NCBI RefSeq assembly: GCF_014699075.1 | Contig: NZ_JACXAB010000002.1 | Span: 124,001 to 188,000, forward strand | Length of the DNA: 64,000 bases | Reading direction: 5' to 3' | DNA from: Microvirga sp. | GTDB taxonomy: Bacteria > Pseudomonadota > Alphaproteobacteria > Rhizobiales > Beijerinckiaceae | Part shown: piece after piece, positions 1 to 64,000 of the stretch | How the letters are laid out: every line of letters begins with the position of its first letter | How positions within the stretch are numbered: position 1 is the stretch's first letter | Made by a program: the position numbers and the translations under genes | Notes under the pieces: model-generated | Told to the model about the DNA's origin: nothing | The model's database searches: none | The model's input: the letters and a program-made list of their open reading frames with translations, nothing else

Positions 1-444
1 AGCATCGTACATGCCCTGGTACTCGGAATTGGGCTTGAGCGCCTTGAACGCCGCTTTCAGGGTCACAGGGTCCTGGGCGGTGAACATGGCTCGCCGGACT
101 TTGCCCCGGAACTTGAAGAACTCCAGGAGGGACTGGCCGATCCCTTGGCCCTCTCGGTCACAGTCGGTAGCGATGACAACCTCGTCGGCTGTGGCCAGCG
201 CCCGCTTGATCTTCTCCAGGGCTTCCTTCTTGCCGCCGCCTTCACCAGGAACGTACCCGTAGCGCCCGCCCTGGGGGTAGAGGAGATCGTCGGTCCACTT
301 CTCCCAGGCTGGGTTGACCTCACCTGGCAGCTGCAGCCGCAGGAGATGGCCTTGCGCGGCGAGGACCTGCCCATAGGTGGTTCCGACGGCTGTCGAAACG
401 TCACGGGCTTGGGACGGTTTTTCGCAAATGACAATGGAGGGCAT
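1..444 (-). CDS. DNA topoisomerase IA/III, N-terminal part (runs off the left edge)
   Basis: The reading frame is open from an ATG at 442-444 to the left edge, giving 148 residues. It begins MPSIVICEKPSQARD, the typical start of the TOPRIM domain of type IA topoisomerases, where the first acidic residue lies in the E-K-P-S motif. Near residues 107-115 it has ATDCDREGQG, matching the family's metal-binding DxDREG motif. GHLL near residue 33 is also typical. These enzymes relax or decatenate DNA by cutting one strand through a tyrosine, but that tyrosine lies outside the window. The gene is divergent from the hydrolase gene at 760. Family is confident; topA versus topB type cannot be decided from this fragment. 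Confidence 0.85.
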   Translation of the reverse strand, partial: MPSIVICEKPSQARDVSTAVGTTYGQVLAAQGHLLRLQLPGEVNPAWEKWTDDLLYPQGGRYGYVPGEGGGKKEALEKIKRALATADEVVIATDCDREGQGIGQSLLEFFKFRGKVRRAMFTAQDPVTLKAAFKALKPNSEYQGMYDA

Positions 445-759
445 GGATCGCGTGTTCTGCTATCGTTCTGGAATCAACCGGTACCATGCTCGAGGTTTGG
501 GGACGAGAGCACGGGTGTCGCAGACTACAGTTTAATTCCATGCGCCTCAATTTATTTCGCGGCCCGCGGAGACGGAAGCCGGCAGTTATTCCCCGTCACT
601 ACTCCATCAGGGTAACCGCTATGATCTTGCTAAACGGCCCGTCTGCGGCAAGACTCGCCCCTTAGCGTTCGGAAATCGTTGGTACATTTTGGTTGCGTGA
701 GTTGAGCCTTCTAGAATCTCTGTTCTCAAGCGCGATTTCACTTAGCGGCGGAGGAAGAA
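445..759. other. Intergenic region between divergent genes
   Basis: This 315-base gap separates the minus-strand topoisomerase gene from the plus-strand hydrolase gene, so it should hold both promoters. I could not fix convincing -35/-10 pairs. GAGGAA at 751-756 is the ribosome binding site of the hydrolase gene. I see no small gene or repeat here. Confidence 0.4.
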
Positions 760-2595
760 GTGGCTCCCGTCTCCAAGCCGATGGTTCTGGTGGTAGTTCA
801 TGGTGTTGGAGCTGTTGAGCCCGGCACGATGGTCCGTGAACTCTGCGGAGAGCTCGCTGGACCCTTCGAGCGTGATCTTAACGTTAAGGATCTTCCCCCA
901 AAGCTAATCCCGACCGATGGACGACGATACCAGACTGCATACGAGTTATATTGGGCAGATCTGAAACCTGGCGGAAACACGAAACGCGCTCGCTGGGGTC
1001 GTCCCGTACAGGTGATGCTCGCGCTCTCGCAAATCGGGGCAGTGGGATGGGACGACGGTGAGTCTGGCATTAATGGATATAGCCAGGCCGGGAATTTGCT
1101 GCACAGGTTTATGTGGGGACTCGCGCTGTCGCTTTCTGCGATCTACTTTCCATTACTCCACATGACGGTGTTGCCTCAACCAGTCAGTATAGGCGTGGCA
1201 CTTGTCTCGATCCTACCAACTTGGCTGCTAGCCTTCTCGCTGCGCAACCTTGACACTTCGGTCTGCTTTTCAGCTTATCTGACGCCGATGCTTGGCGCAG
1301 TGTCCATCTTCGCTGGGTATAAGGGCTGGGTCAGCACCGATAGAAGCGCGGAAATCGCTGCTTGGCTACTCTCATTAATCTATCTCGCAGTGATAGTTCT
1401 AGCCTTGAGTGCGGCTGTCGGAGTCACAATCAGGGGTGTGCTAGCATCAAATCGTCTGTCGTTTCGCTGCTACTTGGTACGGTTTGCAGCCCTATCCTTG
1501 CCATTTTCACTGTTGGGTGGAGGCTTAGGGGCTCTGTCGTGGGCCTTCAACTTATGGCTCAGTACATACTTCGGGCCTGGATCGCTCTCCCAATGGAATA
1601 CCGCGTATACCAAGGCGTTGCCGTTTGATCTCGCGCTCCTAGAGTTTGCCTTTGCAGCGGCAACATTTTCATTCGGAGCCGTGTTTGCTATTGCCGGCGC
1701 CATCTATTTTGTGTGCATCAAGTTCGGACCTTCAGAAAGCCAATCAGGGAAACTCGGCGAGTTTCTAAGAGGCAGTATTGTTCCTGCACTCCTTGTGCTC
1801 GTTGTGGGGAACACGATTGTATCAGCGCTCTATGTCGTGAACGTGTTTCTCTTCCCAAGGGACGAAATTCTTCAATTCGGACTTTTGAGAGATGCTCATG
1901 ACCTGCTGCTTCGGTTCGGCGAGGCCATAGTGCGTAAGATCGAGGGAGACGACTCAAGCCAATCTGGGACAGCCATCACGGCGTTCTCCATCTATGCGGC
2001 CTCAAGCACACGAATCGTAAGCTTTATTCCGTCCTTGTTCGGCAAACTCCGCCAACCTGCTGCGATTATCGCCGACGTAGTGCTGTGGCTGGCTCCCGAA
2101 AAAACCTTAAGCTATCGTAACAGCGCTCGAAGGTACCTCCCCGAAGAAGAAACCCTGAGCTACCGTCGCAGCGCCCGAAGGCGCCTCGCTGATCTCCTAA
2201 AGGCGATTGGACCGAATGTAAGCATTCATCTTCTGGCGCACAGCCAAGGAACGGTTATCGCAGTGGACACCTTGAGGAACTATGACGCCCAAAACATAGA
2301 CCTGATCACAGCTGGGTCTCCGCTCGACTCCCTTTATAAGACGTTCCTGGGAATTGAGCTGCCCCGTCCGCCTTCTGTCCGGATTTGGAAGAATTTCTAC
2401 CGAACCAGTGACTATGTTGGTGGCAATGTCTCAGCAGCTGGGACGAAAAAAAACAAGAGCGCTAACAACATCATCGTTGATCAGGATTATCGTTTGAACC
2501 ACCTCGACTACTTCCGTGCGAGGGCAATCGTTGACCAGATTTTTCCCAGAGAAGCTCAGGATAAAAGCTCCCCGTCGGTGGTGCCGGGCGAATAG
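760..2595 (+). CDS. Membrane-anchored alpha/beta hydrolase (lipase-like)
   Basis: A 611-residue protein with a GTG start 3 bases after GAGGAA. The N terminus has the first hydrolase strand and oxyanion region (VLVVVHGVG, about residues 9-17). The nucleophile elbow, HLLAHSQGT (G-x-S-x-G variant with Ser in H-S-Q-G), lies near residue 490. Between them, about residues 120-360, are several hydrophobic segments that look like four to seven membrane helices inserted into the hydrolase fold. A tandem near-repeat, LSYRNSARRYLPEEE then LSYRRSARRRLADLL, precedes the nucleophile. Serine hydrolase fold is well supported; substrate is unknown. A lipid substrate or an effector role would suit the membrane insertion, but this is inference. 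Confidence 0.7.
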   Translation: MAPVSKPMVLVVVHGVGAVEPGTMVRELCGELAGPFERDLNVKDLPPKLIPTDGRRYQTAYELYWADLKPGGNTKRARWGRPVQVMLALSQIGAVGWDDGESGINGYSQAGNLLHRFMWGLALSLSAIYFPLLHMTVLPQPVSIGVALVSILPTWLLAFSLRNLDTSVCFSAYLTPMLGAVSIFAGYKGWVSTDRSAEIAAWLLSLIYLAVIVLALSAAVGVTIRGVLASNRLSFRCYLVRFAALSLPFSLLGGGLGALSWAFNLWLSTYFGPGSLSQWNTAYTKALPFDLALLEFAFAAATFSFGAVFAIAGAIYFVCIKFGPSESQSGKLGEFLRGSIVPALLVLVVGNTIVSALYVVNVFLFPRDEILQFGLLRDAHDLLLRFGEAIVRKIEGDDSSQSGTAITAFSIYAASSTRIVSFIPSLFGKLRQPAAIIADVVLWLAPEKTLSYRNSARRYLPEEETLSYRRSARRRLADLLKAIGPNVSIHLLAHSQGTVIAVDTLRNYDAQNIDLITAGSPLDSLYKTFLGIELPRPPSVRIWKNFYRTSDYVGGNVSAAGTKKNKSANNIIVDQDYRLNHLDYFRARAIVDQIFPREAQDKSSPSVVPGE

Positions 2596-2670
2596 AGCTC
2601 CTTCGCAAAACTCTGTAGAGCGGCCCTTGCTCCGTCACTGCTTCTTGAGCATCTCCTATGGAGATAAAAC

Positions 2671-3186
2671 ATGATGACCAAGTCTCGACCGTTCTTAGCA
2701 ATTCTCTGTCTTCTGACGGGCCTAGTCGGTGCTGGCAAGGAAGCAGCCTCCGCGCCGGGTGACATATTTGTCGAATTTTACGGATCACAGGTATCGTGGA
2801 CCAGTGCTGAGTATGTTGGGCACGCCTTCACCTGTATTGCCTTGCATCTCAATAATGGGATCAAGGAAGATTGCTACGGATTCTATCCGAAGCAGGGTGG
2901 GAAGGGGCTGATCGATGGGCCAGGCATCATCAAGTCTGAACTGAAGGAGAATCCAACTCGGTTCAGCCGAATTTCGACAACGGTGAAAGCCAAAATAAGT
3001 GAGGAGCAGCGCCGTCAAATTCTCGCTCTTGCGAATGATTGGAACGCACGAGGCTACACCTTAACGGACTCAAATTGCATAGATTTTGTTCATGACGCTG
3101 CTGGGAAGATTGGCCTAAAGCGGCCAGACAGGTCGAGCTTCCAACTTCCGGCGGCGTATCTTCAAGAGTTGGACAGGCTTAACTAG
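2671..3186 (+). CDS. Secreted protein, possible permuted papain-fold (NlpC/P60- or LRAT-like) enzyme
   Basis: 171 residues with a GGAG ribosome site 9 bases before the start. A signal peptide ends near residue 28 (ASA). The mature part has a GHAFTCIAL segment early and a SNCIDFVHDAAG segment late. In permuted NlpC/P60 enzymes the catalytic His comes before the catalytic Cys, and this order fits. No family was recognised with certainty. It follows the membrane hydrolase on the same strand after 75 bases, so the two may be co-transcribed and act in the envelope. Alternatively it is a non-enzymatic secreted protein. Confidence 0.5.
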   Translation: MMTKSRPFLAILCLLTGLVGAGKEAASAPGDIFVEFYGSQVSWTSAEYVGHAFTCIALHLNNGIKEDCYGFYPKQGGKGLIDGPGIIKSELKENPTRFSRISTTVKAKISEEQRRQILALANDWNARGYTLTDSNCIDFVHDAAGKIGLKRPDRSSFQLPAAYLQELDRLN

Positions 3187-3363
3187 AGCAGATTCGATCT
3201 AGAGATTTGCCCCATGAGCAGCTCTCGCTAATGGAGTAGTATCGCTCTTCCGAGGTCTCGTACCAACAAAAGTCTCCCGGCAAGCTTAAGCTATTAACTA
3301 GTGGGCTTTCTCAACCAGCGCTGATCTCAGGACAAACATCCCCTTTGGGACTAGGAGTGCCAC

Positions 3364-4332
3364 ATGGGTCCGTTGAGCTTAAAAACGTCTAGCCGTTTGT
3401 CATCTCTACTGCCGAGTTGGCTCGTAGTCATGCTCTTGGCCTGTGGTTTGCCTCCCCAGGCGATTGCTGAGGATAACCCGCTCCCTCCAGCAGATTGTCT
3501 TGTTGTTGACAGTGATTCTAATCTTGATGACCTTCGCGCCCTTTCTGTGATCGCCCCCAACCGGCGCGTTGTCGCGGTTGTAGCGACTGACGGGATCCTT
3601 CCCGCCTCGGAGGGAGCACTTACCCTCGCCCGTCTACTTGCAGCCGGAGGCGCCCAGGGTGATCCCATTGTGATTCAGGGGAACGGTCGCGCGTCGGCAG
3701 CGCCGGAGCCGCCCGCTTGGGGGTGGCTTCAGGACGCCCGGAAGGATGCACAGCGGCTTGATAACGGACTGCAGCGGGTCGTACAGGCGTCCCCGTTCCG
3801 CGTGTTGAGGCCGGTCGGACCGGATCGCTTGGCGGAAGCGGTATCCTCTGCCGTTCAGGACTGCTTGACCGTGGGCCTCGTTATGATCGGCCCATGGAGT
3901 TCTGGTGTGGCATATCTGGATCGAATTTCCGATCGATTGAGGTTTGTGCTCGCCCAAGGTCGGTCGCCCGATGACCCTGCCGATCCGGATTGGGATCGCG
4001 TCAATTGCCGCTTTGACATGGCATCCTGCCGAAGCGCAATGAACCACATGGGTGCAGTGCCCGTCGCCTGGATAGACTTCCCAAAAGACGGCCCAGCCTA
4101 CCCTTTGGATGCCGATCTCGTTAATCGGTTTACCGCTAACCCACTCGCACAGGCCTTGCGAGGCGTGATGCAATCGGACGAGCAGTGGAAGATCCAACAG
4201 CTCTGGGACGATGGGCCAGCGATTTTTCTTCTGCGGCCTGAGGCGTTCAGGAAAGTGGGTGAGCACTACGAACCCGCTGTCACTCCCACCGAGATGCGGA
4301 AGATACTCGGGGAAATTGTCAGCGCACGTTGA
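3364..4332 (+). CDS. Secreted nucleoside-hydrolase-like protein
   Basis: 322 residues with TAGGAG ahead of the ATG. A signal peptide with a hydrophobic core at about 17-27 ends at ...AIA. The motif VDSDSNLDDLRAL near residue 50 resembles the Ca-binding DxDxxxDD signature of inosine-uridine nucleoside hydrolases, and VVAVVATDG with a following small-residue stretch fits the next Rossmann-like strand. The second Asp cluster of canonical enzymes is less clear, and the final Asp-binding segment was not identified, so activity is uncertain. Third plus-strand gene of a secreted-hydrolase group. The family places such enzymes in ribonucleoside salvage; an extracellular copy might act on released nucleosides. 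Confidence 0.6.
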   Translation: MGPLSLKTSSRLSSLLPSWLVVMLLACGLPPQAIAEDNPLPPADCLVVDSDSNLDDLRALSVIAPNRRVVAVVATDGILPASEGALTLARLLAAGGAQGDPIVIQGNGRASAAPEPPAWGWLQDARKDAQRLDNGLQRVVQASPFRVLRPVGPDRLAEAVSSAVQDCLTVGLVMIGPWSSGVAYLDRISDRLRFVLAQGRSPDDPADPDWDRVNCRFDMASCRSAMNHMGAVPVAWIDFPKDGPAYPLDADLVNRFTANPLAQALRGVMQSDEQWKIQQLWDDGPAIFLLRPEAFRKVGEHYEPAVTPTEMRKILGEIVSAR

Positions 4333-4836
4333 CTGAAAGCATCCAATAAGACTGGCAGGCTCCTACGCGCCGAAGGCCAACGCACACTGAAAATATTGAC
4401 GCTTTGGACAAGCATGCTAAGCATCATGCGCTGGCGTCCCTAACGCTCACCAGGTGTGAGATGCCGGTTCCAATCGCCTTGCGACTCTTTCTGTCCGACA
4501 GCGGAATCAGCCGACGGATTCGTGGCCATGGCCTGCCCCATGTGGGGGATCCGCGTGTGATGGCAATTCAGAGTTGGACTACAAGATCCTTCTTTATGTC
4601 CGTGAGGGTGATCATGGCGTTCCGAGCATAATAGCAGACGACGAACTGTTGATTTTGGGTTTCCCGAAGCCAGAGAGCTTGTCGTACGCAGAGGAGCGCC
4701 TGCCCTCGCGCTCTTTGCCGAGAGAGGTTGCCTTGCGATCCCCACCATTTTTTCAAGGCGGCAGCATCTCGAGATAACTCCTACGGAATATGCGAGTCCC
4801 TACGTTCATTTCGAACGTCGCGGCAGTCGCGGTCGG
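4333..4836. other. Gene-poor stretch with a possible gene remnant
   Basis: About 500 bases between convergent genes with no well-supported coding region. The plus-strand frame at 4574-4777 contains DYKILLYVREGDHGVPSII followed by ELLILGFPKPE, which loosely recalls glutaredoxin-like proteins. It lacks an active-site Cys and a ribosome site and runs into non-conserved sequence, so I treat it as a possible relic only. No terminator was seen. Confidence 0.3.
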
Positions 4837-7761
4837 TTAAAGTTTAGGAAGTTTGGCTTCACTGATGACAGAATGATCTGACCAGATCGGATTGTCGCTC
4901 TTCCAAATAAACGTGTCTGAGGCGATGCCTCGCCTGAGCGACAGAGATCTGGCCGCGACCGCCTTGTCTCTTGACGCGCAAGCCGCCAGGAGCACACCCC
5001 AATGCCCGCCTACGCGAACCGGTCGCCACAATGCTGTTTTCAAGTCGGCATACTGGGCTTCGACAAGCCGCGCATGACGTTGCGCACCTCTCTCAGTCCT
5101 GTAAGAAGCAATGAAGGTCCAATACTGAAATCCAGAGGCTGCGGTACCGCACTGCAAATAAGAATTTGCGTATTCTTCCGGAGAGGACGTCTCAAGCTCC
5201 GCTGCAGGAATGTTCGGGTTGGAGGCGTCCACACAGAGCCGATCGTTACGAAGTATTTCGCCGGTGAAAGCGCTCTGCGTAGAAGGGAACGGGTTGAGTG
5301 GGCATTCCGGAAAGGGGTAGAGCGGCCACTTCAGCTCATTGCGACTGCTCGATGATCCTAATACGCCTTTAGGGAAGAGTTTCAGGAAAACCTTTTCTCG
5401 CAAATAAGGATCAATCCAAATCCTCAGGCCCGTTTGCCGGTTTTTCCAATAATCGTGACCATAGTTATATTTAGCAGGGCCAGCTGTGGGGCGACTGTTA
5501 TTTCTGGCATAGGGCAATGCGTGAGCTTGCCACTGATGATTTCCGTCGATGCTTCGAACAGCCCCGAACAATGCACTGAAGTTGCCCGCATAGGCCGGGT
5601 ATACCGGTGTGCCGTACCGTGGGGAAGTATAGTCCGCACCCACCTGGTCTGCTATGAGTTCGTTAAGAGCATCCGGCTGCAGGAGCGACAGTTTCGCAAG
5701 CACAACAGCACTGTTAAGCGCTGCGAAAACCTCGGGATTGAGCTGATTATTGGATAGCCCCACGTCCGCATCAACCACGGATGCTACGTCGCTAAACCGG
5801 AGCAGATTTTTCCCCGAGGTGTCACCGCTGTACGCCTGATTCAGCCTGTCCCGGCTCGCATTGCTCGGGTCAGAAAGCAGGTCAAGGAAGTCGCGTGTTG
5901 TCGTGTCGGTTAGAAAGCCGACAATTTCCAGCCCCGCCTTGCGGAGCTCGGGCTTGAGTTTTTCAACGATTTTCTTCTGAGCCGTGCGGCTGGGAAAAAT
6001 CAGCCACTGGAGTAATTCAGGCAGATCCTCGATTGCATCGTCGAACTTCTGGTTCAGATCCTCGACGAAATTCCGAACGGCACAGGTGGCCTCGCCAATC
6101 TCAATCGGTGCCGCGGTATATACAGAGCCGTAGCACGAATACCATTCGGTGTACTCTGACAGAGGGTTGCCTTCAGAAAGGAGCATCTTCATACCGGCGC
6201 GGTGGCTGGCGCCGATATATTCAGCCGTTGCCTTGTCTATATCACCAAGCCAGTTGTCGAGCAGTAAGGTGATAGTATTGTACTTATCTATCACCTTTTT
6301 GATTTCATCTACGATGGCCGTGACCTTATTTAGCTCACCGGCAATGCGCTCCTGTACTTTTCTTAGCTCCTCGACCGCCTTTCGCGCTGTCGCAACGATT
6401 TGTTCCTGGACTGCCTGTTCTGCTCTGGCCACATCGACCGCGGCTTGATAGGTGCCCTGGGCTATCCCCTTAACCGCTTCTTCGTGCCTCCTCCTGAGGT
6501 CATCGATGGTGTTTTTCGTTCCATCAACATTCGCTTGCGCTATTCGTGCAGCCTCGTTGGCTGCTGCTACCTGAGCGTTGAGGCCGGTAATATCTCCCTC
6601 AATCTTTGATATTTCGTTGTTTAGGTCCCCGGCCTTTTTCTGGCATTCCTTGACAAGGTCAGGGATCACAAGAAGATGGCAGGCAAGGTCGGCAATTTTC
6701 CCGCGCAGATCGCTAATTTTCCCCTGGAGCGACTTTATTTCGTTGGCGACATTGGCGGCAGTCTGGGCAGCAAAGTTAACCGCATCTACAGCGGCCTTGA
6801 GCTGCTCGGCAAGAAGCTTTTCCTGAAAAGTCAGAAGTTCAGGATAGTCTTGGATAAGCCTGTTGGCAGCATCTAGAGCCCCTAGGGCTGCATCTGTGGC
6901 GTTCTTCTTGAGAGCGAGCAGCTCCTCCGCAACGCGCAACGACACCTCGGCTGCTTCAAGCGCCGCTTTCCCCGTCGCTAAATCAATTTGCAGCTTCGCC
7001 TGCTTCTTGAAGTGATCGGCGCCAAAAGTGGTAATGCCTTCAACCAGGTTTTGGGTCTCTTGTTTAGCAATCCGAACTCCATTTCGGACATGATACATGG
7101 CCGTAAGGTGCGCTCCTGTCTTAGCCGCTTTGAAATTCTGAGTTGCGACATCCTCGTCAAGGATTAGGGTATCGCGAATAAACTCTGCAGGCGTTCTAAG
7201 GGAGGCTTCGAAGCCGACCGCATTTCCTGCTCTATCCAAAGGCGCTGGCGTTATCGATTCGATATACTTCTCAAGCAAGAAATGTCGCCGCTCCACTTCC
7301 CGCTCATCGTCGGTAAGCTCGAAGATGTCGCCGGCCAACGCATTTACGTACGAATGCGCGAAGATATCGCCCGCCGCATGTGCGACGAAGCCATACGAGA
7401 ATGCTATGTCGGAGGGTGATGAGGCGCGACTGACTAATTGCCTCAGCCAATCATCGGTCTGCCATCCATTCGTAACTCCTGGATGTGTCGTCGTCTGACC
7501 AACTATTGGATCTGGAAATACATCCGGACCGAGGTTGCCCATGCGATACTGACCTGGGTTTGTCCGAAGCGCATTGAGAATATGGGGAGCAACGTCATAC
7601 GACTTGCCTACGAGGTCTACGCGGCCATCGTCCAAGGCATCGTTGAGTACTTGCTGACCAATCCAAAAGTGCGTCTTGAGGCTCCAAGCGAGAGCGGTGT
7701 TCGGGCAAGCAAGGCTGCTCGCTAAACCAATTGTGGTTGCTAGGGTCAACGCACGTTGCAT
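4837..7761 (-). CDS. Secreted zinc-dependent phospholipase C-like protein with long coiled coil
   Basis: 974 residues from the ATG at 7759-7761, chosen because AGAGGAGG lies 6 bases upstream; an ATG 30 bases further up has no such site. The signal peptide ends ALA and leaves Trp as the first mature residue, followed by THFWIG. This is striking because zinc-dependent phospholipase C uses its N-terminal Trp as a metal ligand. GPDVFPD near residue 95 and HAAGDIFAHSYV near residue 130 supply further His/Asp ligands. About residues 240-500 are heptad-rich coiled coil. The last 70 residues resemble a SPOR repeat pair, which would bind peptidoglycan (inference). It probably hydrolyses phospholipid or GPI-like head groups outside the cell. 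Confidence 0.75.
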   Translation of the reverse strand: MQRALTLATTIGLASSLACPNTALAWSLKTHFWIGQQVLNDALDDGRVDLVGKSYDVAPHILNALRTNPGQYRMGNLGPDVFPDPIVGQTTTHPGVTNGWQTDDWLRQLVSRASSPSDIAFSYGFVAHAAGDIFAHSYVNALAGDIFELTDDEREVERRHFLLEKYIESITPAPLDRAGNAVGFEASLRTPAEFIRDTLILDEDVATQNFKAAKTGAHLTAMYHVRNGVRIAKQETQNLVEGITTFGADHFKKQAKLQIDLATGKAALEAAEVSLRVAEELLALKKNATDAALGALDAANRLIQDYPELLTFQEKLLAEQLKAAVDAVNFAAQTAANVANEIKSLQGKISDLRGKIADLACHLLVIPDLVKECQKKAGDLNNEISKIEGDITGLNAQVAAANEAARIAQANVDGTKNTIDDLRRRHEEAVKGIAQGTYQAAVDVARAEQAVQEQIVATARKAVEELRKVQERIAGELNKVTAIVDEIKKVIDKYNTITLLLDNWLGDIDKATAEYIGASHRAGMKMLLSEGNPLSEYTEWYSCYGSVYTAAPIEIGEATCAVRNFVEDLNQKFDDAIEDLPELLQWLIFPSRTAQKKIVEKLKPELRKAGLEIVGFLTDTTTRDFLDLLSDPSNASRDRLNQAYSGDTSGKNLLRFSDVASVVDADVGLSNNQLNPEVFAALNSAVVLAKLSLLQPDALNELIADQVGADYTSPRYGTPVYPAYAGNFSALFGAVRSIDGNHQWQAHALPYARNNSRPTAGPAKYNYGHDYWKNRQTGLRIWIDPYLREKVFLKLFPKGVLGSSSSRNELKWPLYPFPECPLNPFPSTQSAFTGEILRNDRLCVDASNPNIPAAELETSSPEEYANSYLQCGTAASGFQYWTFIASYRTERGAQRHARLVEAQYADLKTALWRPVRVGGHWGVLLAACASRDKAVAARSLSLRRGIASDTFIWKSDNPIWSDHSVISEAKLPKL

Positions 7762-8027
7762 CTGGGCCTCCTCTAAGCGGGGATCAGTCACATAAGCGCG
7801 GCAACAAAGAGCAGTTTGGGACGATACTATTGAAAAGCTAAGCTAAGACTCTGGGGCACTCGAAATCAGTGCTAGGTGTTTGATGCGTGAGGATACCTTA
7901 ACGCAGACCGCTTTTAAAGATCAGGCGTGTTTACTTGACAGACTGAGGCTTAGGGACGGCTATATTCAAGTCATATAACCCAAATCAGTAGCAAAACTAC
8001 ATCTTATTAGTTACCGTTTTGTATGAC

Positions 8028-8726
8028 CTAGGCGCAACACGGAGTTTTTATCGTCTTAATAAGGGCTGGAACCAGCATCTGCTCGATAGAGCCGTGGAAG
8101 ATCTCGCCTCTCATCGGCCCGCCCACAACGAGCGGTGCCACAATCCCGTCCTCTCGCAGGCCCGCCCCAAAGGTTGTGGTGAGCCAATGCCCGTGCGGCA
8201 CCGCATCGACCACCCGCTGTCCGCGCGGCACTCTGCCGTAACGCCGGGTCATGTTGGTTGCGGTGCCGGTCTCATCGAGGAAGACGAAGCGGCTGGCATC
8301 CATGAAGCGCTGCCACACGCGAAAGCGGCGGCGCTCCTAGGCTAATCCGGCCGGTCCTGCTCGGCCGCCCGGAGCGTCTCTTTTTCATGCGTCAGATCCA
8401 TGCGTTTGTGCGTCAGGTGAATGGTCGAGAGCGCCTACACCTCGATTCCGCGGGTGTGCAGTTCGGCACGGATCCTCGGGACGCGTGATGCCGGACTTCG
8501 CCTCTACCAAGGTGCGCAGCAAATCCTGATGTGGTTCGAGCACCGGACGACGATGGCCTCCAACCCGGTCCGGCGGGACCGAAGCGGTCTCGCGCAGACG
8601 CCGCATGAGCTTCTCGGCGGCCGAGGGACTGACTTCGTATCGAGCAGCCGCCTGGCGGATCGAGCTGCCCTTCTCGACTGCCCGTACGATGCGCTGGCGC
8701 AGATCTTGGGGCAACGGTGTGGCCAT
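8028..8726 (-). pseudogene. IS630-family transposase remnant
   Basis: Two pieces in different frames make up a decayed transposase. The upstream piece (8385-8726) has the N-terminal helix-turn-helix (DLRQRIVRAVEKG, then IRQAAARYEVS). The second (8028-8318) has FLDETGTATNMTRRYGR, the first catalytic Asp region of IS630 DDE enzymes, and ends shortly after the LVPAL segment. The part holding the remaining catalytic Asp and Glu is missing, and the frame is broken between the pieces. No matching terminal repeats or TA duplication were recognised. The element lies against the end of the DnaE operon and may have trimmed it. Confidence 0.8.
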
Positions 8727-8830
8727 GGCGAGCCTCTGCTCGAGCCCCTGACCACTATCGAGTCAGATCCCGCGATTCCGTTCAACCCCCAACAACTTCA
8801 GAACCAGTGTCCAACCATATCAGAATTGGT

Positions 8831-9100
8831 TCAAGCAACTGCCTGGGTTGGCGAGTGCGTTGTAACGCAAGCTGACACCGCGTCCAGACACTGAAGGGCC
8901 GCAACGAGTTCGGGGGAGATGTTGAGACGCCTTACGTTGGTATCGATCATCACTTCAGCTTCACCAGTTGGCACGATGAACACTAATCCAGAAGATCCTG
9001 GAGGACGAAGCGCCTTCTCCCGGATGACGTCTCTAATCTGAGCAAGCCCGGCATCACCGCAGTTCTGCGAAAGCCGGATCTCGATCCTTGAAAGTGACAT
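8831..9100 (-). CDS. Small protein resembling the DnaE C-terminal domain
   Basis: 89 residues starting 5 bases after the DnaE stop codon and in another frame. The sequence (EIRLSQ, then PPGSSGLVFIV, then ISPELVAALQCL) resembles the extreme C-terminal domain of bacterial DNA polymerase III alpha, which contacts the clamp-loader tau subunit. The upstream DnaE already ends with a shortened version of such a domain, so this could be a split-off domain provided as a separate subunit, or a relic. Its last residues run up to the IS630 remnant, so the natural end may be lost. The domain match is by eye. Confidence 0.5.
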   Translation of the reverse strand: MSLSRIEIRLSQNCGDAGLAQIRDVIREKALRPPGSSGLVFIVPTGEAEVMIDTNVRRLNISPELVAALQCLDAVSACVTTHSPTQAVA

Positions 9101-9105
9101 GTCTG

Positions 9106-12100
9106 TTATCCTGTCATTTCGATGCCGATGACGCCTTTCATCGCCTTGATCGCTTTGAGGCTGAGATCATCGGTTTTGATAGTGAGGCTCGTTTCCTTTG
9201 GCGGGTTCTTCCCGATTGCAATGAACAGACGGGAACCTGCAGTTGCTTGCGCCCTGAGTGCATTGCGGGAGCGGATTTCACCTAGGACTTGTACGGCCAG
9301 TGCTTGATCGAAGCACCGGACGACAGCGGCGTTGATAGCCTTCTGCTGCTCCGCATTGGCGGGGGACCATCGGGCGATAACCGGGCTTCCCCTAGACCAA
9401 TCGAGTTCCGCCACCACGATCAGTGGCTCCTTCGATAGGATCGGAGGAACGACGTTTTCGCCAAAGCGTGCCTTCATGCTTGAGCAGGCATCACCAACTT
9501 GAACCTCAGTGATGATCTTGCCATCGGCGTTGCGGTCCTGAATGGCGATGATTTCGACCAGGACCTTCAAGGCGGTTTGATCTGGGGTGATCTCCCGCAT
9601 CGTGCGGCGAGCCGTCGTGAGTGAGACGATCCCGTTGCTTCCGATCATATCGGCATAGATATCGATCGGGTGAGCGGCGAAGCGGTAGCCAAAGGCCTTT
9701 TCCTCGCCGGCAATCGCATCGGCTACCGTTAACGGTTCCACCGTAATTTTAAGGGGCATCGGCGCGGAACTGCCAAACAGGTCGCCCTGGTTCACACCAG
9801 CCGTTTTGCGGCTGGTGGCCTGCTTGCGGAGTGGCTCGGCCCCCGAGAGGTGATGAGCCCGAAGATTGATCCGCGCCTGATTGTCCTTAGGCGCCGAGAA
9901 CTGATCGGCGGTCTGAACAGGCAAGCGGTCGAAGGCGCCGGCCAGAATAAGGCTCTGGATCTGCGTCTTGTTGATCAGGCCAAGGGTTCGTTCGGTGAAA
10001 TCCTCAAGTGACCTGAATGGCCCCTCCTGGCGAAGCGCCGCGATCTCAGCGGCAAGGTCCCGACCGATGCCAGACAGAGCGCAGAGCGCATACCGGATCA
10101 CCTTAGAACCGTCCTCGCGCCGCTCGATCTGGAAGCTGCGGCCGGAGACATTGATGTCTGGTGGCAGGACAATGATGCCGAGCTTCTTCGCCTCATCGAC
10201 CGTTCGGGCCAGTTCATCGGTCCCGGACATTTCCTGGTCCATGTTCGCGGCCAGGAACTCGTGGGTGTGATGGCGCTTCAGGTAGGCAGTGATCCAGGTG
10301 ATGAGCGCGTAGGCGGCGGCGTGGCTCTTGTTGAAGCCATAGGCGGCGAAGGGGAGCACGAAGTTATAGAGCTCCTCAGCGTCCTCGCGGCTCTCCCCCT
10401 GAGCGATGCACTTTTCGACGAAGATCGTGCGCTGCTTGGCAATCTCCTCGGGGATTTTCTTACCGATGGCTTTGCGCAGGACGTCGGCCTCGGCAAGGCT
10501 GTAGCCTGCAACGATCCGAGCCATCTGCATGATCTGCTCTTGGTAGATGATGATGCCGTAGGTTTCTGCGAGGGAAGCTTCGAGCTTCGGGTGCGGATAA
10601 GTCACCTTGGCGCGTCCGGCTTTTCGGGCCCCATAGAGCGGGATGTATTCCATCGGACCGGGGCGATAGAGAGCGACAAGCGCAATCAAATCCTCGAAGC
10701 GCGTCGGTTTAATTTCCTTGAGCGCCTTGGTCATGCCCGGGGATTCGATCTGGAACACACGAAGGGTCCAGCCGCGGTTGAGCATGGTAAAGGTCTGCTC
10801 ATCCTCGAAAGGAAGGGCATAGGGATCAATCGATATGCCCTGCTTCTCCAGCAATCGGCGGGCGCGCTCTATGACCGTCAGGGTCTTGAGCCCGAGGAAG
10901 TCGAATTTGACGTGTCCGGTCGCCTCGGCTGCGCCCATTTCATACTGGACCACCGGCAGCGGGTCTGTACCAGGTGGGAACAGGGGGGCCGTTTCAAGCA
11001 GAGGGCGGTCGGAGATCACCACGCCGGCGGCGTGCTTGGTCGCGTGGGTGACGGTCCCTTCGAGGGTCTTGGCCGCCTCAAAAGCTTCGGCCAATTCGGG
11101 ATTGGTCAGGGCGCGGGCAATGTTGGGATCGTCCTGGGCGTCTGCCAGAGATCCAATCCCCTGCGGAATGAGCCGGGAGAACGCTTCAACGGCACCAGGG
11201 GTCATGCCACGGGAGGCTGCAGCGGCCTTGAAGGCAGCCCGCGGCCCCATGGTGATGTAGGCGCCGATATGGGCCACACGGTCCTCGCCGTAGCGGTCCA
11301 TGACATAGTTCATGACCTCCTGGCGGCGCGCTTCACAGAAGTCCACGTCGAAGTCGGGCAGGGACACGCGCTCAGGATTGATGAACCGCTCGAACAGCAG
11401 CCCGAACCGGAGGGGATCGAGTTCTGTGATCGAGAGCGTCCAGGCAACAAGCGATCCTGCGCCAGAGCCGCGACCCGGTCCGACCGGGATATTGTGCTCC
11501 TTGGACCAGGTGATGAAGTCCGAGACGATCAGGAAGTAACCGGCAAATCCTAAGCGGGTGATGTGGTCGAGCTCAAACTCAAGCCGGTCGAGATAATCCT
11601 GGCGCCTCTCCTGCATGTAGGGGTTTTGGGCAATCCTGGCTTTCAGGCCCTCGCGCGCCCGCTGCTTGATCTCCTCGATCTCGTCGTCGGCGCTAAGGCC
11701 CGGCATATGAGGAATGCGGGGCTGGCTGGAATGAACGAAAGCGTCCGACCGAGCTGCGATCGCGTCGGCGTTGGTCAGGGCCTGGGGAACGTCCTTGAAC
11801 AGGAATTCCAGTTCAGGGGAGGATTTGAAGGCGACGGACTGGGCGATATTGCCCTTCTCGGCCAAGGCCTCAGCGGTGCTGGTTCGTTTGCGGCGGGAGA
11901 CGAAGTCTACAATCTCTAGAGCTTCGCGGTCCTCAAGGGAGGCGTGGCGGATTTCGCTGGTGGCGACGACAGGCGGCTCTAGGCCTGCATCGTTCAGGAG
12001 TTCCAGCATTCTGGCTTCGATGGGATCGCGCCCGTCCCGACGCTCGATCTCAACGGCAAAGGTCACGCCGCTCGTATCCAGGCTGGAAAACAGGGTTTTG

Positions 12101-12537
12101 ACGTAGGCACCCGCATTGCTGGAACGGGCGGCATTGGCCAAGAGACCGTCTTCGGTGGGTCCCGTCAGGAAATACAGGGTCTCGGCTTGGCCATCGAGAA
12201 GCGTCTGCAGCGGGACTGGCCCGAGATGGCAGGCAGAGGCGACCTTATAGAGCTGCTTCAGTCCGGCCTCGTTGCGGGCAATCAGTGTGACCCAGCCGGC
12301 GAGAGTGGTGTTCGCTTCCTCACCCTGGATCCGGGCTTCGACTGAAAGCCCGAGTATCGGCTTGATCTCGGCTTTCTTGGCAGCCTTACAGAACTCGTAA
12401 GCGCCAGCCATCGACGCACGGTCGCAGATACCGACACTATCCTGGCCAGCAGCCTTGGCGAGGCCGACGATGGCCTCCGGCGACAGGCAGGAGCGGCCGA
12501 GGGAGTAGTAGGACTCGGTTTTGATGTTGTTCGGCAT
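9106..12537 (-). CDS. dnaE: DNA polymerase III alpha subunit
   Basis: 1143 residues, slightly shorter than usual alphaproteobacterial DnaE (about 1150-1180). The polymerase core is intact: GPGRGSGAGSLVAW near 355, PDFDVDF near 394-400 with two catalytic Asp, and KFDFLGLKTL near 545 with the third. A KKIPEEIAKQ-type segment, helix-hairpin-helix, and an OB fold near 990-1080 follow. The N-terminal PHP domain is degenerate: the usual TDH at its metal site reads CDR near residue 38, so it is unlikely to be an active exonuclease. Proofreading would come from the DnaQ-like gene directly upstream (7-base gap). A plasmid-borne replicative polymerase could serve element replication or repair synthesis. 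Confidence 0.93.
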   Translation of the reverse strand: MPNNIKTESYYSLGRSCLSPEAIVGLAKAAGQDSVGICDRASMAGAYEFCKAAKKAEIKPILGLSVEARIQGEEANTTLAGWVTLIARNEAGLKQLYKVASACHLGPVPLQTLLDGQAETLYFLTGPTEDGLLANAARSSNAGAYVKTLFSSLDTSGVTFAVEIERRDGRDPIEARMLELLNDAGLEPPVVATSEIRHASLEDREALEIVDFVSRRKRTSTAEALAEKGNIAQSVAFKSSPELEFLFKDVPQALTNADAIAARSDAFVHSSQPRIPHMPGLSADDEIEEIKQRAREGLKARIAQNPYMQERRQDYLDRLEFELDHITRLGFAGYFLIVSDFITWSKEHNIPVGPGRGSGAGSLVAWTLSITELDPLRFGLLFERFINPERVSLPDFDVDFCEARRQEVMNYVMDRYGEDRVAHIGAYITMGPRAAFKAAAASRGMTPGAVEAFSRLIPQGIGSLADAQDDPNIARALTNPELAEAFEAAKTLEGTVTHATKHAAGVVISDRPLLETAPLFPPGTDPLPVVQYEMGAAEATGHVKFDFLGLKTLTVIERARRLLEKQGISIDPYALPFEDEQTFTMLNRGWTLRVFQIESPGMTKALKEIKPTRFEDLIALVALYRPGPMEYIPLYGARKAGRAKVTYPHPKLEASLAETYGIIIYQEQIMQMARIVAGYSLAEADVLRKAIGKKIPEEIAKQRTIFVEKCIAQGESREDAEELYNFVLPFAAYGFNKSHAAAYALITWITAYLKRHHTHEFLAANMDQEMSGTDELARTVDEAKKLGIIVLPPDINVSGRSFQIERREDGSKVIRYALCALSGIGRDLAAEIAALRQEGPFRSLEDFTERTLGLINKTQIQSLILAGAFDRLPVQTADQFSAPKDNQARINLRAHHLSGAEPLRKQATSRKTAGVNQGDLFGSSAPMPLKITVEPLTVADAIAGEEKAFGYRFAAHPIDIYADMIGSNGIVSLTTARRTMREITPDQTALKVLVEIIAIQDRNADGKIITEVQVGDACSSMKARFGENVVPPILSKEPLIVVAELDWSRGSPVIARWSPANAEQQKAINAAVVRCFDQALAVQVLGEIRSRNALRAQATAGSRLFIAIGKNPPKETSLTIKTDDLSLKAIKAMKGVIGIEMTG

Positions 12538-12543
12538 CTCAGA

Positions 12544-13206
12544 TCACAGAAGCTTCGTGGACCAGCCGCGGACAGCGGCGGCAGTCAGTGTATCTTTGGA
12601 TGGTTGACCACCAGCAAACAGATCGTTCTGGGACTGCGGGGTTTCACGCTTGGCGAGCATCCTGATCCAGACCTCGGCCAGGAGGATGCAGTCCCGGATA
12701 GCGTCATGCTTTTTTGCCCGCTCCGCATCATAGAGGTCGAGGCGTCCCGCCACGGCGTCGAGGTTGCTCGTCTGGCCGGGCCAAAGAATTTTCACGGTAT
12801 CGATAGAGTCGATGACCGGGTTGGGCAGAATCCGGAGGCCGTCCCGCTGGCAGGCATCGTTTAGGAAACCGATGTCGAAAGGCGCATTATGGAAAACCAG
12901 CGGAGCGTCACCGATTGCCTCTCGGAATTTCGGGTACACGTCCTTGAAGAGTGGGGCATTCTTCACCGCTGTGTCATGGATCCCGTGAGCCTCGAATGAC
13001 CCATAGGAGATCCGTCGTCCTTCCGGGTTGATGTAGGAATGGAAGGTTCGCCCGGTTCGGGTGCGGTTGACGACTTCGACGGCGCCGAGCTCGATGATGC
13101 GGTCACCGTCATCAACACTCAGGCCGGTTGTCTCGGTGTCGGCAATCCAGAAACGTTCGACCGTAGGAGCGGCCGGTGTCGGATTATCTTGGTCGGATAC
13201 GAGCAT
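12544..13206 (-). CDS. dnaQ: DnaQ-like 3'-5' exonuclease (DNA polymerase III epsilon type)
   Basis: 220 residues if the ATG at 13204-13206 is used; a GTG at 13243-13245 would add 13 residues. I prefer the ATG because the AAAACCCCAAAA leader element lies between the two candidates, as it lies upstream of other starts here. The DEDDh exonuclease signature is complete: ADTETTG, HNAPFD and KKHDAIRD. It is followed within 7 bases by dnaE, so the two are co-transcribed and presumably form a polymerase-proofreader pair. No clamp-binding motif was clearly identified. Function confident; whether it replaces or supplements the host epsilon is inference. Confidence 0.9.
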   Translation of the reverse strand: MLVSDQDNPTPAAPTVERFWIADTETTGLSVDDGDRIIELGAVEVVNRTRTGRTFHSYINPEGRRISYGSFEAHGIHDTAVKNAPLFKDVYPKFREAIGDAPLVFHNAPFDIGFLNDACQRDGLRILPNPVIDSIDTVKILWPGQTSNLDAVAGRLDLYDAERAKKHDAIRDCILLAEVWIRMLAKRETPQSQNDLFAGGQPSKDTLTAAAVRGWSTKLL

Positions 13207-13226
13207 TGGTGGGTTCAACGGTTCTA

Positions 13227-13240
13227 TTTTTGGGGTTTTG
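13227..13240 (-). promoter_or_regulatory. Leader element CAAAACCCCAAAAA before dnaQ
   Basis: One of about a dozen copies of AAA(A/T)CCCCAAAA found ahead of minus-strand genes. Here it ends about 20 bases upstream of the preferred ATG. Confidence 0.55.
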
Positions 13241-13265
13241 GCCACCCACGGGGGAGGTGGCTAAA

Positions 13266-13276
13266 ATCCGAATTAT
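13266..13276 (-). promoter_or_regulatory. Shared promoter-region element ATAATTCGGAT
   Basis: Matches the TAATTCGGAAT element seen before several other transcription units; here about 60 bases ahead of dnaQ. The ATAAT part could be a -10 box, but no good -35 was seen. Confidence 0.45.
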
Positions 13277-13338
13277 GTTTTTGTCCTTATGCAACCCTTT
13301 TGGGCCAGGAAAGGGCAAGGGCGTGTCGGCTTGGAGGG

Positions 13339-13701
13339 TTAGGAACCCTTCCGCTTATTTTCGCCGACCCGGATGATCTGTCCCTCCGGCGTAGTGTTGT
13401 ACCAGCCGGCCACGTGATAGACCTTCTCGCCACGGTTAAGCTTGCCTTTGAAGCAGGGGCGCCGGTGGGCGATGTCGTCAGGGGTCATCGAGAACGTGAA
13501 AATGGCACCATGGAGGACCTCGCCCGTCTCGCTCTTGCCGGAGACCGCCTGGAACGGGCGCTTATCCTTAGACATCTTCTGCTGGGTGGAGACCTGAAAG
13601 GTAACACCCTCCAGAACGATGCTCCCGAGGAGCGAAACAGAGCCGCGAGCCGATTCCTCGTTGAGCGTGCCGGAAATCGCAAAGGTACGTTGGGGGGCCA
13701 T
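13339..13701 (-). CDS. Small hypothetical protein, possibly OB-fold
   Basis: 120 residues beginning MAPQRTFAISGTLN. The pattern of short beta-strand-like segments and glycines (LLGSIVLEGVTFQV, LHGAIFTFSM, KVYHVAGWYN) would suit a small beta barrel, perhaps single-strand DNA binding, but no family was recognised. It stands between the cobT-like gene and dnaQ on the same strand, separated from dnaQ by a region containing its promoter element. Upstream lies AATTCGCGATTCGAGAAC, a member of the shared operator-like sequences in this window. Confidence 0.6.
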   Translation of the reverse strand: MAPQRTFAISGTLNEESARGSVSLLGSIVLEGVTFQVSTQQKMSKDKRPFQAVSGKSETGEVLHGAIFTFSMTPDDIAHRRPCFKGKLNRGEKVYHVAGWYNTTPEGQIIRVGENKRKGS

Positions 13702-13746
13702 TGGCGGTCCTCGTTTGCTTTAGCGGCCCGAGCGCATGTTGTTCTC

Positions 13747-13762
13747 GAATCGCGAATTAAAA
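13747..13762 (-). promoter_or_regulatory. Operator-like element TTTTAATTCGCGATTC
   Basis: Lies about 46 bases upstream of the 120-residue gene. It combines the TTTTAATTCG core with an ATTCGCGATTC half that resembles elements at 33830 and 57966. It contains a GANTC site, the CcrM target of alphaproteobacteria. Confidence 0.45.
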
Positions 13763-13806
13763 TGCAGCGTTGCGTATTATCCTTCGCTTGTAATCGAAAC
13801 GTGGCC

Positions 13807-15678
13807 TTAGAGAAACCGGCGCATAGCCTCCAGGAGCTGGTTGGGAAGGTCACTCACATGATTTATGGTTAGCCAGCCGGGGATCGGCAGGGTAGGAGCA
13901 TCCTTTCCGATGCCGATGCCGATCAGGTGGATCCCTGAGGCAATGGCTACCTGAGCGGCTTCCTCGGCGGCGATTGGGTCGTTGGCTTCCCCATCGGTAA
14001 CCAGGATCAGAACTTTCTTAGGGTGTCGCAGCCGGAACAGTTGGTGAGCGCCCTCCAGGATGGCTTCAGCGGTTGGCGTGCCGCCGCGCTGGCGTCTCAG
14101 TACCGAACCGACAGCCGGCCGCATCCGGGAGGGCGGCTCGCCGAATTGCTTGTGACGGACGATGGTGGGGTTGAGATCCTCATCGGTCGTGAAACTGTCA
14201 ATGGCGAGGTCAATCTGGCGCTGGTGGCCGACAGCCTCGATGACCGCTCCCGTTGCCTGAAGGAGAATGTCGAGCCGTGTGGCCCTCCGCTTGCTGGTTT
14301 CCCGGGCACCTTCTGGGTCAACATCCGAGGAAAGCATGGACCTCGAAACATCGAGCATGAATTGCACGGCGGCGTTGCTCCCGGTTCCACGCTGGATCCG
14401 ACGGAAGACATCAGGCTCGCCCATGGCTATACCCATGATGTTCTGATCGTCGAGCTCGCCCTCCAGCCGGTGGCGGCGGACGACCTTTCGCTGGCGGGAC
14501 AAGAGAAGCGACCTGACGGCGGCTGACAGGGTCGTTGCGTCCCTGCTGGCGGTTTCCATGACTGTCCGGAAAGCCTCGTCGTCGCCTGCCTCCGGAGTGC
14601 TTGGTGCGATCATCAAAGGGCGCGAGAAAGCTCTGCGATATTGGCTTGGGAGCCTTCCGGCAGCCTCTGCTTCGGCTACCGCCTGGCGGTAGGCTCGTAC
14701 ATCGACCCTAGTGCGATCAACGACCCGTGCCACAACGTCGGAGATATCGAGTAAGGGAGCGTCCAGGCGATCCGCGGCGGCATCGCTTTCGAGTTGCTCT
14801 TTGAGAGCCGGGGTGAAGTCGGATTTGAGAGATCCAGATGACGAGGGGCCGGGGCCTGAACTTGCCGAGGTGTTAGCACCTTCCCCGCGGCTCAGGCCTG
14901 GGTTGTCACCAGTAGGCACGGAGGGGGTTGCCTCCGGCGATGGATCACAGGCTCGGGCAGGTTCCTTGCTTCGGCGCTCGTGAGATAGCCGAATGAGCAG
15001 ATCGGAGAGGTGGAGCGCGATCGGATAGATATCAGGGTTGGTCCGGCAGCGGACGATCAAGGGCCAGTAGTGCTCTACGATATCAATGGCCTCTTGGTCC
15101 ACATGAGCCCTCATGTACTCGATGGCGACTTGAGCTGTCGGCGCGCAGGGGTAGCCATTAGCCACCGTGCCGAACCAGGTGAGCGCCTGGTGGACATTTG
15201 GGATCAGCCGCGGGGCTGTCGTCTGATCCCGTGCTTGGAGCTCCTTGAGTTCCCGGGCAACGATGTGATTGCGGGTGAATCCAATGTTCACATGGGAGCC
15301 GGGGAATGCTTTCCCGCCCAGTGACTCAATACGGTAGTCTTCCGCGCAATTCTCCGTCTTAATGAATAGCCTCAGCCGAAACTTCTGGGCTTTATCCATC
15401 TGGGAAACTGGCGCACCGATTGCCCTCTCGATCCACGGAAGGCGGGCCGCGAGAGTGCTGTAAAGGGGATGGAAGACCTCGTGGTTTCCGTACCCGCGTA
15501 GGATCTTAGCGTCGGCCTCGTTGTATTGGCTTTGGGGCCAAATGGCAGGTAGGACGATGTTGAGACCATCGGTGAATGCCTGGTCGCCCCTGAAGAGAAT
15601 GTGGAAACGTCGGTTGCCCATCGCCGAGAGAGTGGAGGTGATCTCCCGGCGCAGGATGTATCCCGGAATCATGCTCAT
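13807..15678 (-). CDS. CobT-like protein with von Willebrand factor A domain
   Basis: 623 residues from the ATG at 15676-15678, 11 bases after the cobS-like stop. The N-terminal part matches CobT-type proteins: a DAKILRGYGNHEVFH segment near residue 60 and ENCAEDYRIESLGG near 100. The middle is acidic and low complexity (PSVPTGDNPG, SASSGPGPSSS). The C-terminal vWA domain has a complete metal site: DVSRS near 445, GGTPTAEA near 540 and VTDGEAND near 570. Cobaltochelatase CobT works with CobS and CobN, but no cobN is nearby. With the AAA partner it more likely forms a MoxR/vWA-type remodelling machine. Note the HEVFH tetrad resembling a HExxH zinc site. Confidence 0.8.
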   Translation of the reverse strand: MSMIPGYILRREITSTLSAMGNRRFHILFRGDQAFTDGLNIVLPAIWPQSQYNEADAKILRGYGNHEVFHPLYSTLAARLPWIERAIGAPVSQMDKAQKFRLRLFIKTENCAEDYRIESLGGKAFPGSHVNIGFTRNHIVARELKELQARDQTTAPRLIPNVHQALTWFGTVANGYPCAPTAQVAIEYMRAHVDQEAIDIVEHYWPLIVRCRTNPDIYPIALHLSDLLIRLSHERRSKEPARACDPSPEATPSVPTGDNPGLSRGEGANTSASSGPGPSSSGSLKSDFTPALKEQLESDAAADRLDAPLLDISDVVARVVDRTRVDVRAYRQAVAEAEAAGRLPSQYRRAFSRPLMIAPSTPEAGDDEAFRTVMETASRDATTLSAAVRSLLLSRQRKVVRRHRLEGELDDQNIMGIAMGEPDVFRRIQRGTGSNAAVQFMLDVSRSMLSSDVDPEGARETSKRRATRLDILLQATGAVIEAVGHQRQIDLAIDSFTTDEDLNPTIVRHKQFGEPPSRMRPAVGSVLRRQRGGTPTAEAILEGAHQLFRLRHPKKVLILVTDGEANDPIAAEEAAQVAIASGIHLIGIGIGKDAPTLPIPGWLTINHVSDLPNQLLEAMRRFL

Positions 15679-15689
15679 GGTACTGTCGC

Positions 15690-17354
15690 TTAGAAGGGGG
15701 CCGGAGGGTTCCAATCCGGTCCATAGATCTGGTGGGCAAGCTCGGAGATCGTCTTAGCGTCGGCCATGGTTGGCGCGCGCCCATAGAGAATGCGCCGGAC
15801 TGCCTCACATTCATTGCGGTCGAAGGTGGCAAGCCGCGCCGTCGCTTCAAGTTGCCGGAAGCTGCAGGTCGTGCTGATTTCGCCCTTCTTGTAGGCGGCC
15901 CGAATGAGGTTGGCGACTTTGATGATCCTGTCGGCGCCGGTCTGGGTCTGGATGACACCCCTATCAAAGAGGATCTGGGCCTCGTCATCCGGACTCTGGT
16001 AGTCGAAATCGACCCAAACCTGAAAGCGGTCGCGGGTGGCTTCCGCCATCTCGTTGATCATCTGGTACCGATTGAGAGCATCGGCGCGGCCCTTCGTGTT
16101 GGCGGTGGCCATAAGCGCCACGTTCCGGTGTGGCGGAACAAACCGGCCCTCGTCCTCGAGGATGGTTATGCCCTCGCCCTCATAAACCTGGTGAGCAATG
16201 TATTGGAGATCGGGATCGGCCCGGTCGATCTCATCGAGGTCAATCACCGCCGGCTGACCGATGGCCTGGGTCAGCATGCCATCAAACCATCGGGTTTCCG
16301 ATCCTTGGTGAGTGCTGATCTGCTTGAAGCCGCCGAGCATGTCCCGTTTGCCCATCTCGCCGTGCATGGGAATGCGGTACCAGGGGCGTCGGAGCCTTGC
16401 AGCGATCTCCCTGGTGCACGTGGTCTTGCCGGAGCCAGGGGGACCAGTCAGGACGGAATTGTACCCATTCTCCATGGCCCAGAGGATGTGGCGCAGATCG
16501 TCAACGTTGAAACGATAAGTGGGGTCGACGACTGGGACTCGGGAATGACGGCCGGTCCACTCGAAGAGTGTGACAGGGAAGTCGAGCTTATCGGCATCGG
16601 TGGGGTGGCGCAGGGCATCTACGAAAAGATCGGCAGCCTTGACCTGGCGGGAGTGGCCCTCTGGATACTGACCCGTCGCCGAGACAGAATGGTTTGAGGC
16701 GACGAGGGCTGGCTTTGCGATAGCAGCGCGATCGGCCTCCAGAAGCTTGTCGAAGAGGCTGACGAGCGTCTTGAACTTGCCACTTGTGGCTCGGTCGATC
16801 AATCGGTCGCCAGTAGAGAGGAGGTCGCGGTCGACGTGCAGGCGCCCGAGAGGCTCATATGAGCTTTCCCCGCCCTGACCGGTGGTGGGATCAGGAGCGT
16901 GGGAAAGAGTTTCTTCAAACTCATCTTCCTGGGCTGGCAGGGGTTCAGAGACGTCCGGGGTGTGCTGTACGAATTGGGCCAGCGCTTCAGCCAGGACGTT
17001 GTCACTGACGGGCTTCATTTTCTCGCGCAGCTTCTCGATTTCGCCCTGGTGGGCTGGCTCGGTCAGCGCCTTGCAGAATTCGAGATGATTGTCCGAGGCT
17101 GGGTCGAAGCGAACCTGCTCCATGGCTTTGCGAACAACGGTCTGAGCGTCAGCCAAAGCGGCGGCGAGAAGCGTCTGTGCCTGTTGAGGGCCGAGTTTGT
17201 CTGCTAGAACGCCGCGGATATGGTCAGCGACCTCATCAGGCTCTCCAAAAAACGAACCGCTTCGCAATCTGGTCAGGCGGAAATAGGTCTTTTTGACGTA
17301 AAGACCGACAACGAGATTGTGGATTTGGGATTTTTGTTCGTCGATCTCAAACAT
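15690..17354 (-). CDS. CobS/MoxR-like AAA+ ATPase
   Basis: 554 residues, larger than classical CobS (about 330) because of an N-terminal extension of about 270 residues. Walker A is GPPGSGKTT near 304-312 and Walker B VIDLDEIDRAD near 370-380; MATANTKGRAD follows as sensor 1. The downstream cobT-like vWA gene is 11 bases away, the typical AAA/vWA operon. Such pairs insert metals or remodel target complexes; here, next to polymerase genes and without cobalamin genes, a role in DNA or protein remodelling is more likely (inference). The start codon directly follows AAACCCCA, so the leader element takes the ribosome-site position. Confidence 0.85.
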   Translation of the reverse strand: MFEIDEQKSQIHNLVVGLYVKKTYFRLTRLRSGSFFGEPDEVADHIRGVLADKLGPQQAQTLLAAALADAQTVVRKAMEQVRFDPASDNHLEFCKALTEPAHQGEIEKLREKMKPVSDNVLAEALAQFVQHTPDVSEPLPAQEDEFEETLSHAPDPTTGQGGESSYEPLGRLHVDRDLLSTGDRLIDRATSGKFKTLVSLFDKLLEADRAAIAKPALVASNHSVSATGQYPEGHSRQVKAADLFVDALRHPTDADKLDFPVTLFEWTGRHSRVPVVDPTYRFNVDDLRHILWAMENGYNSVLTGPPGSGKTTCTREIAARLRRPWYRIPMHGEMGKRDMLGGFKQISTHQGSETRWFDGMLTQAIGQPAVIDLDEIDRADPDLQYIAHQVYEGEGITILEDEGRFVPPHRNVALMATANTKGRADALNRYQMINEMAEATRDRFQVWVDFDYQSPDDEAQILFDRGVIQTQTGADRIIKVANLIRAAYKKGEISTTCSFRQLEATARLATFDRNECEAVRRILYGRAPTMADAKTISELAHQIYGPDWNPPAPF

Positions 17355-17362
17355 TGGGGTTT
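17355..17362 (-). promoter_or_regulatory. Leader element AAACCCCA touching the cobS-like start
   Basis: Copy of the shared CCCC leader element, here directly joined to the ATG with no room for a normal ribosome site between. Confidence 0.5.
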
Positions 17363-17404
17363 ACTTTTATGAGTAGCTTTCCCACTCCTGTTTTCGATGA
17401 AAGT

Positions 17405-17421
17405 CATTCCCGCGTAATTAC
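17405..17421 (-). promoter_or_regulatory. Weak copy of the TAATTCGGAAT element
   Basis: Minus-strand GTAATTACGCGGGAATG, about 50 bases before the cobS-like start; resembles the shared element with an insertion. Confidence 0.3.
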
Positions 17422-17538
17422 TAGGTGCGACACTGGAATTAGGTTGATGAGGAGCCTCGGAGGCAGGACCGGCGTGTATATTGCCGCCACCAATTTGGGT
17501 CACTATTCTGGATAGGTGGCGTTGAGGGAGGACGTTTC

Positions 17539-17604
17539 ATGATTCAGTATCAAGTCGTTCCCACTACTCATTCTCTTGGGAGAGAACCAATACTCACATG
17601 GTGA
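17539..17604 (+). CDS. 21-codon leader ORF overlapping the nuclease start
   Basis: ATG preceded by GAGGGAGGA at 5-6 bases, one of the strongest ribosome sites in the window. It encodes MIQYQVVPTTHSLGREPILTW and stops with TGG-TGA, overlapping the ATG of the nuclease gene at 17598. The arrangement suggests translational coupling or an attenuating leader peptide. The sequence is too short for protein-family evidence. Confidence 0.45.
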   Translation: MIQYQVVPTTHSLGREPILTW

Positions 17605-18542
17605 GAGGCAGCGGCACCAGCGACAGGGAGACGGCTTCCCTCGCAAAATTTGTAAGGGAGTTCCAACGGCTTTCGAAGCCCGAACTGGCCTTGGTCGAGC
17701 CTTCACAGTCAGAGGCGACTACTGCTGGCAGCAGCTTGGCCTCTTTTGCGACTTTCCTTGCGAGATTTAGAGAACTGTCGAGCCCAAACTCTACGAGCCT
17801 GAACAAGGCCGAGGATGCTCCGAGATATCGGCTAGAGACGTTCCTGGTGGAGTTCAGCCGGCTACGGCGCGACGTTCCTCCAGAGCCGCAGCGTCCGGCC
17901 GAGGTTATTCCGGACCAGGAGACACTGCGAAACTTTTTGGAGCACTTTAGGAGGCTTTCCGAAGCAAGCATCCGAAGCGGCGAGCAGATCGACATCTGGT
18001 CGATATCGGGCCTCGGGAAGAACGAAGTTCGGAACGCATCCGTGTTGGCTTGGCTCCTCGATAAGCGACAAACCCACGGGAAGGGAGCCGCGATCCTCCA
18101 AGCGCTATTAGATCGCCTTTCCAAACGGCATGTTGGTGAGTTTCCGCTGTCCGTTGACGATGCGAAGCAATATCGGGTGTCTACAGAACATTACTCGCTA
18201 GACAATGATGCGAACCGTGTCGACATCGTTATCGATGGTTCGGATTTCACAGCTTTTATCGAGGTCAAGATCGCTGCCCGTGAGGGCGAAGAACAGATCG
18301 ACCGGTATCTGGACCTGCTTGAGCGACGTGCAAAGGCCTTGGGCCGAGATCGTATCGGGCTAGTCTTTCTCACCAGATCTGGCGACAAGCCGAGAAACGT
18401 GGTCTCTCCTCGGGTTATCATTGCGACGTGGGATGATGTAGCACGCGCAATAGAGGAGACAATAAAGCGCCAGCAGAGCGGTGGGACCACTTTCGTGGAC
18501 CGCTTACTCACGCAATTCGCCCAGCATATTGCTCGATTCTAA
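17598..18542 (+). CDS. PD-(D/E)XK nuclease family protein (PDDEXK_4 type)
   Basis: 314 residues. The C-terminal half matches the PDDEXK_4 family: LGKNEVRNASVLAWLLD near 139-155, then a core with Asp209 (RVDIVID) and Glu222-Val-Lys224 (FIEVKI), then EEQIDRYLDLL. The core residues for a metal-dependent nuclease are therefore present. The N-terminal 125 residues hold about four degenerate repeats of a F-x-x-x-F-x-x-L-S helix (FVREFQRLS, FLARFRELS, FLVEFSRLR, FLEHFRRLS). It is followed 14 bases later by a gene of unknown function, and the two look like a compact operon. Orphan nuclease pairs on mobile elements are often defence or anti-competitor systems; that role is inference. Confidence 0.75.
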   Translation: MVRGSGTSDRETASLAKFVREFQRLSKPELALVEPSQSEATTAGSSLASFATFLARFRELSSPNSTSLNKAEDAPRYRLETFLVEFSRLRRDVPPEPQRPAEVIPDQETLRNFLEHFRRLSEASIRSGEQIDIWSISGLGKNEVRNASVLAWLLDKRQTHGKGAAILQALLDRLSKRHVGEFPLSVDDAKQYRVSTEHYSLDNDANRVDIVIDGSDFTAFIEVKIAAREGEEQIDRYLDLLERRAKALGRDRIGLVFLTRSGDKPRNVVSPRVIIATWDDVARAIEETIKRQQSGGTTFVDRLLTQFAQHIARF

Positions 18543-18556
18543 ACGGGAAAAGCACG

Positions 18557-19201
18557 ATGTCTTCAAATCAAATGGACGCTCTGATTGTTCGCCATCTCTC
18601 GGACATTGATGCTGCTGCGCGAAGGCTGAGCTACGAACTCGAAGCCAAAGTAGGCAAAGCCATCGATGTGCTTATTGAGGAATGGGCTGAGAAGAGCGGT
18701 TGGGAAGGTAGCTTTAGCTGGGATCAGGTTGATCTGTATTTCTACCCAAAGGAATGGGAATACACTGAAGAGGGGAGCGATGAGCCATCCCAGTACGGCT
18801 ACTTTTATCTCTACTCAGGTCCAGGGGACAACTTCGATGATAATGCGCAGGTCGATTATTTCTGGCTAACGAGGCTCTGCGGCGCCGGCAGGGGCGAACT
18901 CGCCTTCTGGTGGGAGTACGAAAAGGGCACGGTCGCCCCGAAGGGTAAGAAGTGGAAGCAGTTCGTCAATCCTTATATCGAGAGGCTGAAAGCTGCGGGT
19001 TTCAATTATCACGAGGACGACGGCATATTCTATCGCCCGGTCCGGGTTGACGCTGAGAGTCTAGCGAAGGCAGTCGAAAATGAGTCGATCGAAGATGCTC
19101 TCAAACCTATTGAGGCAGCATTGGAAGCTTGCCTCGCGGCACAGCCGATCTTTGATGAGATCCTGACTGCAGCAAAATCCCATTTCAAAGCTGCGGCTTA
19201 G
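18557..19201 (+). CDS. Hypothetical partner of the PDDEXK_4 nuclease
   Basis: 214 residues, acidic and rich in aromatic residues (DLYFYPKEWEY, YGYFYLYSG, DYFWLTRLCG). No family recognised. Helical ends flank a central beta-rich, Trp/Tyr-rich segment. It starts 14 bases after the nuclease gene and is likely co-expressed. It could be an inhibitor, a specificity subunit or a sensor for the nuclease. It converges on the helicase gene at 19207 with a 5-base gap and no visible terminator. Confidence 0.65.
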   Translation: MSSNQMDALIVRHLSDIDAAARRLSYELEAKVGKAIDVLIEEWAEKSGWEGSFSWDQVDLYFYPKEWEYTEEGSDEPSQYGYFYLYSGPGDNFDDNAQVDYFWLTRLCGAGRGELAFWWEYEKGTVAPKGKKWKQFVNPYIERLKAAGFNYHEDDGIFYRPVRVDAESLAKAVENESIEDALKPIEAALEACLAAQPIFDEILTAAKSHFKAAA

Positions 19202-19206
19202 TGGCG

Positions 19207-20892
19207 TCATCTCGCGACGGCACGAACATTCTGTGCGTGTTGCACCTGGAACCGCGTGAAGGCCAATAGCGAACCTTTGGACTCCTTGAAGCTGTCCATA
19301 AGGATCTTCCGCATCTTGCGTGTCTGACTCCCGGTCGGCTGTTCAATCCGGGTCGACTCCAGAACTGTGAACAAGGAGACGTTCTGGCGAACAGCCTCAT
19401 GACCAATCCTGGAAAGATCGCTTGAGGTCGCCTTGTGCGGCCGAGCGGGTTTGATATCGCGAACCTGTCCCTGCTTTCGCCCAGCGCTACCTTCAGTCTT
19501 CTCAAAGAGCAGGTAGGCCCGCGAACCTTCCGGACGAACAGCGAACAGGGTCTTATCGCCTGTATGAAGACCAATGACTTCGGTCGAATCACCTTCCCTG
19601 GAGAGCTTTCGCCAAGGGCGGTAGCTGGACGCCTTTGAGCCTTCAACGAGATAGGCCTCGATCTCGATGTAGTCCTCCATTCTCCCGTGCAGAGTGGTGG
19701 AGGCGCCCATATCAATGACCAGACATTCCGTCTTGTCGAAGGTGGTCGCGCCGCTGGCGTCTCGCTCCGTGTGAGCCCGCATTCCGCGGCCTTCCATCTG
19801 CTGCTTCTCAGCCCGGCTCGTGATTTCCTTTGCGTTCAGGATGCAGGCGGTTTTCGTCTCGTCCACACCCTCAATGAGCATGTCGACCGAAACAAGAACC
19901 TGGGTCTTGCCTGAACGGTAATCCGCAAAGGCCTGATCCCTCTTAGGCTTGGGCATCTTGGAGTGGACCGTCTGAACGGCAACGTTGGCAGCCTTGAAGC
20001 TCTTGGCGAGACTCTCGGCATCCTCGATCGTGCCTGTATAGGCGAAGGTCGGCATCTGGGAGCCACCTTCTCGTGCCCAGGCCTGAACGCATCGCTTGTG
20101 GTAGTCCGCCGGTCGGTTCTTGCGGATGTGGCTCTGGATCCCAGACTGGGTCTCGACCGGGTTAGTCGGGTCGATAAACTTACTGACCGCCGCCTCAATA
20201 GAGGAGCCGTCCTTCAGGGCGACATACGGGGTGACGGTCCTAGTGGGGACGATAGCGCCGATTCTGAGAGCTTCCTTATAGGTCACACGAAGCATCGTCG
20301 CCTGGGCAAGATCTGGGTGGAGCGCCTTGCCGTCCGGCCGTTCATGGGTCGCCGTGGCGCCCATCACGGCCAGTTTAGGATTGCGAGCTCTGGCCGCGCT
20401 GATGATAGCGGAGTGCTGAGAGTCGGGGTCGTCGCTGGCGTGCTGGCATTCGTCGACGATCAGGAGATCGTACATCTTCATATTGTTGACGTTCGCCATG
20501 ACGGTTTCAGGAAGGGCATAAACGATCTGTCCCGACTGATCGAAATTGCCGGCGATCCCAAGGGAAGTGCTCTTGTGCCCAAGGCTTTCGGCCCGTCGCT
20601 TGTTCTGTTCTGCGACCGCGATGCGGTCCTGCATGACCAGGATGTTGGCCTGCGGATTCCGCTGGATCGCTTTGTCGATGACGTCCGTGAACATGTTCGT
20701 CTTGCCCGACCCTGTCGGTGACACAACGAGGACGTTTTGCCCTTCCGCCAGAAGTTCAGAGGCCTGGGCGGTCACGCGATCTTGCATCGCCTGTCTGAGT
20801 TCGTGATTAACGGGCATCAGAGAATCCGAAAGGGGCTGGTTGGCTCTGGAACGCAACTTGGATTCCCCACCATAGCACGGAAGCGGAGCCAT
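19207..20892 (-). CDS. Superfamily 2 DEAD/DEAH-type helicase
   Basis: 561 residues from the ATG at 20890-20892; an ATG at 20812-20814 (MPVNHELRQ) is an alternative and neither has a clear ribosome site. Motif I SPTGSGKT near 58-65, motif II DECQH, motif III GATAT, then a second RecA domain with VDMLIEGVD and motif VI QMEGRGMR. The C-terminal 170 residues are unassigned. The form resembles restriction-type or RadD-like helicases that act on double-stranded nucleic acid using ATP. It is divergent from a gene at 20968 with a shared short control region. Target unknown. Confidence 0.85.
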   Translation of the reverse strand: MAPLPCYGGESKLRSRANQPLSDSLMPVNHELRQAMQDRVTAQASELLAEGQNVLVVSPTGSGKTNMFTDVIDKAIQRNPQANILVMQDRIAVAEQNKRRAESLGHKSTSLGIAGNFDQSGQIVYALPETVMANVNNMKMYDLLIVDECQHASDDPDSQHSAIISAARARNPKLAVMGATATHERPDGKALHPDLAQATMLRVTYKEALRIGAIVPTRTVTPYVALKDGSSIEAAVSKFIDPTNPVETQSGIQSHIRKNRPADYHKRCVQAWAREGGSQMPTFAYTGTIEDAESLAKSFKAANVAVQTVHSKMPKPKRDQAFADYRSGKTQVLVSVDMLIEGVDETKTACILNAKEITSRAEKQQMEGRGMRAHTERDASGATTFDKTECLVIDMGASTTLHGRMEDYIEIEAYLVEGSKASSYRPWRKLSREGDSTEVIGLHTGDKTLFAVRPEGSRAYLLFEKTEGSAGRKQGQVRDIKPARPHKATSSDLSRIGHEAVRQNVSLFTVLESTRIEQPTGSQTRKMRKILMDSFKESKGSLLAFTRFQVQHAQNVRAVAR

Positions 20893-20918
20893 AAGAAGAA
20901 TAAAGCGTAAAAATGTGT

Positions 20919-20935
20919 TTCTAATTCGGGGAATG
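20919..20935 (+). promoter_or_regulatory. Shared promoter-region element CTAATTCGGGGAATG
   Basis: Lies between the divergent helicase (20892) and the 20968 gene. In plus orientation it matches TAATTCGGAAT with two extra G and sits 33 bases before the plus-strand start. It is the only clear plus-strand copy noticed. Confidence 0.4.
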
Positions 20936-20967
20936 TGTTAAAAGCACCCGTCTACAAGGAGTGGTCA

Positions 20968-22215
20968 ATGGCACGGATGAAGCCACATAACGACGGGTTC
21001 GGGGTAAAGGCAGACAGGCACCTGGATAGCCCTTCCTCCCAGAGCCGCCCCCATGAGCGTGCAGACGGGCATGCTGCGGATTCGAGGTCGCCCGACGCGA
21101 GCACCCGACGCCGGAACGACAACGGGAAGGACGACAACGGCGGCTTCGGCGATGCCGTTAACTCCTTCCTCGGCAGGAATAACAGGGCCGAGAAGCTGGC
21201 GGAGGCCGGTGGAACGCTGGCCCAGTGGGGCGGCTATGCGGCTCTGGCCGCCGGGTTCGCCTATGGATCGATGGAGTTGCTCGACCTAGCCCGTCGCACG
21301 ATGAGCAAGTACCTGACGGGCGTGGATCCTGATGCCGCAGCGAGTGCCAACCTCGAAGCCCAGAAGAAGACCTGGGAGGAAAAAGCGGTTCGTCTGGACC
21401 AGCCTGGAATGCAAGCTGCGAACGGCAAACTGGCCGGGATAGCTGGCCAAGCAGGGATCAATCTTCCTGGTCAGCCGCAGAGTGAAGGTGGCAAGTCTGT
21501 CTCCGAAGGCAAGGTTTCCTCGTTGGGCTCTACCGATACAAAGACCTTCGTCGTGGGCCAGAAAGACCCAGCGGGTAAGGGCGATCAGGGTGTTATCGCT
21601 CTCTCAACAGGCGCCGGTCGTGAAACCCTTTCTGCTTATTCCCAGTCGTCTGAGGAGGGGATCGCGCGCAAGCGGAACTTTGTGAGCGAGCTGCCGGAGG
21701 GTTCGGTGAAAATTGGCCCGGATGGAGTTCAGATATCGGCGCAGGCGGACAAAGCCCTTCAGATCGGCAAGAAGTCTATGCAGGAGAGCCCCCTTGAGGC
21801 ATCGGTTTCCGCGGGCAATCGTGAGACCGATGTCATGACGATGCTGAACCGGGAGGGCAGGGTCACCAAAGAGGCGAGGTTCTCCGGCCGTGAAGGGCAC
21901 GGCGCCGTCGAGATCTCAGAGGGGCGGGCAGTGTTCTCCCAACTCGACCAGTACGGGAAGCCGACGTCCAGCCGAGAGGTCAAGGATCCTGGGATCTCCG
22001 TTTCACCTGAAACGGGCGTCGAGAGCCTTCCGAAGAACCTGCAGAACCAAATCGGGGCGTTTGCATCTGATCCATCGAAGTTCCCTGAAGGATTACAGTT
22101 GTCGGCAGCCGATAAAGTGATGGAGCAAGCCAAGGCGATGAATTTGGTTCCGATGAGCCGGAGTATCGATCTGCGGCAGCTTGGACCAGCGCGGGACCAC
22201 GGCCTATCGCGTTAG
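20968..22215 (+). CDS. Hypothetical protein with one membrane segment
   Basis: 415 residues from the ATG preceded by AAGGAG at 6-7 bases; an upstream in-frame GTG at 20935 is less likely. The N-terminal 60 residues are charged and probably disordered. A hydrophobic glycine/alanine helix follows (YAALAAGFAYGSMELL, near 90-105). The remainder is rich in Gly, Ser, Gln and Lys with repeated short strands (EGKVSSLGS, GRETLSAYSQ, GRVTKEARFSG). No family recognised. A clear hairpin terminator follows. It may be an envelope-associated or conjugation-related protein, but nothing proves this. Confidence 0.65.
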   Translation: MARMKPHNDGFGVKADRHLDSPSSQSRPHERADGHAADSRSPDASTRRRNDNGKDDNGGFGDAVNSFLGRNNRAEKLAEAGGTLAQWGGYAALAAGFAYGSMELLDLARRTMSKYLTGVDPDAAASANLEAQKKTWEEKAVRLDQPGMQAANGKLAGIAGQAGINLPGQPQSEGGKSVSEGKVSSLGSTDTKTFVVGQKDPAGKGDQGVIALSTGAGRETLSAYSQSSEEGIARKRNFVSELPEGSVKIGPDGVQISAQADKALQIGKKSMQESPLEASVSAGNRETDVMTMLNREGRVTKEARFSGREGHGAVEISEGRAVFSQLDQYGKPTSSREVKDPGISVSPETGVESLPKNLQNQIGAFASDPSKFPEGLQLSAADKVMEQAKAMNLVPMSRSIDLRQLGPARDHGLSR

Positions 22216-22238
22216 CTGTCATACTACCTGGCTATCGA

Positions 22239-22264
22239 CCCGGCGCTTCCCAGCGCCGGGTTTC
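22239..22264 (+). terminator. Rho-independent terminator
   Basis: A 9-bp stem, CCCGGCGCT and AGCGCCGGG, with a 4-base loop and a following TTTCTTT run, 24 bases after the 20968-22215 gene. Confidence 0.85.
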
Positions 22265-22353
22265 TTTGTTGAAAACGCTCGCAGTCCGACTGTGCATTGC
22301 ATTGAAGTTCGCCCATTCTCGCTCGGCGATGTAGTGGACTTCCCCGGAGCTGA

Positions 22354-22917
22354 ATGATGGCAAGGACCTGTGTTATCGCTGCGTACGGGCTACTCGCCTT
22401 GAGTGTCTGTTGCGTTGCTGCCACTAACGCGGTCCAAGCAATCGAGGCCCCGTCAGCTTCACAAAGCACAATGGGAGGCCCGGTCAGGATGGAGGATCTT
22501 GGTATTGTCCTCCCCCAGCCGATTATCATCCCGCGGAGCCCAGCTAAGCCCCAAGCGGAGGCGCCTCCGGCTTTGACTAAAGAGGAGGAGAAGGCTGCGG
22601 AACTAGCCCGATATGGGGAATGGTGTGGCGGGCCGAGAGATCTGAAGCAGTGCACCGATTCTATTATCTACTTGGACCAAGAGATCAGAAGGCGTGAGGC
22701 AATCGTCCGGAGAACCAAGAACCCAAATAATATGGGAAATCTTGGCCTTGCGATTACCGGCTGCCCGGAATACTGCCGGATGCGCTACTTTCCATCCGAC
22801 TCTCCTGAGGAATGCAAAGAGACGATCGCAACATTCCAGCGCATGGCGCGTATAAAGCCCTATCTCCGCAAGTCGGACTTTCGTCAGTCGCTGACAGACA
22901 GTTGTGGCAAATTCTAA
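22354..22917 (+). CDS. Secreted cysteine-containing hypothetical protein
   Basis: 187 residues with GGAG upstream. A signal peptide ends near residue 28. After a Pro-rich linker (PQPIIIPRSPAKPQAE) comes an alpha-helical part with six or so cysteines (WCGGPRDLKQC, GCPEYCRMRYF, PEECKET, DSCGKF), suggesting disulfides in the periplasm. No family recognised. It converges on the calcium-binding protein gene at 22931 with a 13-base gap. Confidence 0.6.
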   Translation: MMARTCVIAAYGLLALSVCCVAATNAVQAIEAPSASQSTMGGPVRMEDLGIVLPQPIIIPRSPAKPQAEAPPALTKEEEKAAELARYGEWCGGPRDLKQCTDSIIYLDQEIRRREAIVRRTKNPNNMGNLGLAITGCPEYCRMRYFPSDSPEECKETIATFQRMARIKPYLRKSDFRQSLTDSCGKF

Positions 22918-22930
22918 CTGCTGATCCTAG

Positions 22931-23683
22931 TTATATGAATAAGAAGTTGTCCGCGGTCAGGTGGAGTCCCGCCTTGACATTAGCTATGGTGATTTGGGGC
23001 CTATAGCCTGTGCCATCTGCATCGTAATAAATGGCTCCCTTAGCCTTGTCGTAAACGATCTTATCATTGCTATCGAGCGCCTGGCTTCCATAAACAAACG
23101 AGTCATCGCTGACTTTCGCTTTTCCGCCAGGCCTGTCGATCAACACCCTATCTGACCGGGTGGAGAAGTCGGCTATCCGGTCGCGGCCGGTATCCTTGAT
23201 GTCGAAGACAAAACTGTCGGAGCCTGCACCACCATAGAGGGTGTCATTGCCGGCACCGCCTGCCAATGTGTCGTCGCCACCGGCGGCTTTGACAACATCT
23301 CTGCCTGCAAAACCGATTAGATAGTCATTGAGGGGTGAGCCATAGACGGAATCGTTCTTTGAAAGGAGCAGGCTCAAAAAGCCTTTACCATCTCCAGCAA
23401 GGACCCGTGCGGCCATGTTTTGAACGTTGATGCTGAGGCCCGTAAATCTGAACGACGGTATCCCCTGCATCTCCTCTGAGTAAGATGTGACTGTACCACC
23501 ATCAATCGCACCATTTGCACGGTAGCTAAAGTTGTAGCCTTTGAAGGACGACACCTCCGTACCGTCCGTGACAATTCGAAACGAAGTTTCCGCGCGATTG
23601 GTCCATTGGCCACGTTGCAACCCGGAGATATCCACCTTGTCCATTCTAGCCCGGAAGGCTTCTCCGGCTTTAAACGTCGCCAT
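22931..23683 (-). CDS. RTX-type calcium-binding secreted protein
   Basis: 250 residues. Near 125-165 it has RTX nonapeptide repeats (GDDTLAGGAGNDTLYGGAGSD) that fold into a Ca-binding beta roll, and a following hydrophobic segment with DRIADFS is typical of the family. The N-terminal half has no recognisable enzyme domain, and there is no Sec signal peptide. Such proteins leave the cell by type I secretion using a C-terminal signal; the end TADNFLFI fits. No type I transporter genes are in the window, so a host-encoded exporter would be required. Confidence 0.8.
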   Translation of the reverse strand: MATFKAGEAFRARMDKVDISGLQRGQWTNRAETSFRIVTDGTEVSSFKGYNFSYRANGAIDGGTVTSYSEEMQGIPSFRFTGLSINVQNMAARVLAGDGKGFLSLLLSKNDSVYGSPLNDYLIGFAGRDVVKAAGGDDTLAGGAGNDTLYGGAGSDSFVFDIKDTGRDRIADFSTRSDRVLIDRPGGKAKVSDDSFVYGSQALDSNDKIVYDKAKGAIYYDADGTGYRPQITIANVKAGLHLTADNFLFI

Positions 23684-23841
23684 GTTGATCTACCCCTAAT
23701 TCAGATTGATGCCGTCTGTATCAGCTTTTGCCTATGGAAGCATGGCGGTTCACCTAGAGCAAGCGCCTGGAGACAGGATCCCGATAAACGACGTTCCCTC
23801 CCGGTATGGCTGCGATTATGGGATTTGGGGAACTGAGCAAC

Positions 23842-23868
23842 AAAAAAGCCCGGTGTAAAACACCGGGC
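23842..23868 (-). terminator. Rho-independent terminator of the outer membrane protein gene
   Basis: Stem GCCCGGTGT with ACACCGGGC and a T-run on the minus strand, 34 bases after the 23902-24717 stop. Confidence 0.85.
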
Positions 23869-23901
23869 CTTCTCTCTGCTCCTCAAGGGGGAGATTGAGG
23901 A

Positions 23902-24717
23902 TCAGAACTTGTAGTTCAAGCCGGCGCGAACGACGGTGAACTTCGTGTCGGACGTTGCTACGAAGGTGTCCTCCGCAAGCGCATCGAAATCACCCGTGTA
24001 TGTGCCCGTGACCTCCGTCTTGCCGAGGTCGACGTATAGAGCTTCACCGCGAAGAATGAGGTTGTCGGTCAGGGCGTATTCCGCGCCCGCACCGATCGTC
24101 CAACCGAACTTCGTGTCGGATGTGTTGCCTGTCCAAACGTCTCCGGGTCGGCCAAGGCGGTTGTAAGTGGCCGTATCGACGGCGCTGACCTCAACCGATC
24201 CATAGGCCAGACCACCGGTCGCATACACGAGGACACGGTTGACGGGGATGAAGCCGACGCGGGCGCGGACTGTGCCGAACCAATCGAGCTTGGAACGGGC
24301 GTCCAGCGATTCAACCGTGAAGCCCTGATCGAGAGAACCGGAAGCCGCGCTCTCAAGGTCGGCATAGTTGACGTCAGCCTCGAGACCGACGAGGAAGCTT
24401 CCGAGTTGGTAGTTGTAACCGATCTGGGCGCCGCCGGCGAAGCCATCGCCGTCCGAATGGTGGAAGCCCTCGAATGCCGGATTGTTGAAGAAGAAGCCCT
24501 CATCGCTCGAAACGGAGAGGTTATCCTCGTGCGACCATCCATAGCCGCCGTTCACACCAGCGTAGAAGCCGGTCCAACTGAACGAAGTGCTAGCGACGCG
24601 CACTGCTGGGCCTGGTACGGGCTGGGCCGAGTACGGGAGATCGGCAGCTGCAGCGGGGAGGGCGAACATCGCCATGGCGGCGCAGGCGGCAAGCGAAAGG
24701 AACGAACGGTACTTCAT
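23902..24717 (-). CDS. Outer membrane beta-barrel protein (Omp25/Omp31 type)
   Basis: 271 residues with GAGGT ahead of the start. Signal peptide ends PAAAADLP. The mature start FSWTGFYAGVNGGYGWS is the hallmark of the 8-strand Omp31/Omp25-like proteins of Hyphomicrobiales. Alternating beta strands follow and the last residues, VVRAGLNYKF, end in the aromatic residue recognised by the Bam machinery. It has its own terminator. Such proteins are usually chromosomal, so a copy here is cargo or sits near a chromosome-like island. A leader-type CCCC element occurs about 120 bases upstream. Confidence 0.9.
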   Translation of the reverse strand: MKYRSFLSLAACAAMAMFALPAAAADLPYSAQPVPGPAVRVASTSFSWTGFYAGVNGGYGWSHEDNLSVSSDEGFFFNNPAFEGFHHSDGDGFAGGAQIGYNYQLGSFLVGLEADVNYADLESAASGSLDQGFTVESLDARSKLDWFGTVRARVGFIPVNRVLVYATGGLAYGSVEVSAVDTATYNRLGRPGDVWTGNTSDTKFGWTIGAGAEYALTDNLILRGEALYVDLGKTEVTGTYTGDFDALAEDTFVATSDTKFTVVRAGLNYKF

Positions 24718-24836
24718 GTAAACCTCAGTTCTGGAGTTGAGAAGGACGAGCCGGCCGATATGTGCTGCCGACTTGCGGGAGAGAGGGCTATTGGGCGTCT
24801 CTTCCCGCGTTACGACGCGCGCTCGGAAGCGCGGGC

Positions 24837-24848
24837 TTTTGGGGTTTT
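24837..24848 (-). promoter_or_regulatory. Leader-type element AAAACCCCAAAA upstream of the outer membrane protein
   Basis: Exact copy of the shared element, but 120 bases ahead of the 24717 start, further than at most other genes. Confidence 0.45.
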
Positions 24849-24885
24849 CAGATCGTCTCTGGCAATGACCTACTGGGAATTCCGA

Positions 24886-25392
24886 TTAGAATGATCCGAG
24901 AAGGTTCCGCGAAGCGACGATGCGCTCATGCTCACGGACGCTGAGCCAGCGGGAAGTGGCGGTAAAGGCGTGCATGATGATGATGCCGAGAGCGAATACC
25001 GCAGGCATCTTGAACCCGTAAGGGACAGCAGCGAGGACAAAGGTCAGCCCATAGACCGCTCGGTTCTGGTAGAATTCGAGTGTCCGCTGCCAACGTTTTA
25101 GGACGTGGAGCTTGCTCGCCTCGCTTTTGGCGGCATTGCGGCTCCTAAGGTATCGTAGCCGCCAATCGCGATAAATGTCCTCTTTCCATGTGATCCGTTC
25201 AAGGCCAAAGGCTTGTAACACCCGCCGGTACCTGGGCGAGCGCAGCATTCCTACGGCTGCCAAGAGGGCAAGGATGGCTAATGTCAGCCATCCTGCCAAC
25301 CCGACGAGATTGAGAACGAGCAGCAATGCTAGCGCCACTCGCTCCTCAATTGCGGCTGAGATAGTCCTGTCGTCTGTCAGCGATGTTTTCAT
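24886..25392 (-). CDS. Small membrane protein of unknown function
   Basis: 168 residues with two hydrophobic pairs: about 20-48 (VALALLLVLNLVGLAGWL) and about 112-142 (AVYGLTFVLAAVPYGF, AVFALGIIIMHAF), separated by a basic cytoplasmic-like loop (RDWRLRYLRSRN). No family recognised. It lies just behind the giant methylase-helicase gene but has its own control region with two shared elements (25398 and 25438). No clear ribosome site: the palindromic element occupies that position. Confidence 0.6.
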   Translation of the reverse strand: MKTSLTDDRTISAAIEERVALALLLVLNLVGLAGWLTLAILALLAAVGMLRSPRYRRVLQAFGLERITWKEDIYRDWRLRYLRSRNAAKSEASKLHVLKRWQRTLEFYQNRAVYGLTFVLAAVPYGFKMPAVFALGIIIMHAFTATSRWLSVREHERIVASRNLLGSF

Positions 25393-25397
25393 ATTAC

Positions 25398-25409
25398 GAT
25401 TCGCAAATC
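25398..25409 (-). promoter_or_regulatory. Near-palindrome GATTTGCGAATC at a gene start
   Basis: A 12-base near-palindrome just before the 25392 start; identical to that at 57966-57977. It includes a GANTC site. Confidence 0.45.
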
Positions 25410-25437
25410 GCGTCCTTGTTTTGCACCTTATATCAGC

Positions 25438-25449
25438 ATTCCGAATTAA
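25438..25449 (-). promoter_or_regulatory. Shared promoter-region element TTAATTCGGAAT
   Basis: Overlaps the TAA stop codon of the giant methylase-helicase gene and precedes the 25392 gene by about 46 bases; nearly identical to the copy at 44789. Confidence 0.5.
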
Positions 25450-28400
25450 GATGCATACCCGACGGCCATCGCGGTAAACGAAAGATCATCATTGGCAGGC
25501 GGCGGCGGCTCCTCGAACTGGTTGAGGTCCGAGGATGCTAAAGGGGCTTCAAAGGCAACCTCCTCGGTGCCGTCCTGGATAGGGCAGTCGTCGTGAGCCG
25601 CTTCTTCGACCACTTCCTCCTCGCCAGAGGCGGCTTCAGCAGCCTTTTCAGCCGCCAGTTCCGCCTCGAGGGCATTGAGCTCCGCCGTCTTTTCCAGCAG
25701 TTGAGCTTCTTCCGGGAACGGGATGCCAAGTCGGTTCTTGATCTGCTCGATCTTCCGATGGCTCCGGAGGATGTTGTCCTCGTGCTGGTAGAGAAGGCGC
25801 TCCAGTCCGCCGACCTGATTCAGGCCACGGGTTGCGATGCCGCCCGGGGCGAGGTCGGGGCTGAAGGGATACTCGACGATCGGGTCAGGCTCGCCCGGAA
25901 GGTCCATATAGACCTCAGCCGAGTAGCGATTGTAGTTCGTAGCCTTGTTGCCCAGGAACACGAGATTGAAGCCAGCGAGGGTGCCGATCTCCCGTGTGCC
26001 CGTGACTCCACGGTTCACATACTGAGCGACAGCCTTGATGACAGCGTTTCCGAAATCTTCCCGCTTCTCGTACACCTGGCCTTCAACCATGCCCATGAAC
26101 TCGCCAGCAACGACCGGCTGACGCTGCTTGATCGCTGCCTTGATGACGTCAACCTTGGATGTGGAGCCCTCGATGGTCTTCTCGGCCCAGAGCCGCTCAT
26201 GGCGCAGTTTCCCTTGCTCAGAGCTATGGGCCTGGCGAAGCCGCTCAAGGCGTTCGATATCAGCGCGCAGGCCGGCGACCTTCATGTAACGCTCGTCACC
26301 GGATGCCAGAGCTGCGGCCATCTGGAAAGCCGAGGCCTCCGAGACGTCATCCATGCTGCGGATCGTGTCATCGCCGTTCATCGCCTGTTCGATGAACCTT
26401 GCCTTGCGGGCGTTCATGCCCCACATGGTGGAGTCATAGGAACCCTTTGTGGCATAGGCCCGGAGACGGACCGAGCTGTTCTGGTTGCCCTGGCGTTCGA
26501 TACGGCCCTCGCGCTGCTGCACGGAAGCCGGGAACCACGGCGCATCAAGGTGGAAAAGGTCGTAGAGACGTTTTTGAACGTTTACGCCCGTCTCCATATC
26601 CTTTCCGCCGATCAAGATGCGCTTTTTGCCTTCGCGCATCTCGGCAAACAGCCTTTCCTTCTTGGCGTGCTGCTTGTGATCCCGCATGAACGCGATGTGC
26701 TCCGGGCGCACGCCTCCCTCGACCAGCCGTTGCTGCATCCATGCCTTCATATCGAAACCACGGTTGATGGCAGACTGCTCACCGAGGCCGATGTCGGTAA
26801 AGACGATCGAGGTGCCGCCTTTCAGAGGCTCGGGCCTCTTGGTGGCAGGATCGAAGAACTCGAAGTCAGCGGTCTCATGATAGGCCGCGATGACGTCATC
26901 GAGCATCCGATTGAGCTTGCTGTCTGGGTCGGACGGCCAGTTCGGGTCCACGAACCGCATATCGATAGCCGAGAAACGGCCGTCGGAGATGACGGTCAGG
27001 ATAATGTCATCTCCCTTCTTTGGGGCGCCGGTCCGGTTACGGATGGCCTTGATGCGAGCTTCAAGCTCCTTCTGGTACTCCTTGTAGCCGGTCGGAACCG
27101 GGGTCACCATGATCTGACGCTGACCGCCCTCAATGAGAGGACGTTCGACGAGTTCACCAAGCTGCTTGCTGGACAGGATATCCATGAAGCTGCGCACCCG
27201 GCGCATGAGTTCCGGCACGTTGTAGAACTTGGCGAAGCGGCTGACGATCTCGTAACCGCCGGCAGCGTTCTGTTCGAAGCCAGCGACGATATCGCCATAT
27301 TGGGCAGCCCAGGCATCGAAGCTGTCGAGGCCATCGGCCTGCAACTGCTGAGGCTGGAAGAACCGCTGCACCGTGAACAGTTCGCCCATGGTGTTGGTGA
27401 TCGCGGTACCGGATGCCATGACGATCGCACGGCCCTTATTGGTTCGGCGCAGGTAGTCGACCTTCATGAAAAGGTCGAGTGCCCGCTGTGAACCAGCCGG
27501 ATCGATACCCTTGATGTTGCCCTGGTTCGTCGCGAAGTCGAGCTTGCGAAATTCATGAGCTTCATCAACATTGATGAAGTCCACGCCGAGTTCTTCGAAG
27601 GTCAGAACCTGATCCTTCTTGTCAGAGGCAAGTCGTGCTTCAAGGCGACGCTCAAGAGCTTCGATGCGACGCTCGATTTGCTTGCGCGTACGGCGATCAG
27701 AATTGTCGACGTCCTGCAGCAGATACTCCCACTCGCGGATTTGATCATCGATGAATTCTTTGTAGAACTCATTGCTCATGCCGATCCGGCCGAACGCCGA
27801 ATGGGTGATGATGATCGCGTCAGGGTTGTTGAGCGCGGCCTGGGCCACGAAGCGGCGGCGGTTGTGGGTGTGGAAGTTGTACTCGTCCGCAACCAGGATG
27901 TTCGCTGCCGGATAGATCTCAAGGAATTCGCGCGAGAACTGGGCCAGCATATGGTTCGGGACCACGAACATCGGCTTGGAGATGAGGCCAAGGCGGCGCT
28001 GCTCCATGGAGCCGGCAATCATTTCGAAAGTTTTGCCAGCCCCGACCGAATGCGCCAGGTACACGTCACCCTGTTGAATAATCCGCCAAACAGCCCGCTT
28101 CTGGTGGGAGTAAGGCGAGAACCGCAGAGAGAGGCCCGGCAGCGTCAGGTGGGAGCCGTCGAAGATCCGGGGCGCGATGTTGTTGAAGTTCTCGTTATAA
28201 TAGGAAACGAGACGCTCCATCCGGTCGGCGTCGGTCCAGAGCCACTTCTGGAACGCTTCGCGCATCTTCGTCGCGATATCGTTCGCCTTCTCGGTGGCCT
28301 CCACGTTCACGCTGGAGGATCCGTCTTCATGGCGATCGACGATCTTGAGCTGCTTGCTGTTGAGCAGAGCCTGGAGGATTTCGGACGAATCCATCCGGTC

Positions 28401-31400
28401 AAACGACCATTCGGACACCGCATGGGAGTGGCAGGTCACGGTCCAGGTCCCAAGAGACTGGGTATAGGTGACCTTCATACGGTCCCCGATCATTTCCTGG
28501 GCGAAGACCTCGATATCCGAGGTCGGGATCCAGTTGGCGCCGAGGCGCACCATGATGTCCGAGGCGGCAAGCTGCTTCGGCTGCACTTCCATGAGCGCCT
28601 CAACGTTGCGCTTATAGCGCGGGTCAAGGTTGCAGGCCGCCATCGCGTCCCTCAACTTCTGAACCACGTTCCCGGAGAGGTACTCGTCAGCCATGATCCA
28701 GCGGCCACCGGCGGGATCCTCAAAGATGGAGGTTCCAAGGTCGGCGATGACCTCGGACCGGCTCAGTTGGGCGAGCCGAGCAACATCGTCGATGTCGAGG
28801 CGGCCGAGGCGGTTGAGGGAGACGAACAGGGCATCCTGCGTGGTATTGATCGCAGGCTCCTGGTCGCGCTTGAGCACGCGACCCTGCAGAACCGGACCGC
28901 GGCGGATCTCGCCATCTTCGGCGATGGTTTCGAGAGCGTAGGCAAGGGCCCCCTCAGCGTCGATCCGGATGAGAGGATCGTTCTTGAAGCGCTTGGTCTC
29001 CGTCACCGTACCGTCGGCACCAGTGCGCTCGACGACTGTGTACTGCAGAATCCGGCCATGGGTCTTGACGAAGGAGTCATAGACCTCGTTGAGACGGGCC
29101 AGCGAGAATTCCCAGTTTCCATCATTGAGCTGGTCAGCCTGAGCTTTCTTCAGGGCGTCGCGGAGCTTGATATAGCCCTTGAGCCAGAAGAGCTCGCTCG
29201 GGCGCAGATCGATGGCCTTGCCAGAGGAGTTGAAACGCTGTGTCAACGGCTGGCCAATGCCGTTCTCGTACTGCATGACCGTACCGTCCTCAGAGAGGTA
29301 CAGGCCTCCGACCTTGCGGTTGGTCGGGTCGAGATCGACGGTCGGGCCTGCTGCAGCCTGAGAGGCCACTGACGAGGTTTTCCGATGCTCGACATAGACA
29401 CCCTCGGGCAGGCTCTGGACCGCAGCCTCGAAGGCATCCTCAATGGCCACGTCGGTGAGGGGATCGACGGAGTATTCGACGGCCCGGTGCATCGACCCGC
29501 TGACGCTGTGGCGCCCGAGGACCATTTCCGGATGTGCGTGGAAATACTCATTGATTTCAAAATCGTAGCCTTCGACCTCGATTTTTGCGGTTTCCATCCA
29601 GTCGTTCAAATAGAGGATCGGCTGGCCGACGGCCTCACCACGCTCGTTTGTCCCGTACAGGGCGGCACCGGTGCTGGTGCGACGCACTTTCTCCCCAGCC
29701 ATGCGCTTGCGCAGGAAGATCACGTCGGTCACGACCTGGGTGCCGGCGTTCTCCTTGAACGCTGTCTGAGGTAGGCGAACGGCGGCCACGAGATCGGCAC
29801 GCTCGGCGATGTAGCGCCGGGCCTTGTCGTTCTTCTTGTCCATCGTGCCCTTGCTGGTGATCAGGACAACGAGGCCGCCCTCCCGGACGCGGTCGATCGT
29901 CTTGGCGATGAAGTAGTCGTGCAGGAGGAAGGACTGCTTCTTGTACTCCGGATCGTTCAGGACCTTGGTGGAGCTGAACGGCGGGTTGCCGATGGCCGCA
30001 TCGAAGAAGTCCCGCGGCAGGGCCGTTTTGGCGTAATCGCCCGTGACGATGTGGCTGCGGGGATAGAGGAGACGGGCAATAGAGGCCGAAACCGCATCGT
30101 ACTCGATGCCGGTGTAGGTGCTGGCGGCCGCCATATCTTCGGGCATGAGGCCGTTGAACAGACCGATGCCCATGCCGGGCTCAAGGATTGAGCCGCCGTT
30201 GAACCCAAGGCGCTGCAGGCCCTTGTAGATCGAGGAGATGACCGGCTCGCTGGTGTAGTGGGCATACTGGGTGGTGCGCTTGGCCTCCTGGTACTCTTCA
30301 TCGGTCAGGAGCTTCTTCAGGCGGTCCGTGATCTGGTACCAGTCGTGCCGGTAGCCGACGCCGAACAGACCGTTGGCGATCTCGCTGGCGCCCCAGCCGG
30401 TGTATTTGGTGAGGAGAGACTTCTCCTCATCGGTGGCTTCGCGGCCTTCAGTGGCAATCGCTTTGGCGAGCTCGATGATATCGATGTTGCGCTTGGCGGT
30501 TTCCTTCCAGGATCCTTGACGCTTCAATTCGCCAGGCTGGATCCGGTAATTGCGCCGACTGTCGAGTTCAGGAGCGAGCACCGGGAGGGCGGGCGCAAGG
30601 TCTTGCTCCTCGAGGACCGTCTCGACAACCAGGTCGCCTACGAAGGGATCAGCACCTTCCTGAACATCTGCCGCCGCGTCGGGCGCAGTGCTCTCGGCAG
30701 CAGCCGCAGCCTGTTCGACCTCAGTGAGGGGGGTGCCCTCGTCCGCGTGCGGCAGGATGGCAGCCTCAGTCCGCTCAGCGGCGGGAATGTTCTCGTTGGC
30801 AGAAGCCAGCTGCTTGGCGGCCTCTATATCCTGCGGCTTGACGAGACCACGCTGGATCTTCAGGGCACCCTTTTCATCAAGGCCGATGAGGGCACCTGAG
30901 ACGGCCAGCCATTCGGCGGGGATGTTGATGCCGAACAGAGGATCAGGATGGCTCAGCTGTTCGGAGCGATAGGAGATGATGTCCCAAGCGGCTTCGGGAT
31001 TGGACCCTGTGGAGACCCACTTCCAGCCTTCTGCCTTCACCTGGGCGCAGATGGCATTGAGCTTCTGCGAGGCGAGTTGAACGAGAAGGGAGGGGTCAGA
31101 GAGGGTTCCGTTGCCAGGCTCATCGAAGAGGCCGCGCTGAACGAAGCCGCCGGCGGACTTGTAGGCCTCCATACCGACGAAGGCGAGGAGCCTATGGCTC
31201 TCCGGAACTCCGACAGGGCTCAAGATGAGGCGAATTTGCTCCGGCTCAGCAGCCCAGTCGTTCAGGGCATGGAAGACGACCTTCTCTTGCGCCTTGAAGT
31301 CGGAGCTGATGCTCAAGGCCTCGATCTGGTCGAGGTCGAGGTGGCCCTGGCGGAACAGCGCAATGATCTGCGGAGCGACGGTAGTGAGTTGAACGCGGGA

Positions 31401-31547
31401 GCGAGCCTCCTTGAGGGTGATCCCGAAGCGAGAGGCAATCTCACTGATATTGACGCGCTTCGAGCGCGAGAACTCACGGCACTCATCGATCTGATCCGCG
31501 AGGTTGATCGCGACGTTCGAAGCTTCTGACATCATGGACAATCTCAT
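25446..31547 (-). CDS. Giant ParB-like / N6-adenine methylase / SF2 helicase fusion
   Basis: 2033 residues. The first 120 residues resemble the helix-turn-helix of ParB/KorB proteins (ISEIASRFGITLKEARSRV, then VAPQIIALFRQGHLDLDQI). A methyltransferase domain follows with NPPF (GNPPFSST) near 520. A SNF2-like helicase domain has HSVGAGKT near 1167, VDEAHEF near 1329 and GRIERQGNQN near 1682. The C terminus is acidic. This architecture resembles DarB-type antirestriction proteins and large plasmid methylase-helicases that protect incoming DNA; the ParB-like start is less usual. It may mark, guard or remodel element DNA. The preceding leader has AAAACCCCCAAA. Function by analogy, not proven. Confidence 0.85.
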   Translation of the reverse strand: MRLSMMSEASNVAINLADQIDECREFSRSKRVNISEIASRFGITLKEARSRVQLTTVAPQIIALFRQGHLDLDQIEALSISSDFKAQEKVVFHALNDWAAEPEQIRLILSPVGVPESHRLLAFVGMEAYKSAGGFVQRGLFDEPGNGTLSDPSLLVQLASQKLNAICAQVKAEGWKWVSTGSNPEAAWDIISYRSEQLSHPDPLFGINIPAEWLAVSGALIGLDEKGALKIQRGLVKPQDIEAAKQLASANENIPAAERTEAAILPHADEGTPLTEVEQAAAAAESTAPDAAADVQEGADPFVGDLVVETVLEEQDLAPALPVLAPELDSRRNYRIQPGELKRQGSWKETAKRNIDIIELAKAIATEGREATDEEKSLLTKYTGWGASEIANGLFGVGYRHDWYQITDRLKKLLTDEEYQEAKRTTQYAHYTSEPVISSIYKGLQRLGFNGGSILEPGMGIGLFNGLMPEDMAAASTYTGIEYDAVSASIARLLYPRSHIVTGDYAKTALPRDFFDAAIGNPPFSSTKVLNDPEYKKQSFLLHDYFIAKTIDRVREGGLVVLITSKGTMDKKNDKARRYIAERADLVAAVRLPQTAFKENAGTQVVTDVIFLRKRMAGEKVRRTSTGAALYGTNERGEAVGQPILYLNDWMETAKIEVEGYDFEINEYFHAHPEMVLGRHSVSGSMHRAVEYSVDPLTDVAIEDAFEAAVQSLPEGVYVEHRKTSSVASQAAAGPTVDLDPTNRKVGGLYLSEDGTVMQYENGIGQPLTQRFNSSGKAIDLRPSELFWLKGYIKLRDALKKAQADQLNDGNWEFSLARLNEVYDSFVKTHGRILQYTVVERTGADGTVTETKRFKNDPLIRIDAEGALAYALETIAEDGEIRRGPVLQGRVLKRDQEPAINTTQDALFVSLNRLGRLDIDDVARLAQLSRSEVIADLGTSIFEDPAGGRWIMADEYLSGNVVQKLRDAMAACNLDPRYKRNVEALMEVQPKQLAASDIMVRLGANWIPTSDIEVFAQEMIGDRMKVTYTQSLGTWTVTCHSHAVSEWSFDRMDSSEILQALLNSKQLKIVDRHEDGSSSVNVEATEKANDIATKMREAFQKWLWTDADRMERLVSYYNENFNNIAPRIFDGSHLTLPGLSLRFSPYSHQKRAVWRIIQQGDVYLAHSVGAGKTFEMIAGSMEQRRLGLISKPMFVVPNHMLAQFSREFLEIYPAANILVADEYNFHTHNRRRFVAQAALNNPDAIIITHSAFGRIGMSNEFYKEFIDDQIREWEYLLQDVDNSDRRTRKQIERRIEALERRLEARLASDKKDQVLTFEELGVDFINVDEAHEFRKLDFATNQGNIKGIDPAGSQRALDLFMKVDYLRRTNKGRAIVMASGTAITNTMGELFTVQRFFQPQQLQADGLDSFDAWAAQYGDIVAGFEQNAAGGYEIVSRFAKFYNVPELMRRVRSFMDILSSKQLGELVERPLIEGGQRQIMVTPVPTGYKEYQKELEARIKAIRNRTGAPKKGDDIILTVISDGRFSAIDMRFVDPNWPSDPDSKLNRMLDDVIAAYHETADFEFFDPATKRPEPLKGGTSIVFTDIGLGEQSAINRGFDMKAWMQQRLVEGGVRPEHIAFMRDHKQHAKKERLFAEMREGKKRILIGGKDMETGVNVQKRLYDLFHLDAPWFPASVQQREGRIERQGNQNSSVRLRAYATKGSYDSTMWGMNARKARFIEQAMNGDDTIRSMDDVSEASAFQMAAALASGDERYMKVAGLRADIERLERLRQAHSSEQGKLRHERLWAEKTIEGSTSKVDVIKAAIKQRQPVVAGEFMGMVEGQVYEKREDFGNAVIKAVAQYVNRGVTGTREIGTLAGFNLVFLGNKATNYNRYSAEVYMDLPGEPDPIVEYPFSPDLAPGGIATRGLNQVGGLERLLYQHEDNILRSHRKIEQIKNRLGIPFPEEAQLLEKTAELNALEAELAAEKAAEAASGEEEVVEEAAHDDCPIQDGTEEVAFEAPLASSDLNQFEEPPPPANDDLSFTAMAVGYAS

Positions 31548-31587
31548 TCGTTTGCTTCAGCCGAAGGCTGCTTGGCCGAAGCCAGCG

Positions 31588-31600
31588 TTTGGGGGTTTTG
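31588..31600 (-). promoter_or_regulatory. Leader element CAAAACCCCCAAA before the giant fusion gene
   Basis: Shared leader element with five C, 41 bases from the gene start; the spacer contains a GGCTTCGGCC/AGCCTTCGGCT hairpin-like stretch. Confidence 0.45.
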
Positions 31601-31636
31601 GTCTGAAAAATTCCGGCGTCTGAATTGGCTAAAAAC

Positions 31637-31668
31637 AAAAAAGGCCCAGGCGCTTAAGCGCCCAGGCC
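31637..31668 (-). terminator. Rho-independent terminator
   Basis: Stem AGGCCCAGGCGCTT with AAGCGCCCAGGCCT (two mismatches) and a T-run on the minus strand; ends the 32647-31721 small-gene operon. Confidence 0.8.
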
Positions 31669-31720
31669 TGATCTGAAGTCCGATTTCTATTGGTCTGATG
31701 TGAGAGTTGTCCGGATGGAT

Positions 31721-32071
31721 CTAACTCTCCGATGGAGCGTTCCGGGTGGCGAGAGCGATCGCGGCATCGATCTTGGCGAGTGTTCTTTTTGACAGAACAT
31801 CCTCCTCGCTGTCTTCCAGTAGGTCGGCCAGCATATTCTCGATTTCCTCTTTGGCATCGTAGAGCGCTGAGAGGAGAACAGGCGCCGCCGCCATCTGGGT
31901 TGCGATCTGACCGGACGGCGTTTCAAGGGGATCGAGACCCACGATGGGATGGTACCGGACCTCGGCGACAAGCAAGTCGCTGTTGGGATCCCGGATGGCG
32001 AATGTGTCGCCATTCCCTTCGATGATGAAAGCCTGGTCGGTGAGGTCCGAAGTGGAGTTGCCGTCAGACAT
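31721..32071 (-). CDS. Hypothetical protein
   Basis: 116 residues, acidic. The N-terminal half looks beta-rich (AFIIEGNGDTFAIRD, LLVAEVRYHP) and the C-terminal half helical (SALYDAKEEIENMLADLL). The start overlaps the stop of the upstream 90-residue gene by 8 bases, so they are translated together. Unknown family. Confidence 0.6.
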   Translation of the reverse strand: MSDGNSTSDLTDQAFIIEGNGDTFAIRDPNSDLLVAEVRYHPIVGLDPLETPSGQIATQMAAAPVLLSALYDAKEEIENMLADLLEDSEEDVLSKRTLAKIDAAIALATRNAPSES

Positions 32072-32336
32072 TGACGAAGCGGTCCAGTTTCAGCTTCCGG
32101 AAGCCGTTGGGCGCACGCTGGCCCTTGCGGAGGCTCGCCGTGATCCAGATGCCTTTTGAGGTGGCCGTTGCCCTCTCAGAATATTGTTCGAACGCGGCCG
32201 CTGCGTCTGCGGCAGTTCGGATCTCGACGGATTCCTGTGGAAGCGGTGGCTCCGACCCGTCGAGATGGAAATGAATCGAATTGAATCCGGAACCGTCAGA
32301 TGATGCCGGGTGAGAGGATAGGATGAGTGTTGCCAT
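32064..32336 (-). CDS. Hypothetical protein, paralogue of the next gene upstream
   Basis: 90 residues. Shares with the 32369-32647 protein the start MATL-L, a V-E-I-(R/K)-T-A-x-D-A segment and the end GF-x-x-LKLDR-(F/Y)-VNV. The two are tandem copies that diverged in the middle. Function unknown; the conserved end suggests a common binding surface. Confidence 0.7.
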   Translation of the reverse strand: MATLILSSHPASSDGSGFNSIHFHLDGSEPPLPQESVEIRTAADAAAAFEQYSERATATSKGIWITASLRKGQRAPNGFRKLKLDRFVNV

Positions 32337-32368
32337 CAGATTATCGGGTCCCGAGACTGGTTCGAGGG

Positions 32369-32647
32369 TCAGACGTTGACGTAGCGATCAAGCTTCAGTG
32401 CTTTGAACCCGCGGGGGGCGCGATCGCCATTCTTGAGGCTGGCGAATGCGTGGGCCGGAAGCCCGTTCTGCGTCACTTCCTGGCAATACTCATCAAAGGC
32501 ACGGACAGCGTCATCCGCAGTCTTAATTTCCACCGCCTTGTCGGGATAAGGGATTGTGCCGGCAGCGCGGCTGAGAGCCGTTCTCGGTGAGCCATTTGGA
32601 CCCTCGGCGGGAAATGCCTGGAAGGTCGTCAGTTTCAGAGTGGCCAT
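32369..32647 (-). CDS. Hypothetical protein, first of two tandem paralogues
   Basis: 92 residues, first gene of a three-gene operon. Common elements with the next gene are listed there. The leader holds AAATCCCCAAAACAGGAAAG, so the leader element and the ribosome site are adjacent. Confidence 0.7.
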   Translation of the reverse strand: MATLKLTTFQAFPAEGPNGSPRTALSRAAGTIPYPDKAVEIKTADDAVRAFDEYCQEVTQNGLPAHAFASLKNGDRAPRGFKALKLDRYVNV

Positions 32648-32661
32648 AAGTCTCTTTCCTG

Positions 32662-32673
32662 TTTTGGGGATTT
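32662..32673 (-). promoter_or_regulatory. Leader element AAATCCCCAAAA before the paralogue operon
   Basis: Exact match to the copy at 35782; followed at once by AGGAAAG and the ATG 14 bases beyond the element. Confidence 0.6.
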
Positions 32674-32818
32674 GATGGGTGTCAGTCCGATGGAGGGTTT
32701 GGTGTCGACTGACAGTGATCTTGAAAGTTTGAAAAATCGGGCTTTGGTCGCCTGCAGAACCGCATTATAAAGCGGTAAGATGTTTTTTATTTCGGCACTT
32801 GCCGAGCAGGAGATTTCG

Positions 32819-33457
32819 TTGCGGAACGTAGCTTTGACGGTGCTGTCCACTGCCGCTTTTCTTCCGGGCGTGGCTTATGCTCAGTGCAGACCGATGCCCG
32901 TGCAGGTAAATGTCATCACGCCGGAGCCACAGGTCGTTCTAAGCTCGCCGCAGAATGTTGCGATGGCCGCGGGAAACCCGGCCCAGCTGCGGGCGTCGGC
33001 ACCTTCGGGCTGGCACATCAACGGGTTAGCTCAGGCAAAGCCCACGATCGACCTCAAGATGCAAGGGGAGTCTGTACCTGGCTGCTATCGCCCCCGGGTG
33101 GTGACGGTCACAATTGGCTTTAATGAGCCAATCCAGGTGTTCATCGCGGGCAAGTACCGCCCGGGCAGCTGCGAATACGAGAACATCCGGCAGCACGAAA
33201 TGCAGCATGTCCGGATTTACCGAAACTCAATCATGAACCACGCTGGCAGCCTACAGTTCGACATCAATCGGGCGGTTGGAACTCTCACACCGCAGCAGCT
33301 GAGCTCAACACAAGCCCAGCAGCTTGCCTTTAACCAGGTGTTTGGCGCCGCTAGCGGCGTATTCAATCGGATGATGGAAGAATCCCGGCGACTGAACGCG
33401 CCCTTGGACACGGTTGAGAACTACCGGATGGAACAGGCCCGCTGCTCTAACTGGTAG
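32819..33457 (+). CDS. Secreted DUF922-like putative zinc peptidase
   Basis: 212 residues from a TTG start that has AGGAG 6 bases upstream and gives a clean signal peptide (...GVAYA). An ATG at 32780 would add 13 residues. The motif RQHEMQH near 140 is a HExxH zinc site, and the surrounding layout (CEYENIRQHEMQHVRIYR) resembles DUF922-type secreted proteins. Cys residues at both ends of the mature part may form disulfides. It faces the minus-strand genes on both sides. Protease activity is inferred from the motif alone. Confidence 0.7.
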   Translation: MRNVALTVLSTAAFLPGVAYAQCRPMPVQVNVITPEPQVVLSSPQNVAMAAGNPAQLRASAPSGWHINGLAQAKPTIDLKMQGESVPGCYRPRVVTVTIGFNEPIQVFIAGKYRPGSCEYENIRQHEMQHVRIYRNSIMNHAGSLQFDINRAVGTLTPQQLSSTQAQQLAFNQVFGAASGVFNRMMEESRRLNAPLDTVENYRMEQARCSNW

Positions 33458-33490
33458 GCAGGGCAATTGACCTGCGGCTGAGAGCCAATT

Positions 33491-33829
33491 CTAAAGGTTC
33501 CCGCTGTAGTTCTCTATCCGAGCCGTGAATGGCTTCTCGGCTCCATCACCATCGTTCCAGAATTGCCCCTGGTCACCGACATTGGCGATTGCATTGCGCA
33601 GCATCGTCTGCTGGGCGGCCGACAGTTCAATGGGGAGTCGAACCGGGTAGGCCTGGCCTTCGGTCGCGGTTGAGAGCCAAACGCGGGCGTCTTCCAGATC
33701 CTCGCCATCGGGTGAGCCTTTCAGTCCATCGTCCTTTAGAACGTGCAGCATCCCTTCCATCATGGAGAGAATGGCCGTTGCTTCCTCTTCGGAGGCAAGG
33801 ACGAGAGTAGGGTCTGCAGAGTCCGCCAT
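33491..33829 (-). CDS. Hypothetical acidic protein
   Basis: 112 residues; helical N terminus (ATAILSMMEGMLHVLKDDG) and a C-terminal segment with QGQFWNDGDGAE. AAGGA lies 10 bases before the ATG. GATTCGCGATTT directly precedes the start. Unknown family. Confidence 0.6.
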   Translation of the reverse strand: MADSADPTLVLASEEEATAILSMMEGMLHVLKDDGLKGSPDGEDLEDARVWLSTATEGQAYPVRLPIELSAAQQTMLRNAIANVGDQGQFWNDGDGAEKPFTARIENYSGNL

Positions 33830-33841
33830 AAATCGCGAATC
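33830..33841 (-). promoter_or_regulatory. Operator-like GATTCGCGATTT at a gene start
   Basis: Touches the 33829 ATG. Resembles the elements at 13747, 25398 and 57966. Confidence 0.4.
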
Positions 33842-33869
33842 CTTCCAAAGGGCTCAAGGCGGCGACGGG

Positions 33870-34916
33870 TTACGCCGCATGCTTCGTGACTAACGGCTCC
33901 TGTGAATTGGCCGCCATTTCGCTGTAAAGGTTGGGTGTGTTGGCGGTTTGCATCAGATCGCCGTTGGTCATGTCGAACAAATCGATCCAACGCTGCAGTT
34001 CGGGCCTCAGGCTGATGTCGATATCTGCGACGGCATCCTGGAATGACATGAGATGTTGAGGAGCTTTCTCGACGATCATCCGGACTTCCTCTTCTGGGAG
34101 TAGTCCCTTGTCCACGATGTACTCTGTCATCGAGCCTGGGCGCGGTGTGGCACCCCTGCATCCTTTCACAGGCTTTCGCCAAAGTCCGTCGACCTCACGC
34201 AGTCGCGGCTTCGCTCTCGCCTCCATAAGAACAATCCGCCGCAGAAGTGGCTTTTCCAGCTCGTGGAGTTCATGCGGCTTTGTAACTGGACAAAAGAAGC
34301 ATGCACTTTTAACCGGAACCGGAAGGCCCGCTTTCTTGATGCGTGCGATGCAATCTTCACGCTTCCAGCCGAGCTCCCTAAGCGGGTAGCGATATTCATA
34401 TTTGGCGTCATGCTGACCTTCACGATCGTTATACCGCTTTTGATCAGCAGGGCTGCAATCGTATCCAATGAGCTTGATGACCTTGCCGCCGGCTGCCCAG
34501 CAACGACGAGCAGGCTCCCACGCGTCGGCCCAACGCTCCTGAGGCTGGATCTTCCACTTGCTCGAGCATGAACCAAAACCGAAGGCTTTGGACGGCAGAG
34601 TCCCATTAGTTAATAGGTTGCTCTCAAGTGTCCGGTAGGGCGGATAGTTCTTGAAATTCTTCGGCTCGTACTTCACTACTATAAGCGGAACGCCGCGTTC
34701 TTCAAGCCACTTTTTGAAGATTGGCAGATACGCGTATGTTTGGGGACGCTCACCTCCCGTGTCGGCAAAAAGCGCAGCGTCAACACGCTCTCCTTTCTCG
34801 ACAAGCTCGATCAACATCGCGACCGAATCGACACCTAACCCGAGCGCGGCGAGAATCGGCGATGTGTTTTCCGCAAAAAAGTCCAACTGCGGCGGACGCG
34901 CCGTTACTTCAATCAT
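33870..34916 (-). CDS. PAPS-reductase-like PP-loop protein
   Basis: 348 residues from the ATG at 34914-34916. The PP-loop ALGLGVDSVAML near residue 24 fits the ATP-binding site of the adenine-nucleotide alpha hydrolase superfamily (PAPS reductase, DndC, TtuA types). A later ACFFCPVTKPHE near 225 gives a CxxC pair that could bind metal or carry sulfur. YNDREGQHDAKYEYRYPLREL lies between. It is not a metabolic CysH, which lacks this C-terminal part. Plasmid and phage relatives may modify nucleic acid with sulfur; that role is inference. The upstream gene at 34948 ends 31 bases before, so both are probably co-transcribed. Confidence 0.75.
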   Translation of the reverse strand: MIEVTARPPQLDFFAENTSPILAALGLGVDSVAMLIELVEKGERVDAALFADTGGERPQTYAYLPIFKKWLEERGVPLIVVKYEPKNFKNYPPYRTLESNLLTNGTLPSKAFGFGSCSSKWKIQPQERWADAWEPARRCWAAGGKVIKLIGYDCSPADQKRYNDREGQHDAKYEYRYPLRELGWKREDCIARIKKAGLPVPVKSACFFCPVTKPHELHELEKPLLRRIVLMEARAKPRLREVDGLWRKPVKGCRGATPRPGSMTEYIVDKGLLPEEEVRMIVEKAPQHLMSFQDAVADIDISLRPELQRWIDLFDMTNGDLMQTANTPNLYSEMAANSQEPLVTKHAA

Positions 34917-34947
34917 AGGAGATCCAAAAAGGTTCGTGGGCGCAGCT

Positions 34948-35769
34948 TCAGGCCGCCGCGAAGACAGGCCGGTTCGGCAGTATTTCCGGATAGCTGGCAG
35001 GATCGATGATAAGGCCGAACCGTGTGCGCTGGTCGTAGTCGGCAGCCGGGACGAGGAATACACGCTCCTTCTGTGAACCACGGTGAGGCACCCTATTGCC
35101 ACCGAGTGTTGCCGTGACTCTGACCATGCCATCGCTAGCTTGTGTCGCCGATGTCGACACCCACTTGTCTTTGGTGGCTTCGACGAAGGCCTCTTCTTGG
35201 AGGCGCATGCTGTCCGACAGTGTGAGGGTCTCGCCAGTGACGGTCATATACTCATGCGGCATGTAGTTCATGAGCGTCCGTTTGGCGTCGCGACGATCTC
35301 GGGTTGTGAAGAGATCGGGGAAGTGGTGAGCCACAATGGCCCAGCAGACGTCCTCCTCGTAGAATCCGCGATCGTTCCGCCAGGCTCCATGGATCTGCTG
35401 ATTGCGCTCCTCGTCGAGGTGCATGAAACCGTGGCCCGGAGTGTTCAGTTTCGTCACCCCTTCGGCATACTTGTAACCGTAGTCGGCCGAGGAGCCATCG
35501 GGGGTGTATGGACCGTTGCGCCCGAAAGAGGTGTATTCACGGGTGAGCGACTTGAGTTCGACGCCGGCCAGATGGATCAGGCGTAGTTCCTCTCGGGCGG
35601 CATCAAGCGTGTCTTCGAACGCGAGCTGGTACCAGTATGGCTGGCTCTGAAGAACTCCCTCTTCGAGGCGCTGGACACGGAAGCCTGGGTACTTCCCGCA
35701 CAGTTCGACAATACGGAGGGTGTAGCCGGATTCCTGGTTGGTCGATTGCTCGATCTCGCGCTCGGTCAT
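34948..35769 (-). CDS. Hypothetical protein, DUF7007-like
   Basis: 273 residues from the ATG at 35767-35769, chosen because an upstream frame runs through a terminator and because AAATCCCCAAAATTAGGAGCC is placed right for this start. Conserved-looking features: GFMHLDEERNQQIHGAWRNDRGFYEEDVCWAIVA near 130-165, and RTLMNYMPHEYM. It recalls the DUF7007 family of plasmid proteins, but I am not certain. It precedes the PP-loop gene and may work with it. Confidence 0.6.
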   Translation of the reverse strand: MTEREIEQSTNQESGYTLRIVELCGKYPGFRVQRLEEGVLQSQPYWYQLAFEDTLDAAREELRLIHLAGVELKSLTREYTSFGRNGPYTPDGSSADYGYKYAEGVTKLNTPGHGFMHLDEERNQQIHGAWRNDRGFYEEDVCWAIVAHHFPDLFTTRDRRDAKRTLMNYMPHEYMTVTGETLTLSDSMRLQEEAFVEATKDKWVSTSATQASDGMVRVTATLGGNRVPHRGSQKERVFLVPAADYDQRTRFGLIIDPASYPEILPNRPVFAAA

Positions 35770-35781
35770 AGCGGCTCCTAA

Positions 35782-35793
35782 TTTTGGGGATTT
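35782..35793 (-). promoter_or_regulatory. Leader element AAATCCCCAAAA before the DUF7007-like gene
   Basis: Followed immediately by TTAGGAGCC, so element and ribosome site adjoin as at 32662. Confidence 0.6.
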
Positions 35794-35834
35794 ACCTGTA
35801 TGGCTCTCTCCGTTGGTTGATTGAACATTGGCAA

Positions 35835-35868
35835 TAAAAAAGCCCGCCCCTTTATAGGAGGCGGGCTT
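35835..35868 (-). terminator. Rho-independent terminator
   Basis: Stem AGCCCGCC with GGCGGGCT, 11-base loop and a T-run on the minus strand; ends the zinc-finger membrane gene. Confidence 0.85.
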
Positions 35869-35934
35869 CGTTACTGAAAAGATGCTCCGGCCATTGGCCA
35901 GCATTGTACAAACTGCTCTTCCGGGCGGCTTGGT

Positions 35935-37632
35935 CTAGCCTCTGAAGAGCCACGACTTCGCCAGATACATCCCGTCACCCTTCGGTCCCGTCACATAGGG
36001 GCTGAGGCAGGCCACCACGACGAGCACCAGGAGGGCCAGCGACACGTTGGAGAACAGGTTGCGGTTGAACTTCGCCGGCCAAGCCGTGCTCTTGCCGAAC
36101 TCCGCCTGCATCTTCCGGTCGATGCGCCCCCTCACCAGCCAAGTCGGCAACATCATCAGGATGAAGGCCGGCACCACCGTCGTCACCAACGGGTTCACGT
36201 TCTCGGCCAGCAGAGGCACCCCGGACTGCAGCAGATGGGGCACGTTGAGGAACACGTACAGGAAGGCCAGGGGCAGGATCATCAGGGCGAACATCGTCTT
36301 TGCCTCTCCCCACAGAGTCGACGCGAAGCGATCTTTGAGGGTCGAGTAGGAGGCCGCCAGCCCCCTCAGCGCGTCCGGCGTGAGGGCGCCGTTGAGCGGC
36401 TCGCAGATCTCTTTGAACATCTGGCTGGAATACGACTCCTTCGTCCTGGCGATCTTGCCCAGCAGCCGGTAAAGGATCGGCTGGTTGACGGTCCTCTTCT
36501 CCATAGTCATCGGGCCTGGATCCCCCGCCACGACCTCCTTCGTGATCTCCGCGGCGATCTCGTCGAGGAAGGGCTCGAAGGCGACGTACGGCTTGTCGAG
36601 GTGAATGCCGAATCCCTTTACTGCCTTCCCCTTGAGGTTGCCCGTGACCAGGCTCCATCCCACGGTGCCGCTGACGCTCGCGACGCATCGGATGGTGCCG
36701 TCGTTATGGAGGACCGGAGTCGAGACGGTCTTCTTGATGAAGGGCTCCGACCCAGCGTCCGACTTGCGGTTGGCGCCCGGGAAGCCCCGCGCCTTCCAGG
36801 CATCGTAAAACGGCCTGACGCTCCCGAGTCCCCCCATGACCGGTTCGCCGTAACTGAACCTCGTCTCACCATGCGCCTCGATCCGGAAGGTGAACCAGCC
36901 CGACGCATGGCAGGGGGAGCATCCGACCTGGCCCTTGTCGCAGCCGCAGTACACCCATTGGTCGCCGTCGCATGTCTGGCAAATCACGGTCTTGTCGCCA
37001 TAGCAGATCGGGCATCGCATCCATTGGCCCGTCGTGCTCACGTACACGCCGCGGTGGTCGCCCATGCAATGCCAGCACTGCTCCCGTCCGCGATAGCACT
37101 TCCGACTCGGGCAGCCCACGAAACCCTTACCGCTGCAGTCGCCGCACTCGACGGTGGACTGGCCCTTGCAGGCGCCGCAGTGACGATAGGTGTGCGAGAC
37201 CACGCGCCGCCTGGGCAGGTCGACGGTGCCGTTGCCCTCGCTGAAGAACTTCGCCACCGCCTTCTCGTCGATCATCTCCATGCGGATGGAGTCGGTGTAC
37301 ATGTCAGGCTTGGCCCATTCCGCGACCTTGCGCCGGGCCTCGTCCTCGCACTGTTCCTTGTTGTTGTAGCAGGGCACGTCCTTGTAGGGGGTGCGCCCGG
37401 GCGTCTCATAACTGAGCCGCTTAAAGGTAGTCGTGAAATGCAGGTCCGCTTGGTAAAAGCGTCGGGTCTGCGCGGCGCCGCTGAACGTGATGTCCTGCTC
37501 CGTGCGCCGGCGGTCCAGCAGGCTCATCGCCGCGACCGCCTCATCCTTCGTAAGCTTCGCGAGAGGACCGTCGACGAATTGGAGGGTGCCTTCCTGCGGG
37601 ACGGGGGATGCAATGGTCGTGAGCACAGTCAT
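35935..37632 (-). CDS. DnaJ-type zinc-finger membrane protein
   Basis: 565 residues. Near 150-260 there are about six CxxCxGx units (CGACKG, CGDCSG, CWHCMG, CPICYG, CQTCDG, CSPCHA) like the DnaJ cysteine-rich region, which binds two or more zinc ions. The C terminus has three hydrophobic helices (ALMILPLAFLYVFLNV, VVPAFILMMLP, LALLVLVVVACLSP). No J domain is present. It may hold unfolded or partner proteins at the membrane. The gene looks more G+C rich than its neighbours and lacks the common leader element, which suggests a separate origin. The start has no good ribosome site. Confidence 0.7.
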   Translation of the reverse strand: MTVLTTIASPVPQEGTLQFVDGPLAKLTKDEAVAAMSLLDRRRTEQDITFSGAAQTRRFYQADLHFTTTFKRLSYETPGRTPYKDVPCYNNKEQCEDEARRKVAEWAKPDMYTDSIRMEMIDEKAVAKFFSEGNGTVDLPRRRVVSHTYRHCGACKGQSTVECGDCSGKGFVGCPSRKCYRGREQCWHCMGDHRGVYVSTTGQWMRCPICYGDKTVICQTCDGDQWVYCGCDKGQVGCSPCHASGWFTFRIEAHGETRFSYGEPVMGGLGSVRPFYDAWKARGFPGANRKSDAGSEPFIKKTVSTPVLHNDGTIRCVASVSGTVGWSLVTGNLKGKAVKGFGIHLDKPYVAFEPFLDEIAAEITKEVVAGDPGPMTMEKRTVNQPILYRLLGKIARTKESYSSQMFKEICEPLNGALTPDALRGLAASYSTLKDRFASTLWGEAKTMFALMILPLAFLYVFLNVPHLLQSGVPLLAENVNPLVTTVVPAFILMMLPTWLVRGRIDRKMQAEFGKSTAWPAKFNRNLFSNVSLALLVLVVVACLSPYVTGPKGDGMYLAKSWLFRG

Positions 37633-37932
37633 GACGGGGTCTCGGTGAGGATTGTTAGTGGATGAGCTGAAAGTTTTAGAGCTTAAAGCTGCTTAGAACG
37701 CATAGTAAACGAGCCCGCCTTTTTGGAAGGGGCGGGTTGCATCCTGGCCGAGCGCCGCAACGCTAAAGCTAAGTAAAGACTGTTTCATAATTGCCCCTAG
37801 TCTGCGGGTTTTCCCACTAATTAGATTTTGACGTTTTATTTCGTCGCCGGTTTTGGAGGAAGAAGAACTTACCTTTTGGGTAAATTAGCTGTGGTTCCGG
37901 GCGGTTCTCCGCGGAGAGGCGAGGAGAAAGGC
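37633..37932. other. Gene-free stretch
   Basis: About 300 bases with no supported gene. It holds a hairpin near 37708-37732 (GCCCGCC with GGCGGGT) that may be a weak terminator for the minus-strand 38979-37933 operon. The rest is A+T richer, and I see no repeat in it. Confidence 0.35.
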
Positions 37933-38241
37933 CTATTGGATCCGATACGACTTGCCCCAGGTCCAGGGACTGGTGTAGCCGGCGAGCAGGTTCTCAGGAT
38001 CGTTGACGATCTCGAGGTCCCAGTAGGGATCGACATGGGTGTCACAGATCCGCGTTACGTCGGTCTCAACGGTTGTCTTCACCCGAGCGGCGACTTTCCC
38101 ATCTGTCCTGATGTCATGGGAGGTGTCGTCTTTGTAGGCGGTGATCCATTCTGGACGGATCACTGTTCCGACCACAGCCTGGTAATCAGCAATTGCCGTC
38201 TGCTTGGCTTCGGCTTCCCCGAAAAGCGGATCATCGCTCAT
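37933..38241 (-). CDS. Hypothetical protein (third gene of a three-gene operon)
   Basis: 102 residues; segments EWITAYKDD, DPYWDLEIVNDPENLLAG. Its ATG overlaps the stop of the upstream gene (ATGA). Unknown family. Confidence 0.55.
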   Translation of the reverse strand: MSDDPLFGEAEAKQTAIADYQAVVGTVIRPEWITAYKDDTSHDIRTDGKVAARVKTTVETDVTRICDTHVDPYWDLEIVNDPENLLAGYTSPWTWGKSYRIQ

Positions 38242-38456
38242 TGGACCCTCTCAAGCTCGCCGCGGAAAACGCCTTTCTGCTGGCCATTGTCCCAGTTTAC
38301 AAAAACCAAATTCTTGCCCGGATCGCAGTAGATAGACGGCCCCTTGCCGGTGGCTACCATCCCAACTGTCCCGAGGGTGTCCTTCGGAACGCCGGCGAAG
38401 TGGGCGGTGCAGCGGACCCGCATCCCCTGCTCAAAACGGGTGCGGGCTTCAGCCAT
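38238..38456 (-). CDS. Small SH3-like hypothetical protein
   Basis: 72 residues, beta-rich with GMRVRCTAHFAG, TLGTVGMV and NLVFVNWDNG, the pattern of a small SH3-like barrel. Overlaps both neighbours. Unknown role. Confidence 0.6.
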   Translation of the reverse strand: MAEARTRFEQGMRVRCTAHFAGVPKDTLGTVGMVATGKGPSIYCDPGKNLVFVNWDNGQQKGVFRGELERVQ

Positions 38457-38979
38457 TGGGCTTGGCCTCGGAGTAGATCACGAAGTCGGACCAGGTCTGA
38501 CCGTCTTCGGTATGCCAGAGCCCGTCTGCGAACTGTGCAATCTCCCTTTCGCCGTCGGGGCCGACTCGGATAGTGCCATAGGTGGCCTGGACGAACCCGA
38601 AGGGGCCGTGGTTTTCGCTGAACCGATCCTCGCGGCCGCATTCAAAGCGGATGTATGTGGGCGGCTTGCTCTCGGCCGCAGCTTGTTCGTCGACGGAGAC
38701 CTCCCGAACCAGGCTGCGAAGTTCGAAGTAGATCTCGTTCCGACGCCAATCATCTTCTGGCACGTTTTCGATAAACCACCATGTGGCCTGTAGGGCCCGG
38801 TTGACGGGAGAGAGGTCAGGGAGATTGGACACTCCGGCTACAAACGCCCTGAAATCCCTCAGGCGGTCCTTTCGGAGTTTGTCGAGGAAATCTTGGACAG
38901 GCTCATTAGGATTGTCGTTCAACAGGAGAAGGAGATTGTCTCGGAGGTCTTCCGAGATCTCGATGACAGGGTTGCTCAT
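38449..38979 (-). CDS. Hypothetical protein (first gene of a three-gene operon)
   Basis: 176 residues, with an N-terminal helical part (LRDNLLLLLNDNPNE) and a C-terminal part with FECGREDRFSEN and WHTEDGQTWSDFVIYSE. Unknown family. The leader carries AAAACCCCAGAATTCAGAGG. Tight overlaps with two downstream genes imply joint expression. Confidence 0.6.
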   Translation of the reverse strand: MSNPVIEISEDLRDNLLLLLNDNPNEPVQDFLDKLRKDRLRDFRAFVAGVSNLPDLSPVNRALQATWWFIENVPEDDWRRNEIYFELRSLVREVSVDEQAAAESKPPTYIRFECGREDRFSENHGPFGFVQATYGTIRVGPDGEREIAQFADGLWHTEDGQTWSDFVIYSEAKPNG

Positions 38980-38997
38980 GCCTGGTCCTCTGAATTC

Positions 38998-39006
38998 TGG
39001 GGTTTT
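38998..39006 (-). promoter_or_regulatory. Leader element AAAACCCCA before the 38979 operon
   Basis: The element is followed by GAATTC and AGAGGACC, with the ATG 18 bases beyond the element. Confidence 0.5.
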
Positions 39007-39025
39007 AAGGGAGCGATGTTCGAAC

Positions 39026-39057
39026 GAAAAAGGCCCGCAGGGATGTCCTGCAGGCCT
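39026..39057 (-). terminator. Rho-independent terminator of the cytosine methyltransferase gene
   Basis: Stem GGCCCGCAGG with CCTGCAGGCC (one mismatch) and a T-run on the minus strand, 31 bases after the stop. Confidence 0.8.
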
Positions 39058-39087
39058 GATCTTCGTTCTGCTGACGAGTGAGACGGC

Positions 39088-41478
39088 TTACGCCGCCTCA
39101 CCAAAGAGTGACATCTGTTCGATGCCGGCCTGCTGCTGACGGGCGAGAAGGCGAGCTTTCAGGTCGGATCCCCAGGCACGATAGACCGGAGGAGGCTCCT
39201 TGATCAGTGACGCTGTCACGATATTCGCGTGTACAAGCGCCTTTGCGACACCCGGGCAAACCGAATTGCCGATCATCCGCGTTTGCGATGTGCGCGTGAG
39301 TGGCTTACCATCGTGCATCGCCTCAAGGATGTAATCGTCGGGGAAACCCTGACCGCGCGCCAGCTCCCGAGGGGTTAACATTCTGAGTCCGATATCAACG
39401 ACGACGTAACTTCCCACCGTACAGATCTCGCGGTCATCCCAGCATCCGAACTCCCGAAGGAAATCGGCGACTTTCCGGGCCTTTTCCATGAGCTCCGGAG
39501 CCAGCGGCGGAATGCCTCCTTGGACGTCAGCCAATCCGAACCGGTCACGGGTTGTAATCGTGTGGATCGGATCGGTAACAGGGGTGTCCTGATCGGAGCC
39601 ATAATAGGCCACAAGCGAGGCACCGACGGTTCCAATATGATTGCCTTGCGCGGTGGCGGTCGGCATCGGATCGGTAGCGGTCGAGGACCGCATATCCGAT
39701 CCCTTCATGTTGATCATGTGGGGAGCCGTAATCATGTGGGTTTCGACCACCCCATGGCGCGGAGCGCCGGCCATAACCGTATGGATCGGCTCGTCCGGCA
39801 TCTGGCCGATGCTGTTCTCCTGGAACTTGGTCAGATGAGCGGCCACGACGCTCTGGGTGCAACCCTTGCCAACGATTGTCGAGAGGGGCTCGTCAGCCGA
39901 GTGGCCAATCACGCCGGTGTTGTTCTGTGCGAGGAACGTGGCGACCATACCAGTCTTACCGCCACCGCCAGCTGTTGCTGCGCCAACAGGCTCATCAGCC
40001 GCTGATCCGACCGACGCGCCGAAATGCCGGATCATTGATACGGCTGCCAGTGAGCCGCCGTTCGCGTCCGGCACGATCGTCGGCGTGGGCCGGTCGATCG
40101 GGTAGGTGCGGGGCTCCTGGCCAGCGCGCTCGCCATAGCGGGGCACCAGATAGGGGGCGATGACCGCGTTCTGATCCTTCCGGCTTGCAGTGATCGTGTG
40201 CAGAGGCTTCTCAGGGGACCGGTTGAGGCCGCCCTGCTGAGCATAGGTCATGACCGGAGCGACGAGCCCCATCGGTACTCCACAGCCAGGACGCTTTTCG
40301 AAGCTATTAGCGGTGACTGTCGGCAGCGGGTCGTTCGCAGCGGATCCGACGGCGCCCTGGCGAAACTTCGTCATGAAGGGCTGTACTAGAGCCTTCTCGC
40401 CGCGGTTGGCCGCAGTGATTGTGCGGATAGGGTCGCTGATGCTTTCCGACCGGTCTCCGCCCTGGTGCGTGAGGGAGACTAGGAACGGTTCCTTGGCATC
40501 TATCACATATCTGCGCACCCCTTTCGCTATGCGAGCTAGGGTGGCACGTTCCAGCGGACGCTTCGTCTGAATGCCAGTCTCAGCCTTGAAACGCTGTGCT
40601 TCAGACTTCGACATGAAGATTGACGGGCAGGGACGTTCCCAGTCGATGATCTCGGCGGCCGTGCGCCAGGGCAGAAGCTTGCCGGATTGCACGTCAGCAC
40701 TCTTGGGATCACCATGTGTCGGAACCGGCCACACGATGGGCTTGCCGTCGCAACGTGCGACCATGAAAAGACGCTTGCGGATCGTTGGATCTCCGTAATC
40801 GCAGGCGCGGAGCTCTTTCTTCTCGACGCGATAGCCGAGGCGTTCAAGCTTGCTGACCCATTCAGCGAAGGTCTGTCCCTTACGCTTCGGGCAAGGCATT
40901 CCCTCCGGCGTCAGCGGACCCCATTCCGCGAATTCTTCGACGTTCTCGAGAAGGATTACTTTAGGCCGAACGACCTTCGCCCAGCGCACAACAACCCATG
41001 CTAAGTCACGGATATTTTTGGCTTTCGGCTTGCCTCCTGCGGCCCTCGAGTGAGAGCGGCAATCGGGCGAAAACCACCCTAGACCTACAGGCCGACCGTT
41101 GGTATATTTACGCGGATCAACGCGCCAGATGTCGTGGCGAACATGGATCGTTTCAGGATGGTTGGCCTCATGCATCGAGAGGGCTTCGCCATCGTGGTTG
41201 ATAGCGACGTCAGGCTGGCGTCCAAGCGCCATCGCGATCCCAGTTGAAGCGCCGCCGCCTCCAGCAAAACTATCTAAAATTAGGCCACCTACGAGCGCAT
41301 CTAGTGCACTTTGTTGGTGTTTATGGTTGTCGCCACTCGTCAAGTCGTTGTCATTGTTAGGCGAGAGTTCCAACATATGGTTGTCGACATCAGTGCAATT
41401 GCTTGATTCTTCCGCGAGGAGTGCAAGAGCGGCAGCATTTGCGGCGTAGCGAGAATAAGCAGGATTGTTCCCGGACAT
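39088..41478 (-). CDS. C5 cytosine DNA methyltransferase with repeat-rich recognition region
   Basis: 796 residues, nearly twice the usual length. Motif I DSFAGGGGASTGI near 65-77, motif IV present as WFSPDC near 134-139 (Cys nucleophile after SPD instead of the usual P-P), motif VI LENVEEF near 175, and motif X RMIGNSVCP near 738. The extra length comes from about nine degenerate repeats (about 330-650) of the form D-(E/D)P-L-x-T-I-T-A (SDPIRTITA, NDPLPTVTA, EKPLHTITA, DEPLSTIVG, TDPIHTITT), separated by 25-45 residues. The repeat block lies where the target-recognition domain sits. The host strand modified and the site are unknown. It might protect element DNA from restriction. Confidence 0.88.
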   Translation of the reverse strand: MSGNNPAYSRYAANAAALALLAEESSNCTDVDNHMLELSPNNDNDLTSGDNHKHQQSALDALVGGLILDSFAGGGGASTGIAMALGRQPDVAINHDGEALSMHEANHPETIHVRHDIWRVDPRKYTNGRPVGLGWFSPDCRSHSRAAGGKPKAKNIRDLAWVVVRWAKVVRPKVILLENVEEFAEWGPLTPEGMPCPKRKGQTFAEWVSKLERLGYRVEKKELRACDYGDPTIRKRLFMVARCDGKPIVWPVPTHGDPKSADVQSGKLLPWRTAAEIIDWERPCPSIFMSKSEAQRFKAETGIQTKRPLERATLARIAKGVRRYVIDAKEPFLVSLTHQGGDRSESISDPIRTITAANRGEKALVQPFMTKFRQGAVGSAANDPLPTVTANSFEKRPGCGVPMGLVAPVMTYAQQGGLNRSPEKPLHTITASRKDQNAVIAPYLVPRYGERAGQEPRTYPIDRPTPTIVPDANGGSLAAVSMIRHFGASVGSAADEPVGAATAGGGGKTGMVATFLAQNNTGVIGHSADEPLSTIVGKGCTQSVVAAHLTKFQENSIGQMPDEPIHTVMAGAPRHGVVETHMITAPHMINMKGSDMRSSTATDPMPTATAQGNHIGTVGASLVAYYGSDQDTPVTDPIHTITTRDRFGLADVQGGIPPLAPELMEKARKVADFLREFGCWDDREICTVGSYVVVDIGLRMLTPRELARGQGFPDDYILEAMHDGKPLTRTSQTRMIGNSVCPGVAKALVHANIVTASLIKEPPPVYRAWGSDLKARLLARQQQAGIEQMSLFGEAA

Positions 41479-41518
41479 TGAGAATCCTCAACGGGTTAAG
41501 GCAGCAGCCAATGAATTG

Positions 41519-41528
41519 TGGGGTTTTT
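41519..41528 (-). promoter_or_regulatory. Leader element AAAAACCCCA before the methyltransferase
   Basis: Copy of the shared leader element 40 bases from the ATG of the 41478 gene. Confidence 0.5.
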
Positions 41529-41550
41529 GACTTTTGATCTTCTGCGTACG

Positions 41551-42162
41551 TCAGAGGAGAGGAAGCACTTTCCTCACATCCTCTTCAATCCGATCGGCCA
41601 GCGTGTCGTCCTTGCGGTGCAGGACAAAAGCCGGATGGTAGGTTGGGATCAGAGGAGCATCGCAGGCGCGTGTCGTGAGCGTTTGGCCTCTGTTCTCCGT
41701 GAGACCTTCCAGGTGAGCGATCCCCCAAAGGGCAGTCGAGCCCATAGCGAGGATCGCCTTAGGCTTCATCTCGCGCAGGAGACGCCAGGTGGCACGGAGA
41801 TCCGCAGCGAGCTCTTCAATCAGGTACCGGCCTCGATAGGATGGCAGGTTCTGATTGGCGATCGTCTGATCCAGCGTGAAAAAGTTCAGGATGTCGTTGT
41901 TGCGGCGTTTGCCGTCCTGATTGGCGCTCCAAGCCGGCTGGTGCGCGAAGCAGTTGGTGACCAGCGTCTCGTCGCGACTGATGCCGACCCGCTCCAGAAT
42001 CTTGTTGAGTAACTCGCCGGCCGGGCCGGTGAACGGCACGCCGTTGACGATTTCTTGCCGCCCGGGAGCCTCGCCGATGATGGCGAGCCCATTCCAGGAT
42101 GATCCGGGGAGCTGGGGAGCGATGGGCCCAGCCTGTGTTCCGAACGGCAGATGATTGCGCAT
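41551..42162 (-). CDS. Uracil-DNA glycosylase, family 4-like
   Basis: 203 residues with AGGA about 12 bases before the start. The catalytic motif A is GLAIIGEAPGRQE near 28-40; TGPAGELLNKIL follows; motif B TYHPAFVLHRKDD lies near 175. It removes uracil from DNA to begin base-excision repair. The [4Fe-4S] cysteines of typical family 4 enzymes are not evident at the N terminus, so iron-sulfur content is doubtful. Single-gene unit with the CCCC leader element 70 bases upstream. Confidence 0.85.
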   Translation of the reverse strand: MRNHLPFGTQAGPIAPQLPGSSWNGLAIIGEAPGRQEIVNGVPFTGPAGELLNKILERVGISRDETLVTNCFAHQPAWSANQDGKRRNNDILNFFTLDQTIANQNLPSYRGRYLIEELAADLRATWRLLREMKPKAILAMGSTALWGIAHLEGLTENRGQTLTTRACDAPLIPTYHPAFVLHRKDDTLADRIEEDVRKVLPLL

Positions 42163-42233
42163 TGTTTTCTGTGTCCTGATACCCGGCTACAGATCGGGAC
42201 ACCGATCCGGCTGCAGGCGGTCGTGGGATAATC

Positions 42234-42245
42234 TTTTTGGGGTTT
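42234..42245 (-). promoter_or_regulatory. Leader element AAACCCCAAAAA upstream of the glycosylase
   Basis: Same core as the other copies, but about 70 bases from the start. Confidence 0.5.
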
Positions 42246-42280
42246 GCCCTCTACTAGGGCCTCGGTTTGCCATGGTCGTC

Positions 42281-42748
42281 TCAGTGGACCGTAATCGGTG
42301 CCAAAAGACCTTGGAAGTTGAAGCTCTTCTCCACAGAAGGGTCCGGGACAAAGGGCTGGATCGTATGGGTCCCTGCGTCAGTGTTGACTGGGAAATACCC
42401 AGTCAGGCTATTGCTGTCTGTGTAGGCTCCCAGAACAACAACAAGATCCGTGCGCCCTGTGTCGGGATCCTCGAAATACGCGGGGGTCACGATCGCGTAT
42501 GACGTCGCCTTGTGGACCCGGAGGATCGAGGCATAGCTATCGCGAAGGTAGTCGTTAACCGTATTGTCGTCGTCGCAATTGGAGTTGATTTCCTCCACCA
42601 GATCGGAGGGAACGCTAATGGCGCGGACGACATGTTGCGGGTCCAACATGATCATCGTGTGTTGGAATTCCTGGATATTCTGAATCAGATCGACCGCTCT
42701 CTCGGCCGCACCGGATATCAACTTTTTTAGTACGGCGTCGTCGGCCAT
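42281..42748 (-). CDS. Hypothetical protein (last gene of a four-gene operon)
   Basis: 155 residues from the ATG at 42746-42748. Acidic, no recognised domain. Segments: HTMIMLDPQHVVRAISVP, RTDLVVVLGAYTDSN. The leader GATTTGAGAATTCTG lacks a normal ribosome site. Confidence 0.55.
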   Translation of the reverse strand: MADDAVLKKLISGAAERAVDLIQNIQEFQHTMIMLDPQHVVRAISVPSDLVEEINSNCDDDNTVNDYLRDSYASILRVHKATSYAIVTPAYFEDPDTGRTDLVVVLGAYTDSNSLTGYFPVNTDAGTHTIQPFVPDPSVEKSFNFQGLLAPITVH

Positions 42749-42826
42749 CAGAATTCTCAAATCGTTTAAAATCGGTTCTCGAAAATGACCTTTTGTGACA
42801 AACAATTCAAGCGCTCAGGCCGCCGA

Positions 42827-43537
42827 TTACGCAGCTATACCAAGAGAAATCGGGATTGGATCGAAGCGGGTTTCGCGCCAGAGGCGAATGATCAGTTCCG
42901 CGCGTTCACAGACGATAGCATTCCGAAGTATTTCAGCCCGAGAATGCGCGCCGATCCGGCGGAGAACGGCTTCTGCTGACGCCTGCTCGGCGAGATCAGG
43001 ACTTCCACCGGCCATGTGGATCAATCCGGCCGGATCGTGGTGCTTTGAGAGCCACTCGCGGAATTCATTTTCTTTGCAGAGTAGGACGATGCGCTGCATC
43101 GTCTTCCGGCGCTGTTCCGGTGCGTATCCGGCATGGTCAACGTGATCAGTAAGGTCCGGATGAGCGGACATCCTGACTTGCGTCCCTCGCTTGGCGTAGA
43201 GGATGTTACTCGAGAGGGAGTTAGGGAGCACGGCAAATGCCAGAGTGACCAGGCCGTTGCCGAGGTCGCTGATCGGAAGCCGCTGTGCCTTTGTGGTCTC
43301 AATGAGCGGTCCAGCGTCAGTGACTACAGCCACTGCGAGCTTGAAGCTCGTCCGAACAGGCGCAAACTTTAGATCGTCGGGGAGATCGGCCGGGCGAGCC
43401 GCCACAGTAAACGAGAATAGGCCGTCGCCGTTGTCTTTGGTCGATCGCTTTTCGCCTAGGAATACGGAATTCGCGTTATCTGCGAAAATGGCCGGTGGTG
43501 ACCGGCCATCGAGGGAGGAGGGGAGATAGTTGATCAT
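42827..43537 (-). CDS. Hypothetical protein (third gene of a four-gene operon)
   Basis: 236 residues from the ATG at 43535-43537, supported by AAGGAC 10 bases upstream. Segments DGLFSFTVAARPADLPDD, AVLRRIGAHSRAEILRN. Unknown family. Confidence 0.55.
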   Translation of the reverse strand: MINYLPSSLDGRSPPAIFADNANSVFLGEKRSTKDNGDGLFSFTVAARPADLPDDLKFAPVRTSFKLAVAVVTDAGPLIETTKAQRLPISDLGNGLVTLAFAVLPNSLSSNILYAKRGTQVRMSAHPDLTDHVDHAGYAPEQRRKTMQRIVLLCKENEFREWLSKHHDPAGLIHMAGGSPDLAEQASAEAVLRRIGAHSRAEILRNAIVCERAELIIRLWRETRFDPIPISLGIAA

Positions 43538-43579
43538 CGAGAGCACGTCCTTATTGGCTTGTGCTCCCCTGGTCTTCGC

Positions 43580-44185
43580 TCAATCGAGACCGAAGTCCCG
43601 ACTTCTCTGTTTGCTGAAGGGTGACGGCATGGAAGCGACGTCCATGCGGTCACCTGATCCGAACATTTTGAGAGCTTGATCGATGACGCTCCGGGGATTT
43701 TGCTTTGTGCCGAACGGAATGAAATTGTCGATCTCAGTCACTTGCGCTTTGAAAGGGGCGACTCCCGCTTCCCGGCTTGCTGGCGTGCTGGAGGGAACCT
43801 CGGCGCCGAAGAAGTACGAGGACGCATCCTGCCTCACATAATTGGCGGCCGAGGAGAATCCCATATTGTCGAACAACTTGCCTGCTGCCCCGAAAACGGA
43901 TGCGCCAGCCTCGTCGATGGTTGACCCGACGGCTTTTCCAACCGCTGTTTCACCGATGCGGTCCGAGAGGGATTTGCCGGTTAGGGCATAGAGGCCGAGA
44001 TCAACAGCATCGTAGGCCAGAAGGGCTGTTCCAATTCCAGGGATCATGCGCGACCCTGCTTTACCAGCAAGGCGAGCCGCTGCCTTTGTTGAGACCTTGT
44101 CGGAGATCCAATCGGTGGTTGAACTCATCCCCTGAGAGGCTAATCCGAGGGCTGTGTCTGAAACGGTCTGGCGATCTACCAACAT
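43580..44185 (-). CDS. Hypothetical protein with glycine-rich hydrophobic helix (second gene of a four-gene operon)
   Basis: 201 residues. The central RLAGKAGSRMIPGIGTALLAYDAVDLGLYALTG-like stretch (about 38-70) is an amphipathic, Gly/Ala-rich hairpin of the type seen in glycine-zipper and pore-forming segments. Starts 2 bases after the upstream stop codon, with GAGAGAC as the ribosome site. Role unknown. Confidence 0.55.
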   Translation of the reverse strand: MLVDRQTVSDTALGLASQGMSSTTDWISDKVSTKAAARLAGKAGSRMIPGIGTALLAYDAVDLGLYALTGKSLSDRIGETAVGKAVGSTIDEAGASVFGAAGKLFDNMGFSSAANYVRQDASSYFFGAEVPSSTPASREAGVAPFKAQVTEIDNFIPFGTKQNPRSVIDQALKMFGSGDRMDVASMPSPFSKQRSRDFGLD

Positions 44186-44187
44186 GA

Positions 44188-44748
44188 TCAGTCTCTCTCA
44201 GCACCTGAATGTCGACCCGGAGCAGGAAGCTGCCGGAGAGGTGCGGCTATGGCCTTGGGTGGCGGCGGGAGTTTCGCGATAAACGACTCAATCGCATCAG
44301 GGCTCGCCGGGACAATGGGGGCCTCGCTCTCCGGTTTTTTGTCGTCACGGGCAGAGGCAAGACCAGATTTGAGGCCTCGAACAAAGCCTGCTGCTCCAAG
44401 AAGAGCTATGCCGGTCGTCTCCTTGGTCATCTCGGTAGCCACAGTGTCGGGGCTCTCGATCCCGAGCTTGTTCGCCGACAGGGCAGCGTCCACGACGGCT
44501 TTGCCGATCTTCCGGCGTTGGTCGGACATGGCGTGCTTCTGTTTGTAGTCGGCTGGCCCGGGAAGCCGCCGCTTTTCCTTCGGCTGCCTGTCAGAGCCTT
44601 TTGCCTGGTCATCGTCGATGGCTGCAGCCGTACGCAGGCCTTCCCCTGGCTCCTGTCCTCCGGCCTCCTGACCGTAAACTTGCGGGATGCGAGCCGGAAG
44701 GTTCCGCCTCGTCTGGTTCATCTGGTCTTCCAGGCTCTCATCATCCAT
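44188..44748 (-). CDS. Hypothetical protein (first gene of a four-gene operon)
   Basis: 186 residues with GGGAG 9 bases before the start. Charged N-terminal half, probably disordered, then a hydrophobic Gly/Ala stretch (GIALLGAAGFVRGLKSG) near 135. Unknown family. The promoter element TTTTAATTCGGAAT and a TTATATAG box lie upstream. Confidence 0.55.
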   Translation of the reverse strand: MDDESLEDQMNQTRRNLPARIPQVYGQEAGGQEPGEGLRTAAAIDDDQAKGSDRQPKEKRRLPGPADYKQKHAMSDQRRKIGKAVVDAALSANKLGIESPDTVATEMTKETTGIALLGAAGFVRGLKSGLASARDDKKPESEAPIVPASPDAIESFIAKLPPPPKAIAAPLRQLPAPGRHSGAERD

Positions 44749-44788
44749 CGCAGCGGCTCCCTGATCTGGAGTCGCTATATAACACGTT

Positions 44789-44802
44789 ATTCCGAATTAA
44801 AA
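44789..44802 (-). promoter_or_regulatory. Shared promoter-region element TTTTAATTCGGAAT
   Basis: Lies just downstream of the RecD2-like stop codon and about 40 bases before the 44748 gene; near-identical to 25438. Confidence 0.55.
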
Positions 44803-44804
44803 CA

Positions 44805-46565
44805 TCATCCTGGCAACTGGAGACCAGTGGTGCTCATAAGAGGAGCCAGGAGAGTCCGGCGCTTGGCGCTGGAAGAGCGGTTGAGGGCTGCCCGGAGTTG
44901 GTTCCGCTCGTCGATCAGCACGCATTTCTGGCGCGCCCGCGTGATCCCGACATTGATCATGTTCCGGTCCAGCATACTGGCGCTCCCAGGGTCAACCACA
45001 ACAATCGAGGTCGCAAATTCGAGCCCTTGCGCCTTGTGGAACGTAATGCAGTAGGCCTTGGATAGGGTGCTTGTTGCCTGGATGTCGAACTCGGCGACGA
45101 CGCCGGCATCGGTCACAACGCTGATGGTCCTGCCTTCAATGTCGGCTATTGTGCCGGTTTCCCCGTTGAAAAAGTCCTGGTCGCGATCATTCTTCAACTG
45201 CATGACCCGGTCGCCGACGGCAAACTCCTTGCGGCCCGTGATGGCGTCGTTGATGGCCCTCGTCCCGCAGGCCCCCGAATGGCGGGCCGACAGAACCTGC
45301 ACGTTATCCACGCCGACAATGTTCTTGGCAGCGTGCCACGCCTTCGTTGCAGCGAGCAGGGTGTCTTTCGGAGAGAGGGTCTGGGTGTAGAGAATGTCGG
45401 GCCCGACAATCGGCATTAGGCCCTTCATGACCCGCTTCCCAGAGGCCGGGATGGTCGATCCTGCGCCGGAACGGTGATTTGTGTTGAGGATGACGGCGGG
45501 AACTGCTCCAGACGACAAGAGCGCTTCGATGGGCTTGCCGCGGCCGATAGGCTCGATCTGCTCTGCATCCCCGATGATTACGAGGCGAGCGGACGGTCGG
45601 AGAGCGCGGAGAAGAGCGAGAACGAGGGGGTTCCCAACCATGAAGGCCTCTTCCAGAAAAACAAGGCGCTCATCGAGGGGGTTGTCCTTGTTCCGGCCAA
45701 AGCGCCCGTCGATGTACTCGAGGCGGGTATGAAGGGTATCGGCGGCGAGCCCCGTTTTCTCGTGGATAGTCCTGGCGATCCGGGCTGGCAGGGAGAGGCA
45801 GATCGGCACGAGGGTCGGATCAGCCTCCATCAGGATCGACGCGATGATCTTGATGATAGTGGTTTTCCCCGTCCCTGGCCCCCCTGAAACGATGGTCGTC
45901 CGATGGGTGCATGCGCTGATAACGGCCGAGATCTGGCTCTCGTCCACATGAGGCATTCCCAGTGCCGCAGCATGGCGGATGACATCGGCAGGGGTGACTG
46001 GGAAGGGCATCCTGCCGAGCCGCGACTTGATCTCGCCAGCAATGGACGCCTCTTCATAATAAGCCCGGTGGAGCATAGCTCTGCGGATCCCACGCCATTC
46101 CATCTCGACGATCAACCCATTGTCGGCGGCCTGGCGCCAGGCCCACCCGACCTCCTGCATTGAGGCCCCTGAAACCTTCGCCATCCGCTCCTGAATGGCG
46201 TCGCTGTCGGCATAGGTGTGGCCGGATCTTTCGAAATGGTCGAACGCTTCCAGGATAGCCGCTCGAAGGATGCAGCGCCGGTCTGAGTTCTCCGCTGTCC
46301 TCCGCCACAGCCTGGCGGTCTTTTCGAATGAGATGCCGTCAAACTCCGCATAGATCCGGAACGGGTCGGTCGCGAGAATGAAGGGAAGGCGAGCGCCATA
46401 GCGACTTTCGATCATTTCCTGATGGGCAGGACTGATCCCACAGGCATGGAACAGGATCTTGCGGGCTTTGGAAGTGAGCCAAAGGTCAGGGCTGTCTGGA
46501 TCTTCCCGATCCCTGGTGTCGTGGCAATAGCGTTCGATATCAGCGCGCGAAAGCCTGATGTGCAT
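44805..46565 (-). CDS. RecD2-like superfamily 1B helicase
   Basis: 586 residues with AGGACC 4 bases before the ATG. Motif I GGPGTGKTTIIK near 228-240, motif II LVFLEEAFMVGN near 310, motif III VIIGDAEQIEPIGRG near 340 and motif V/VI TFHKAQGLEFATSIVV and GITRARQKC near 535-565. Order and motif form fit RecD2-like 5'-3' helicases. The N terminus (about 1-190) is shorter than RecD2 and holds a predicted helical domain (HFERSGHTYAD). Probable role: unwinding during repair or conjugative transfer. It follows a small membrane-protein gene by 39 bases. Confidence 0.82.
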   Translation of the reverse strand: MHIRLSRADIERYCHDTRDREDPDSPDLWLTSKARKILFHACGISPAHQEMIESRYGARLPFILATDPFRIYAEFDGISFEKTARLWRRTAENSDRRCILRAAILEAFDHFERSGHTYADSDAIQERMAKVSGASMQEVGWAWRQAADNGLIVEMEWRGIRRAMLHRAYYEEASIAGEIKSRLGRMPFPVTPADVIRHAAALGMPHVDESQISAVISACTHRTTIVSGGPGTGKTTIIKIIASILMEADPTLVPICLSLPARIARTIHEKTGLAADTLHTRLEYIDGRFGRNKDNPLDERLVFLEEAFMVGNPLVLALLRALRPSARLVIIGDAEQIEPIGRGKPIEALLSSGAVPAVILNTNHRSGAGSTIPASGKRVMKGLMPIVGPDILYTQTLSPKDTLLAATKAWHAAKNIVGVDNVQVLSARHSGACGTRAINDAITGRKEFAVGDRVMQLKNDRDQDFFNGETGTIADIEGRTISVVTDAGVVAEFDIQATSTLSKAYCITFHKAQGLEFATSIVVVDPGSASMLDRNMINVGITRARQKCVLIDERNQLRAALNRSSSAKRRTLLAPLMSTTGLQLPG

Positions 46566-46604
46566 ATTGGTCCTGAATGGGAGTGGTACTTGGGCGGCTG
46601 CGAC

Positions 46605-47003
46605 TTAAGCCAGCCGGTCCTCGCTCGTTCTTGGCGAGAAATAGGTGACCGCCAGACCGGTCAGAAGGAAGAAGACGGTCACGGTGGCAACGGCGGCCGT
46701 CAGAGGGATGAAGCGGGCAAGGACTACCATGGGGGCTGTGATGACGGTGATCGTGACCAGGCCGTTGAAGACGAACTTAACCCAATGCCGGACCTCGGTC
46801 ATCGAGGCGGCAATAAAGGCCGCGGCAAAGACGGCCAGGAGCAACAGTAGGATCGGGTACCGTTCGTTGATGGGAAGGAGCGTCCCCACGACATATCTCG
46901 CAACGAAGTCGGGCATGTAGGGTGCGGCGACTTCCACAAGAAAAATGAAGGCCAGCGATGCGCTTTTGAAGCTGTTGGCAATCGCTATCGGCGTGCCTCG
47001 CAT
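46605..47003 (-). CDS. Small membrane protein
   Basis: 132 residues from the ATG at 47001-47003 (an upstream in-frame start is not needed). Three or four hydrophobic helices: LAFIFLVEVAAPYMPDF, PILLLLLAVFAAAFIAA, FVFNGLVTITVITAPMVV and AVATVTVFFLLTGLAV. No family recognised. AAAAGCCCAAAAAAGGTGG precedes the start, a variant of the leader element adjoining the ribosome site. Confidence 0.6.
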   Translation of the reverse strand: MRGTPIAIANSFKSASLAFIFLVEVAAPYMPDFVARYVVGTLLPINERYPILLLLLAVFAAAFIAASMTEVRHWVKFVFNGLVTITVITAPMVVLARFIPLTAAVATVTVFFLLTGLAVTYFSPRTSEDRLA

Positions 47004-47012
47004 GGAACCACC

Positions 47013-47026
47013 TTTTTTGGGCTTTT
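47013..47026 (-). promoter_or_regulatory. Variant leader element AAAAGCCCAAAAAA
   Basis: G replaces the first C of the CCCC core; position relative to the ATG is the same as at 32662 and 35782. Confidence 0.4.
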
Positions 47027-47083
47027 GACTATGCTTCCAACCCAACCTTTGTGATAAGAGTTATAGCGACCCTCCATCGCAAT

Positions 47084-47099
47084 GCAAATCATGATTTGC
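47084..47099. promoter_or_regulatory. Perfect 16-bp palindrome GCAAATCATGATTTGC
   Basis: Lies between divergent genes starting at 47003 and 47146, where a dimeric repressor could control both. The halves resemble the GATTTGCG sites at 25398 and 57966. Confidence 0.6.
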
Positions 47100-47145
47100 G
47101 TATTTTATTTCCGGCGATGGCGCGAGCCATTCTTTGGGAGCCTAG

Positions 47146-47469
47146 TTGCAGATGAACGCCGTATCGAAGATCAGACCGGTTCAGGAAGAGCAGAAGACCA
47201 AGTGCAGCGTCATTTTCCTAAGGAATTCTGACGGGGCACCGTTCATCCACCACTTCGAGATCTCCGAGCGAGAGATCCAGCAGGGGCGGATTTACGACTA
47301 CATCCTGGCGTGCTGGGGCTCTGTGGCCGATTATCAGAACCTGAAGCCGGCCCTGTGCCGCCGGGAAGAGCCGAGCGGGGACGGTTTTCTCGTAACCTAT
47401 CCAAGCCTCTGCCAGTATGTTGAGCGCAAGCTCCTCGAAGAGGAGACCTCCCGAGCCCAGAGGACCTGA
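47146..47469 (+). CDS. Hypothetical protein
   Basis: 107 residues from a TTG start placed 5 bases after GGGAG; an ATG at 47152 is an alternative. Segments CSVIFLRNSDGAPFIHHF and YDYILACWGSVADYQN. Unknown family. Followed 3 bases later by a membrane-protein gene. Confidence 0.6.
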   Translation: MQMNAVSKIRPVQEEQKTKCSVIFLRNSDGAPFIHHFEISEREIQQGRIYDYILACWGSVADYQNLKPALCRREEPSGDGFLVTYPSLCQYVERKLLEEETSRAQRT

Positions 47470-47472
47470 CCG

Positions 47473-47757
47473 ATGGGGATCCTCAATGGGGCCGACGCAA
47501 AGGAGACGAGGCGCAGGCGCCGGTCTGAGCTGCTCCTGATCGGGTTTGTTGGTCTGATCGGCTATGTGTGCATCCAAGGGGGCCGATCGGAGGCTGGGAG
47601 GACTCTGGTGCTCGTTGCTCTTAGCTTGGGGGTCGTCCTCCTGGTGACGGCCGTTGGCTTGCTGATCGTCCAGATGAAGGATCCTGTAGCCAAGGAGCGA
47701 CTGGCGGGGCTTGTGCGCTATGCGCGGCCAAAGATCCCAATGAAGCAGGGCGAGTAG
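47473..47757 (+). CDS. Small two-helix membrane protein
   Basis: 94 residues: basic N terminus (RRRRR), helices at about 19-36 and 43-67 (LLLIGFVGLIGYVCIQ, LVLVALSLGVVLLVTAVGLLIV), short basic tail. Starts 3 bases after the previous stop, so likely co-translated. Unknown role. A hairpin without T-run follows at 47779-47799. Confidence 0.6.
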   Translation: MGILNGADAKETRRRRRSELLLIGFVGLIGYVCIQGGRSEAGRTLVLVALSLGVVLLVTAVGLLIVQMKDPVAKERLAGLVRYARPKIPMKQGE

Positions 47758-47841
47758 CCGGACTAGGAATATACCCAAGGGGCGGTGTATGACCGCCCCA
47801 TAGTCATGAGAGCCGCAGCGGCGGCTCATAGCGACAAACGC

Positions 47842-48291
47842 ATGGGGCAAAGAATGCAGAAGTTAATGGCCATCGTTCTAGCGGTCGCAGCTGGGCTTTC
47901 GAGCAGCTCAATTGCGACCGCCAACCCGGCTCCAAAGGTGCCGCCTTATGCCCGTGACTTCTCGGAAGTCGCCACAGACGCTGTCCAGTACAGGACTGGG
48001 GTGACCGAGAAACAGGCCGGAAAGATTATCAGGGACGCCCGGGATGCCTTTGCCCGGTGTGTCAAGGAGAAGGCCACGCAAGCCTCTGGCAACTGCGTCA
48101 TCGCCAAAGACGGCGTCGTTTTGAAGTACGACGCTGGCAGTGGGTCAATTGTCTACCGGGTGGAGTACGGCCACAAAGCTGGCGATGGATACCGGCCCGA
48201 CTTCAAAGACGAAAATGGTGCAGAGCAGTCCGCCAATCAGGTTCGGGTCTGGGCCGGGGACAAGAGTACAACGTATCCGGCCTTCAGGTAA
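47842..48291 (+). CDS. Secreted hypothetical protein
   Basis: 149 residues from the ATG at 47842; a signal peptide ends near TATA or ATAN. Mature part: EVATDAVQYRTGVTEKQAGK, two Cys near the middle (FARCVKEK, NCVIAKDG) and a C-terminal beta part. Unknown family. Ends with a terminator. Confidence 0.55.
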   Translation: MGQRMQKLMAIVLAVAAGLSSSSIATANPAPKVPPYARDFSEVATDAVQYRTGVTEKQAGKIIRDARDAFARCVKEKATQASGNCVIAKDGVVLKYDAGSGSIVYRVEYGHKAGDGYRPDFKDENGAEQSANQVRVWAGDKSTTYPAFR

Positions 48292-48300
48292 GATCGTCAA

Positions 48301-48330
48301 AAGGGCGGCGCTGGCCGCCCTTGTTGTTTC
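48301..48330 (+). terminator. Rho-independent terminator
   Basis: Stem AAGGGCGGC with GCCGCCCTT, 4-base loop, then TTGTTGTTTC. Ten bases after the 48291 stop. Confidence 0.8.
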
Positions 48331-48497
48331 GGGTTCTATTTACCAAACGCGGGCAGAGAGGTCGTCTTCTTTATAAATTCCGTAACCGGCCGACGATTAT
48401 AACTACCGGTGCTCGACTATCGCCTTGGATAGTGGGGCCAGTAAGGTCAGACAGGAAGCTGATCGTAAAAACAAAGCAAGTGAATGGGGCGAATTCC

Positions 48498-49004
48498 ATG
48501 AAAGCAACAGTGGCAGCGATAGCGTTGCTAGGGATGATGCTTGGAACACAAGCAGCGTCGGCACAAGGGTTCCGATCTGGCAAATGGACGGTTGGGTTCG
48601 GCCAGGGAATGGTTGAACATACTGTTCGGAACGGACCAGGTAATGAGTTCATGATCCTTTGCGACACCGGCGCGACGGAGGATGCCGAACGAACTGGCCT
48701 GAGCATCACGATCCGGGACCGGGGAGCTCCATCTAGTAACGGCGAGATCCGGATATTTGTCGATGACGAGGAACTCACATTCTTTGAAGACAAAGATGGC
48801 ATTCTGATCAACAACCGAGCGGCGCAGTCAAATTTTGATGTTCTCTGGGAGGCCCTTCGCAAAGGGCGCTCGATGCGCGTTTTATTGGCGGACGGGCGGA
48901 CATCCACGTTCTCACTCGAAGGAGTTCGGAAAGCACTTGGTCCAAAGGCTTGTGAAACAGGCTTCACGGGACGCATGCCAGCCAAAACAAACGCCAAGCG
49001 GTAA
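48498..49004 (+). CDS. Secreted hypothetical protein
   Basis: 168 residues from an ATG giving a clean signal peptide (...AASAQ). The mature part contains EFMILCDTGATE and LSITIRD, with Cys in both halves, loosely recalling the IalB-like secreted proteins, but I am not sure. Longer in-frame starts upstream run through the terminator at 48301 and are rejected. Confidence 0.6.
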   Translation: MKATVAAIALLGMMLGTQAASAQGFRSGKWTVGFGQGMVEHTVRNGPGNEFMILCDTGATEDAERTGLSITIRDRGAPSSNGEIRIFVDDEELTFFEDKDGILINNRAAQSNFDVLWEALRKGRSMRVLLADGRTSTFSLEGVRKALGPKACETGFTGRMPAKTNAKR

Positions 49005-49025
49005 TAGGCTTAGGATCAGAGAATT

Positions 49026-49400
49026 ATGAGAAACATTGTGGTTGCCGCGACACTCTCGGCCATAGCCCTGGGAACTTCACAAGCGAATGCCGATGAGAAG
49101 ATTCGTGGAGAGTGTCTTCTGAACGTCTCCGGCGTTAGATATATCGACGGCAAATGCGATATCCGCTTATACCCAGGCGGATCATTCCAAATCAACGGTA
49201 TTGGCAAGGACTTGCATTTCGCCATGGTTAGTCTGGATGCCGACAATCGCGTTGCCACCGCAAATTGGAACGGAGTAGTCCCGGAGTCCCACGCTCATGA
49301 GCAACTTGGCCAGATGACGCGCTCAGGAGCTTGCTGGGGGAACGCTGAGGCCCGAATCTGCGCCTGGCGTATGGGTACGCGCCCGAAAGTGTCTCCTTGA
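49026..49400 (+). CDS. Secreted small hypothetical protein
   Basis: 124 residues. Signal peptide ends SQANA. Mature part has four Cys (GECLLNVSG, GKCDIRLY, GACWGNAEARICAW) that could make two disulfides. Follows the previous gene by 21 bases, probably one transcript. Unknown family. Confidence 0.6.
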   Translation: MRNIVVAATLSAIALGTSQANADEKIRGECLLNVSGVRYIDGKCDIRLYPGGSFQINGIGKDLHFAMVSLDADNRVATANWNGVVPESHAHEQLGQMTRSGACWGNAEARICAWRMGTRPKVSP

Positions 49401-49473
49401 TAGGCTAGGGCCGTCAAAGCCTCTCTGATCACCTTTCCGTATCGATAGTTCGTCTACGAAGTTGTGTGGTACA

Positions 49474-50430
49474 ATGTTTATTCGCAAGTGTTTCTTCGCG
49501 ATTTCCGTTCTGGCACTTACGCTTGGTCAGGCTTGCGCTCAATCAGGCCGCACCCCTTGTGACGATCTAGCGACTTTCCCGTTCGATCCCGAAAGGATTG
49601 CTGCTGGCGTTCCATATGACAGGATCCGTGCAGGCGAAGCCGTGCGGGCTTGCGCTAACGCTGTAGAGGATTTCCCTGCAACAGGTCGCCTTTGGTTCCA
49701 GTATGGTAGGTCTCTCGAACGGGCAAATCGGATCTCGGAGGCCGTCGACGCATATCACAGGGCCCGAAGAGAGGGGCATGCCGGAGGTGCCAACAATCTT
49801 GGTGAGCTCCATAGGCAGGGCAAGGGGCTGGCTCGCGATCAGTCCCGAGCTGCCGAATACTTCAGGGAGGCTGCAGAGGCTGGTTACCCAGAAGCCGCCT
49901 ACAACTTGGCCTCACTCCTGATCAAGTCAGGTTCTTATAATCGCAAAGAGGTTGAGGAGCTATTGGGCGTAGCAAGTAATGCAGGCTACCCTGGTACTCA
50001 GGCGCTGTATGGTTCGCTAGGCGCACGGCGCCCTCAAACTCGCTACGATGCGGTCTTCCGTCCGGAGCATGGCACGGTTCTCCGCCGGGAGATCCTGGAC
50101 GCTTTGCGGCCGGTGGTTGAGGGCAAGCTCTACGCCCCAATCGAATTCCGTGTGACGGAACTGAAGGTTGCCGGCGACTGGGCATTTGCCCAAGTTGTGC
50201 CTCAGCGCCCGGGCGGAACTCCTATTCGCGTCCTTGATACTCCCATGGCTGAGTTTCATAAATTCATGGGTGACGACGTGCACACTGAAGCGGTCCTCCG
50301 GCGGGTGCGGGGATTATGGCGAGTGGTGGACTACTGGGTTGGCAGTACGGACGTCTGGTTCACGGACTGGTGCGACAGGTTGCCGAAGGAAATTTTCAGG
50401 GTCGGGAGCCAATCCGGTTCCTGCGATTGA
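49474..50430 (+). CDS. Secreted Sel1-repeat protein
   Basis: 318 residues from the ATG at 49474; an upstream in-frame TTG is less likely. Signal peptide ends GQACAQ. Two or three Sel1-like repeats lie near 75-165 (LGELHRQGKGLARDQSRAAEY, EAAYNLASLLIKSG), forming an alpha-solenoid used for protein binding. The C-terminal half (about 185-318) is a second domain with VEGKLYAPIEFRVTELKV. Envelope-located scaffold; partner unknown. Confidence 0.7.
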   Translation: MFIRKCFFAISVLALTLGQACAQSGRTPCDDLATFPFDPERIAAGVPYDRIRAGEAVRACANAVEDFPATGRLWFQYGRSLERANRISEAVDAYHRARREGHAGGANNLGELHRQGKGLARDQSRAAEYFREAAEAGYPEAAYNLASLLIKSGSYNRKEVEELLGVASNAGYPGTQALYGSLGARRPQTRYDAVFRPEHGTVLRREILDALRPVVEGKLYAPIEFRVTELKVAGDWAFAQVVPQRPGGTPIRVLDTPMAEFHKFMGDDVHTEAVLRRVRGLWRVVDYWVGSTDVWFTDWCDRLPKEIFRVGSQSGSCD

Positions 50431-50466
50431 TAGTGAGAACCTGGGGTCAATAGAGGCCTGGCCACT

Positions 50467-50492
50467 GGAGGAGGCGATGGGATGCCTCCTCC
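50467..50492. terminator. Possible hairpin between convergent genes
   Basis: GGAGGAGGC and GCCTCCTCC with an 8-base loop; no strong T-run on either side. It could end transcription between the convergent genes. Confidence 0.35.
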
Positions 50493-50507
50493 TACTCGAC
50501 TGCATAA

Positions 50508-51245
50508 TCAACGGCCCTTAGCGAAATCGATGTCCTTAGGGCAAGATTGTATTCCGGGCTTGCCACAGGCGATCCCGTGTTGCTCTAGCCGGAGGAGCAT
50601 TTTACCCCCGACGGGCTTGAAGCTGTATTCCCGAACCGTATCCTCAAATTTCGCTTCCCATGCATTCCGGCCGTTTGAAATGAGGATTTGAAGCGTACAG
50701 CCGCCGCTGCCGCAGAACATGGATGTGGAGCCGTCACACTCGAGGTGTCCATAGTCGACGACCCAGTCGTTCACGCCATCGGCGTTCAGATCGAGATCAT
50801 TCCGCGTGAACCCGGGCATTCCCTTGAATGAGCTGCAAGTCGCCGTGTTCGTGTTGATCGCTGCGGCAACCGATGCAGGATAGGAAGGCCTGCGAGCCTG
50901 AGACCTAGTCGGTTGCTCTTCAGAAGCTTCCGCGAGATACCTGGCGTTCGCCCAGCCTTCGACAGGTCCGTACCGGACACGGCACCAAAACGGCCCGGTG
51001 TTCATGTCGGAGTCGGGCAGGATCTTACCGTCTCTCACCGCAGAGCAGCCTTCGTTCCGGAGCATCTTACCGTTATGGGGCACTTGGCCGACTTTAGGCG
51101 AGTTGGCAGTGGGCCTTTCCCGTAGGAACAGGACATCATCAGATCTGACGTTACGAACGTCAAAGAAATCCGGCCCGTCTGCTGTGGCAAGGGCAGCGCC
51201 GGTTGTCGCGGTGAGTGCCAGGGTTGCAATGATGAGCGGACGCAT
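50508..51245 (-). CDS. Secreted SH3-domain protein
   Basis: 245 residues from the ATG at 51243-51245. Signal peptide ends ATA. A bacterial SH3 domain (LRERPTANSPKVGQVPHNGKM near 42-62 and GPVEGWANARYL near 95) is followed by a linker and an EF-hand-like acidic loop, DLDLNADGVNDWVVDYG, near 160. SH3 domains bind peptidoglycan or cell-wall peptides; the C-terminal part, with several Cys, is unassigned. Convergent to the Sel1 gene. Confidence 0.65.
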   Translation of the reverse strand: MRPLIIATLALTATTGAALATADGPDFFDVRNVRSDDVLFLRERPTANSPKVGQVPHNGKMLRNEGCSAVRDGKILPDSDMNTGPFWCRVRYGPVEGWANARYLAEASEEQPTRSQARRPSYPASVAAAINTNTATCSSFKGMPGFTRNDLDLNADGVNDWVVDYGHLECDGSTSMFCGSGGCTLQILISNGRNAWEAKFEDTVREYSFKPVGGKMLLRLEQHGIACGKPGIQSCPKDIDFAKGR

Positions 51246-51320
51246 TTCGGCTGACCTTGGATCGAGTTTCACCCTGCGGCCAAGCCGGCTGCAGGGTGAT
51301 GGCTTTATAGCAGAACACAT

Positions 51321-51347
51321 AAAAAAGGGGCGGTGAAAACCGCCCCT
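51321..51347 (-). terminator. Rho-independent terminator
   Basis: Stem GGGGCGGT with ACCGCCCC and T-run on the minus strand; ends the 51370-51711 gene, upstream of the SH3 gene. Confidence 0.85.
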
Positions 51348-51369
51348 GTGGTTATCGATGGGAGTTATA

Positions 51370-51711
51370 CTACCGGATGTACTTCGCCTTTAAGGAAACA
51401 GCGCCCCAGTAGCACCAGCCAATGATCCGGCCGATTAACCGGCTGTCGAACGTGCCCTTGTCAAGGCGCATGAAAACCGCACCAGCGGTGATCGAGATCG
51501 CGACGGTGGTCTCGATGGAGAGCTCTACATAGTTGTAGAGAACCAGGGCGAGGATGCCGCTGAGAAACAGCGTAGCGAGGACTTCATCGACAACCCTAGG
51601 GAGATTTCGCAAAGCGCGATCTTCCAAGTCGCCGATCTCGTCGAAGCTCTTCCAGAAGACGCGCCAAAAGATCGGAGCAAAGAATGCCGCAATAAGGGTG
51701 AAAGCAATCAT
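51370..51711 (-). CDS. Small membrane protein
   Basis: 113 residues from the ATG at 51709-51711. Hydrophobic N terminus (IAFTLIAAFFAPIFWRVFW) and a second segment (LATLFLSGILALVLYNYV). Upstream AATCCCCATTAAGAAAGATAG resembles a weak leader element. Unknown role, but it stands downstream of the TrbL-like gene. Confidence 0.55.
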   Translation of the reverse strand: MIAFTLIAAFFAPIFWRVFWKSFDEIGDLEDRALRNLPRVVDEVLATLFLSGILALVLYNYVELSIETTVAISITAGAVFMRLDKGTFDSRLIGRIIGWCYWGAVSLKAKYIR

Positions 51712-51908
51712 GTAACTATCTTTCTTAATGGGGATTCTACCGTCCCTCTTCCACTTCAAGTTCTCGAAAAATAACCGGCTTGTTCCTGACCCACAAAGTG
51801 GTCCTATCAATAAAGTTCGTGATGGCCGAAGGTGTCAAGCCATCCTGAAACTCAAATGTCCTCAGTGTGGGTGCACCGAGGGCAAGTGGCTGTCGAAAGA
51901 GGTCTCGG

Positions 51909-53789
51909 CTATGGAGCGCCCGAGAGCGCTTTGATGGTTTGCGCTGGCGATGCGGCCCCGGGCAAGTTGCCAATACCCTTCGCCGCGCCGCCAAATGTCC
52001 CTTTAAGTTGCTGCTGAGCCAAATCCGTAGCCTTCCCAAGGAGATTGCCCGCACCCTTTCCTGTGAGGTTGCTTATCCCAAGGGCGAGTGTGCCCCCGAT
52101 AGAGGTTGCGACTTTCGCACCATGGAAGATCCCAGAGATGCCAGCTGCAGCGAATGACCCTTCCCCACTCATACCCTGGTAGTTCGTAATTGCAGCGGCC
52201 AGAGCGGGAGCGGACCTCATTAACGAGGCGGCGATCGAGGCACTGGCGAAGGAGTAGATCAGGAAGTAGACCGTATCGCCTACCAGTTCGAGACTGACCC
52301 CAAGGGTGGTTGGATTCCCGGCCTTTTTCATTCCCTCGGAAAGGATGAACAGGACCACAGCAGACATCATGCCGGACATGATCAACAGAACGGCGCCGTA
52401 GAAGAAGCTCCGTAGCGCGTTGTGGAACGTTTTTTGGGTGCTCTTATAGACCCAGGCGTAAGCCAGGAACGGAGCGAAGGCGACAAAGAAGCCCATCCGG
52501 ATCAACGCTTCCACGATCTGGAAGGCGAAGAGCAAGAGAGCCAGCCAGAAGGTAGCCTGGACGAACATGGAAAGTATCGACAGGATCGCGATCACGGCCT
52601 TGCTGCGATCAGACGAGTCCTCCGCCTTGATCTGGCTCGCCGGCATCGCCGCCTTTGTGATTCCCTCGTTGATCGTCAGATGGACCGCGCAGACGAGATT
52701 GATCACGGACTCTCCGGCTTTGATGAGTTCCTGGTCCGTGCCCTGGATACGGTCATAGCGGCAGACGCCGCGCGAAGGGCTGTTGTGAAACGCCTGATTG
52801 CCGATGGCAGAGAGCTTGGTTCCAACCTCACCGCCTATAGCCATGGACGGAACAAGGACGTAGGGCCGCACCATTTCCGTGTAGAGGGTGCCTCCGCCAA
52901 TCAGGACAATGACAAAGGTAAACCGCATCACAAGCCAGAAGATGTCGTTCCAGCCGCCGGAGCTGGAAATCCAGAACAGGCGGGTGGCGATCAGCACACA
53001 GAAGACCGTCATGAAGATGATCCCCATGAGTTTTGCGGCCGAGGAACCGAGCTTGTTTACGAGCAGCGGCCCGATCTGGGAGGTAACTTCGATGACCCGG
53101 GCGGCAGCATCGCAGCTCCAGCACTCCTGGATCTGCAGGTCGGCTTTGGTGAACAGGTCGGGGTTCTGGACATCGCCGGGGATGTTCTCGAAGGGGTCCG
53201 AGACGGACTTTGACGGATCTGACTTCCCCCGCATGGCGTTCGCCATTTTACAGATCGTGGTGCCGTTGATATCCGAGAAGCCAGAGCAACTACCCGACTG
53301 AACCATCTTCTGACAGTTTCCGGTGCCGAGCTGGATGCACGCCATGATGAACGCGCCGTCGACCGGCTGCCCGTCGAAGGTTTGCATCCCTTGGAGCTTC
53401 TTGACGACGCTAGTGTTGACGCCGCCGTTCGTGACTTTCGCCCAAACCTCGACCTGCTGGTCCAGACCCATATTGGCATATTGCGCCGGTGTCAGGCCAT
53501 GTGCCCTCAGGTTGCTCTGATTGATCTGGAAGATGCCTGTGCAGCACGAGCCGTTATAGACGCCGGCGTTGCCCGAGGATTCATAGACACCAAGTTGGCC
53601 CATCTGATCCGCGTAGGCTCTGAGACTTGGGTCTAGAGACGACCGCCGCACAGCATCGGCAATCTGCTGGGAGGTGTAGTTGGTTTTCGGCCCGATCTGA
53701 GAAATCTTGGCGCTGGCCTGGGTTGTTGCCGTGGCGATGCCGATGAACAGGAAAGTCAGAAGGGCAATCCAACGAAAGGGCGCTTTCAT
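51909..53789 (-). CDS. Lytic transglycosylase fused to TrbL/VirB6-like membrane protein
   Basis: 626 residues from the ATG at 53787-53789. Signal peptide ends ASA. Residues about 55-130 form a lytic transglycosylase-like domain: YESSGN holds the catalytic Glu, then GIFQINQSNLRAHG. From about 230 on, five or six membrane helices (LMGIIFMTVFCVLIATRLF, WLVMRFTFVIVLIGGG, ALLLFAFQIVEALIRMGFFVAF, LRSFFYGAVLLIMSGMMSAVVLF) match the TrbL/VirB6 component of conjugative type IV secretion systems. The normal arrangement has VirB1 and VirB6 as separate genes, so this fusion is unusual. Cell-wall opening plus inner-membrane channel would be coupled in one protein. No other T4SS genes are in the window. 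Confidence 0.75.
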   Translation of the reverse strand: MKAPFRWIALLTFLFIGIATATTQASAKISQIGPKTNYTSQQIADAVRRSSLDPSLRAYADQMGQLGVYESSGNAGVYNGSCCTGIFQINQSNLRAHGLTPAQYANMGLDQQVEVWAKVTNGGVNTSVVKKLQGMQTFDGQPVDGAFIMACIQLGTGNCQKMVQSGSCSGFSDINGTTICKMANAMRGKSDPSKSVSDPFENIPGDVQNPDLFTKADLQIQECWSCDAAARVIEVTSQIGPLLVNKLGSSAAKLMGIIFMTVFCVLIATRLFWISSSGGWNDIFWLVMRFTFVIVLIGGGTLYTEMVRPYVLVPSMAIGGEVGTKLSAIGNQAFHNSPSRGVCRYDRIQGTDQELIKAGESVINLVCAVHLTINEGITKAAMPASQIKAEDSSDRSKAVIAILSILSMFVQATFWLALLLFAFQIVEALIRMGFFVAFAPFLAYAWVYKSTQKTFHNALRSFFYGAVLLIMSGMMSAVVLFILSEGMKKAGNPTTLGVSLELVGDTVYFLIYSFASASIAASLMRSAPALAAAITNYQGMSGEGSFAAAGISGIFHGAKVATSIGGTLALGISNLTGKGAGNLLGKATDLAQQQLKGTFGGAAKGIGNLPGAASPAQTIKALSGAP

Positions 53790-53837
53790 ACGTATTCCGC
53801 CTGGCCGTGCTTGAGTTCTCAAATCATCAGCGCACAA

Positions 53838-53889
53838 AGAAAGAGGGCTGACGTCATCCCGTGGGTACCACGGCGTCAGCCCTCTTTCT
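53838..53889 (-). terminator. Long hairpin with 16-bp perfect arms
   Basis: AGAAAGAGGGCTGACG and CGTCAGCCCTCTTTCT are perfect partners, with a loop containing a second CCGTGG/CCACGG pair. It lies between the secreted gene (stop 53941) and the TrbL-like start, where it could end the first transcript or attenuate the second. The T-run is short. Confidence 0.65.
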
Positions 53890-53940
53890 ATAAGGATCTA
53901 GCGTTTTATTTCTTATGCAAGCATTGTAATTCGCCGCAGG

Positions 53941-54498
53941 CTACCGGATCTTCATGGTGGTGGTACAATCGCGGACGGGGCGGCCATTCCGCAGCGCCCG
54001 GATGGTCACAGCACCCTGCTTCTCGTCATAGGCGACAAAGGTCGCGTTGGTGCGCGGGTCAGGAGCGTCGGGAACATCCTGATAGGCGTAGAGGAAGCAA
54101 GCTTTCGAGCGGGTGGTCTTCGTCCCCTGAGGGCCGGTCACCGTGACACGGACAGGGCAGATGCTATGAAGATCGGTGCTGGAGAAGGAGTTCGCGCCGC
54201 CATCGCAGTCCCGGGCGACGCTGATCAGGCTGACCGTGATCTGTTCGGCTCCCTCGGTGAAGGTATGGGACAGGAACTGTGCCGGAGCATTCCCCTTCAT
54301 GAACCGCTCCTCCTTAAGGGTCTCGCGGAAATAGCGGTTGTTGCTGTCGATCACATCGGCCCAGATTTGTGCCATCTGGGGCGTCGCCGCGGACGGCTGC
54401 AGGAGATCGCTGAAGGTCATGGCCTTCCAATCCTGTGCCGCAGCAGCGCCCGTGAGAGCCAGTGTGACTGCAGCGAAACCCAGAAACCTCTTTAACAT
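53941..54498 (-). CDS. Secreted hypothetical protein upstream of the TrbL-like gene
   Basis: 185 residues. Signal peptide ends GAAAAQ. No family; a Cys pair (SICPVRVT, SKACFLYAYQ) suggests a disulfide. The TrbL-like gene follows after a 150-base gap holding the long hairpin. AATTCCCCGAGTAGGACG precedes the start, a weak leader copy. Confidence 0.6.
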   Translation of the reverse strand: MLKRFLGFAAVTLALTGAAAAQDWKAMTFSDLLQPSAATPQMAQIWADVIDSNNRYFRETLKEERFMKGNAPAQFLSHTFTEGAEQITVSLISVARDCDGGANSFSSTDLHSICPVRVTVTGPQGTKTTRSKACFLYAYQDVPDAPDPRTNATFVAYDEKQGAVTIRALRNGRPVRDCTTTMKIR

Positions 54499-54573
54499 CG
54501 TGTCGTCCTACTCGGGGAATTTATTGGTCATATCCTCAACACCTGCTTCGGAAAGGAAGCAAGTGTCAGTCTT

Positions 54574-56727
54574 CTAGTGAAACTGCCTGAACGTGCACAG
54601 ATCAGCCTCGACAATATCGTTAATATAGACGTTAGGCCGGCGCTCGGAGCCATCCTGGGAGCGATTGAACCGGCTCTTCGCATAGCTGATGATCAGATTG
54701 AGCTTGGCGCGGGTCATAGCGACATAGGCGAGCCGACGCTCCTCCTCGAGATCCGTGTCCGGACGGACCACAGGGAAGATTCCTTCCTCCCAGCCGACCA
54801 GGTAGACGTAATCGAACTCCAGGCCCTTGGCCGCGTGGATCGTGCCAAGCCAAACGGCATCATCAACAGAGCTGTCCGTCTCCAGGAGGCTCATGGAATC
54901 GACGAAGTCCTGGATGTTGGTCTGCTCCTTGGCAACGAACAGGTACTGCTCGACGCGCTCCTCGATTGAGGTCGCCTGCTTGCGAAGCTGATCGCCCTTG
55001 CGCTTGTCGGCCTGGTGTTCCGCCTTCTCCCGGAGCTCCTCGACATGCTCCTTGATGCCGCATTCGGAGATCACCTTCTGGATCACCTCATCCAGTGGGA
55101 CGCCGAGGCGGTAATCGTCCCCGATCTCGTCGATGAAATCGACGAAGGCTTTGACCTTCTCCAGGGCAGCCTTGCGGATCGCGCCGGTCTGGATCTGGTT
55201 ACTCAGGATGTCGATCATCGGGAGTTCCGTCACCCGGGCGGTCTCGGACAGCTTCGACAGGCTTTCCTTGCCGAAGCCCCTGGGCTTGGCATCGATCGCA
55301 TATTCGAAGGCCGCATTGTCCGCTCTGTTGAGCATCAGCCGGAGATAGGCGGACAGCACTTTGATTTCGGCTGTCTGGTTGAATTTGCGGCCTGCCGTGA
55401 CTGTGAAGGGGATCCGGCGCATGGTGAGGGCAGGCTGAAAGCCGTTCAGTTCCATGGAGGCGCGGGAGATGATGGCGACCTGGCTCGGCCGGATGCCCTT
55501 TTTGAGCTTGCGCTCGATGTCGTCGACGATCCAGGAGACTTCGCCCCGGTCTTCCGAGAACTCGTGCACGAGCACCGGGGTACCTTGGGCCCCCTCCGTG
55601 AAGAGTGCTTTGCCGTGGCGGCTCTCGTTTCCGGCGATTACGTGGTTGGCCGCGTTGAGAATGGCCCGGGTCGAGCGGAAGTTCTGCTCAAGGCGGATGA
55701 TCCGAGCATTGGGGTAGCGGTTCCCGAAGCTCAGGATGTTGTCGATATTGGCGCCACGGAAGCTGTAGACCGACTGATCGTCATCGCCGACGCATGTGTA
55801 GTAGCAGCCTTGGCCGTTATCGGTAATGAGGTCGAGCCATTCCTGCTGAACGTCGTTGGTGTCCTGGTACTCGTCCACGAGAACGGCCCGCCAAAGGTTC
55901 TGGTAGTAGCGCCGGACGGCCTCGTCATCCCGAAGGAGATCCCGGCCTTTAATGAGAATGTCGTTGTAATCGACCGCGTTCATGCGCTCCTTGGCGCGCT
56001 CGTAGCGGTGATACATCTGCTCGATGCCATGGGGAGTCAGAAATGTGCCCCGGTGGAAGTTCTGCGGGAAGCCGCGTCCGGTCTTTTTGCCCTCGATGCA
56101 GTCGAGGATGAAGGCGTAGTCGACCTGGCGGCGGCTGTCGCCCGAATCGGGCGGCACGATATGCTCGCCATAGGAGAGGCTGGCATAGCAGTCCTTGACG
56201 ACATTCTTTTGATCGTCCGCGTCGAGAACCGAGAAGTTGGACTCCAGTCCGGCACGCTCGGCATTGTCCCGCAGGAGACGGGCGGAGATGGCATGAAAGG
56301 TGCCGACGTCCATGGCTTTGGCAACCGGGCCCATCATATTGGCCAGACGGTGCTTCATTTCCTGGGCGGCTTTACGGGTAAACGTGACGGCGAGGACTTG
56401 GTGGGGCTGGACACGCTGGGATCCGACCAGGAAGCCGATGCGGGAGGTAAGCGACTTGGTTTTGCCCGTTCCGGCGCCGGCCAGAATGAGGAGCGGTTCC
56501 TCGCCGTGGGTGACGGCCGCTTCCTGAATTTCGATCAGGCTGGTGAGGGCTCTCGTCCGGGACTCGTCGGCATTGAAAACAGCAGCGTGCCCAAGGGCGC
56601 TGTGATCCTCGATTTCTGAGAAAACGTCGTCTTCGAGGGCATAGTCGGGAATTGTTGGCTGGAACGGGGCCTCGGACTCGTCGATGTCGTAGTGATCGAA
56701 CGGGTTGGAAACGAGATCGAGAGCCAT
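54574..56727 (-). CDS. uvrD: UvrD/PcrA-type superfamily 1A helicase
   Basis: 717 residues with AAGGA ahead of the ATG. Motif I AGAGTGKTKSL near 84, motif II VDEYQDTNDVQQEW near 288, motif III GDDDQSVYSFRGA near 318, motif V GTIHAAKGLEFDYVYLVGWEEG near 625 and motif VI YVAMTRAKLN near 670. This fits 3'-5' DNA helicases of repair and rolling-circle replication. The first 60 residues are an extension rich in acidic residues. The last part carries DIVEADLCTFRQFH. Neighbours encode small DNA-metabolism proteins, so it is probably part of a replication-repair operon. Whether it replaces host UvrD is unknown. Confidence 0.9.
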   Translation of the reverse strand: MALDLVSNPFDHYDIDESEAPFQPTIPDYALEDDVFSEIEDHSALGHAAVFNADESRTRALTSLIEIQEAAVTHGEEPLLILAGAGTGKTKSLTSRIGFLVGSQRVQPHQVLAVTFTRKAAQEMKHRLANMMGPVAKAMDVGTFHAISARLLRDNAERAGLESNFSVLDADDQKNVVKDCYASLSYGEHIVPPDSGDSRRQVDYAFILDCIEGKKTGRGFPQNFHRGTFLTPHGIEQMYHRYERAKERMNAVDYNDILIKGRDLLRDDEAVRRYYQNLWRAVLVDEYQDTNDVQQEWLDLITDNGQGCYYTCVGDDDQSVYSFRGANIDNILSFGNRYPNARIIRLEQNFRSTRAILNAANHVIAGNESRHGKALFTEGAQGTPVLVHEFSEDRGEVSWIVDDIERKLKKGIRPSQVAIISRASMELNGFQPALTMRRIPFTVTAGRKFNQTAEIKVLSAYLRLMLNRADNAAFEYAIDAKPRGFGKESLSKLSETARVTELPMIDILSNQIQTGAIRKAALEKVKAFVDFIDEIGDDYRLGVPLDEVIQKVISECGIKEHVEELREKAEHQADKRKGDQLRKQATSIEERVEQYLFVAKEQTNIQDFVDSMSLLETDSSVDDAVWLGTIHAAKGLEFDYVYLVGWEEGIFPVVRPDTDLEEERRLAYVAMTRAKLNLIISYAKSRFNRSQDGSERRPNVYINDIVEADLCTFRQFH

Positions 56728-56741
56728 GACAGGGGTTCCTT

Positions 56742-57032
56742 TTATCCTCCGGCGGGCGCGAGGGCCCTCTCGGGACTTCTTATGGTGGCCTTGGGAGCCA
56801 CCGGCTCCTGGCGTTGTTCGGCGGCTATGAGCGCAATCAGCCGGCCCGTCCTGACCGCCTGGTCAGGACGCTTGCCAGCGATGTCGATAAATCGGTAGAC
56901 CCGGCCGCCCACGTTCACCGCACCTTCTGGCGTGAGAGCGCCAATGATGACGGTGTCTGCCGATCCTGTTGCGGTGGGCGGATGCACCGTCTTTGCGTCG
57001 AAATCGACGAAGACGATAATTCCGTCCGCCAC
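56742..57032 (-). CDS. Small hypothetical protein
   Basis: 96 residues from a GTG start at 57030-57032; a GTG at 57060-57062 would add ten residues but would place the leader element inside the coding part. Core VFVDFDAKTVHPP and VIIGALTPEGAVNVGGRVYRF. Probably co-transcribed with uvrD. Unknown family. Confidence 0.5.
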   Translation of the reverse strand: MADGIIVFVDFDAKTVHPPTATGSADTVIIGALTPEGAVNVGGRVYRFIDIAGKRPDQAVRTGRLIALIAAEQRQEPVAPKATIRSPERALAPAGG

Positions 57033-57038
57033 CAGGAC

Positions 57039-57049
57039 TTTTGGGGTTT
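57039..57049 (-). promoter_or_regulatory. Leader element AAACCCCAAAA
   Basis: Lies 6 bases upstream of the preferred GTG start of the 57032 gene; like the dnaQ copy, it would fall inside the coding part if an upstream GTG were used. Confidence 0.45.
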
Positions 57050-57065
57050 GGGTTCCCGACACTTT

Positions 57066-57542
57066 TTAGAACTCGATTGATCCGTCACGCCACAGAGCAG
57101 CCAGCTGGGGGGCGATCACCGCCTTTGCGCTGCCGTTCCCTTTGAACTCGAACCCGGCCACTTCCTCGCCGTCGAACTTCAGACGAACCGTCAGCTTGTT
57201 CTCGCGATCGAGGATATCGGCACTGCGCCGGGCCAGATCTTTGCCGCCGGCATCGTATTCCTTAAGAACGTGTGCCCCCATGAGACCGCCTTCGGAGGGT
57301 TCAGCAATCGAAATGCGCTTGAGGGTGAACTGATCGCCGAGCTGCTGCTCAAGGCTGGAGATGATATCGCTGGGCTTGCGCTGGCCGTCGACGGCGTACT
57401 GCTCGACAACGACTTTAGTAACGATGACGCGGGCGCCGGAGTCATCGGGTTTGGGTTGGGCGACCATTTTGAGAAAACCTTCACGGGGCTTGTTGGAGGG
57501 GAGGGGAACTCGATCCGTCGAGGAGACGAGGCGAAGGGTCAT
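57066..57542 (-). CDS. Hypothetical protein in the SSB operon
   Basis: 158 residues. The ATG overlaps the SSB-like stop (ATGA), so they are translationally coupled. Segments ARVIVTKVVVEQYAVDGQRKPSDI and LDRENKLTVRLKFDGEEVAGFEFKGNG look like a beta-sheet protein. Unknown family. A function next to single-strand binding is likely. Confidence 0.6.
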   Translation of the reverse strand: MTLRLVSSTDRVPLPSNKPREGFLKMVAQPKPDDSGARVIVTKVVVEQYAVDGQRKPSDIISSLEQQLGDQFTLKRISIAEPSEGGLMGAHVLKEYDAGGKDLARRSADILDRENKLTVRLKFDGEEVAGFEFKGNGSAKAVIAPQLAALWRDGSIEF

Positions 57543-57952
57543 GCTGCAAGCCCACGCGAGACCGGCGAGGACGCATTAGGCTCGGCAGCGGGATTGAGGG
57601 TAACGGGAAGGAAGCGGCTGAAGTGATTGCCGCGCTTAATGGAGATGTAGGGAAGTTCTGGGCCTCCCTCGACCTCAGAGCGATACTGGAGTCGGCCGCT
57701 CAAGGTGATCCAGTCGCCATCCTTAAGAACGCCTTGGATGTCGTCGGTGATGACTTCCTTGGAGTAGACGACGATGCGGTGGTTTTCTTCTTTCTCCACC
57801 GTGGAGGATTTCGCCGTGCCCTTGCCACGAGTGAAAGAGGCTCGGGTCGTCAGGGTAAACTCTGCGATCATGCCTCCTGAATCCTGGAAGGATTTGATGC
57901 TGATGTCGCCTTTAACGACTCCGCAGAGTGAGATCTGATTAAGCCAGGACAC
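57539..57952 (-). CDS. Single-stranded DNA-binding protein-like (OB fold)
   Basis: 137 residues from the GTG at 57950-57952, preceded by ACGGAG at 8 bases; an upstream TTG adds nine residues and is less likely. The pattern GVVKGDISIK, then EFTLTTR, then NHRIVVYSKEV and LKDGDWITLSGRLQYR fits SSB/PriB OB folds. Length is close to SSB core plus a short tail, but the acidic DDDIPF tail is missing. It should coat single-stranded DNA for the polymerase and Rad52-like protein. Preceded by the GATTTGCGAATC element. Confidence 0.75.
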   Translation of the reverse strand: MSWLNQISLCGVVKGDISIKSFQDSGGMIAEFTLTTRASFTRGKGTAKSSTVEKEENHRIVVYSKEVITDDIQGVLKDGDWITLSGRLQYRSEVEGGPELPYISIKRGNHFSRFLPVTLNPAAEPNASSPVSRGLAA

Positions 57953-57965
57953 GGCTTTCTCCGTT

Positions 57966-57977
57966 GATTCGCAAATC
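57966..57977 (-). promoter_or_regulatory. Near-palindrome GATTTGCGAATC before the SSB-like gene
   Basis: Identical to 25398-25409; 13 bases from the GTG start, partly in the ribosome-site position; contains a GANTC site. Confidence 0.45.
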
Positions 57978-58089
57978 AAGAAACTCGGTTACTCTTAAGC
58001 CGTGTATATCCCGCTTTCTGCCGAAGTGTAATGCGGAAAAGCTTTTAACTATTTCGAGCAACAGGATTGATGGTTAAATGTGGCCCGGA

Positions 58090-58518
58090 TCACACGTCTT
58101 TGGCGAAGCTGCGCCGGGATTTGGAGCACATCTCGACCCAGCGTGCCTCATCCGACTTGTCGAACGAGACCCGGCGGACGTTGAAATCGATGGTGACGGA
58201 ACGGTTGGATACAGTCGCTACGAGAGCAATCCGCTGATCCTCAATCTTTTCCGGATCGCCATTCCAGTCGCGATCGGCGAACTTGTGAGAGAAACCTACT
58301 GACCGGGATTCAGGATTGCTGCGCAGTTCCGAGGAGGCGGCTGCGGCGAAAGCCTCGACCAGAGCAAGAGCCCGCATGGTGGCACCATCAAATCCGGTGA
58401 AGTCCGGGTCGGTGCCGATTGCCTGCTGGTAGACCCGACGGGTGACATGAACTGTGCGGCCGTCCCATTCACCAACGGTGAGGAAAGCCTTCTGACGGGG
58501 CTGAACGTCCTGCATCAT
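58090..58518 (-). CDS. Hypothetical protein
   Basis: 142 residues with TAGGAGAC before the ATG. Core WDGRTVHVTRRVYQQ, ALVEAFAAAASSEL, VTIDFNVRRVSFD. Unknown family. Stands alone between a terminator and the SSB-like gene. Confidence 0.6.
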   Translation of the reverse strand: MMQDVQPRQKAFLTVGEWDGRTVHVTRRVYQQAIGTDPDFTGFDGATMRALALVEAFAAAASSELRSNPESRSVGFSHKFADRDWNGDPEKIEDQRIALVATVSNRSVTIDFNVRRVSFDKSDEARWVEMCSKSRRSFAKDV

Positions 58519-58536
58519 GTTCTGTCTCCTAGGAAT

Positions 58537-58564
58537 GAAAAAGCCCTGGCTTTTGGCCAGGGCT
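58537..58564 (-). terminator. Rho-independent terminator
   Basis: Stem AGCCCTGGC with GCCAGGGCT and T-run on the minus strand; 28 bases after the 58593 stop. Confidence 0.85.
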
Positions 58565-58592
58565 GCTGATCGCTGGATTGTCTTAAGAGCGG

Positions 58593-61500
58593 TTACATCC
58601 CAATCCCATTCTGTTGGGACCTGGCAACACGGAACTTATCGTTTGCTGCCAGCTGAGAGAGCTTCGTTTCCATCTCGCGCCGATCCTTATCAGCAACGAC
58701 AACGGAGATCTCTTCAGGGGATTTAGCACTCTTTTGCTCATACTCGGTCGGGTGCCTAGCAACTCCATACTTGATCGCAATCTGAGCGGCCGTCAGGCCG
58801 TTCAGGTCATCACGGGTGAGCGACTTGGCTTTTCCGGACTCCACGTTCTCGATGAACGCTCCCATTTCGCCGCTCTTCATGATCACCGTCGCCGGCCGCG
58901 TGAAGGATGCCACGCGGACCATGGGGCTGGACTGGGGATCCATGCCGCCATCGGCGTTGTAGCCATTGCTTTCGAACACGCCATCCGCGCCCTGGAAGCC
59001 GACGCCAACCGGGCTGATGGTGTTACCGCCGCGTCCCGTCTGGGCAGAGATGGTTCCCATTTCACGGGTGAGGCGCACGTTCGCCGTGAAGTTCAGGAAC
59101 TCCTCCGGGTTCGGGGACAGGGTAGCGACAGGGCGGGTCTGGCCAGCCTCGACGGCGATCAGGGCAGACACGTCCTTTTCGCCGGCAGCGGCAAGCACCA
59201 CGCTCTTCGACGTCTCGGTGGCCATCTGCAGGACCTTGGTCCGGTTGGCAGGCCCCTCGTTCTTGCCGAAGCCCTGGGCCGAGATCATCGATCCGCTGCC
59301 GTTCTCGATGGCGACGAACAGAGCATCCACGGCCTTGTCCGAGATGCCGGTTGCATCCTTATCGGGGGAGAAGGCCACGAACTTGGCACCGTGCTTGGCG
59401 GCAGCCTCAATCACGGCCTCGCCGATACCCTTCTCGGCGGTTGTGTGAATGACGGCTCCCTTTTCGGCAGCTTCCTTGACGACCTGCTCAATGGCGCCCT
59501 TGGTCCTCTCACCGATCTCGTTGTTGTGGCCGATGATGGCGACAGCATTGCCGACCGACGGCTCGCCGAAGACCACGACAGGAAGCCCACGGGCCTTGGC
59601 GAAGTCGGAGGTGAGATCATAGCGCATGTCGTTCTGCTTGGCGGCCTCGACCTTGATCGATGCATCCATGAGCAGGGCTTCCAGAGCAGCAGGATTGCGA
59701 AGCTTCTCGACACCCGGGCGAAGGGCTGCCGCAACCGGGCGCAGCGAGGCCATTTCTTCCTTGGTCAGAGACACAACCTTGTTGCCTGACCGGGAGGCGA
59801 ACTCGACAACCTCGCCGAGGGTCTTGAACTGGCTTTGAACGACGGAGAGCTTCTGGATACCCGTGATCTGGGCTAGAGCGAGGCTGTTGACCGTGGCGAT
59901 GGTCTTCTGCTCGTTGCTCAGGCCAGGAGTGGCCGGGTCGATCAGACCCGCAGAGCAGCTCTGGATCTCGCGGCGAGCGCGCTCCTGAGGGGTCGGGGCA
60001 CCCATAACAGCGACCTTATAGGCCTCATCCAGGTTGACCGAAGCACCATTGTTGTCCCGGACCTCGACCTGCTTGCCGCCTTCAACACCGCGCCGGACAT
60101 GCTGGCAGGTGTTGAAGTCGTTCTGCTCAAGACCAAAGACTGCGATGCGGTTCGAAATGGATTGAGCCACCTGCCAACCGATCATACGGGCCTGGTTGTC
60201 AGACTTGCCATCCGGATGCAGGACGATGAGCTTGCCGCGGGCGGCGCGCTGGCCCTCGCGGGAATAGAGATCGAAGGCCTCCTCCGGGTTGGACGGGTTC
60301 GGAACTGTGATCTGCATCTTGCGGTCATTGAAGCTCTTGGCACCGTTCTCGCCCACGATCTTCATGCGGGTGGTCTTGGCCGACACAGTGGCGTTGATCA
60401 CGGCAAAGCCGTTCTTCTCAGCCGCGTCCGTGAGAGCCTTATAGGACTTAGACTTGTCGTCGACGGTCACGACAAGGCTGGTGCGGGTATGAGGAGGCAG
60501 AGCCTTGTTGGAAACCGCGATCTGGGCCACGTAGTCGTTGACTGCGCCGGCATTCTTGTAGAACCGGGATCCCTCGACGGCGACAGTGGGGAACTTCAGG
60601 CCGCTGGTCTCAGCCCCGAAGAGGGCAGGACGAATGGTCATCTTCACCGGGACGATCTTGCCGTCGTCGGCCTTCTTGTAGGATGCTATTTCAACCGGGC
60701 GGGAGAAGTCTTCACGGATCTGCTTCGCCGCATTGGCAATGGCCGTACGGGACGGAACATTGGGACCAGCGGAAGCAGCGAAGGAAACCCAGGCCTCGGC
60801 AATCAGGGCCTGAGGGCGGGAAGCCATCACAAAGTCCGTCCGGTCCATCTGCTGCGAGGCATGACGGCTCATGGCAGTGGTGATCGAGGCCTTGTCGTGA
60901 CCGCTCGCCTGCAGGTCGGCCAGCGCCTGCTTCTGGCTCTGGAACAGGTCCGAGGCCAGAACCTCGTTAGCAAGGGCGCTCAGGTCGGGCCCAAAAGCGG
61001 GCTTCGATCCGCGGTCCGAGCCGGCGGCCAGCTTCTCGTAGCTTTCCTTCTGCCGCTCCATATCGGTGCGGACGATCCAGTCAGGGCGATCCTTGGTACC
61101 GTCTACAATACCCATAGCGGCATTATCGATGAAGGCCGTGAAGATACGGCGGTCCTTCTCGTCCGAGATCGCGTCGGTGATACGGGAGACAAGGCGCAGG
61201 CGGTTATAGACGGCACGCTCGAAAGTCTCATTGCCAGCGAACGGGTCAGCAGCCTGCTGGGCAGGGGCCTTCCCCTCCGGAGCGAACGAGGAGCGCAGGA
61301 TCTGCCGGGTCATCTGCTCACGACGGTCGGCGGACACGTCGACAATGTTGCCGAGCTCGTCCTCGTCGTCCTTGAAGGGGACTGTCGTGTCGGCGTAGAT
61401 GTCAGCCACAGCCTTCGTCAGCGTCCGGTAGGCCTGGGTGTTCCGCAGGCGGACAACGGTTGCATCGCTGTCGTCGGTGATGGTGTGACCCTGGGCTGAG

Positions 61501-61949
61501 CCGATGGCCTCATTGACGAGGCGGCTGAGAACCTGGCTGGTCTGCGCCACAGTCAGGGACTTTGGCATGAGGTCGGTCAGCTGGCGCTTGGCCAGAGTGA
61601 CATTCATCGTGCCGTCGATCTGGCGCTCGGTCAGATCCACGTCGCTGGCGCCGAGGGCCTGATTGGCGCGGTCCTGAACCTGGCGGCGCCCCTGCTCGGC
61701 CGAGAGGACACCCCGGGTGGCGACGGCTGCGATCGCACGGAGCTCATTCCAGTAGGCGGCGCGGGCGAGGTCATTGTCCTGAGTCAGGGACTGCTCGATA
61801 TGGAAGGCGAAGGACGCGGCCTTGTCGCGCTCGCTACCGAACTGGGGACGATTGGGGTCCTGAATGGGGTGACGGTCACCGATGGTGATGACGGTAATGT
61901 CTCGCCGGAACGGGGCATCGGAGTGGTTCAGGAAGGACTTGGCGCTCAT
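58593..61949 (-). CDS. Large protein with DprA/SLOG-like Rossmann domain
   Basis: 1118 residues with AGGAG 11 bases before the ATG. About residues 785-950 resemble the DprA/Smf fold: VAIIGHNNEIGERTKGAIEQ, then GIGEAVIEAAAKHGAKFVAF, ENGSGSMISAQGFG (compare the S-G-S-x-I/T-A motif of DprA), and SKSVVLAAAG. DprA loads RecA on single-stranded DNA; SLOG-type relatives bind nucleotide ligands. About 480-620 contains another alpha/beta segment (SLVVTVDDKSKSYKALTDAAEKNGFAVI). The first 450 residues are helical with no recognised domain. Together with SSB, Rad52-like and primase genes nearby, a recombination role is plausible. A shared element lies upstream at 62006. Confidence 0.6.
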   Translation of the reverse strand: MSAKSFLNHSDAPFRRDITVITIGDRHPIQDPNRPQFGSERDKAASFAFHIEQSLTQDNDLARAAYWNELRAIAAVATRGVLSAEQGRRQVQDRANQALGASDVDLTERQIDGTMNVTLAKRQLTDLMPKSLTVAQTSQVLSRLVNEAIGSAQGHTITDDSDATVVRLRNTQAYRTLTKAVADIYADTTVPFKDDEDELGNIVDVSADRREQMTRQILRSSFAPEGKAPAQQAADPFAGNETFERAVYNRLRLVSRITDAISDEKDRRIFTAFIDNAAMGIVDGTKDRPDWIVRTDMERQKESYEKLAAGSDRGSKPAFGPDLSALANEVLASDLFQSQKQALADLQASGHDKASITTAMSRHASQQMDRTDFVMASRPQALIAEAWVSFAASAGPNVPSRTAIANAAKQIREDFSRPVEIASYKKADDGKIVPVKMTIRPALFGAETSGLKFPTVAVEGSRFYKNAGAVNDYVAQIAVSNKALPPHTRTSLVVTVDDKSKSYKALTDAAEKNGFAVINATVSAKTTRMKIVGENGAKSFNDRKMQITVPNPSNPEEAFDLYSREGQRAARGKLIVLHPDGKSDNQARMIGWQVAQSISNRIAVFGLEQNDFNTCQHVRRGVEGGKQVEVRDNNGASVNLDEAYKVAVMGAPTPQERARREIQSCSAGLIDPATPGLSNEQKTIATVNSLALAQITGIQKLSVVQSQFKTLGEVVEFASRSGNKVVSLTKEEMASLRPVAAALRPGVEKLRNPAALEALLMDASIKVEAAKQNDMRYDLTSDFAKARGLPVVVFGEPSVGNAVAIIGHNNEIGERTKGAIEQVVKEAAEKGAVIHTTAEKGIGEAVIEAAAKHGAKFVAFSPDKDATGISDKAVDALFVAIENGSGSMISAQGFGKNEGPANRTKVLQMATETSKSVVLAAAGEKDVSALIAVEAGQTRPVATLSPNPEEFLNFTANVRLTREMGTISAQTGRGGNTISPVGVGFQGADGVFESNGYNADGGMDPQSSPMVRVASFTRPATVIMKSGEMGAFIENVESGKAKSLTRDDLNGLTAAQIAIKYGVARHPTEYEQKSAKSPEEISVVVADKDRREMETKLSQLAANDKFRVARSQQNGIGM

Positions 61950-62005
61950 CGGGAGTTTGCTCCTGGCACGATGAAAAGAACGAAGGGTGGATGGGGTATC
62001 CCGGC

Positions 62006-62019
62006 AAATCGAATTATAA
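62006..62019 (-). promoter_or_regulatory. Shared promoter-region element TTATAATTCGATTT
   Basis: Includes a perfect TATAAT -10 box followed by TCGATTT; about 57 bases upstream of the 61949 gene. Confidence 0.5.
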
Positions 62020-62062
62020 CTCAGTTTTGCCGCTTTTCATATCGGTTTCGTCATTCAAGCTG

Positions 62063-63058
62063 TTATCTAAGGCAGAAAAGCAGGTATTTTTTGCGCGCGA
62101 TGTCTTCCAGATCGGGCAGTTTCCAGCCTTCCGCGGCAAAGTCGTCGAGGTCGTAGCCTGCTCCGATGTCCTCAGATCTGAACCCTCCACGGTTCGGCAG
62201 AGCGGATCGGGGCATTCGAAGAAGGGTGATGGACCTGGCCTCACTTCTGAGAAACTGGGACGCGTACGTCAGGCCGGCAGCGTCCATGTCCTGGGCGATA
62301 TAGAGGTCTCGCCCGGCGAGTGGCCCCAAGTCTGCCATGTGGACCTTTCGAGAGCCGCCGAGCGTCGTGGTCATCCACGGGATCCGGCCCCCGAAAAGCT
62401 CTGACGGCCCGATAATGAACCGCTTTGCGGCCTCCGTTGTCTTCTCGCCTTCGAGAACCAGGATCGGGCCCTCGCCATCATCAAGGTGAAGATCATAGAG
62501 GGGGTGCGGGTCCGGCGGGGCGGCCTTGAGCCATTTGACCTTGCCGTTCACCATCCAGGGCGTGAAGGGAAAGATGTCTTTGCCGCCCTCAGGATTTGGG
62601 AAGCGGGCGGTGTAGAAACATTCCCGCCCGTGGCGATCGTGCCATGCCCAGACGCCATGAGCCCCTTGGAGGCGATATTCGGGCGGCTTTCCCTGCTGGG
62701 AAGTCCCAACGTACACCGCGCCCTCAGGCAGACCATTCTTCTTCCGGCGCTCCGTTGGGGCGACCCTTTGGCGGGGCTGGGACCCATCGCAGCGGAACTC
62801 TCGCTTCTGGGTTCTACCCAGCTGGCGTGGCTCGACCCCGTACTTATCCCTGAGCCTGTCCAGGATGAGTGACTGAGGGCAGGAGGCCCGACAATACAGC
62901 AGGATCCTGTCATCCTTCTGGGTCACGACCAGGGACGGCTTCCGGTCGTCATGGGCGGGGCACAGGGTTTCGTATTCATTGTCGTTGTAGCGACGTTCCT
63001 TCCTGTCCCCGATCATTCGGGCAAGGTCACCGGCAGAGAGCTTTGGTTTGTCAGACAT
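62063..63058 (-). CDS. DNA primase-like protein (CHC2 zinc finger plus TOPRIM)
   Basis: 331 residues from the ATG at 63056-63058; a TTG 9 bases upstream is less likely. The zinc finger ETLCPAHDDRKPS ... ILLYCRASC lies near 30-60. The TOPRIM domain follows: ILVLEGEKTTEAAKR near 200 and DLYIAQDMDAAGL near 250. End DDFAAEGW fits plasmid and phage primases of the TraC/Toprim_3 type. No helicase domain is fused. It would make primers for element replication or transfer strand synthesis. Leader AAAACCCCAAAA precedes the start. Confidence 0.85.
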   Translation of the reverse strand: MSDKPKLSAGDLARMIGDRKERRYNDNEYETLCPAHDDRKPSLVVTQKDDRILLYCRASCPQSLILDRLRDKYGVEPRQLGRTQKREFRCDGSQPRQRVAPTERRKKNGLPEGAVYVGTSQQGKPPEYRLQGAHGVWAWHDRHGRECFYTARFPNPEGGKDIFPFTPWMVNGKVKWLKAAPPDPHPLYDLHLDDGEGPILVLEGEKTTEAAKRFIIGPSELFGGRIPWMTTTLGGSRKVHMADLGPLAGRDLYIAQDMDAAGLTYASQFLRSEARSITLLRMPRSALPNRGGFRSEDIGAGYDLDDFAAEGWKLPDLEDIARKKYLLFCLR

Positions 63059-63074
63059 GGTACTCAACGAGCTC

Positions 63075-63086
63075 TTTTGGGGTTTT
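63075..63086 (-). promoter_or_regulatory. Leader element AAAACCCCAAAA before the primase
   Basis: Exact copy, 16 bases before the ATG at 63056-63058. Confidence 0.6.
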
Positions 63087-63123
63087 CATTTCCCCTGGTT
63101 TCAAGGGATTGTTTATGCAGGTA

Positions 63124-63153
63124 CAGAAAAAGCCCCGCACGAGAATGCGGGGC
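63124..63153 (-). terminator. Rho-independent terminator
   Basis: Stem GCCCCGCA with TGCGGGGC and T-run on the minus strand; ends the Rad52-like gene. Confidence 0.85.
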
Positions 63154-63164
63154 CCGTTTAGGCC

Positions 63165-64000
63165 TTAGGCAGCTTGTGGGATGCCGAGGATCTCTTTGCG
63201 GCGCTTCTCGACGAAGTTATCCATCGTGTCGAAGAAGTGCTTGATGTCCTTGGCGCCGGCGGAGGTGCCGGAGATGATGTTCTCGGTCTCTGCCCGCTTC
63301 CTGAAGGCTGCCATCTGATCTTTCATGATCTGAACATGCGCTTCAGTCGTGACCCAGTTCTTCCGAGCTTCGTTGAGTTGGGAGAAGATCGAGCGCCACT
63401 TGTCAGGCGCTCCAACCTCGATCAGCCGACCTTGCGGGATGATCCGGCGGAGTTCGGGGGTGAGGATATCCTGGTCGTCCTCGGCCCCGTTGCTGTTTGA
63501 AGGGGTTGCCGAAAAGGGATCATCAGAGAGGTCGCTTCGGTTATCGACTTGTCGCTGAGGCTGAACAGGGCGGGTGACCCCGCTGGTGACCACCGGCTCC
63601 CGGTGCTGCGGCGGCTCGGACAGACGTTGAGGTTGGATTGAGGCCTGGGGCTGTGCCTGGAGTTGAGGCGCAGTGGAGGCTCCCAAATCGACCGATGTCG
63701 TCGGCCGGGCTTCCTCGTCAGCTTCGTCGCCCTCTGGCGGAACGTAGTCGTAATCGTAACGCTGGGTGCCGTCCTTCTCCATGCCGCGGCCGAAGATGTT
63801 ACCAAGGAGGGTTGCGGCCCGCTTAAGGGCGTCTGTTCCGGCGGCTTTGAGGGCGAGGCCTTCCGTCTCAACAGAGTTTGGATTGTCCCTCTTCCGGATA
63901 GCGTCTCCCGACCCGATGCCATCCCTAGAGGCCTTCTTGCCGTCAGGGAATGTCACGGTGAGACGAACCGATACCCAAGCGGAAGCGACACGAGCCGTGT
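63165..64000 (-). CDS. Rad52/Rad22-like single-strand annealing protein (start beyond the right edge)
   Basis: The minus-strand frame stays open to the right edge; a GTG at 63954-63956 is internal because in-frame codons upstream (TARVASAWVSVRLT) continue the conserved strand. The segment VRLTVTFPDGKKASRDGIGSGD, then LALKAAGTDALKRAATLLGN-IFG, matches the Rad52 N-terminal domain, whose typical form is R-V-x-L-x-D-G...E-D-x-G-x-G and K-x-A-x-T-D-A-L-K-R-A-L-R-x-F-G-N. After it comes a Q/P-rich disordered linker (about 100 residues) and a conserved-looking C-terminal region (DKWRSIFSQLNEARKNWV). It anneals complementary single strands during recombination. The match is by eye but strong. Confidence 0.78.
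   Translation of the reverse strand, partial: TARVASAWVSVRLTVTFPDGKKASRDGIGSGDAIRKRDNPNSVETEGLALKAAGTDALKRAATLLGNIFGRGMEKDGTQRYDYDYVPPEGDEADEEARPTTSVDLGASTAPQLQAQPQASIQPQRLSEPPQHREPVVTSGVTRPVQPQRQVDNRSDLSDDPFSATPSNSNGAEDDQDILTPELRRIIPQGRLIEVGAPDKWRSIFSQLNEARKNWVTTEAHVQIMKDQMAAFRKRAETENIISGTSAGAKDIKHFFDTMDNFVEKRRKEILGIPQAA

Follow-up and report, generated by a model that had tools for sequence, protein, structure and literature searches.

Plasmids are usually thought to depend on ordinary host promoters. Translational regulators that act at many ribosome sites include T4 RegA, CsrA, and Crc/Hfq. In the yeast linear cytoplasmic virus-like elements pGKL1/2, each gene has, near its start codon, a short conserved sequence, the UCS (ATNTGA), which is located 13–25 nt before the start site, and transcripts with short leaders are made by the element's own transcription system, including a polymerase that it encodes (PMC6831550). 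Jumbo phages AR9 and phiKZ have an element-specific promoter class across a large genome (PMC5312081 and PMC4666361). In Alphaproteobacteria, sigma70 promoters often have a base other than T at –7 and may depend on CarD (PMC8407463).

The present analysis concerns an oriented motif found in a window of 64,000 nucleotides, which is part of a 471-kb contig (C24) in the 6.6-Mb genome of Microvirga sp. The nearest named relative of C24 is plasmid pMVF16-3 of Microvirga sp. VF16. The literature searched gave no description of this motif, nor of a comparable plasmid signal.

An oriented motif confined to the element

The strict motif was defined as (A/C)AA(A/T)CCCC(A/G)(A/G)AA, the looser pattern as NAAWCCCCNNAA, and the exact form as AAAWCCCCRAAA. 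With at most one mismatch to AAAWCCCCAAAA, the window gave 11 sites, every one of them on the minus strand, against a mean of 0.40 and a maximum of 3 in 100 shuffles. The preliminary observation was confirmed, on a larger scale than first described. The 14 places named in the preliminary description all hold the motif or a variant, displaced by 0–3 nt. They are listed below with one example of the conserved upstream stretch.

13228..13239, minus strand: AAAACCCCAAAA; precedes the gene for an RNase_T-type exonuclease (exonuclease domain found) adjoining dnaE; 21 nt to ATG
17353..17364, minus strand: variant GTAAACCCCAAT, cited at 17355 and read as TAAACCCCA directly 5' of ATG; core abuts the ATG of a cobS/MoxR-like AAA gene; ribosome site absent; retained in VF16 and M. 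sesbaniae
24837..24848, minus strand: AAAACCCCAAAA; 119 nt before an outer-membrane beta-barrel gene
31588..31599, minus strand: AAAACCCCCAAA; 40–52 nt before a 2033-aa methylase-helicase gene; T-run of a strong terminator-like hairpin begins 43 nt upstream
32662..32673, minus strand: AAATCCCCAAAA; 14 nt to a 92-aa gene
35782..35793, minus strand: AAATCCCCAAAA; 12 nt to a DUF7007 gene; terminator-like T-run 48 nt upstream
35794..35829, minus strand: example of the 36-bp upstream stretch conserved jointly with the motif over many ortholog families
38995..39006, minus strand: AAAACCCCAGAA; 15 nt to a 176-aa gene; terminator-like T-run 25 nt upstream
41516..41527, minus strand: AAAACCCCACAA; 37 nt before a cytosine methyltransferase gene
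42235..42246, minus strand: CAAACCCCAAAA; 72 nt before the ATG of a uracil-DNA glycosylase gene
47015..47026, minus strand: variant AAAAGCCCAAAA; 11-nt gap; AAAAACCCAAAA in three relatives
51727..51738, minus strand: weak variant AGAATCCCCATT (cited at 51729, reads AGAATCCCC); 15-nt gap; AATCCCC kept in three relatives
54511..54522, minus strand: weak variant AAATTCCCCGAG (cited at 54513, reads AAATTCCCC); 12-nt gap; AATTCCCC kept in three relatives
57039..57050, minus strand: CAAACCCCAAAA; very start of a small gene, 6 nt to GTG; within an annotated VF16 reading frame
63075..63086, minus strand: AAAACCCCAAAA; 16 nt to ATG; terminator-like T-run 45 nt upstream

An extra loose match at 58713, within the 1118-aa gene and near its 3' end, looks like a chance product of coding sequence.

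The motif is non-palindromic. Counts were pooled over the sequence read from five such elements, the majority strand being the one with most genes: 181 copies of the strict motif were present on this strand and none on the other. The lack of plus-strand copies, first reported for the window, holds there and extends to the whole of C24 for the strict pattern (44 versus 0 by strand), the looser pattern giving 61 versus 2. All 21 exact copies in the 6.6-Mb genome were on C24 and on the same strand; there was none on the opposite strand of C24 and none elsewhere in the genome. Among 297 other genomes sampled from the family, none had more than 9 copies and no strong excess was seen. Since exact copies are confined to C24 and the family genomes show no strong excess, the factor that reads the motif should be element-borne. 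In IMG/VR viral contigs, AAATCCCCRAAAGGA was found in at least 120 stretches, and each of the 80 among the matches listed held a single match; no relative of the 1118-aa marker was confirmed in viral contigs.

Position relative to genes and operons

In VF16, the strict motif precedes 36 of the 290 majority-strand genes and none of the 81 minority-strand genes (Fisher p 1.6e-4). Of its 46 strict sites, 43 are outside annotated genes, in DNA that is about 80% coding. These values, together with the strand bias, uphold the proposal of an element-wide signal ahead of unrelated genes. Chance was rejected, and the outcomes named beforehand as refuting the proposal did not occur: the strands differ, most sites lie outside genes, and the motif persists in orthologous leaders. 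The motif is conserved, oriented, close to gene starts, and confined to the element, and only part of the genes carry it.

The distance to the start codon had been given as 14–25 bases at many sites. A near-start position was recovered, with gaps of 6–21 nt at nine of the 14 window sites and 0 at cobS, but the remaining four sites are at 37–119 nt. Of the 36 VF16 genes with a strict motif, 27 have it ending 9–16 nt ahead of the start codon; this spacing is also compatible with a translational signal. At cobS, the core does touch the ATG, as originally noticed, and there is no ribosome site. Three species show this arrangement, one of them having T in place of A at W.

The motif is linked to genes that start their own transcript. 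Genes following an opposite-strand gene must do so, and the motif is present at 15 of 50 of them. Conversely, NAAWCCCCNNAA was found in none of the 44 co-directional gaps of 24–53 nt versus 28 of the 140 larger gaps (p 4e-4), the corresponding values being 0/44 versus 22/140 for the strict pattern (p 0.0025) and 1/44 versus 34/140 with one mismatch allowed (p 7e-4). The single short-gap site, CAAACCCCAGGA at VF16 634235, is conserved in C24. The five NAAWCCCCNNAA sites closest to a co-directional stop on their upstream side are 33, 35, 37, 37, and 37 nt away from it. With one mismatch allowed, the closest sites are 17 and 23 nt from the stop; both break the spacing rule, and these exceptions slightly lower our confidence in a promoter. 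Three sites, in C24 and VF16 alike, are preceded by a terminator-like hairpin whose T-run begins 43–48 nt upstream. Such hairpins were not clearly more frequent at motif genes (7 of 28) than at other long-gap genes (18 of 112; p 0.28).

Conservation around the motif

The motif is kept in orthologous leaders, and conservation extends to about 36 bp on its upstream side. Averaged over 26 ortholog families, identity by position is 0.41–0.57 at –70 to –45 and 0.52–0.62 at –44 to –37, steps up to 0.63–0.73 at –36 to –31, and is 0.80–0.84 at –15 to –12; orthologs were required to have a site with at most one mismatch, and the motif columns are therefore conserved partly by construction. The upstream stretch contains a TTTC-like block near –33 and a purine/adenine-rich block near –16 to –12, and cross-gene information upstream of the motif is weak. 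Within the motif, AAAW varies about as little as CCCC does, W excepted. No Rfam match was obtained in the window. GANTC methylation sites numbered 6, against 7.3 expected; GATC was seen 51 times, against 32.8 expected.

A putative element-specific promoter class

The best explanation, to which we give about an even chance of being right, is a promoter class specific to these Microvirga megaplasmids, of which the motif would form the start-proximal core and which a redirected RNA polymerase would use. The signal most likely marks the start of the plasmid's own transcript set. We infer from sequence that it is recognized as DNA. An element-borne factor would redirect the polymerase, and transcription would start in or beside AAAWCCCCRAAA, giving transcripts with very short leaders in which RAAA and the following GGA would serve as ribosome site. 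The 36 bp upstream, with the TTTC-like and purine/adenine-rich blocks, would be part of the promoter unit. Genes for replication, repair, and methylation, along with many small genes of no assigned function, would thereby form one element-wide regulon.

Among the mechanisms initially offered, a signal acting in translation alone is a poorer fit than an element for transcription start because the motif is nearly absent from short gaps, is present at genes that follow an opposite-strand gene, lies 37–119 nt from the start codon at some sites, and leaves no room for a ribosome site at cobS. Control at the RNA level is the main rival.

A possible RNA-level signal in the leader

AAAWCCCC could act in the 5' untranslated RNA beside the ribosome site, where an element-encoded protein would bind or the ribosome would be helped, resulting in control of translation or of mRNA stability. 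We regard this as possible but probably not correct. It would account for the 9–16-nt gap in VF16 and for the contribution of RRAA and the following bases to the ribosome site: with RRAA counted in, 91% of 35 near-start genes reached –4 kcal/mol or lower, and without it 51%. The TTTC block, the complement of GAAA, is found in 19 of 46 near-start leaders, more than the 5.5 in shuffled sequence, and the longest stems were 5.13 versus 4.58 for shuffles (sd 0.15). In two distant plasmids whose replication block is similar, the majority-strand leaders are of another kind and look hairpin-like around the ribosome site, and the two one-mismatch sites close to an upstream stop also favor a signal in RNA. 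The short-gap depletion, the distant sites, and cobS argue against it. Moreover, no consistent hairpin was detected in the Microvirga elements, where pairing did not exceed permutation in seven of eight sets (eighth set, p 0.03), and purine variants did not covary with the upstream block (p 0.52, 0.65, 0.60, and 0.14). A covarying stem including the ribosome site, as in an SD-sequestering hairpin leader, was not found in the Microvirga elements; single leaders fold well.

Three specific RNA structures were also considered. A short upstream hairpin involving CCCC was not supported, CCCC pairing being 26% versus 28% in permuted sequences; three W-matching tests of this hairpin gave p 0.01, 0.049, and 0.58. 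For a long TTTC...GAAA hairpin, the block was non-random and complementarity exceeded shuffles, but site-specific pairing and covariation did not. A trans-acting RNA with full complementarity is unlikely, AAAWCCCCRAAA having no exact copy on the opposite C24 strand or elsewhere in the genome.

Unlikely alternatives: operators, host promoters, and repeats

A plasmid repressor or activator might bind the motif as a DNA operator outside the promoter core. This is unlikely. The position over the presumed start region would suit an operator, and MucR-like, GntR-like, WYL, CarD, and GcrA-like regulators are annotated on pMVF16-3. However, operators are usually orientation-independent, and the freely oriented repressor site suggested at the outset fits poorly because the motif has a fixed orientation and is not a palindrome.

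Less probable still is a host sigma70 or sigma32 (RpoH) promoter with CCCC within the –10 region. The RpoH –10 is CCCCAT, which the CCCC of the motif resembles, and single sites, such as that at 63075, have TTGAAA about 16 nt before CCCC; for sigma70, a plasmid-type CarD relative is present in five of five genomes. Yet an RpoH start would fall past the ribosome site, the invariance of AAAW, W aside, is close to that of CCCC, a CTTGAA-type –35 consensus is lacking about 13–17 nt before CCCC except at such single sites, and the genome has no exact copy outside C24. No TA step, as for a sigma70-type T at –12 and A at –11, occupies a fixed place before AAAW. An E. coli sigma70 matrix, with –35 and –10 hexamers 15–19 bp apart, gave no excess over shuffles upstream of motif genes, nor at any other gene class, which makes it uninformative for this question.

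Spread of the copies with duplicated genes is already contradicted and has practically no chance of being correct: some array genes do have similar leaders, but when 239 loose sites were grouped at 55% identity, about 91 leader clusters resulted (a rough clustering in which some loci merged), gene functions differ, and little sequence is common around the motif, which bears out the doubt first expressed about common descent.

Candidate element-borne factors

Two candidates for the factor were noted. A stand-alone copy of sigma region 1.1 is present in five of five elements, always on the strand opposite the motif genes, and is 47–52% identical to the N-terminus of a 672–707-aa host frame taken as RpoD. 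The second candidate is the plasmid-type CarD relative. No Sigma70_r2 domain was found in the motif-rich parts of either plasmid. A search for a T7-type polymerase (PF00940) gave no match, as was also the case for the control genomes. Rather doubtfully, we suggest that these megaplasmids, a lineage equipped with transfer genes, express their backbone genes from a promoter class of their own by means of small element-borne factors that reprogram the host RNA polymerase, and that related Sphingomonadales megaplasmids do likewise with different start signals. The motif provides a direct handle for finding the factor.

Comparison with known systems

As with T4 RegA, CsrA, and Crc/Hfq, many genes share a common signal at the ribosome site; unlike the targets of these regulators, the Microvirga motif is strictly oriented, has 36 bp conserved upstream, and is nearly absent from operon-type gaps. 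CarD-dependent alphaproteobacterial sigma70 promoters would be similar in the use of host polymerase and CarD, of which the plasmid has a relative, but the motif has no sigma70-like –10 at a fixed distance and no exact copy elsewhere in the genome. Jumbo phages of the AR9/phiKZ type resemble the element in having a promoter class that spans a large genome. Their promoter motifs differ from the Microvirga motif, and they encode multisubunit RNA polymerases; no RNA polymerase is annotated in the part of pMVF16-3 that was read. The Microvirga motif differs from the UCS of pGKL1/2 in touching the presumed start region, in its unrelated sequence, in being present at only part of the genes, and in that no polymerase was found on the plasmid, the T7-type search having an empty control. 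It is nevertheless like the UCS in preceding genes near the start codon, with predicted short leaders. An oriented signal that recurs dozens of times along a megaplasmid backbone, is conserved in five elements, and lacks exact copies in the rest of its host's genome suggests that a plasmid carrying transfer genes can control its expression element-wide, in the manner of a virus.

Number and strand of motif copies

The preliminary description had restricted the leader element AAAWCCCCAAAA to the minus strand, and this was borne out: the window contains 11 copies with at most one mismatch, none of them on the plus strand, against 0.40 copies expected from shuffling.

G000:C24:124001-188000, the window, in contig C24 (471,485 bases)

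Over the whole of C24, AAAWCCCCAAAA (at most one mismatch) occurred 40 times on the minus strand and 0 times on the plus strand. The majority of the copies lay a few bases 5' of a called gene start and 1 was inside a called gene. All 21 exact copies of AAAWCCCCRAAA in the 6.6-Mb genome were located on C24, on a single strand. Among the matches listed, one-mismatch copies on other contigs were scattered on both strands. In a survey of 298 genomes of the family, a strong excess was detected only in the window's own genome (0 and 21), and total copies were at most 9 in each of the remaining 297. A block of C24 at ca. 340-420 kb, with a G+C content of 0.64-0.68 versus mostly 0.56-0.63 in the rest of the contig, is devoid of AAAWCCCCAAAA-type sites and holds the sole Sigma70_r2 match of the contig.

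Carrier elements in Microvirga

The best tblastn pointer for two proteins of the window, the methylase-helicase (2033 aa; 85.5% identity) and a 1118-aa protein (87.7% identity), was a plasmid of Microvirga sp. VF16, which suggests that the window, too, comes from a Microvirga host.

NZ_CP069357.1, pMVF16-3, circular plasmid, 730,915 bp

Although MOB-suite labels this plasmid non-mobilizable, it has genes for transfer, both MobA/MobL and VirB-type. The element recurs there, with 63 forward versus 4 reverse copies (at most one mismatch); region 100001-480999 contributes 3 of the 63. Scanning genome contigs with two peptide patterns of the 1118-aa marker led to four confirmed loci, all in Microvirga, and strand ratios of AAAWCCCCRAAA in the four genomes were 19:2, 14:1, 21:4, and 24:0 (contig orientations being arbitrary). 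The marker itself (window 58593-61949, minus strand) displays a weak, sub-threshold SLOG-like match, and its relatives were confined to Microvirga within the searches made. On pMVF16-3, pPIWI_RE-type domains (RNaseH_pPIWI_RE, MID, and X; L036:46328-49744 and L039:1-9921), next to a gene with a sub-threshold match to domain Z, suggest a defence locus.

In the stretches read of five elements (C24, pMVF16-3, and three further Microvirga elements), the strict motif (A/C)AA(A/T)CCCC(A/G)(A/G)AA was present in 44, 46, 33, 30, and 28 copies on the majority strand, which bears most genes, and in 0 copies on the other strand of each. The looser NAAWCCCCNNAA gave 239 versus 3 copies in total. Markov chains (three runs) predicted 0.7-1.7 strict copies per element, both strands summed, and the reversed pattern was found 4, 3, 2, 1, and 2 times on the majority strand.

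Position relative to genes

Positions were analyzed in 349,916 bp of pMVF16-3 containing 371 annotated genes, with an upstream zone of 150 nt. Among the 290 genes of the majority strand, 36 were preceded by the strict motif; among the 81 of the minority strand, none was. The proposed location just ahead of start codons held, since 27 of the 36 gaps were of 9-16 nt (the others being 6, 19, 20, 26, 46, 60, 104, 115, and 122 nt), and 43 of 46 strict sites were outside annotated genes in sequence that is ca. 80% coding. The hexamer AATCCC was upstream of 45 of the 290 majority-strand genes (5.6 expected); the top minority-strand hexamer had a P value of 3 × 10–4. Contact of the core with the ATG of cobS, reported for the window, was seen in three species. 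The signal is real, strong, oriented, element-specific, and located at gene starts.

A ribosome site of -4 kcal/mol or lower was present in 89% of 35 near-start motif genes versus 70% of 254 other majority-strand genes. Considering only the gap 3' of the motif, the former value was 51%, indicating that RRAA (R, A or G) contributes to the ribosome site. At four window sites located 37-119 nt from the start codon, CCCC is followed by AAAA (two sites), CAAA, or ACAA; this part is therefore A-rich at distant sites, its sequence not being fixed. In the small-gene array of C24 (225-275 kb), the A/T position was T at 18 of 21 strict sites versus 9 of 23 elsewhere (P = 0.002), which may reflect two motif sub-classes or common ancestry inside the array.

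Conservation of the leaders

Comparison of C24 and VF16 identified 60 reciprocal site pairs, drawn from 87 and 82 sites (at most one mismatch; a few pairs were coding rather than leaders), with conservation starting at about -36 relative to the motif. In the five elements, 44 strict C24 sites provided 26 families with at least three members. Identity rose from 0.41-0.57 (-70 to -45) and 0.52-0.62 (-44 to -37) to 0.63-0.73 (-36 to -31), and reached 0.80-0.84 at -15 to -12. It was 0.92-1.0 in motif columns, except positions 8 and 9 (0.72 and 0.83); family selection partly favored the motif columns, the upstream step being free of such selection. BLAST searches with nine window sites, which involved no motif selection, confirmed retention in orthologous leaders: by eye, AAWCCC (W, A or T) was kept in 22 of 25. 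The other three, the family of the weak variant at 54513, kept AATTCCCC, as at the window site.

Transcription start or RNA-level control

The five shortest distances from an upstream co-directional stop codon to NAAWCCCCNNAA were 33, 35, 37, 37, and 37 nt. NAAWCCCCNNAA was found in 0 of 44 intergenic gaps of 24-53 nt versus 28 of 140 larger gaps, and at 15 of 50 genes following an opposite-strand gene. Corresponding values were 0/44, 22/140 (P = 0.0025), and 13/50 for the strict pattern, and 1/44, 34/140 (P = 7 × 10–4), and 16/50 with one mismatch allowed. The short-gap exception, CAAACCCCAGGA at VF16 634235, lies 17 nt past a stop codon and is kept in C24; a second one-mismatch site lies 23 nt past a stop. 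Because of these two sites, the spacing rule is strong, not absolute, and the odds of a transcription start are slightly lowered. Terminator-like hairpins were present within 110 nt upstream of 20 of 119 loose sites (C24 and VF16), and at three loci the T-run begins 43-48 nt ahead of the motif in C24 as well as in VF16; a higher terminator rate was not clear (7 of 28 motif genes versus 18 of 112 others, P = 0.28). Based on stop-codon spacing, gap distribution, terminator T-runs, the cobS contact, and ribosome-site data, the motif and its surroundings look like a start region of ca. 50 bp. As the most likely reading, at about even odds, we consider the signal to be the core of a promoter, overlapping the point where transcription starts.

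Control at the RNA level, the main rival to a promoter core, appears less likely. In favor of a hairpin, TTTC is over-represented upstream, and the upstream block forms longer stems with the motif side than shuffled blocks do. A few single leaders fold well (e.g. C24:226482). Folded from -24 through the last motif position (36 nt), leaders had a mean value of -5.0 versus -4.82 (sd 0.11) for permuted leaders. In longer windows, expected pairs were 2.47 versus 2.01 (sd 0.26) in permuted sequences for near-start leaders, and 2.08 versus 1.90 (sd 0.17) for all leaders. Duplex tests gave P values of 0.14, 0.17, 0.97, 0.51, 0.82, 0.03, 0.83, and 0.19. Against a hairpin, variants at the RR positions did not covary with the upstream block (P = 0.52, 0.65, 0.60, and 0.14). 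Across the folding, duplex, and covariation tests, RNA structure therefore did not emerge as a feature common to the leaders; an RNA-level signal might also be read as a single strand by a protein.

Across 91 leaders, the stretch of 40 nt preceding the motif contained GATC 51 times versus 32.8 expected.

Candidate factors

In C24 and pMVF16-3, PF04542 matches were confined to motif-poor parts (C24:356122; VF16 209759 and 449002). A partial sigma factor accompanies the elements.

C24:251217-251459 (plus strand) and L034:380-625 (minus strand), stand-alone sigma70 region 1.1 protein, 81 aa

All five elements encode this protein (79-88% identity to the VF16 copy), and its gene invariably runs against the direction of the motif genes. 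It shares 47-52% identity with the N-terminal part of a host sigma-like frame of 672-707 aa, which is taken to be RpoD. A CarD relative was found in all five genomes. It lies on C24 (68%), on pMVF16-3, and, in G299, on the motif-rich contig C43; in each of the two remaining genomes, its contig holds a single exact copy of the motif. Additional CarD copies are present elsewhere in the five genomes. pMVF16-3 also encodes a GcrA-like protein and a protein with a ribosome modulation factor (RMF) domain. The gene of the latter protein (387 aa; L039:15212-16375) has the motif 14 nt ahead of its start. These proteins are candidates, linked to the motif by their co-occurrence with the element.

Comparison with other plasmids and known systems

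In the Sphingomonadales, Sphingosinicella plasmid p1 (L048) carries a similar dnaE-exonuclease-VWA-MoxR-helicase block and an Erythrobacter plasmid (L049) part of it. The motif excess was absent from both (1 and 4 copies of AAWCCCCRAA). Based on rough gene calls, both have other enriched words, which sit almost exclusively on the majority strand: GGATGAAA in 19 of 307 upstream regions of one plasmid (versus 0.66), and CCCTCAAT and GAATGAAA in 11 of 395 each of the other (versus ca. 0.65), together with ribosome-site-like words. Strand counts for these three types of signals were 25:2, 22:2, and 22:1; the Sphingosinicella copies are partly paralogs (32 matches, 26 clusters). Many leaders are hairpin-like, the 3' arm being the ribosome site; in a selected set, pairing (66.9% versus 65.4% in shuffled sequences) and covariation (0.185 versus 0.157) exceeded the control only mildly. 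Majority-strand small genes of both plasmids have conserved leaders, with GGGGAATGAAA directly before the ATG and CAATTCG/CGAATTG-like inner hairpins. As a lead, these leaders may correspond to the signal seen in Microvirga.

No account of the motif was found in the literature searched. In the parts consulted, alphaproteobacterial promoters and CarD are described in PMC8407463, and the UCS system of yeast (PMC6831550) provided the analogy drawn on for the motif, that of a pGKL-type promoter.
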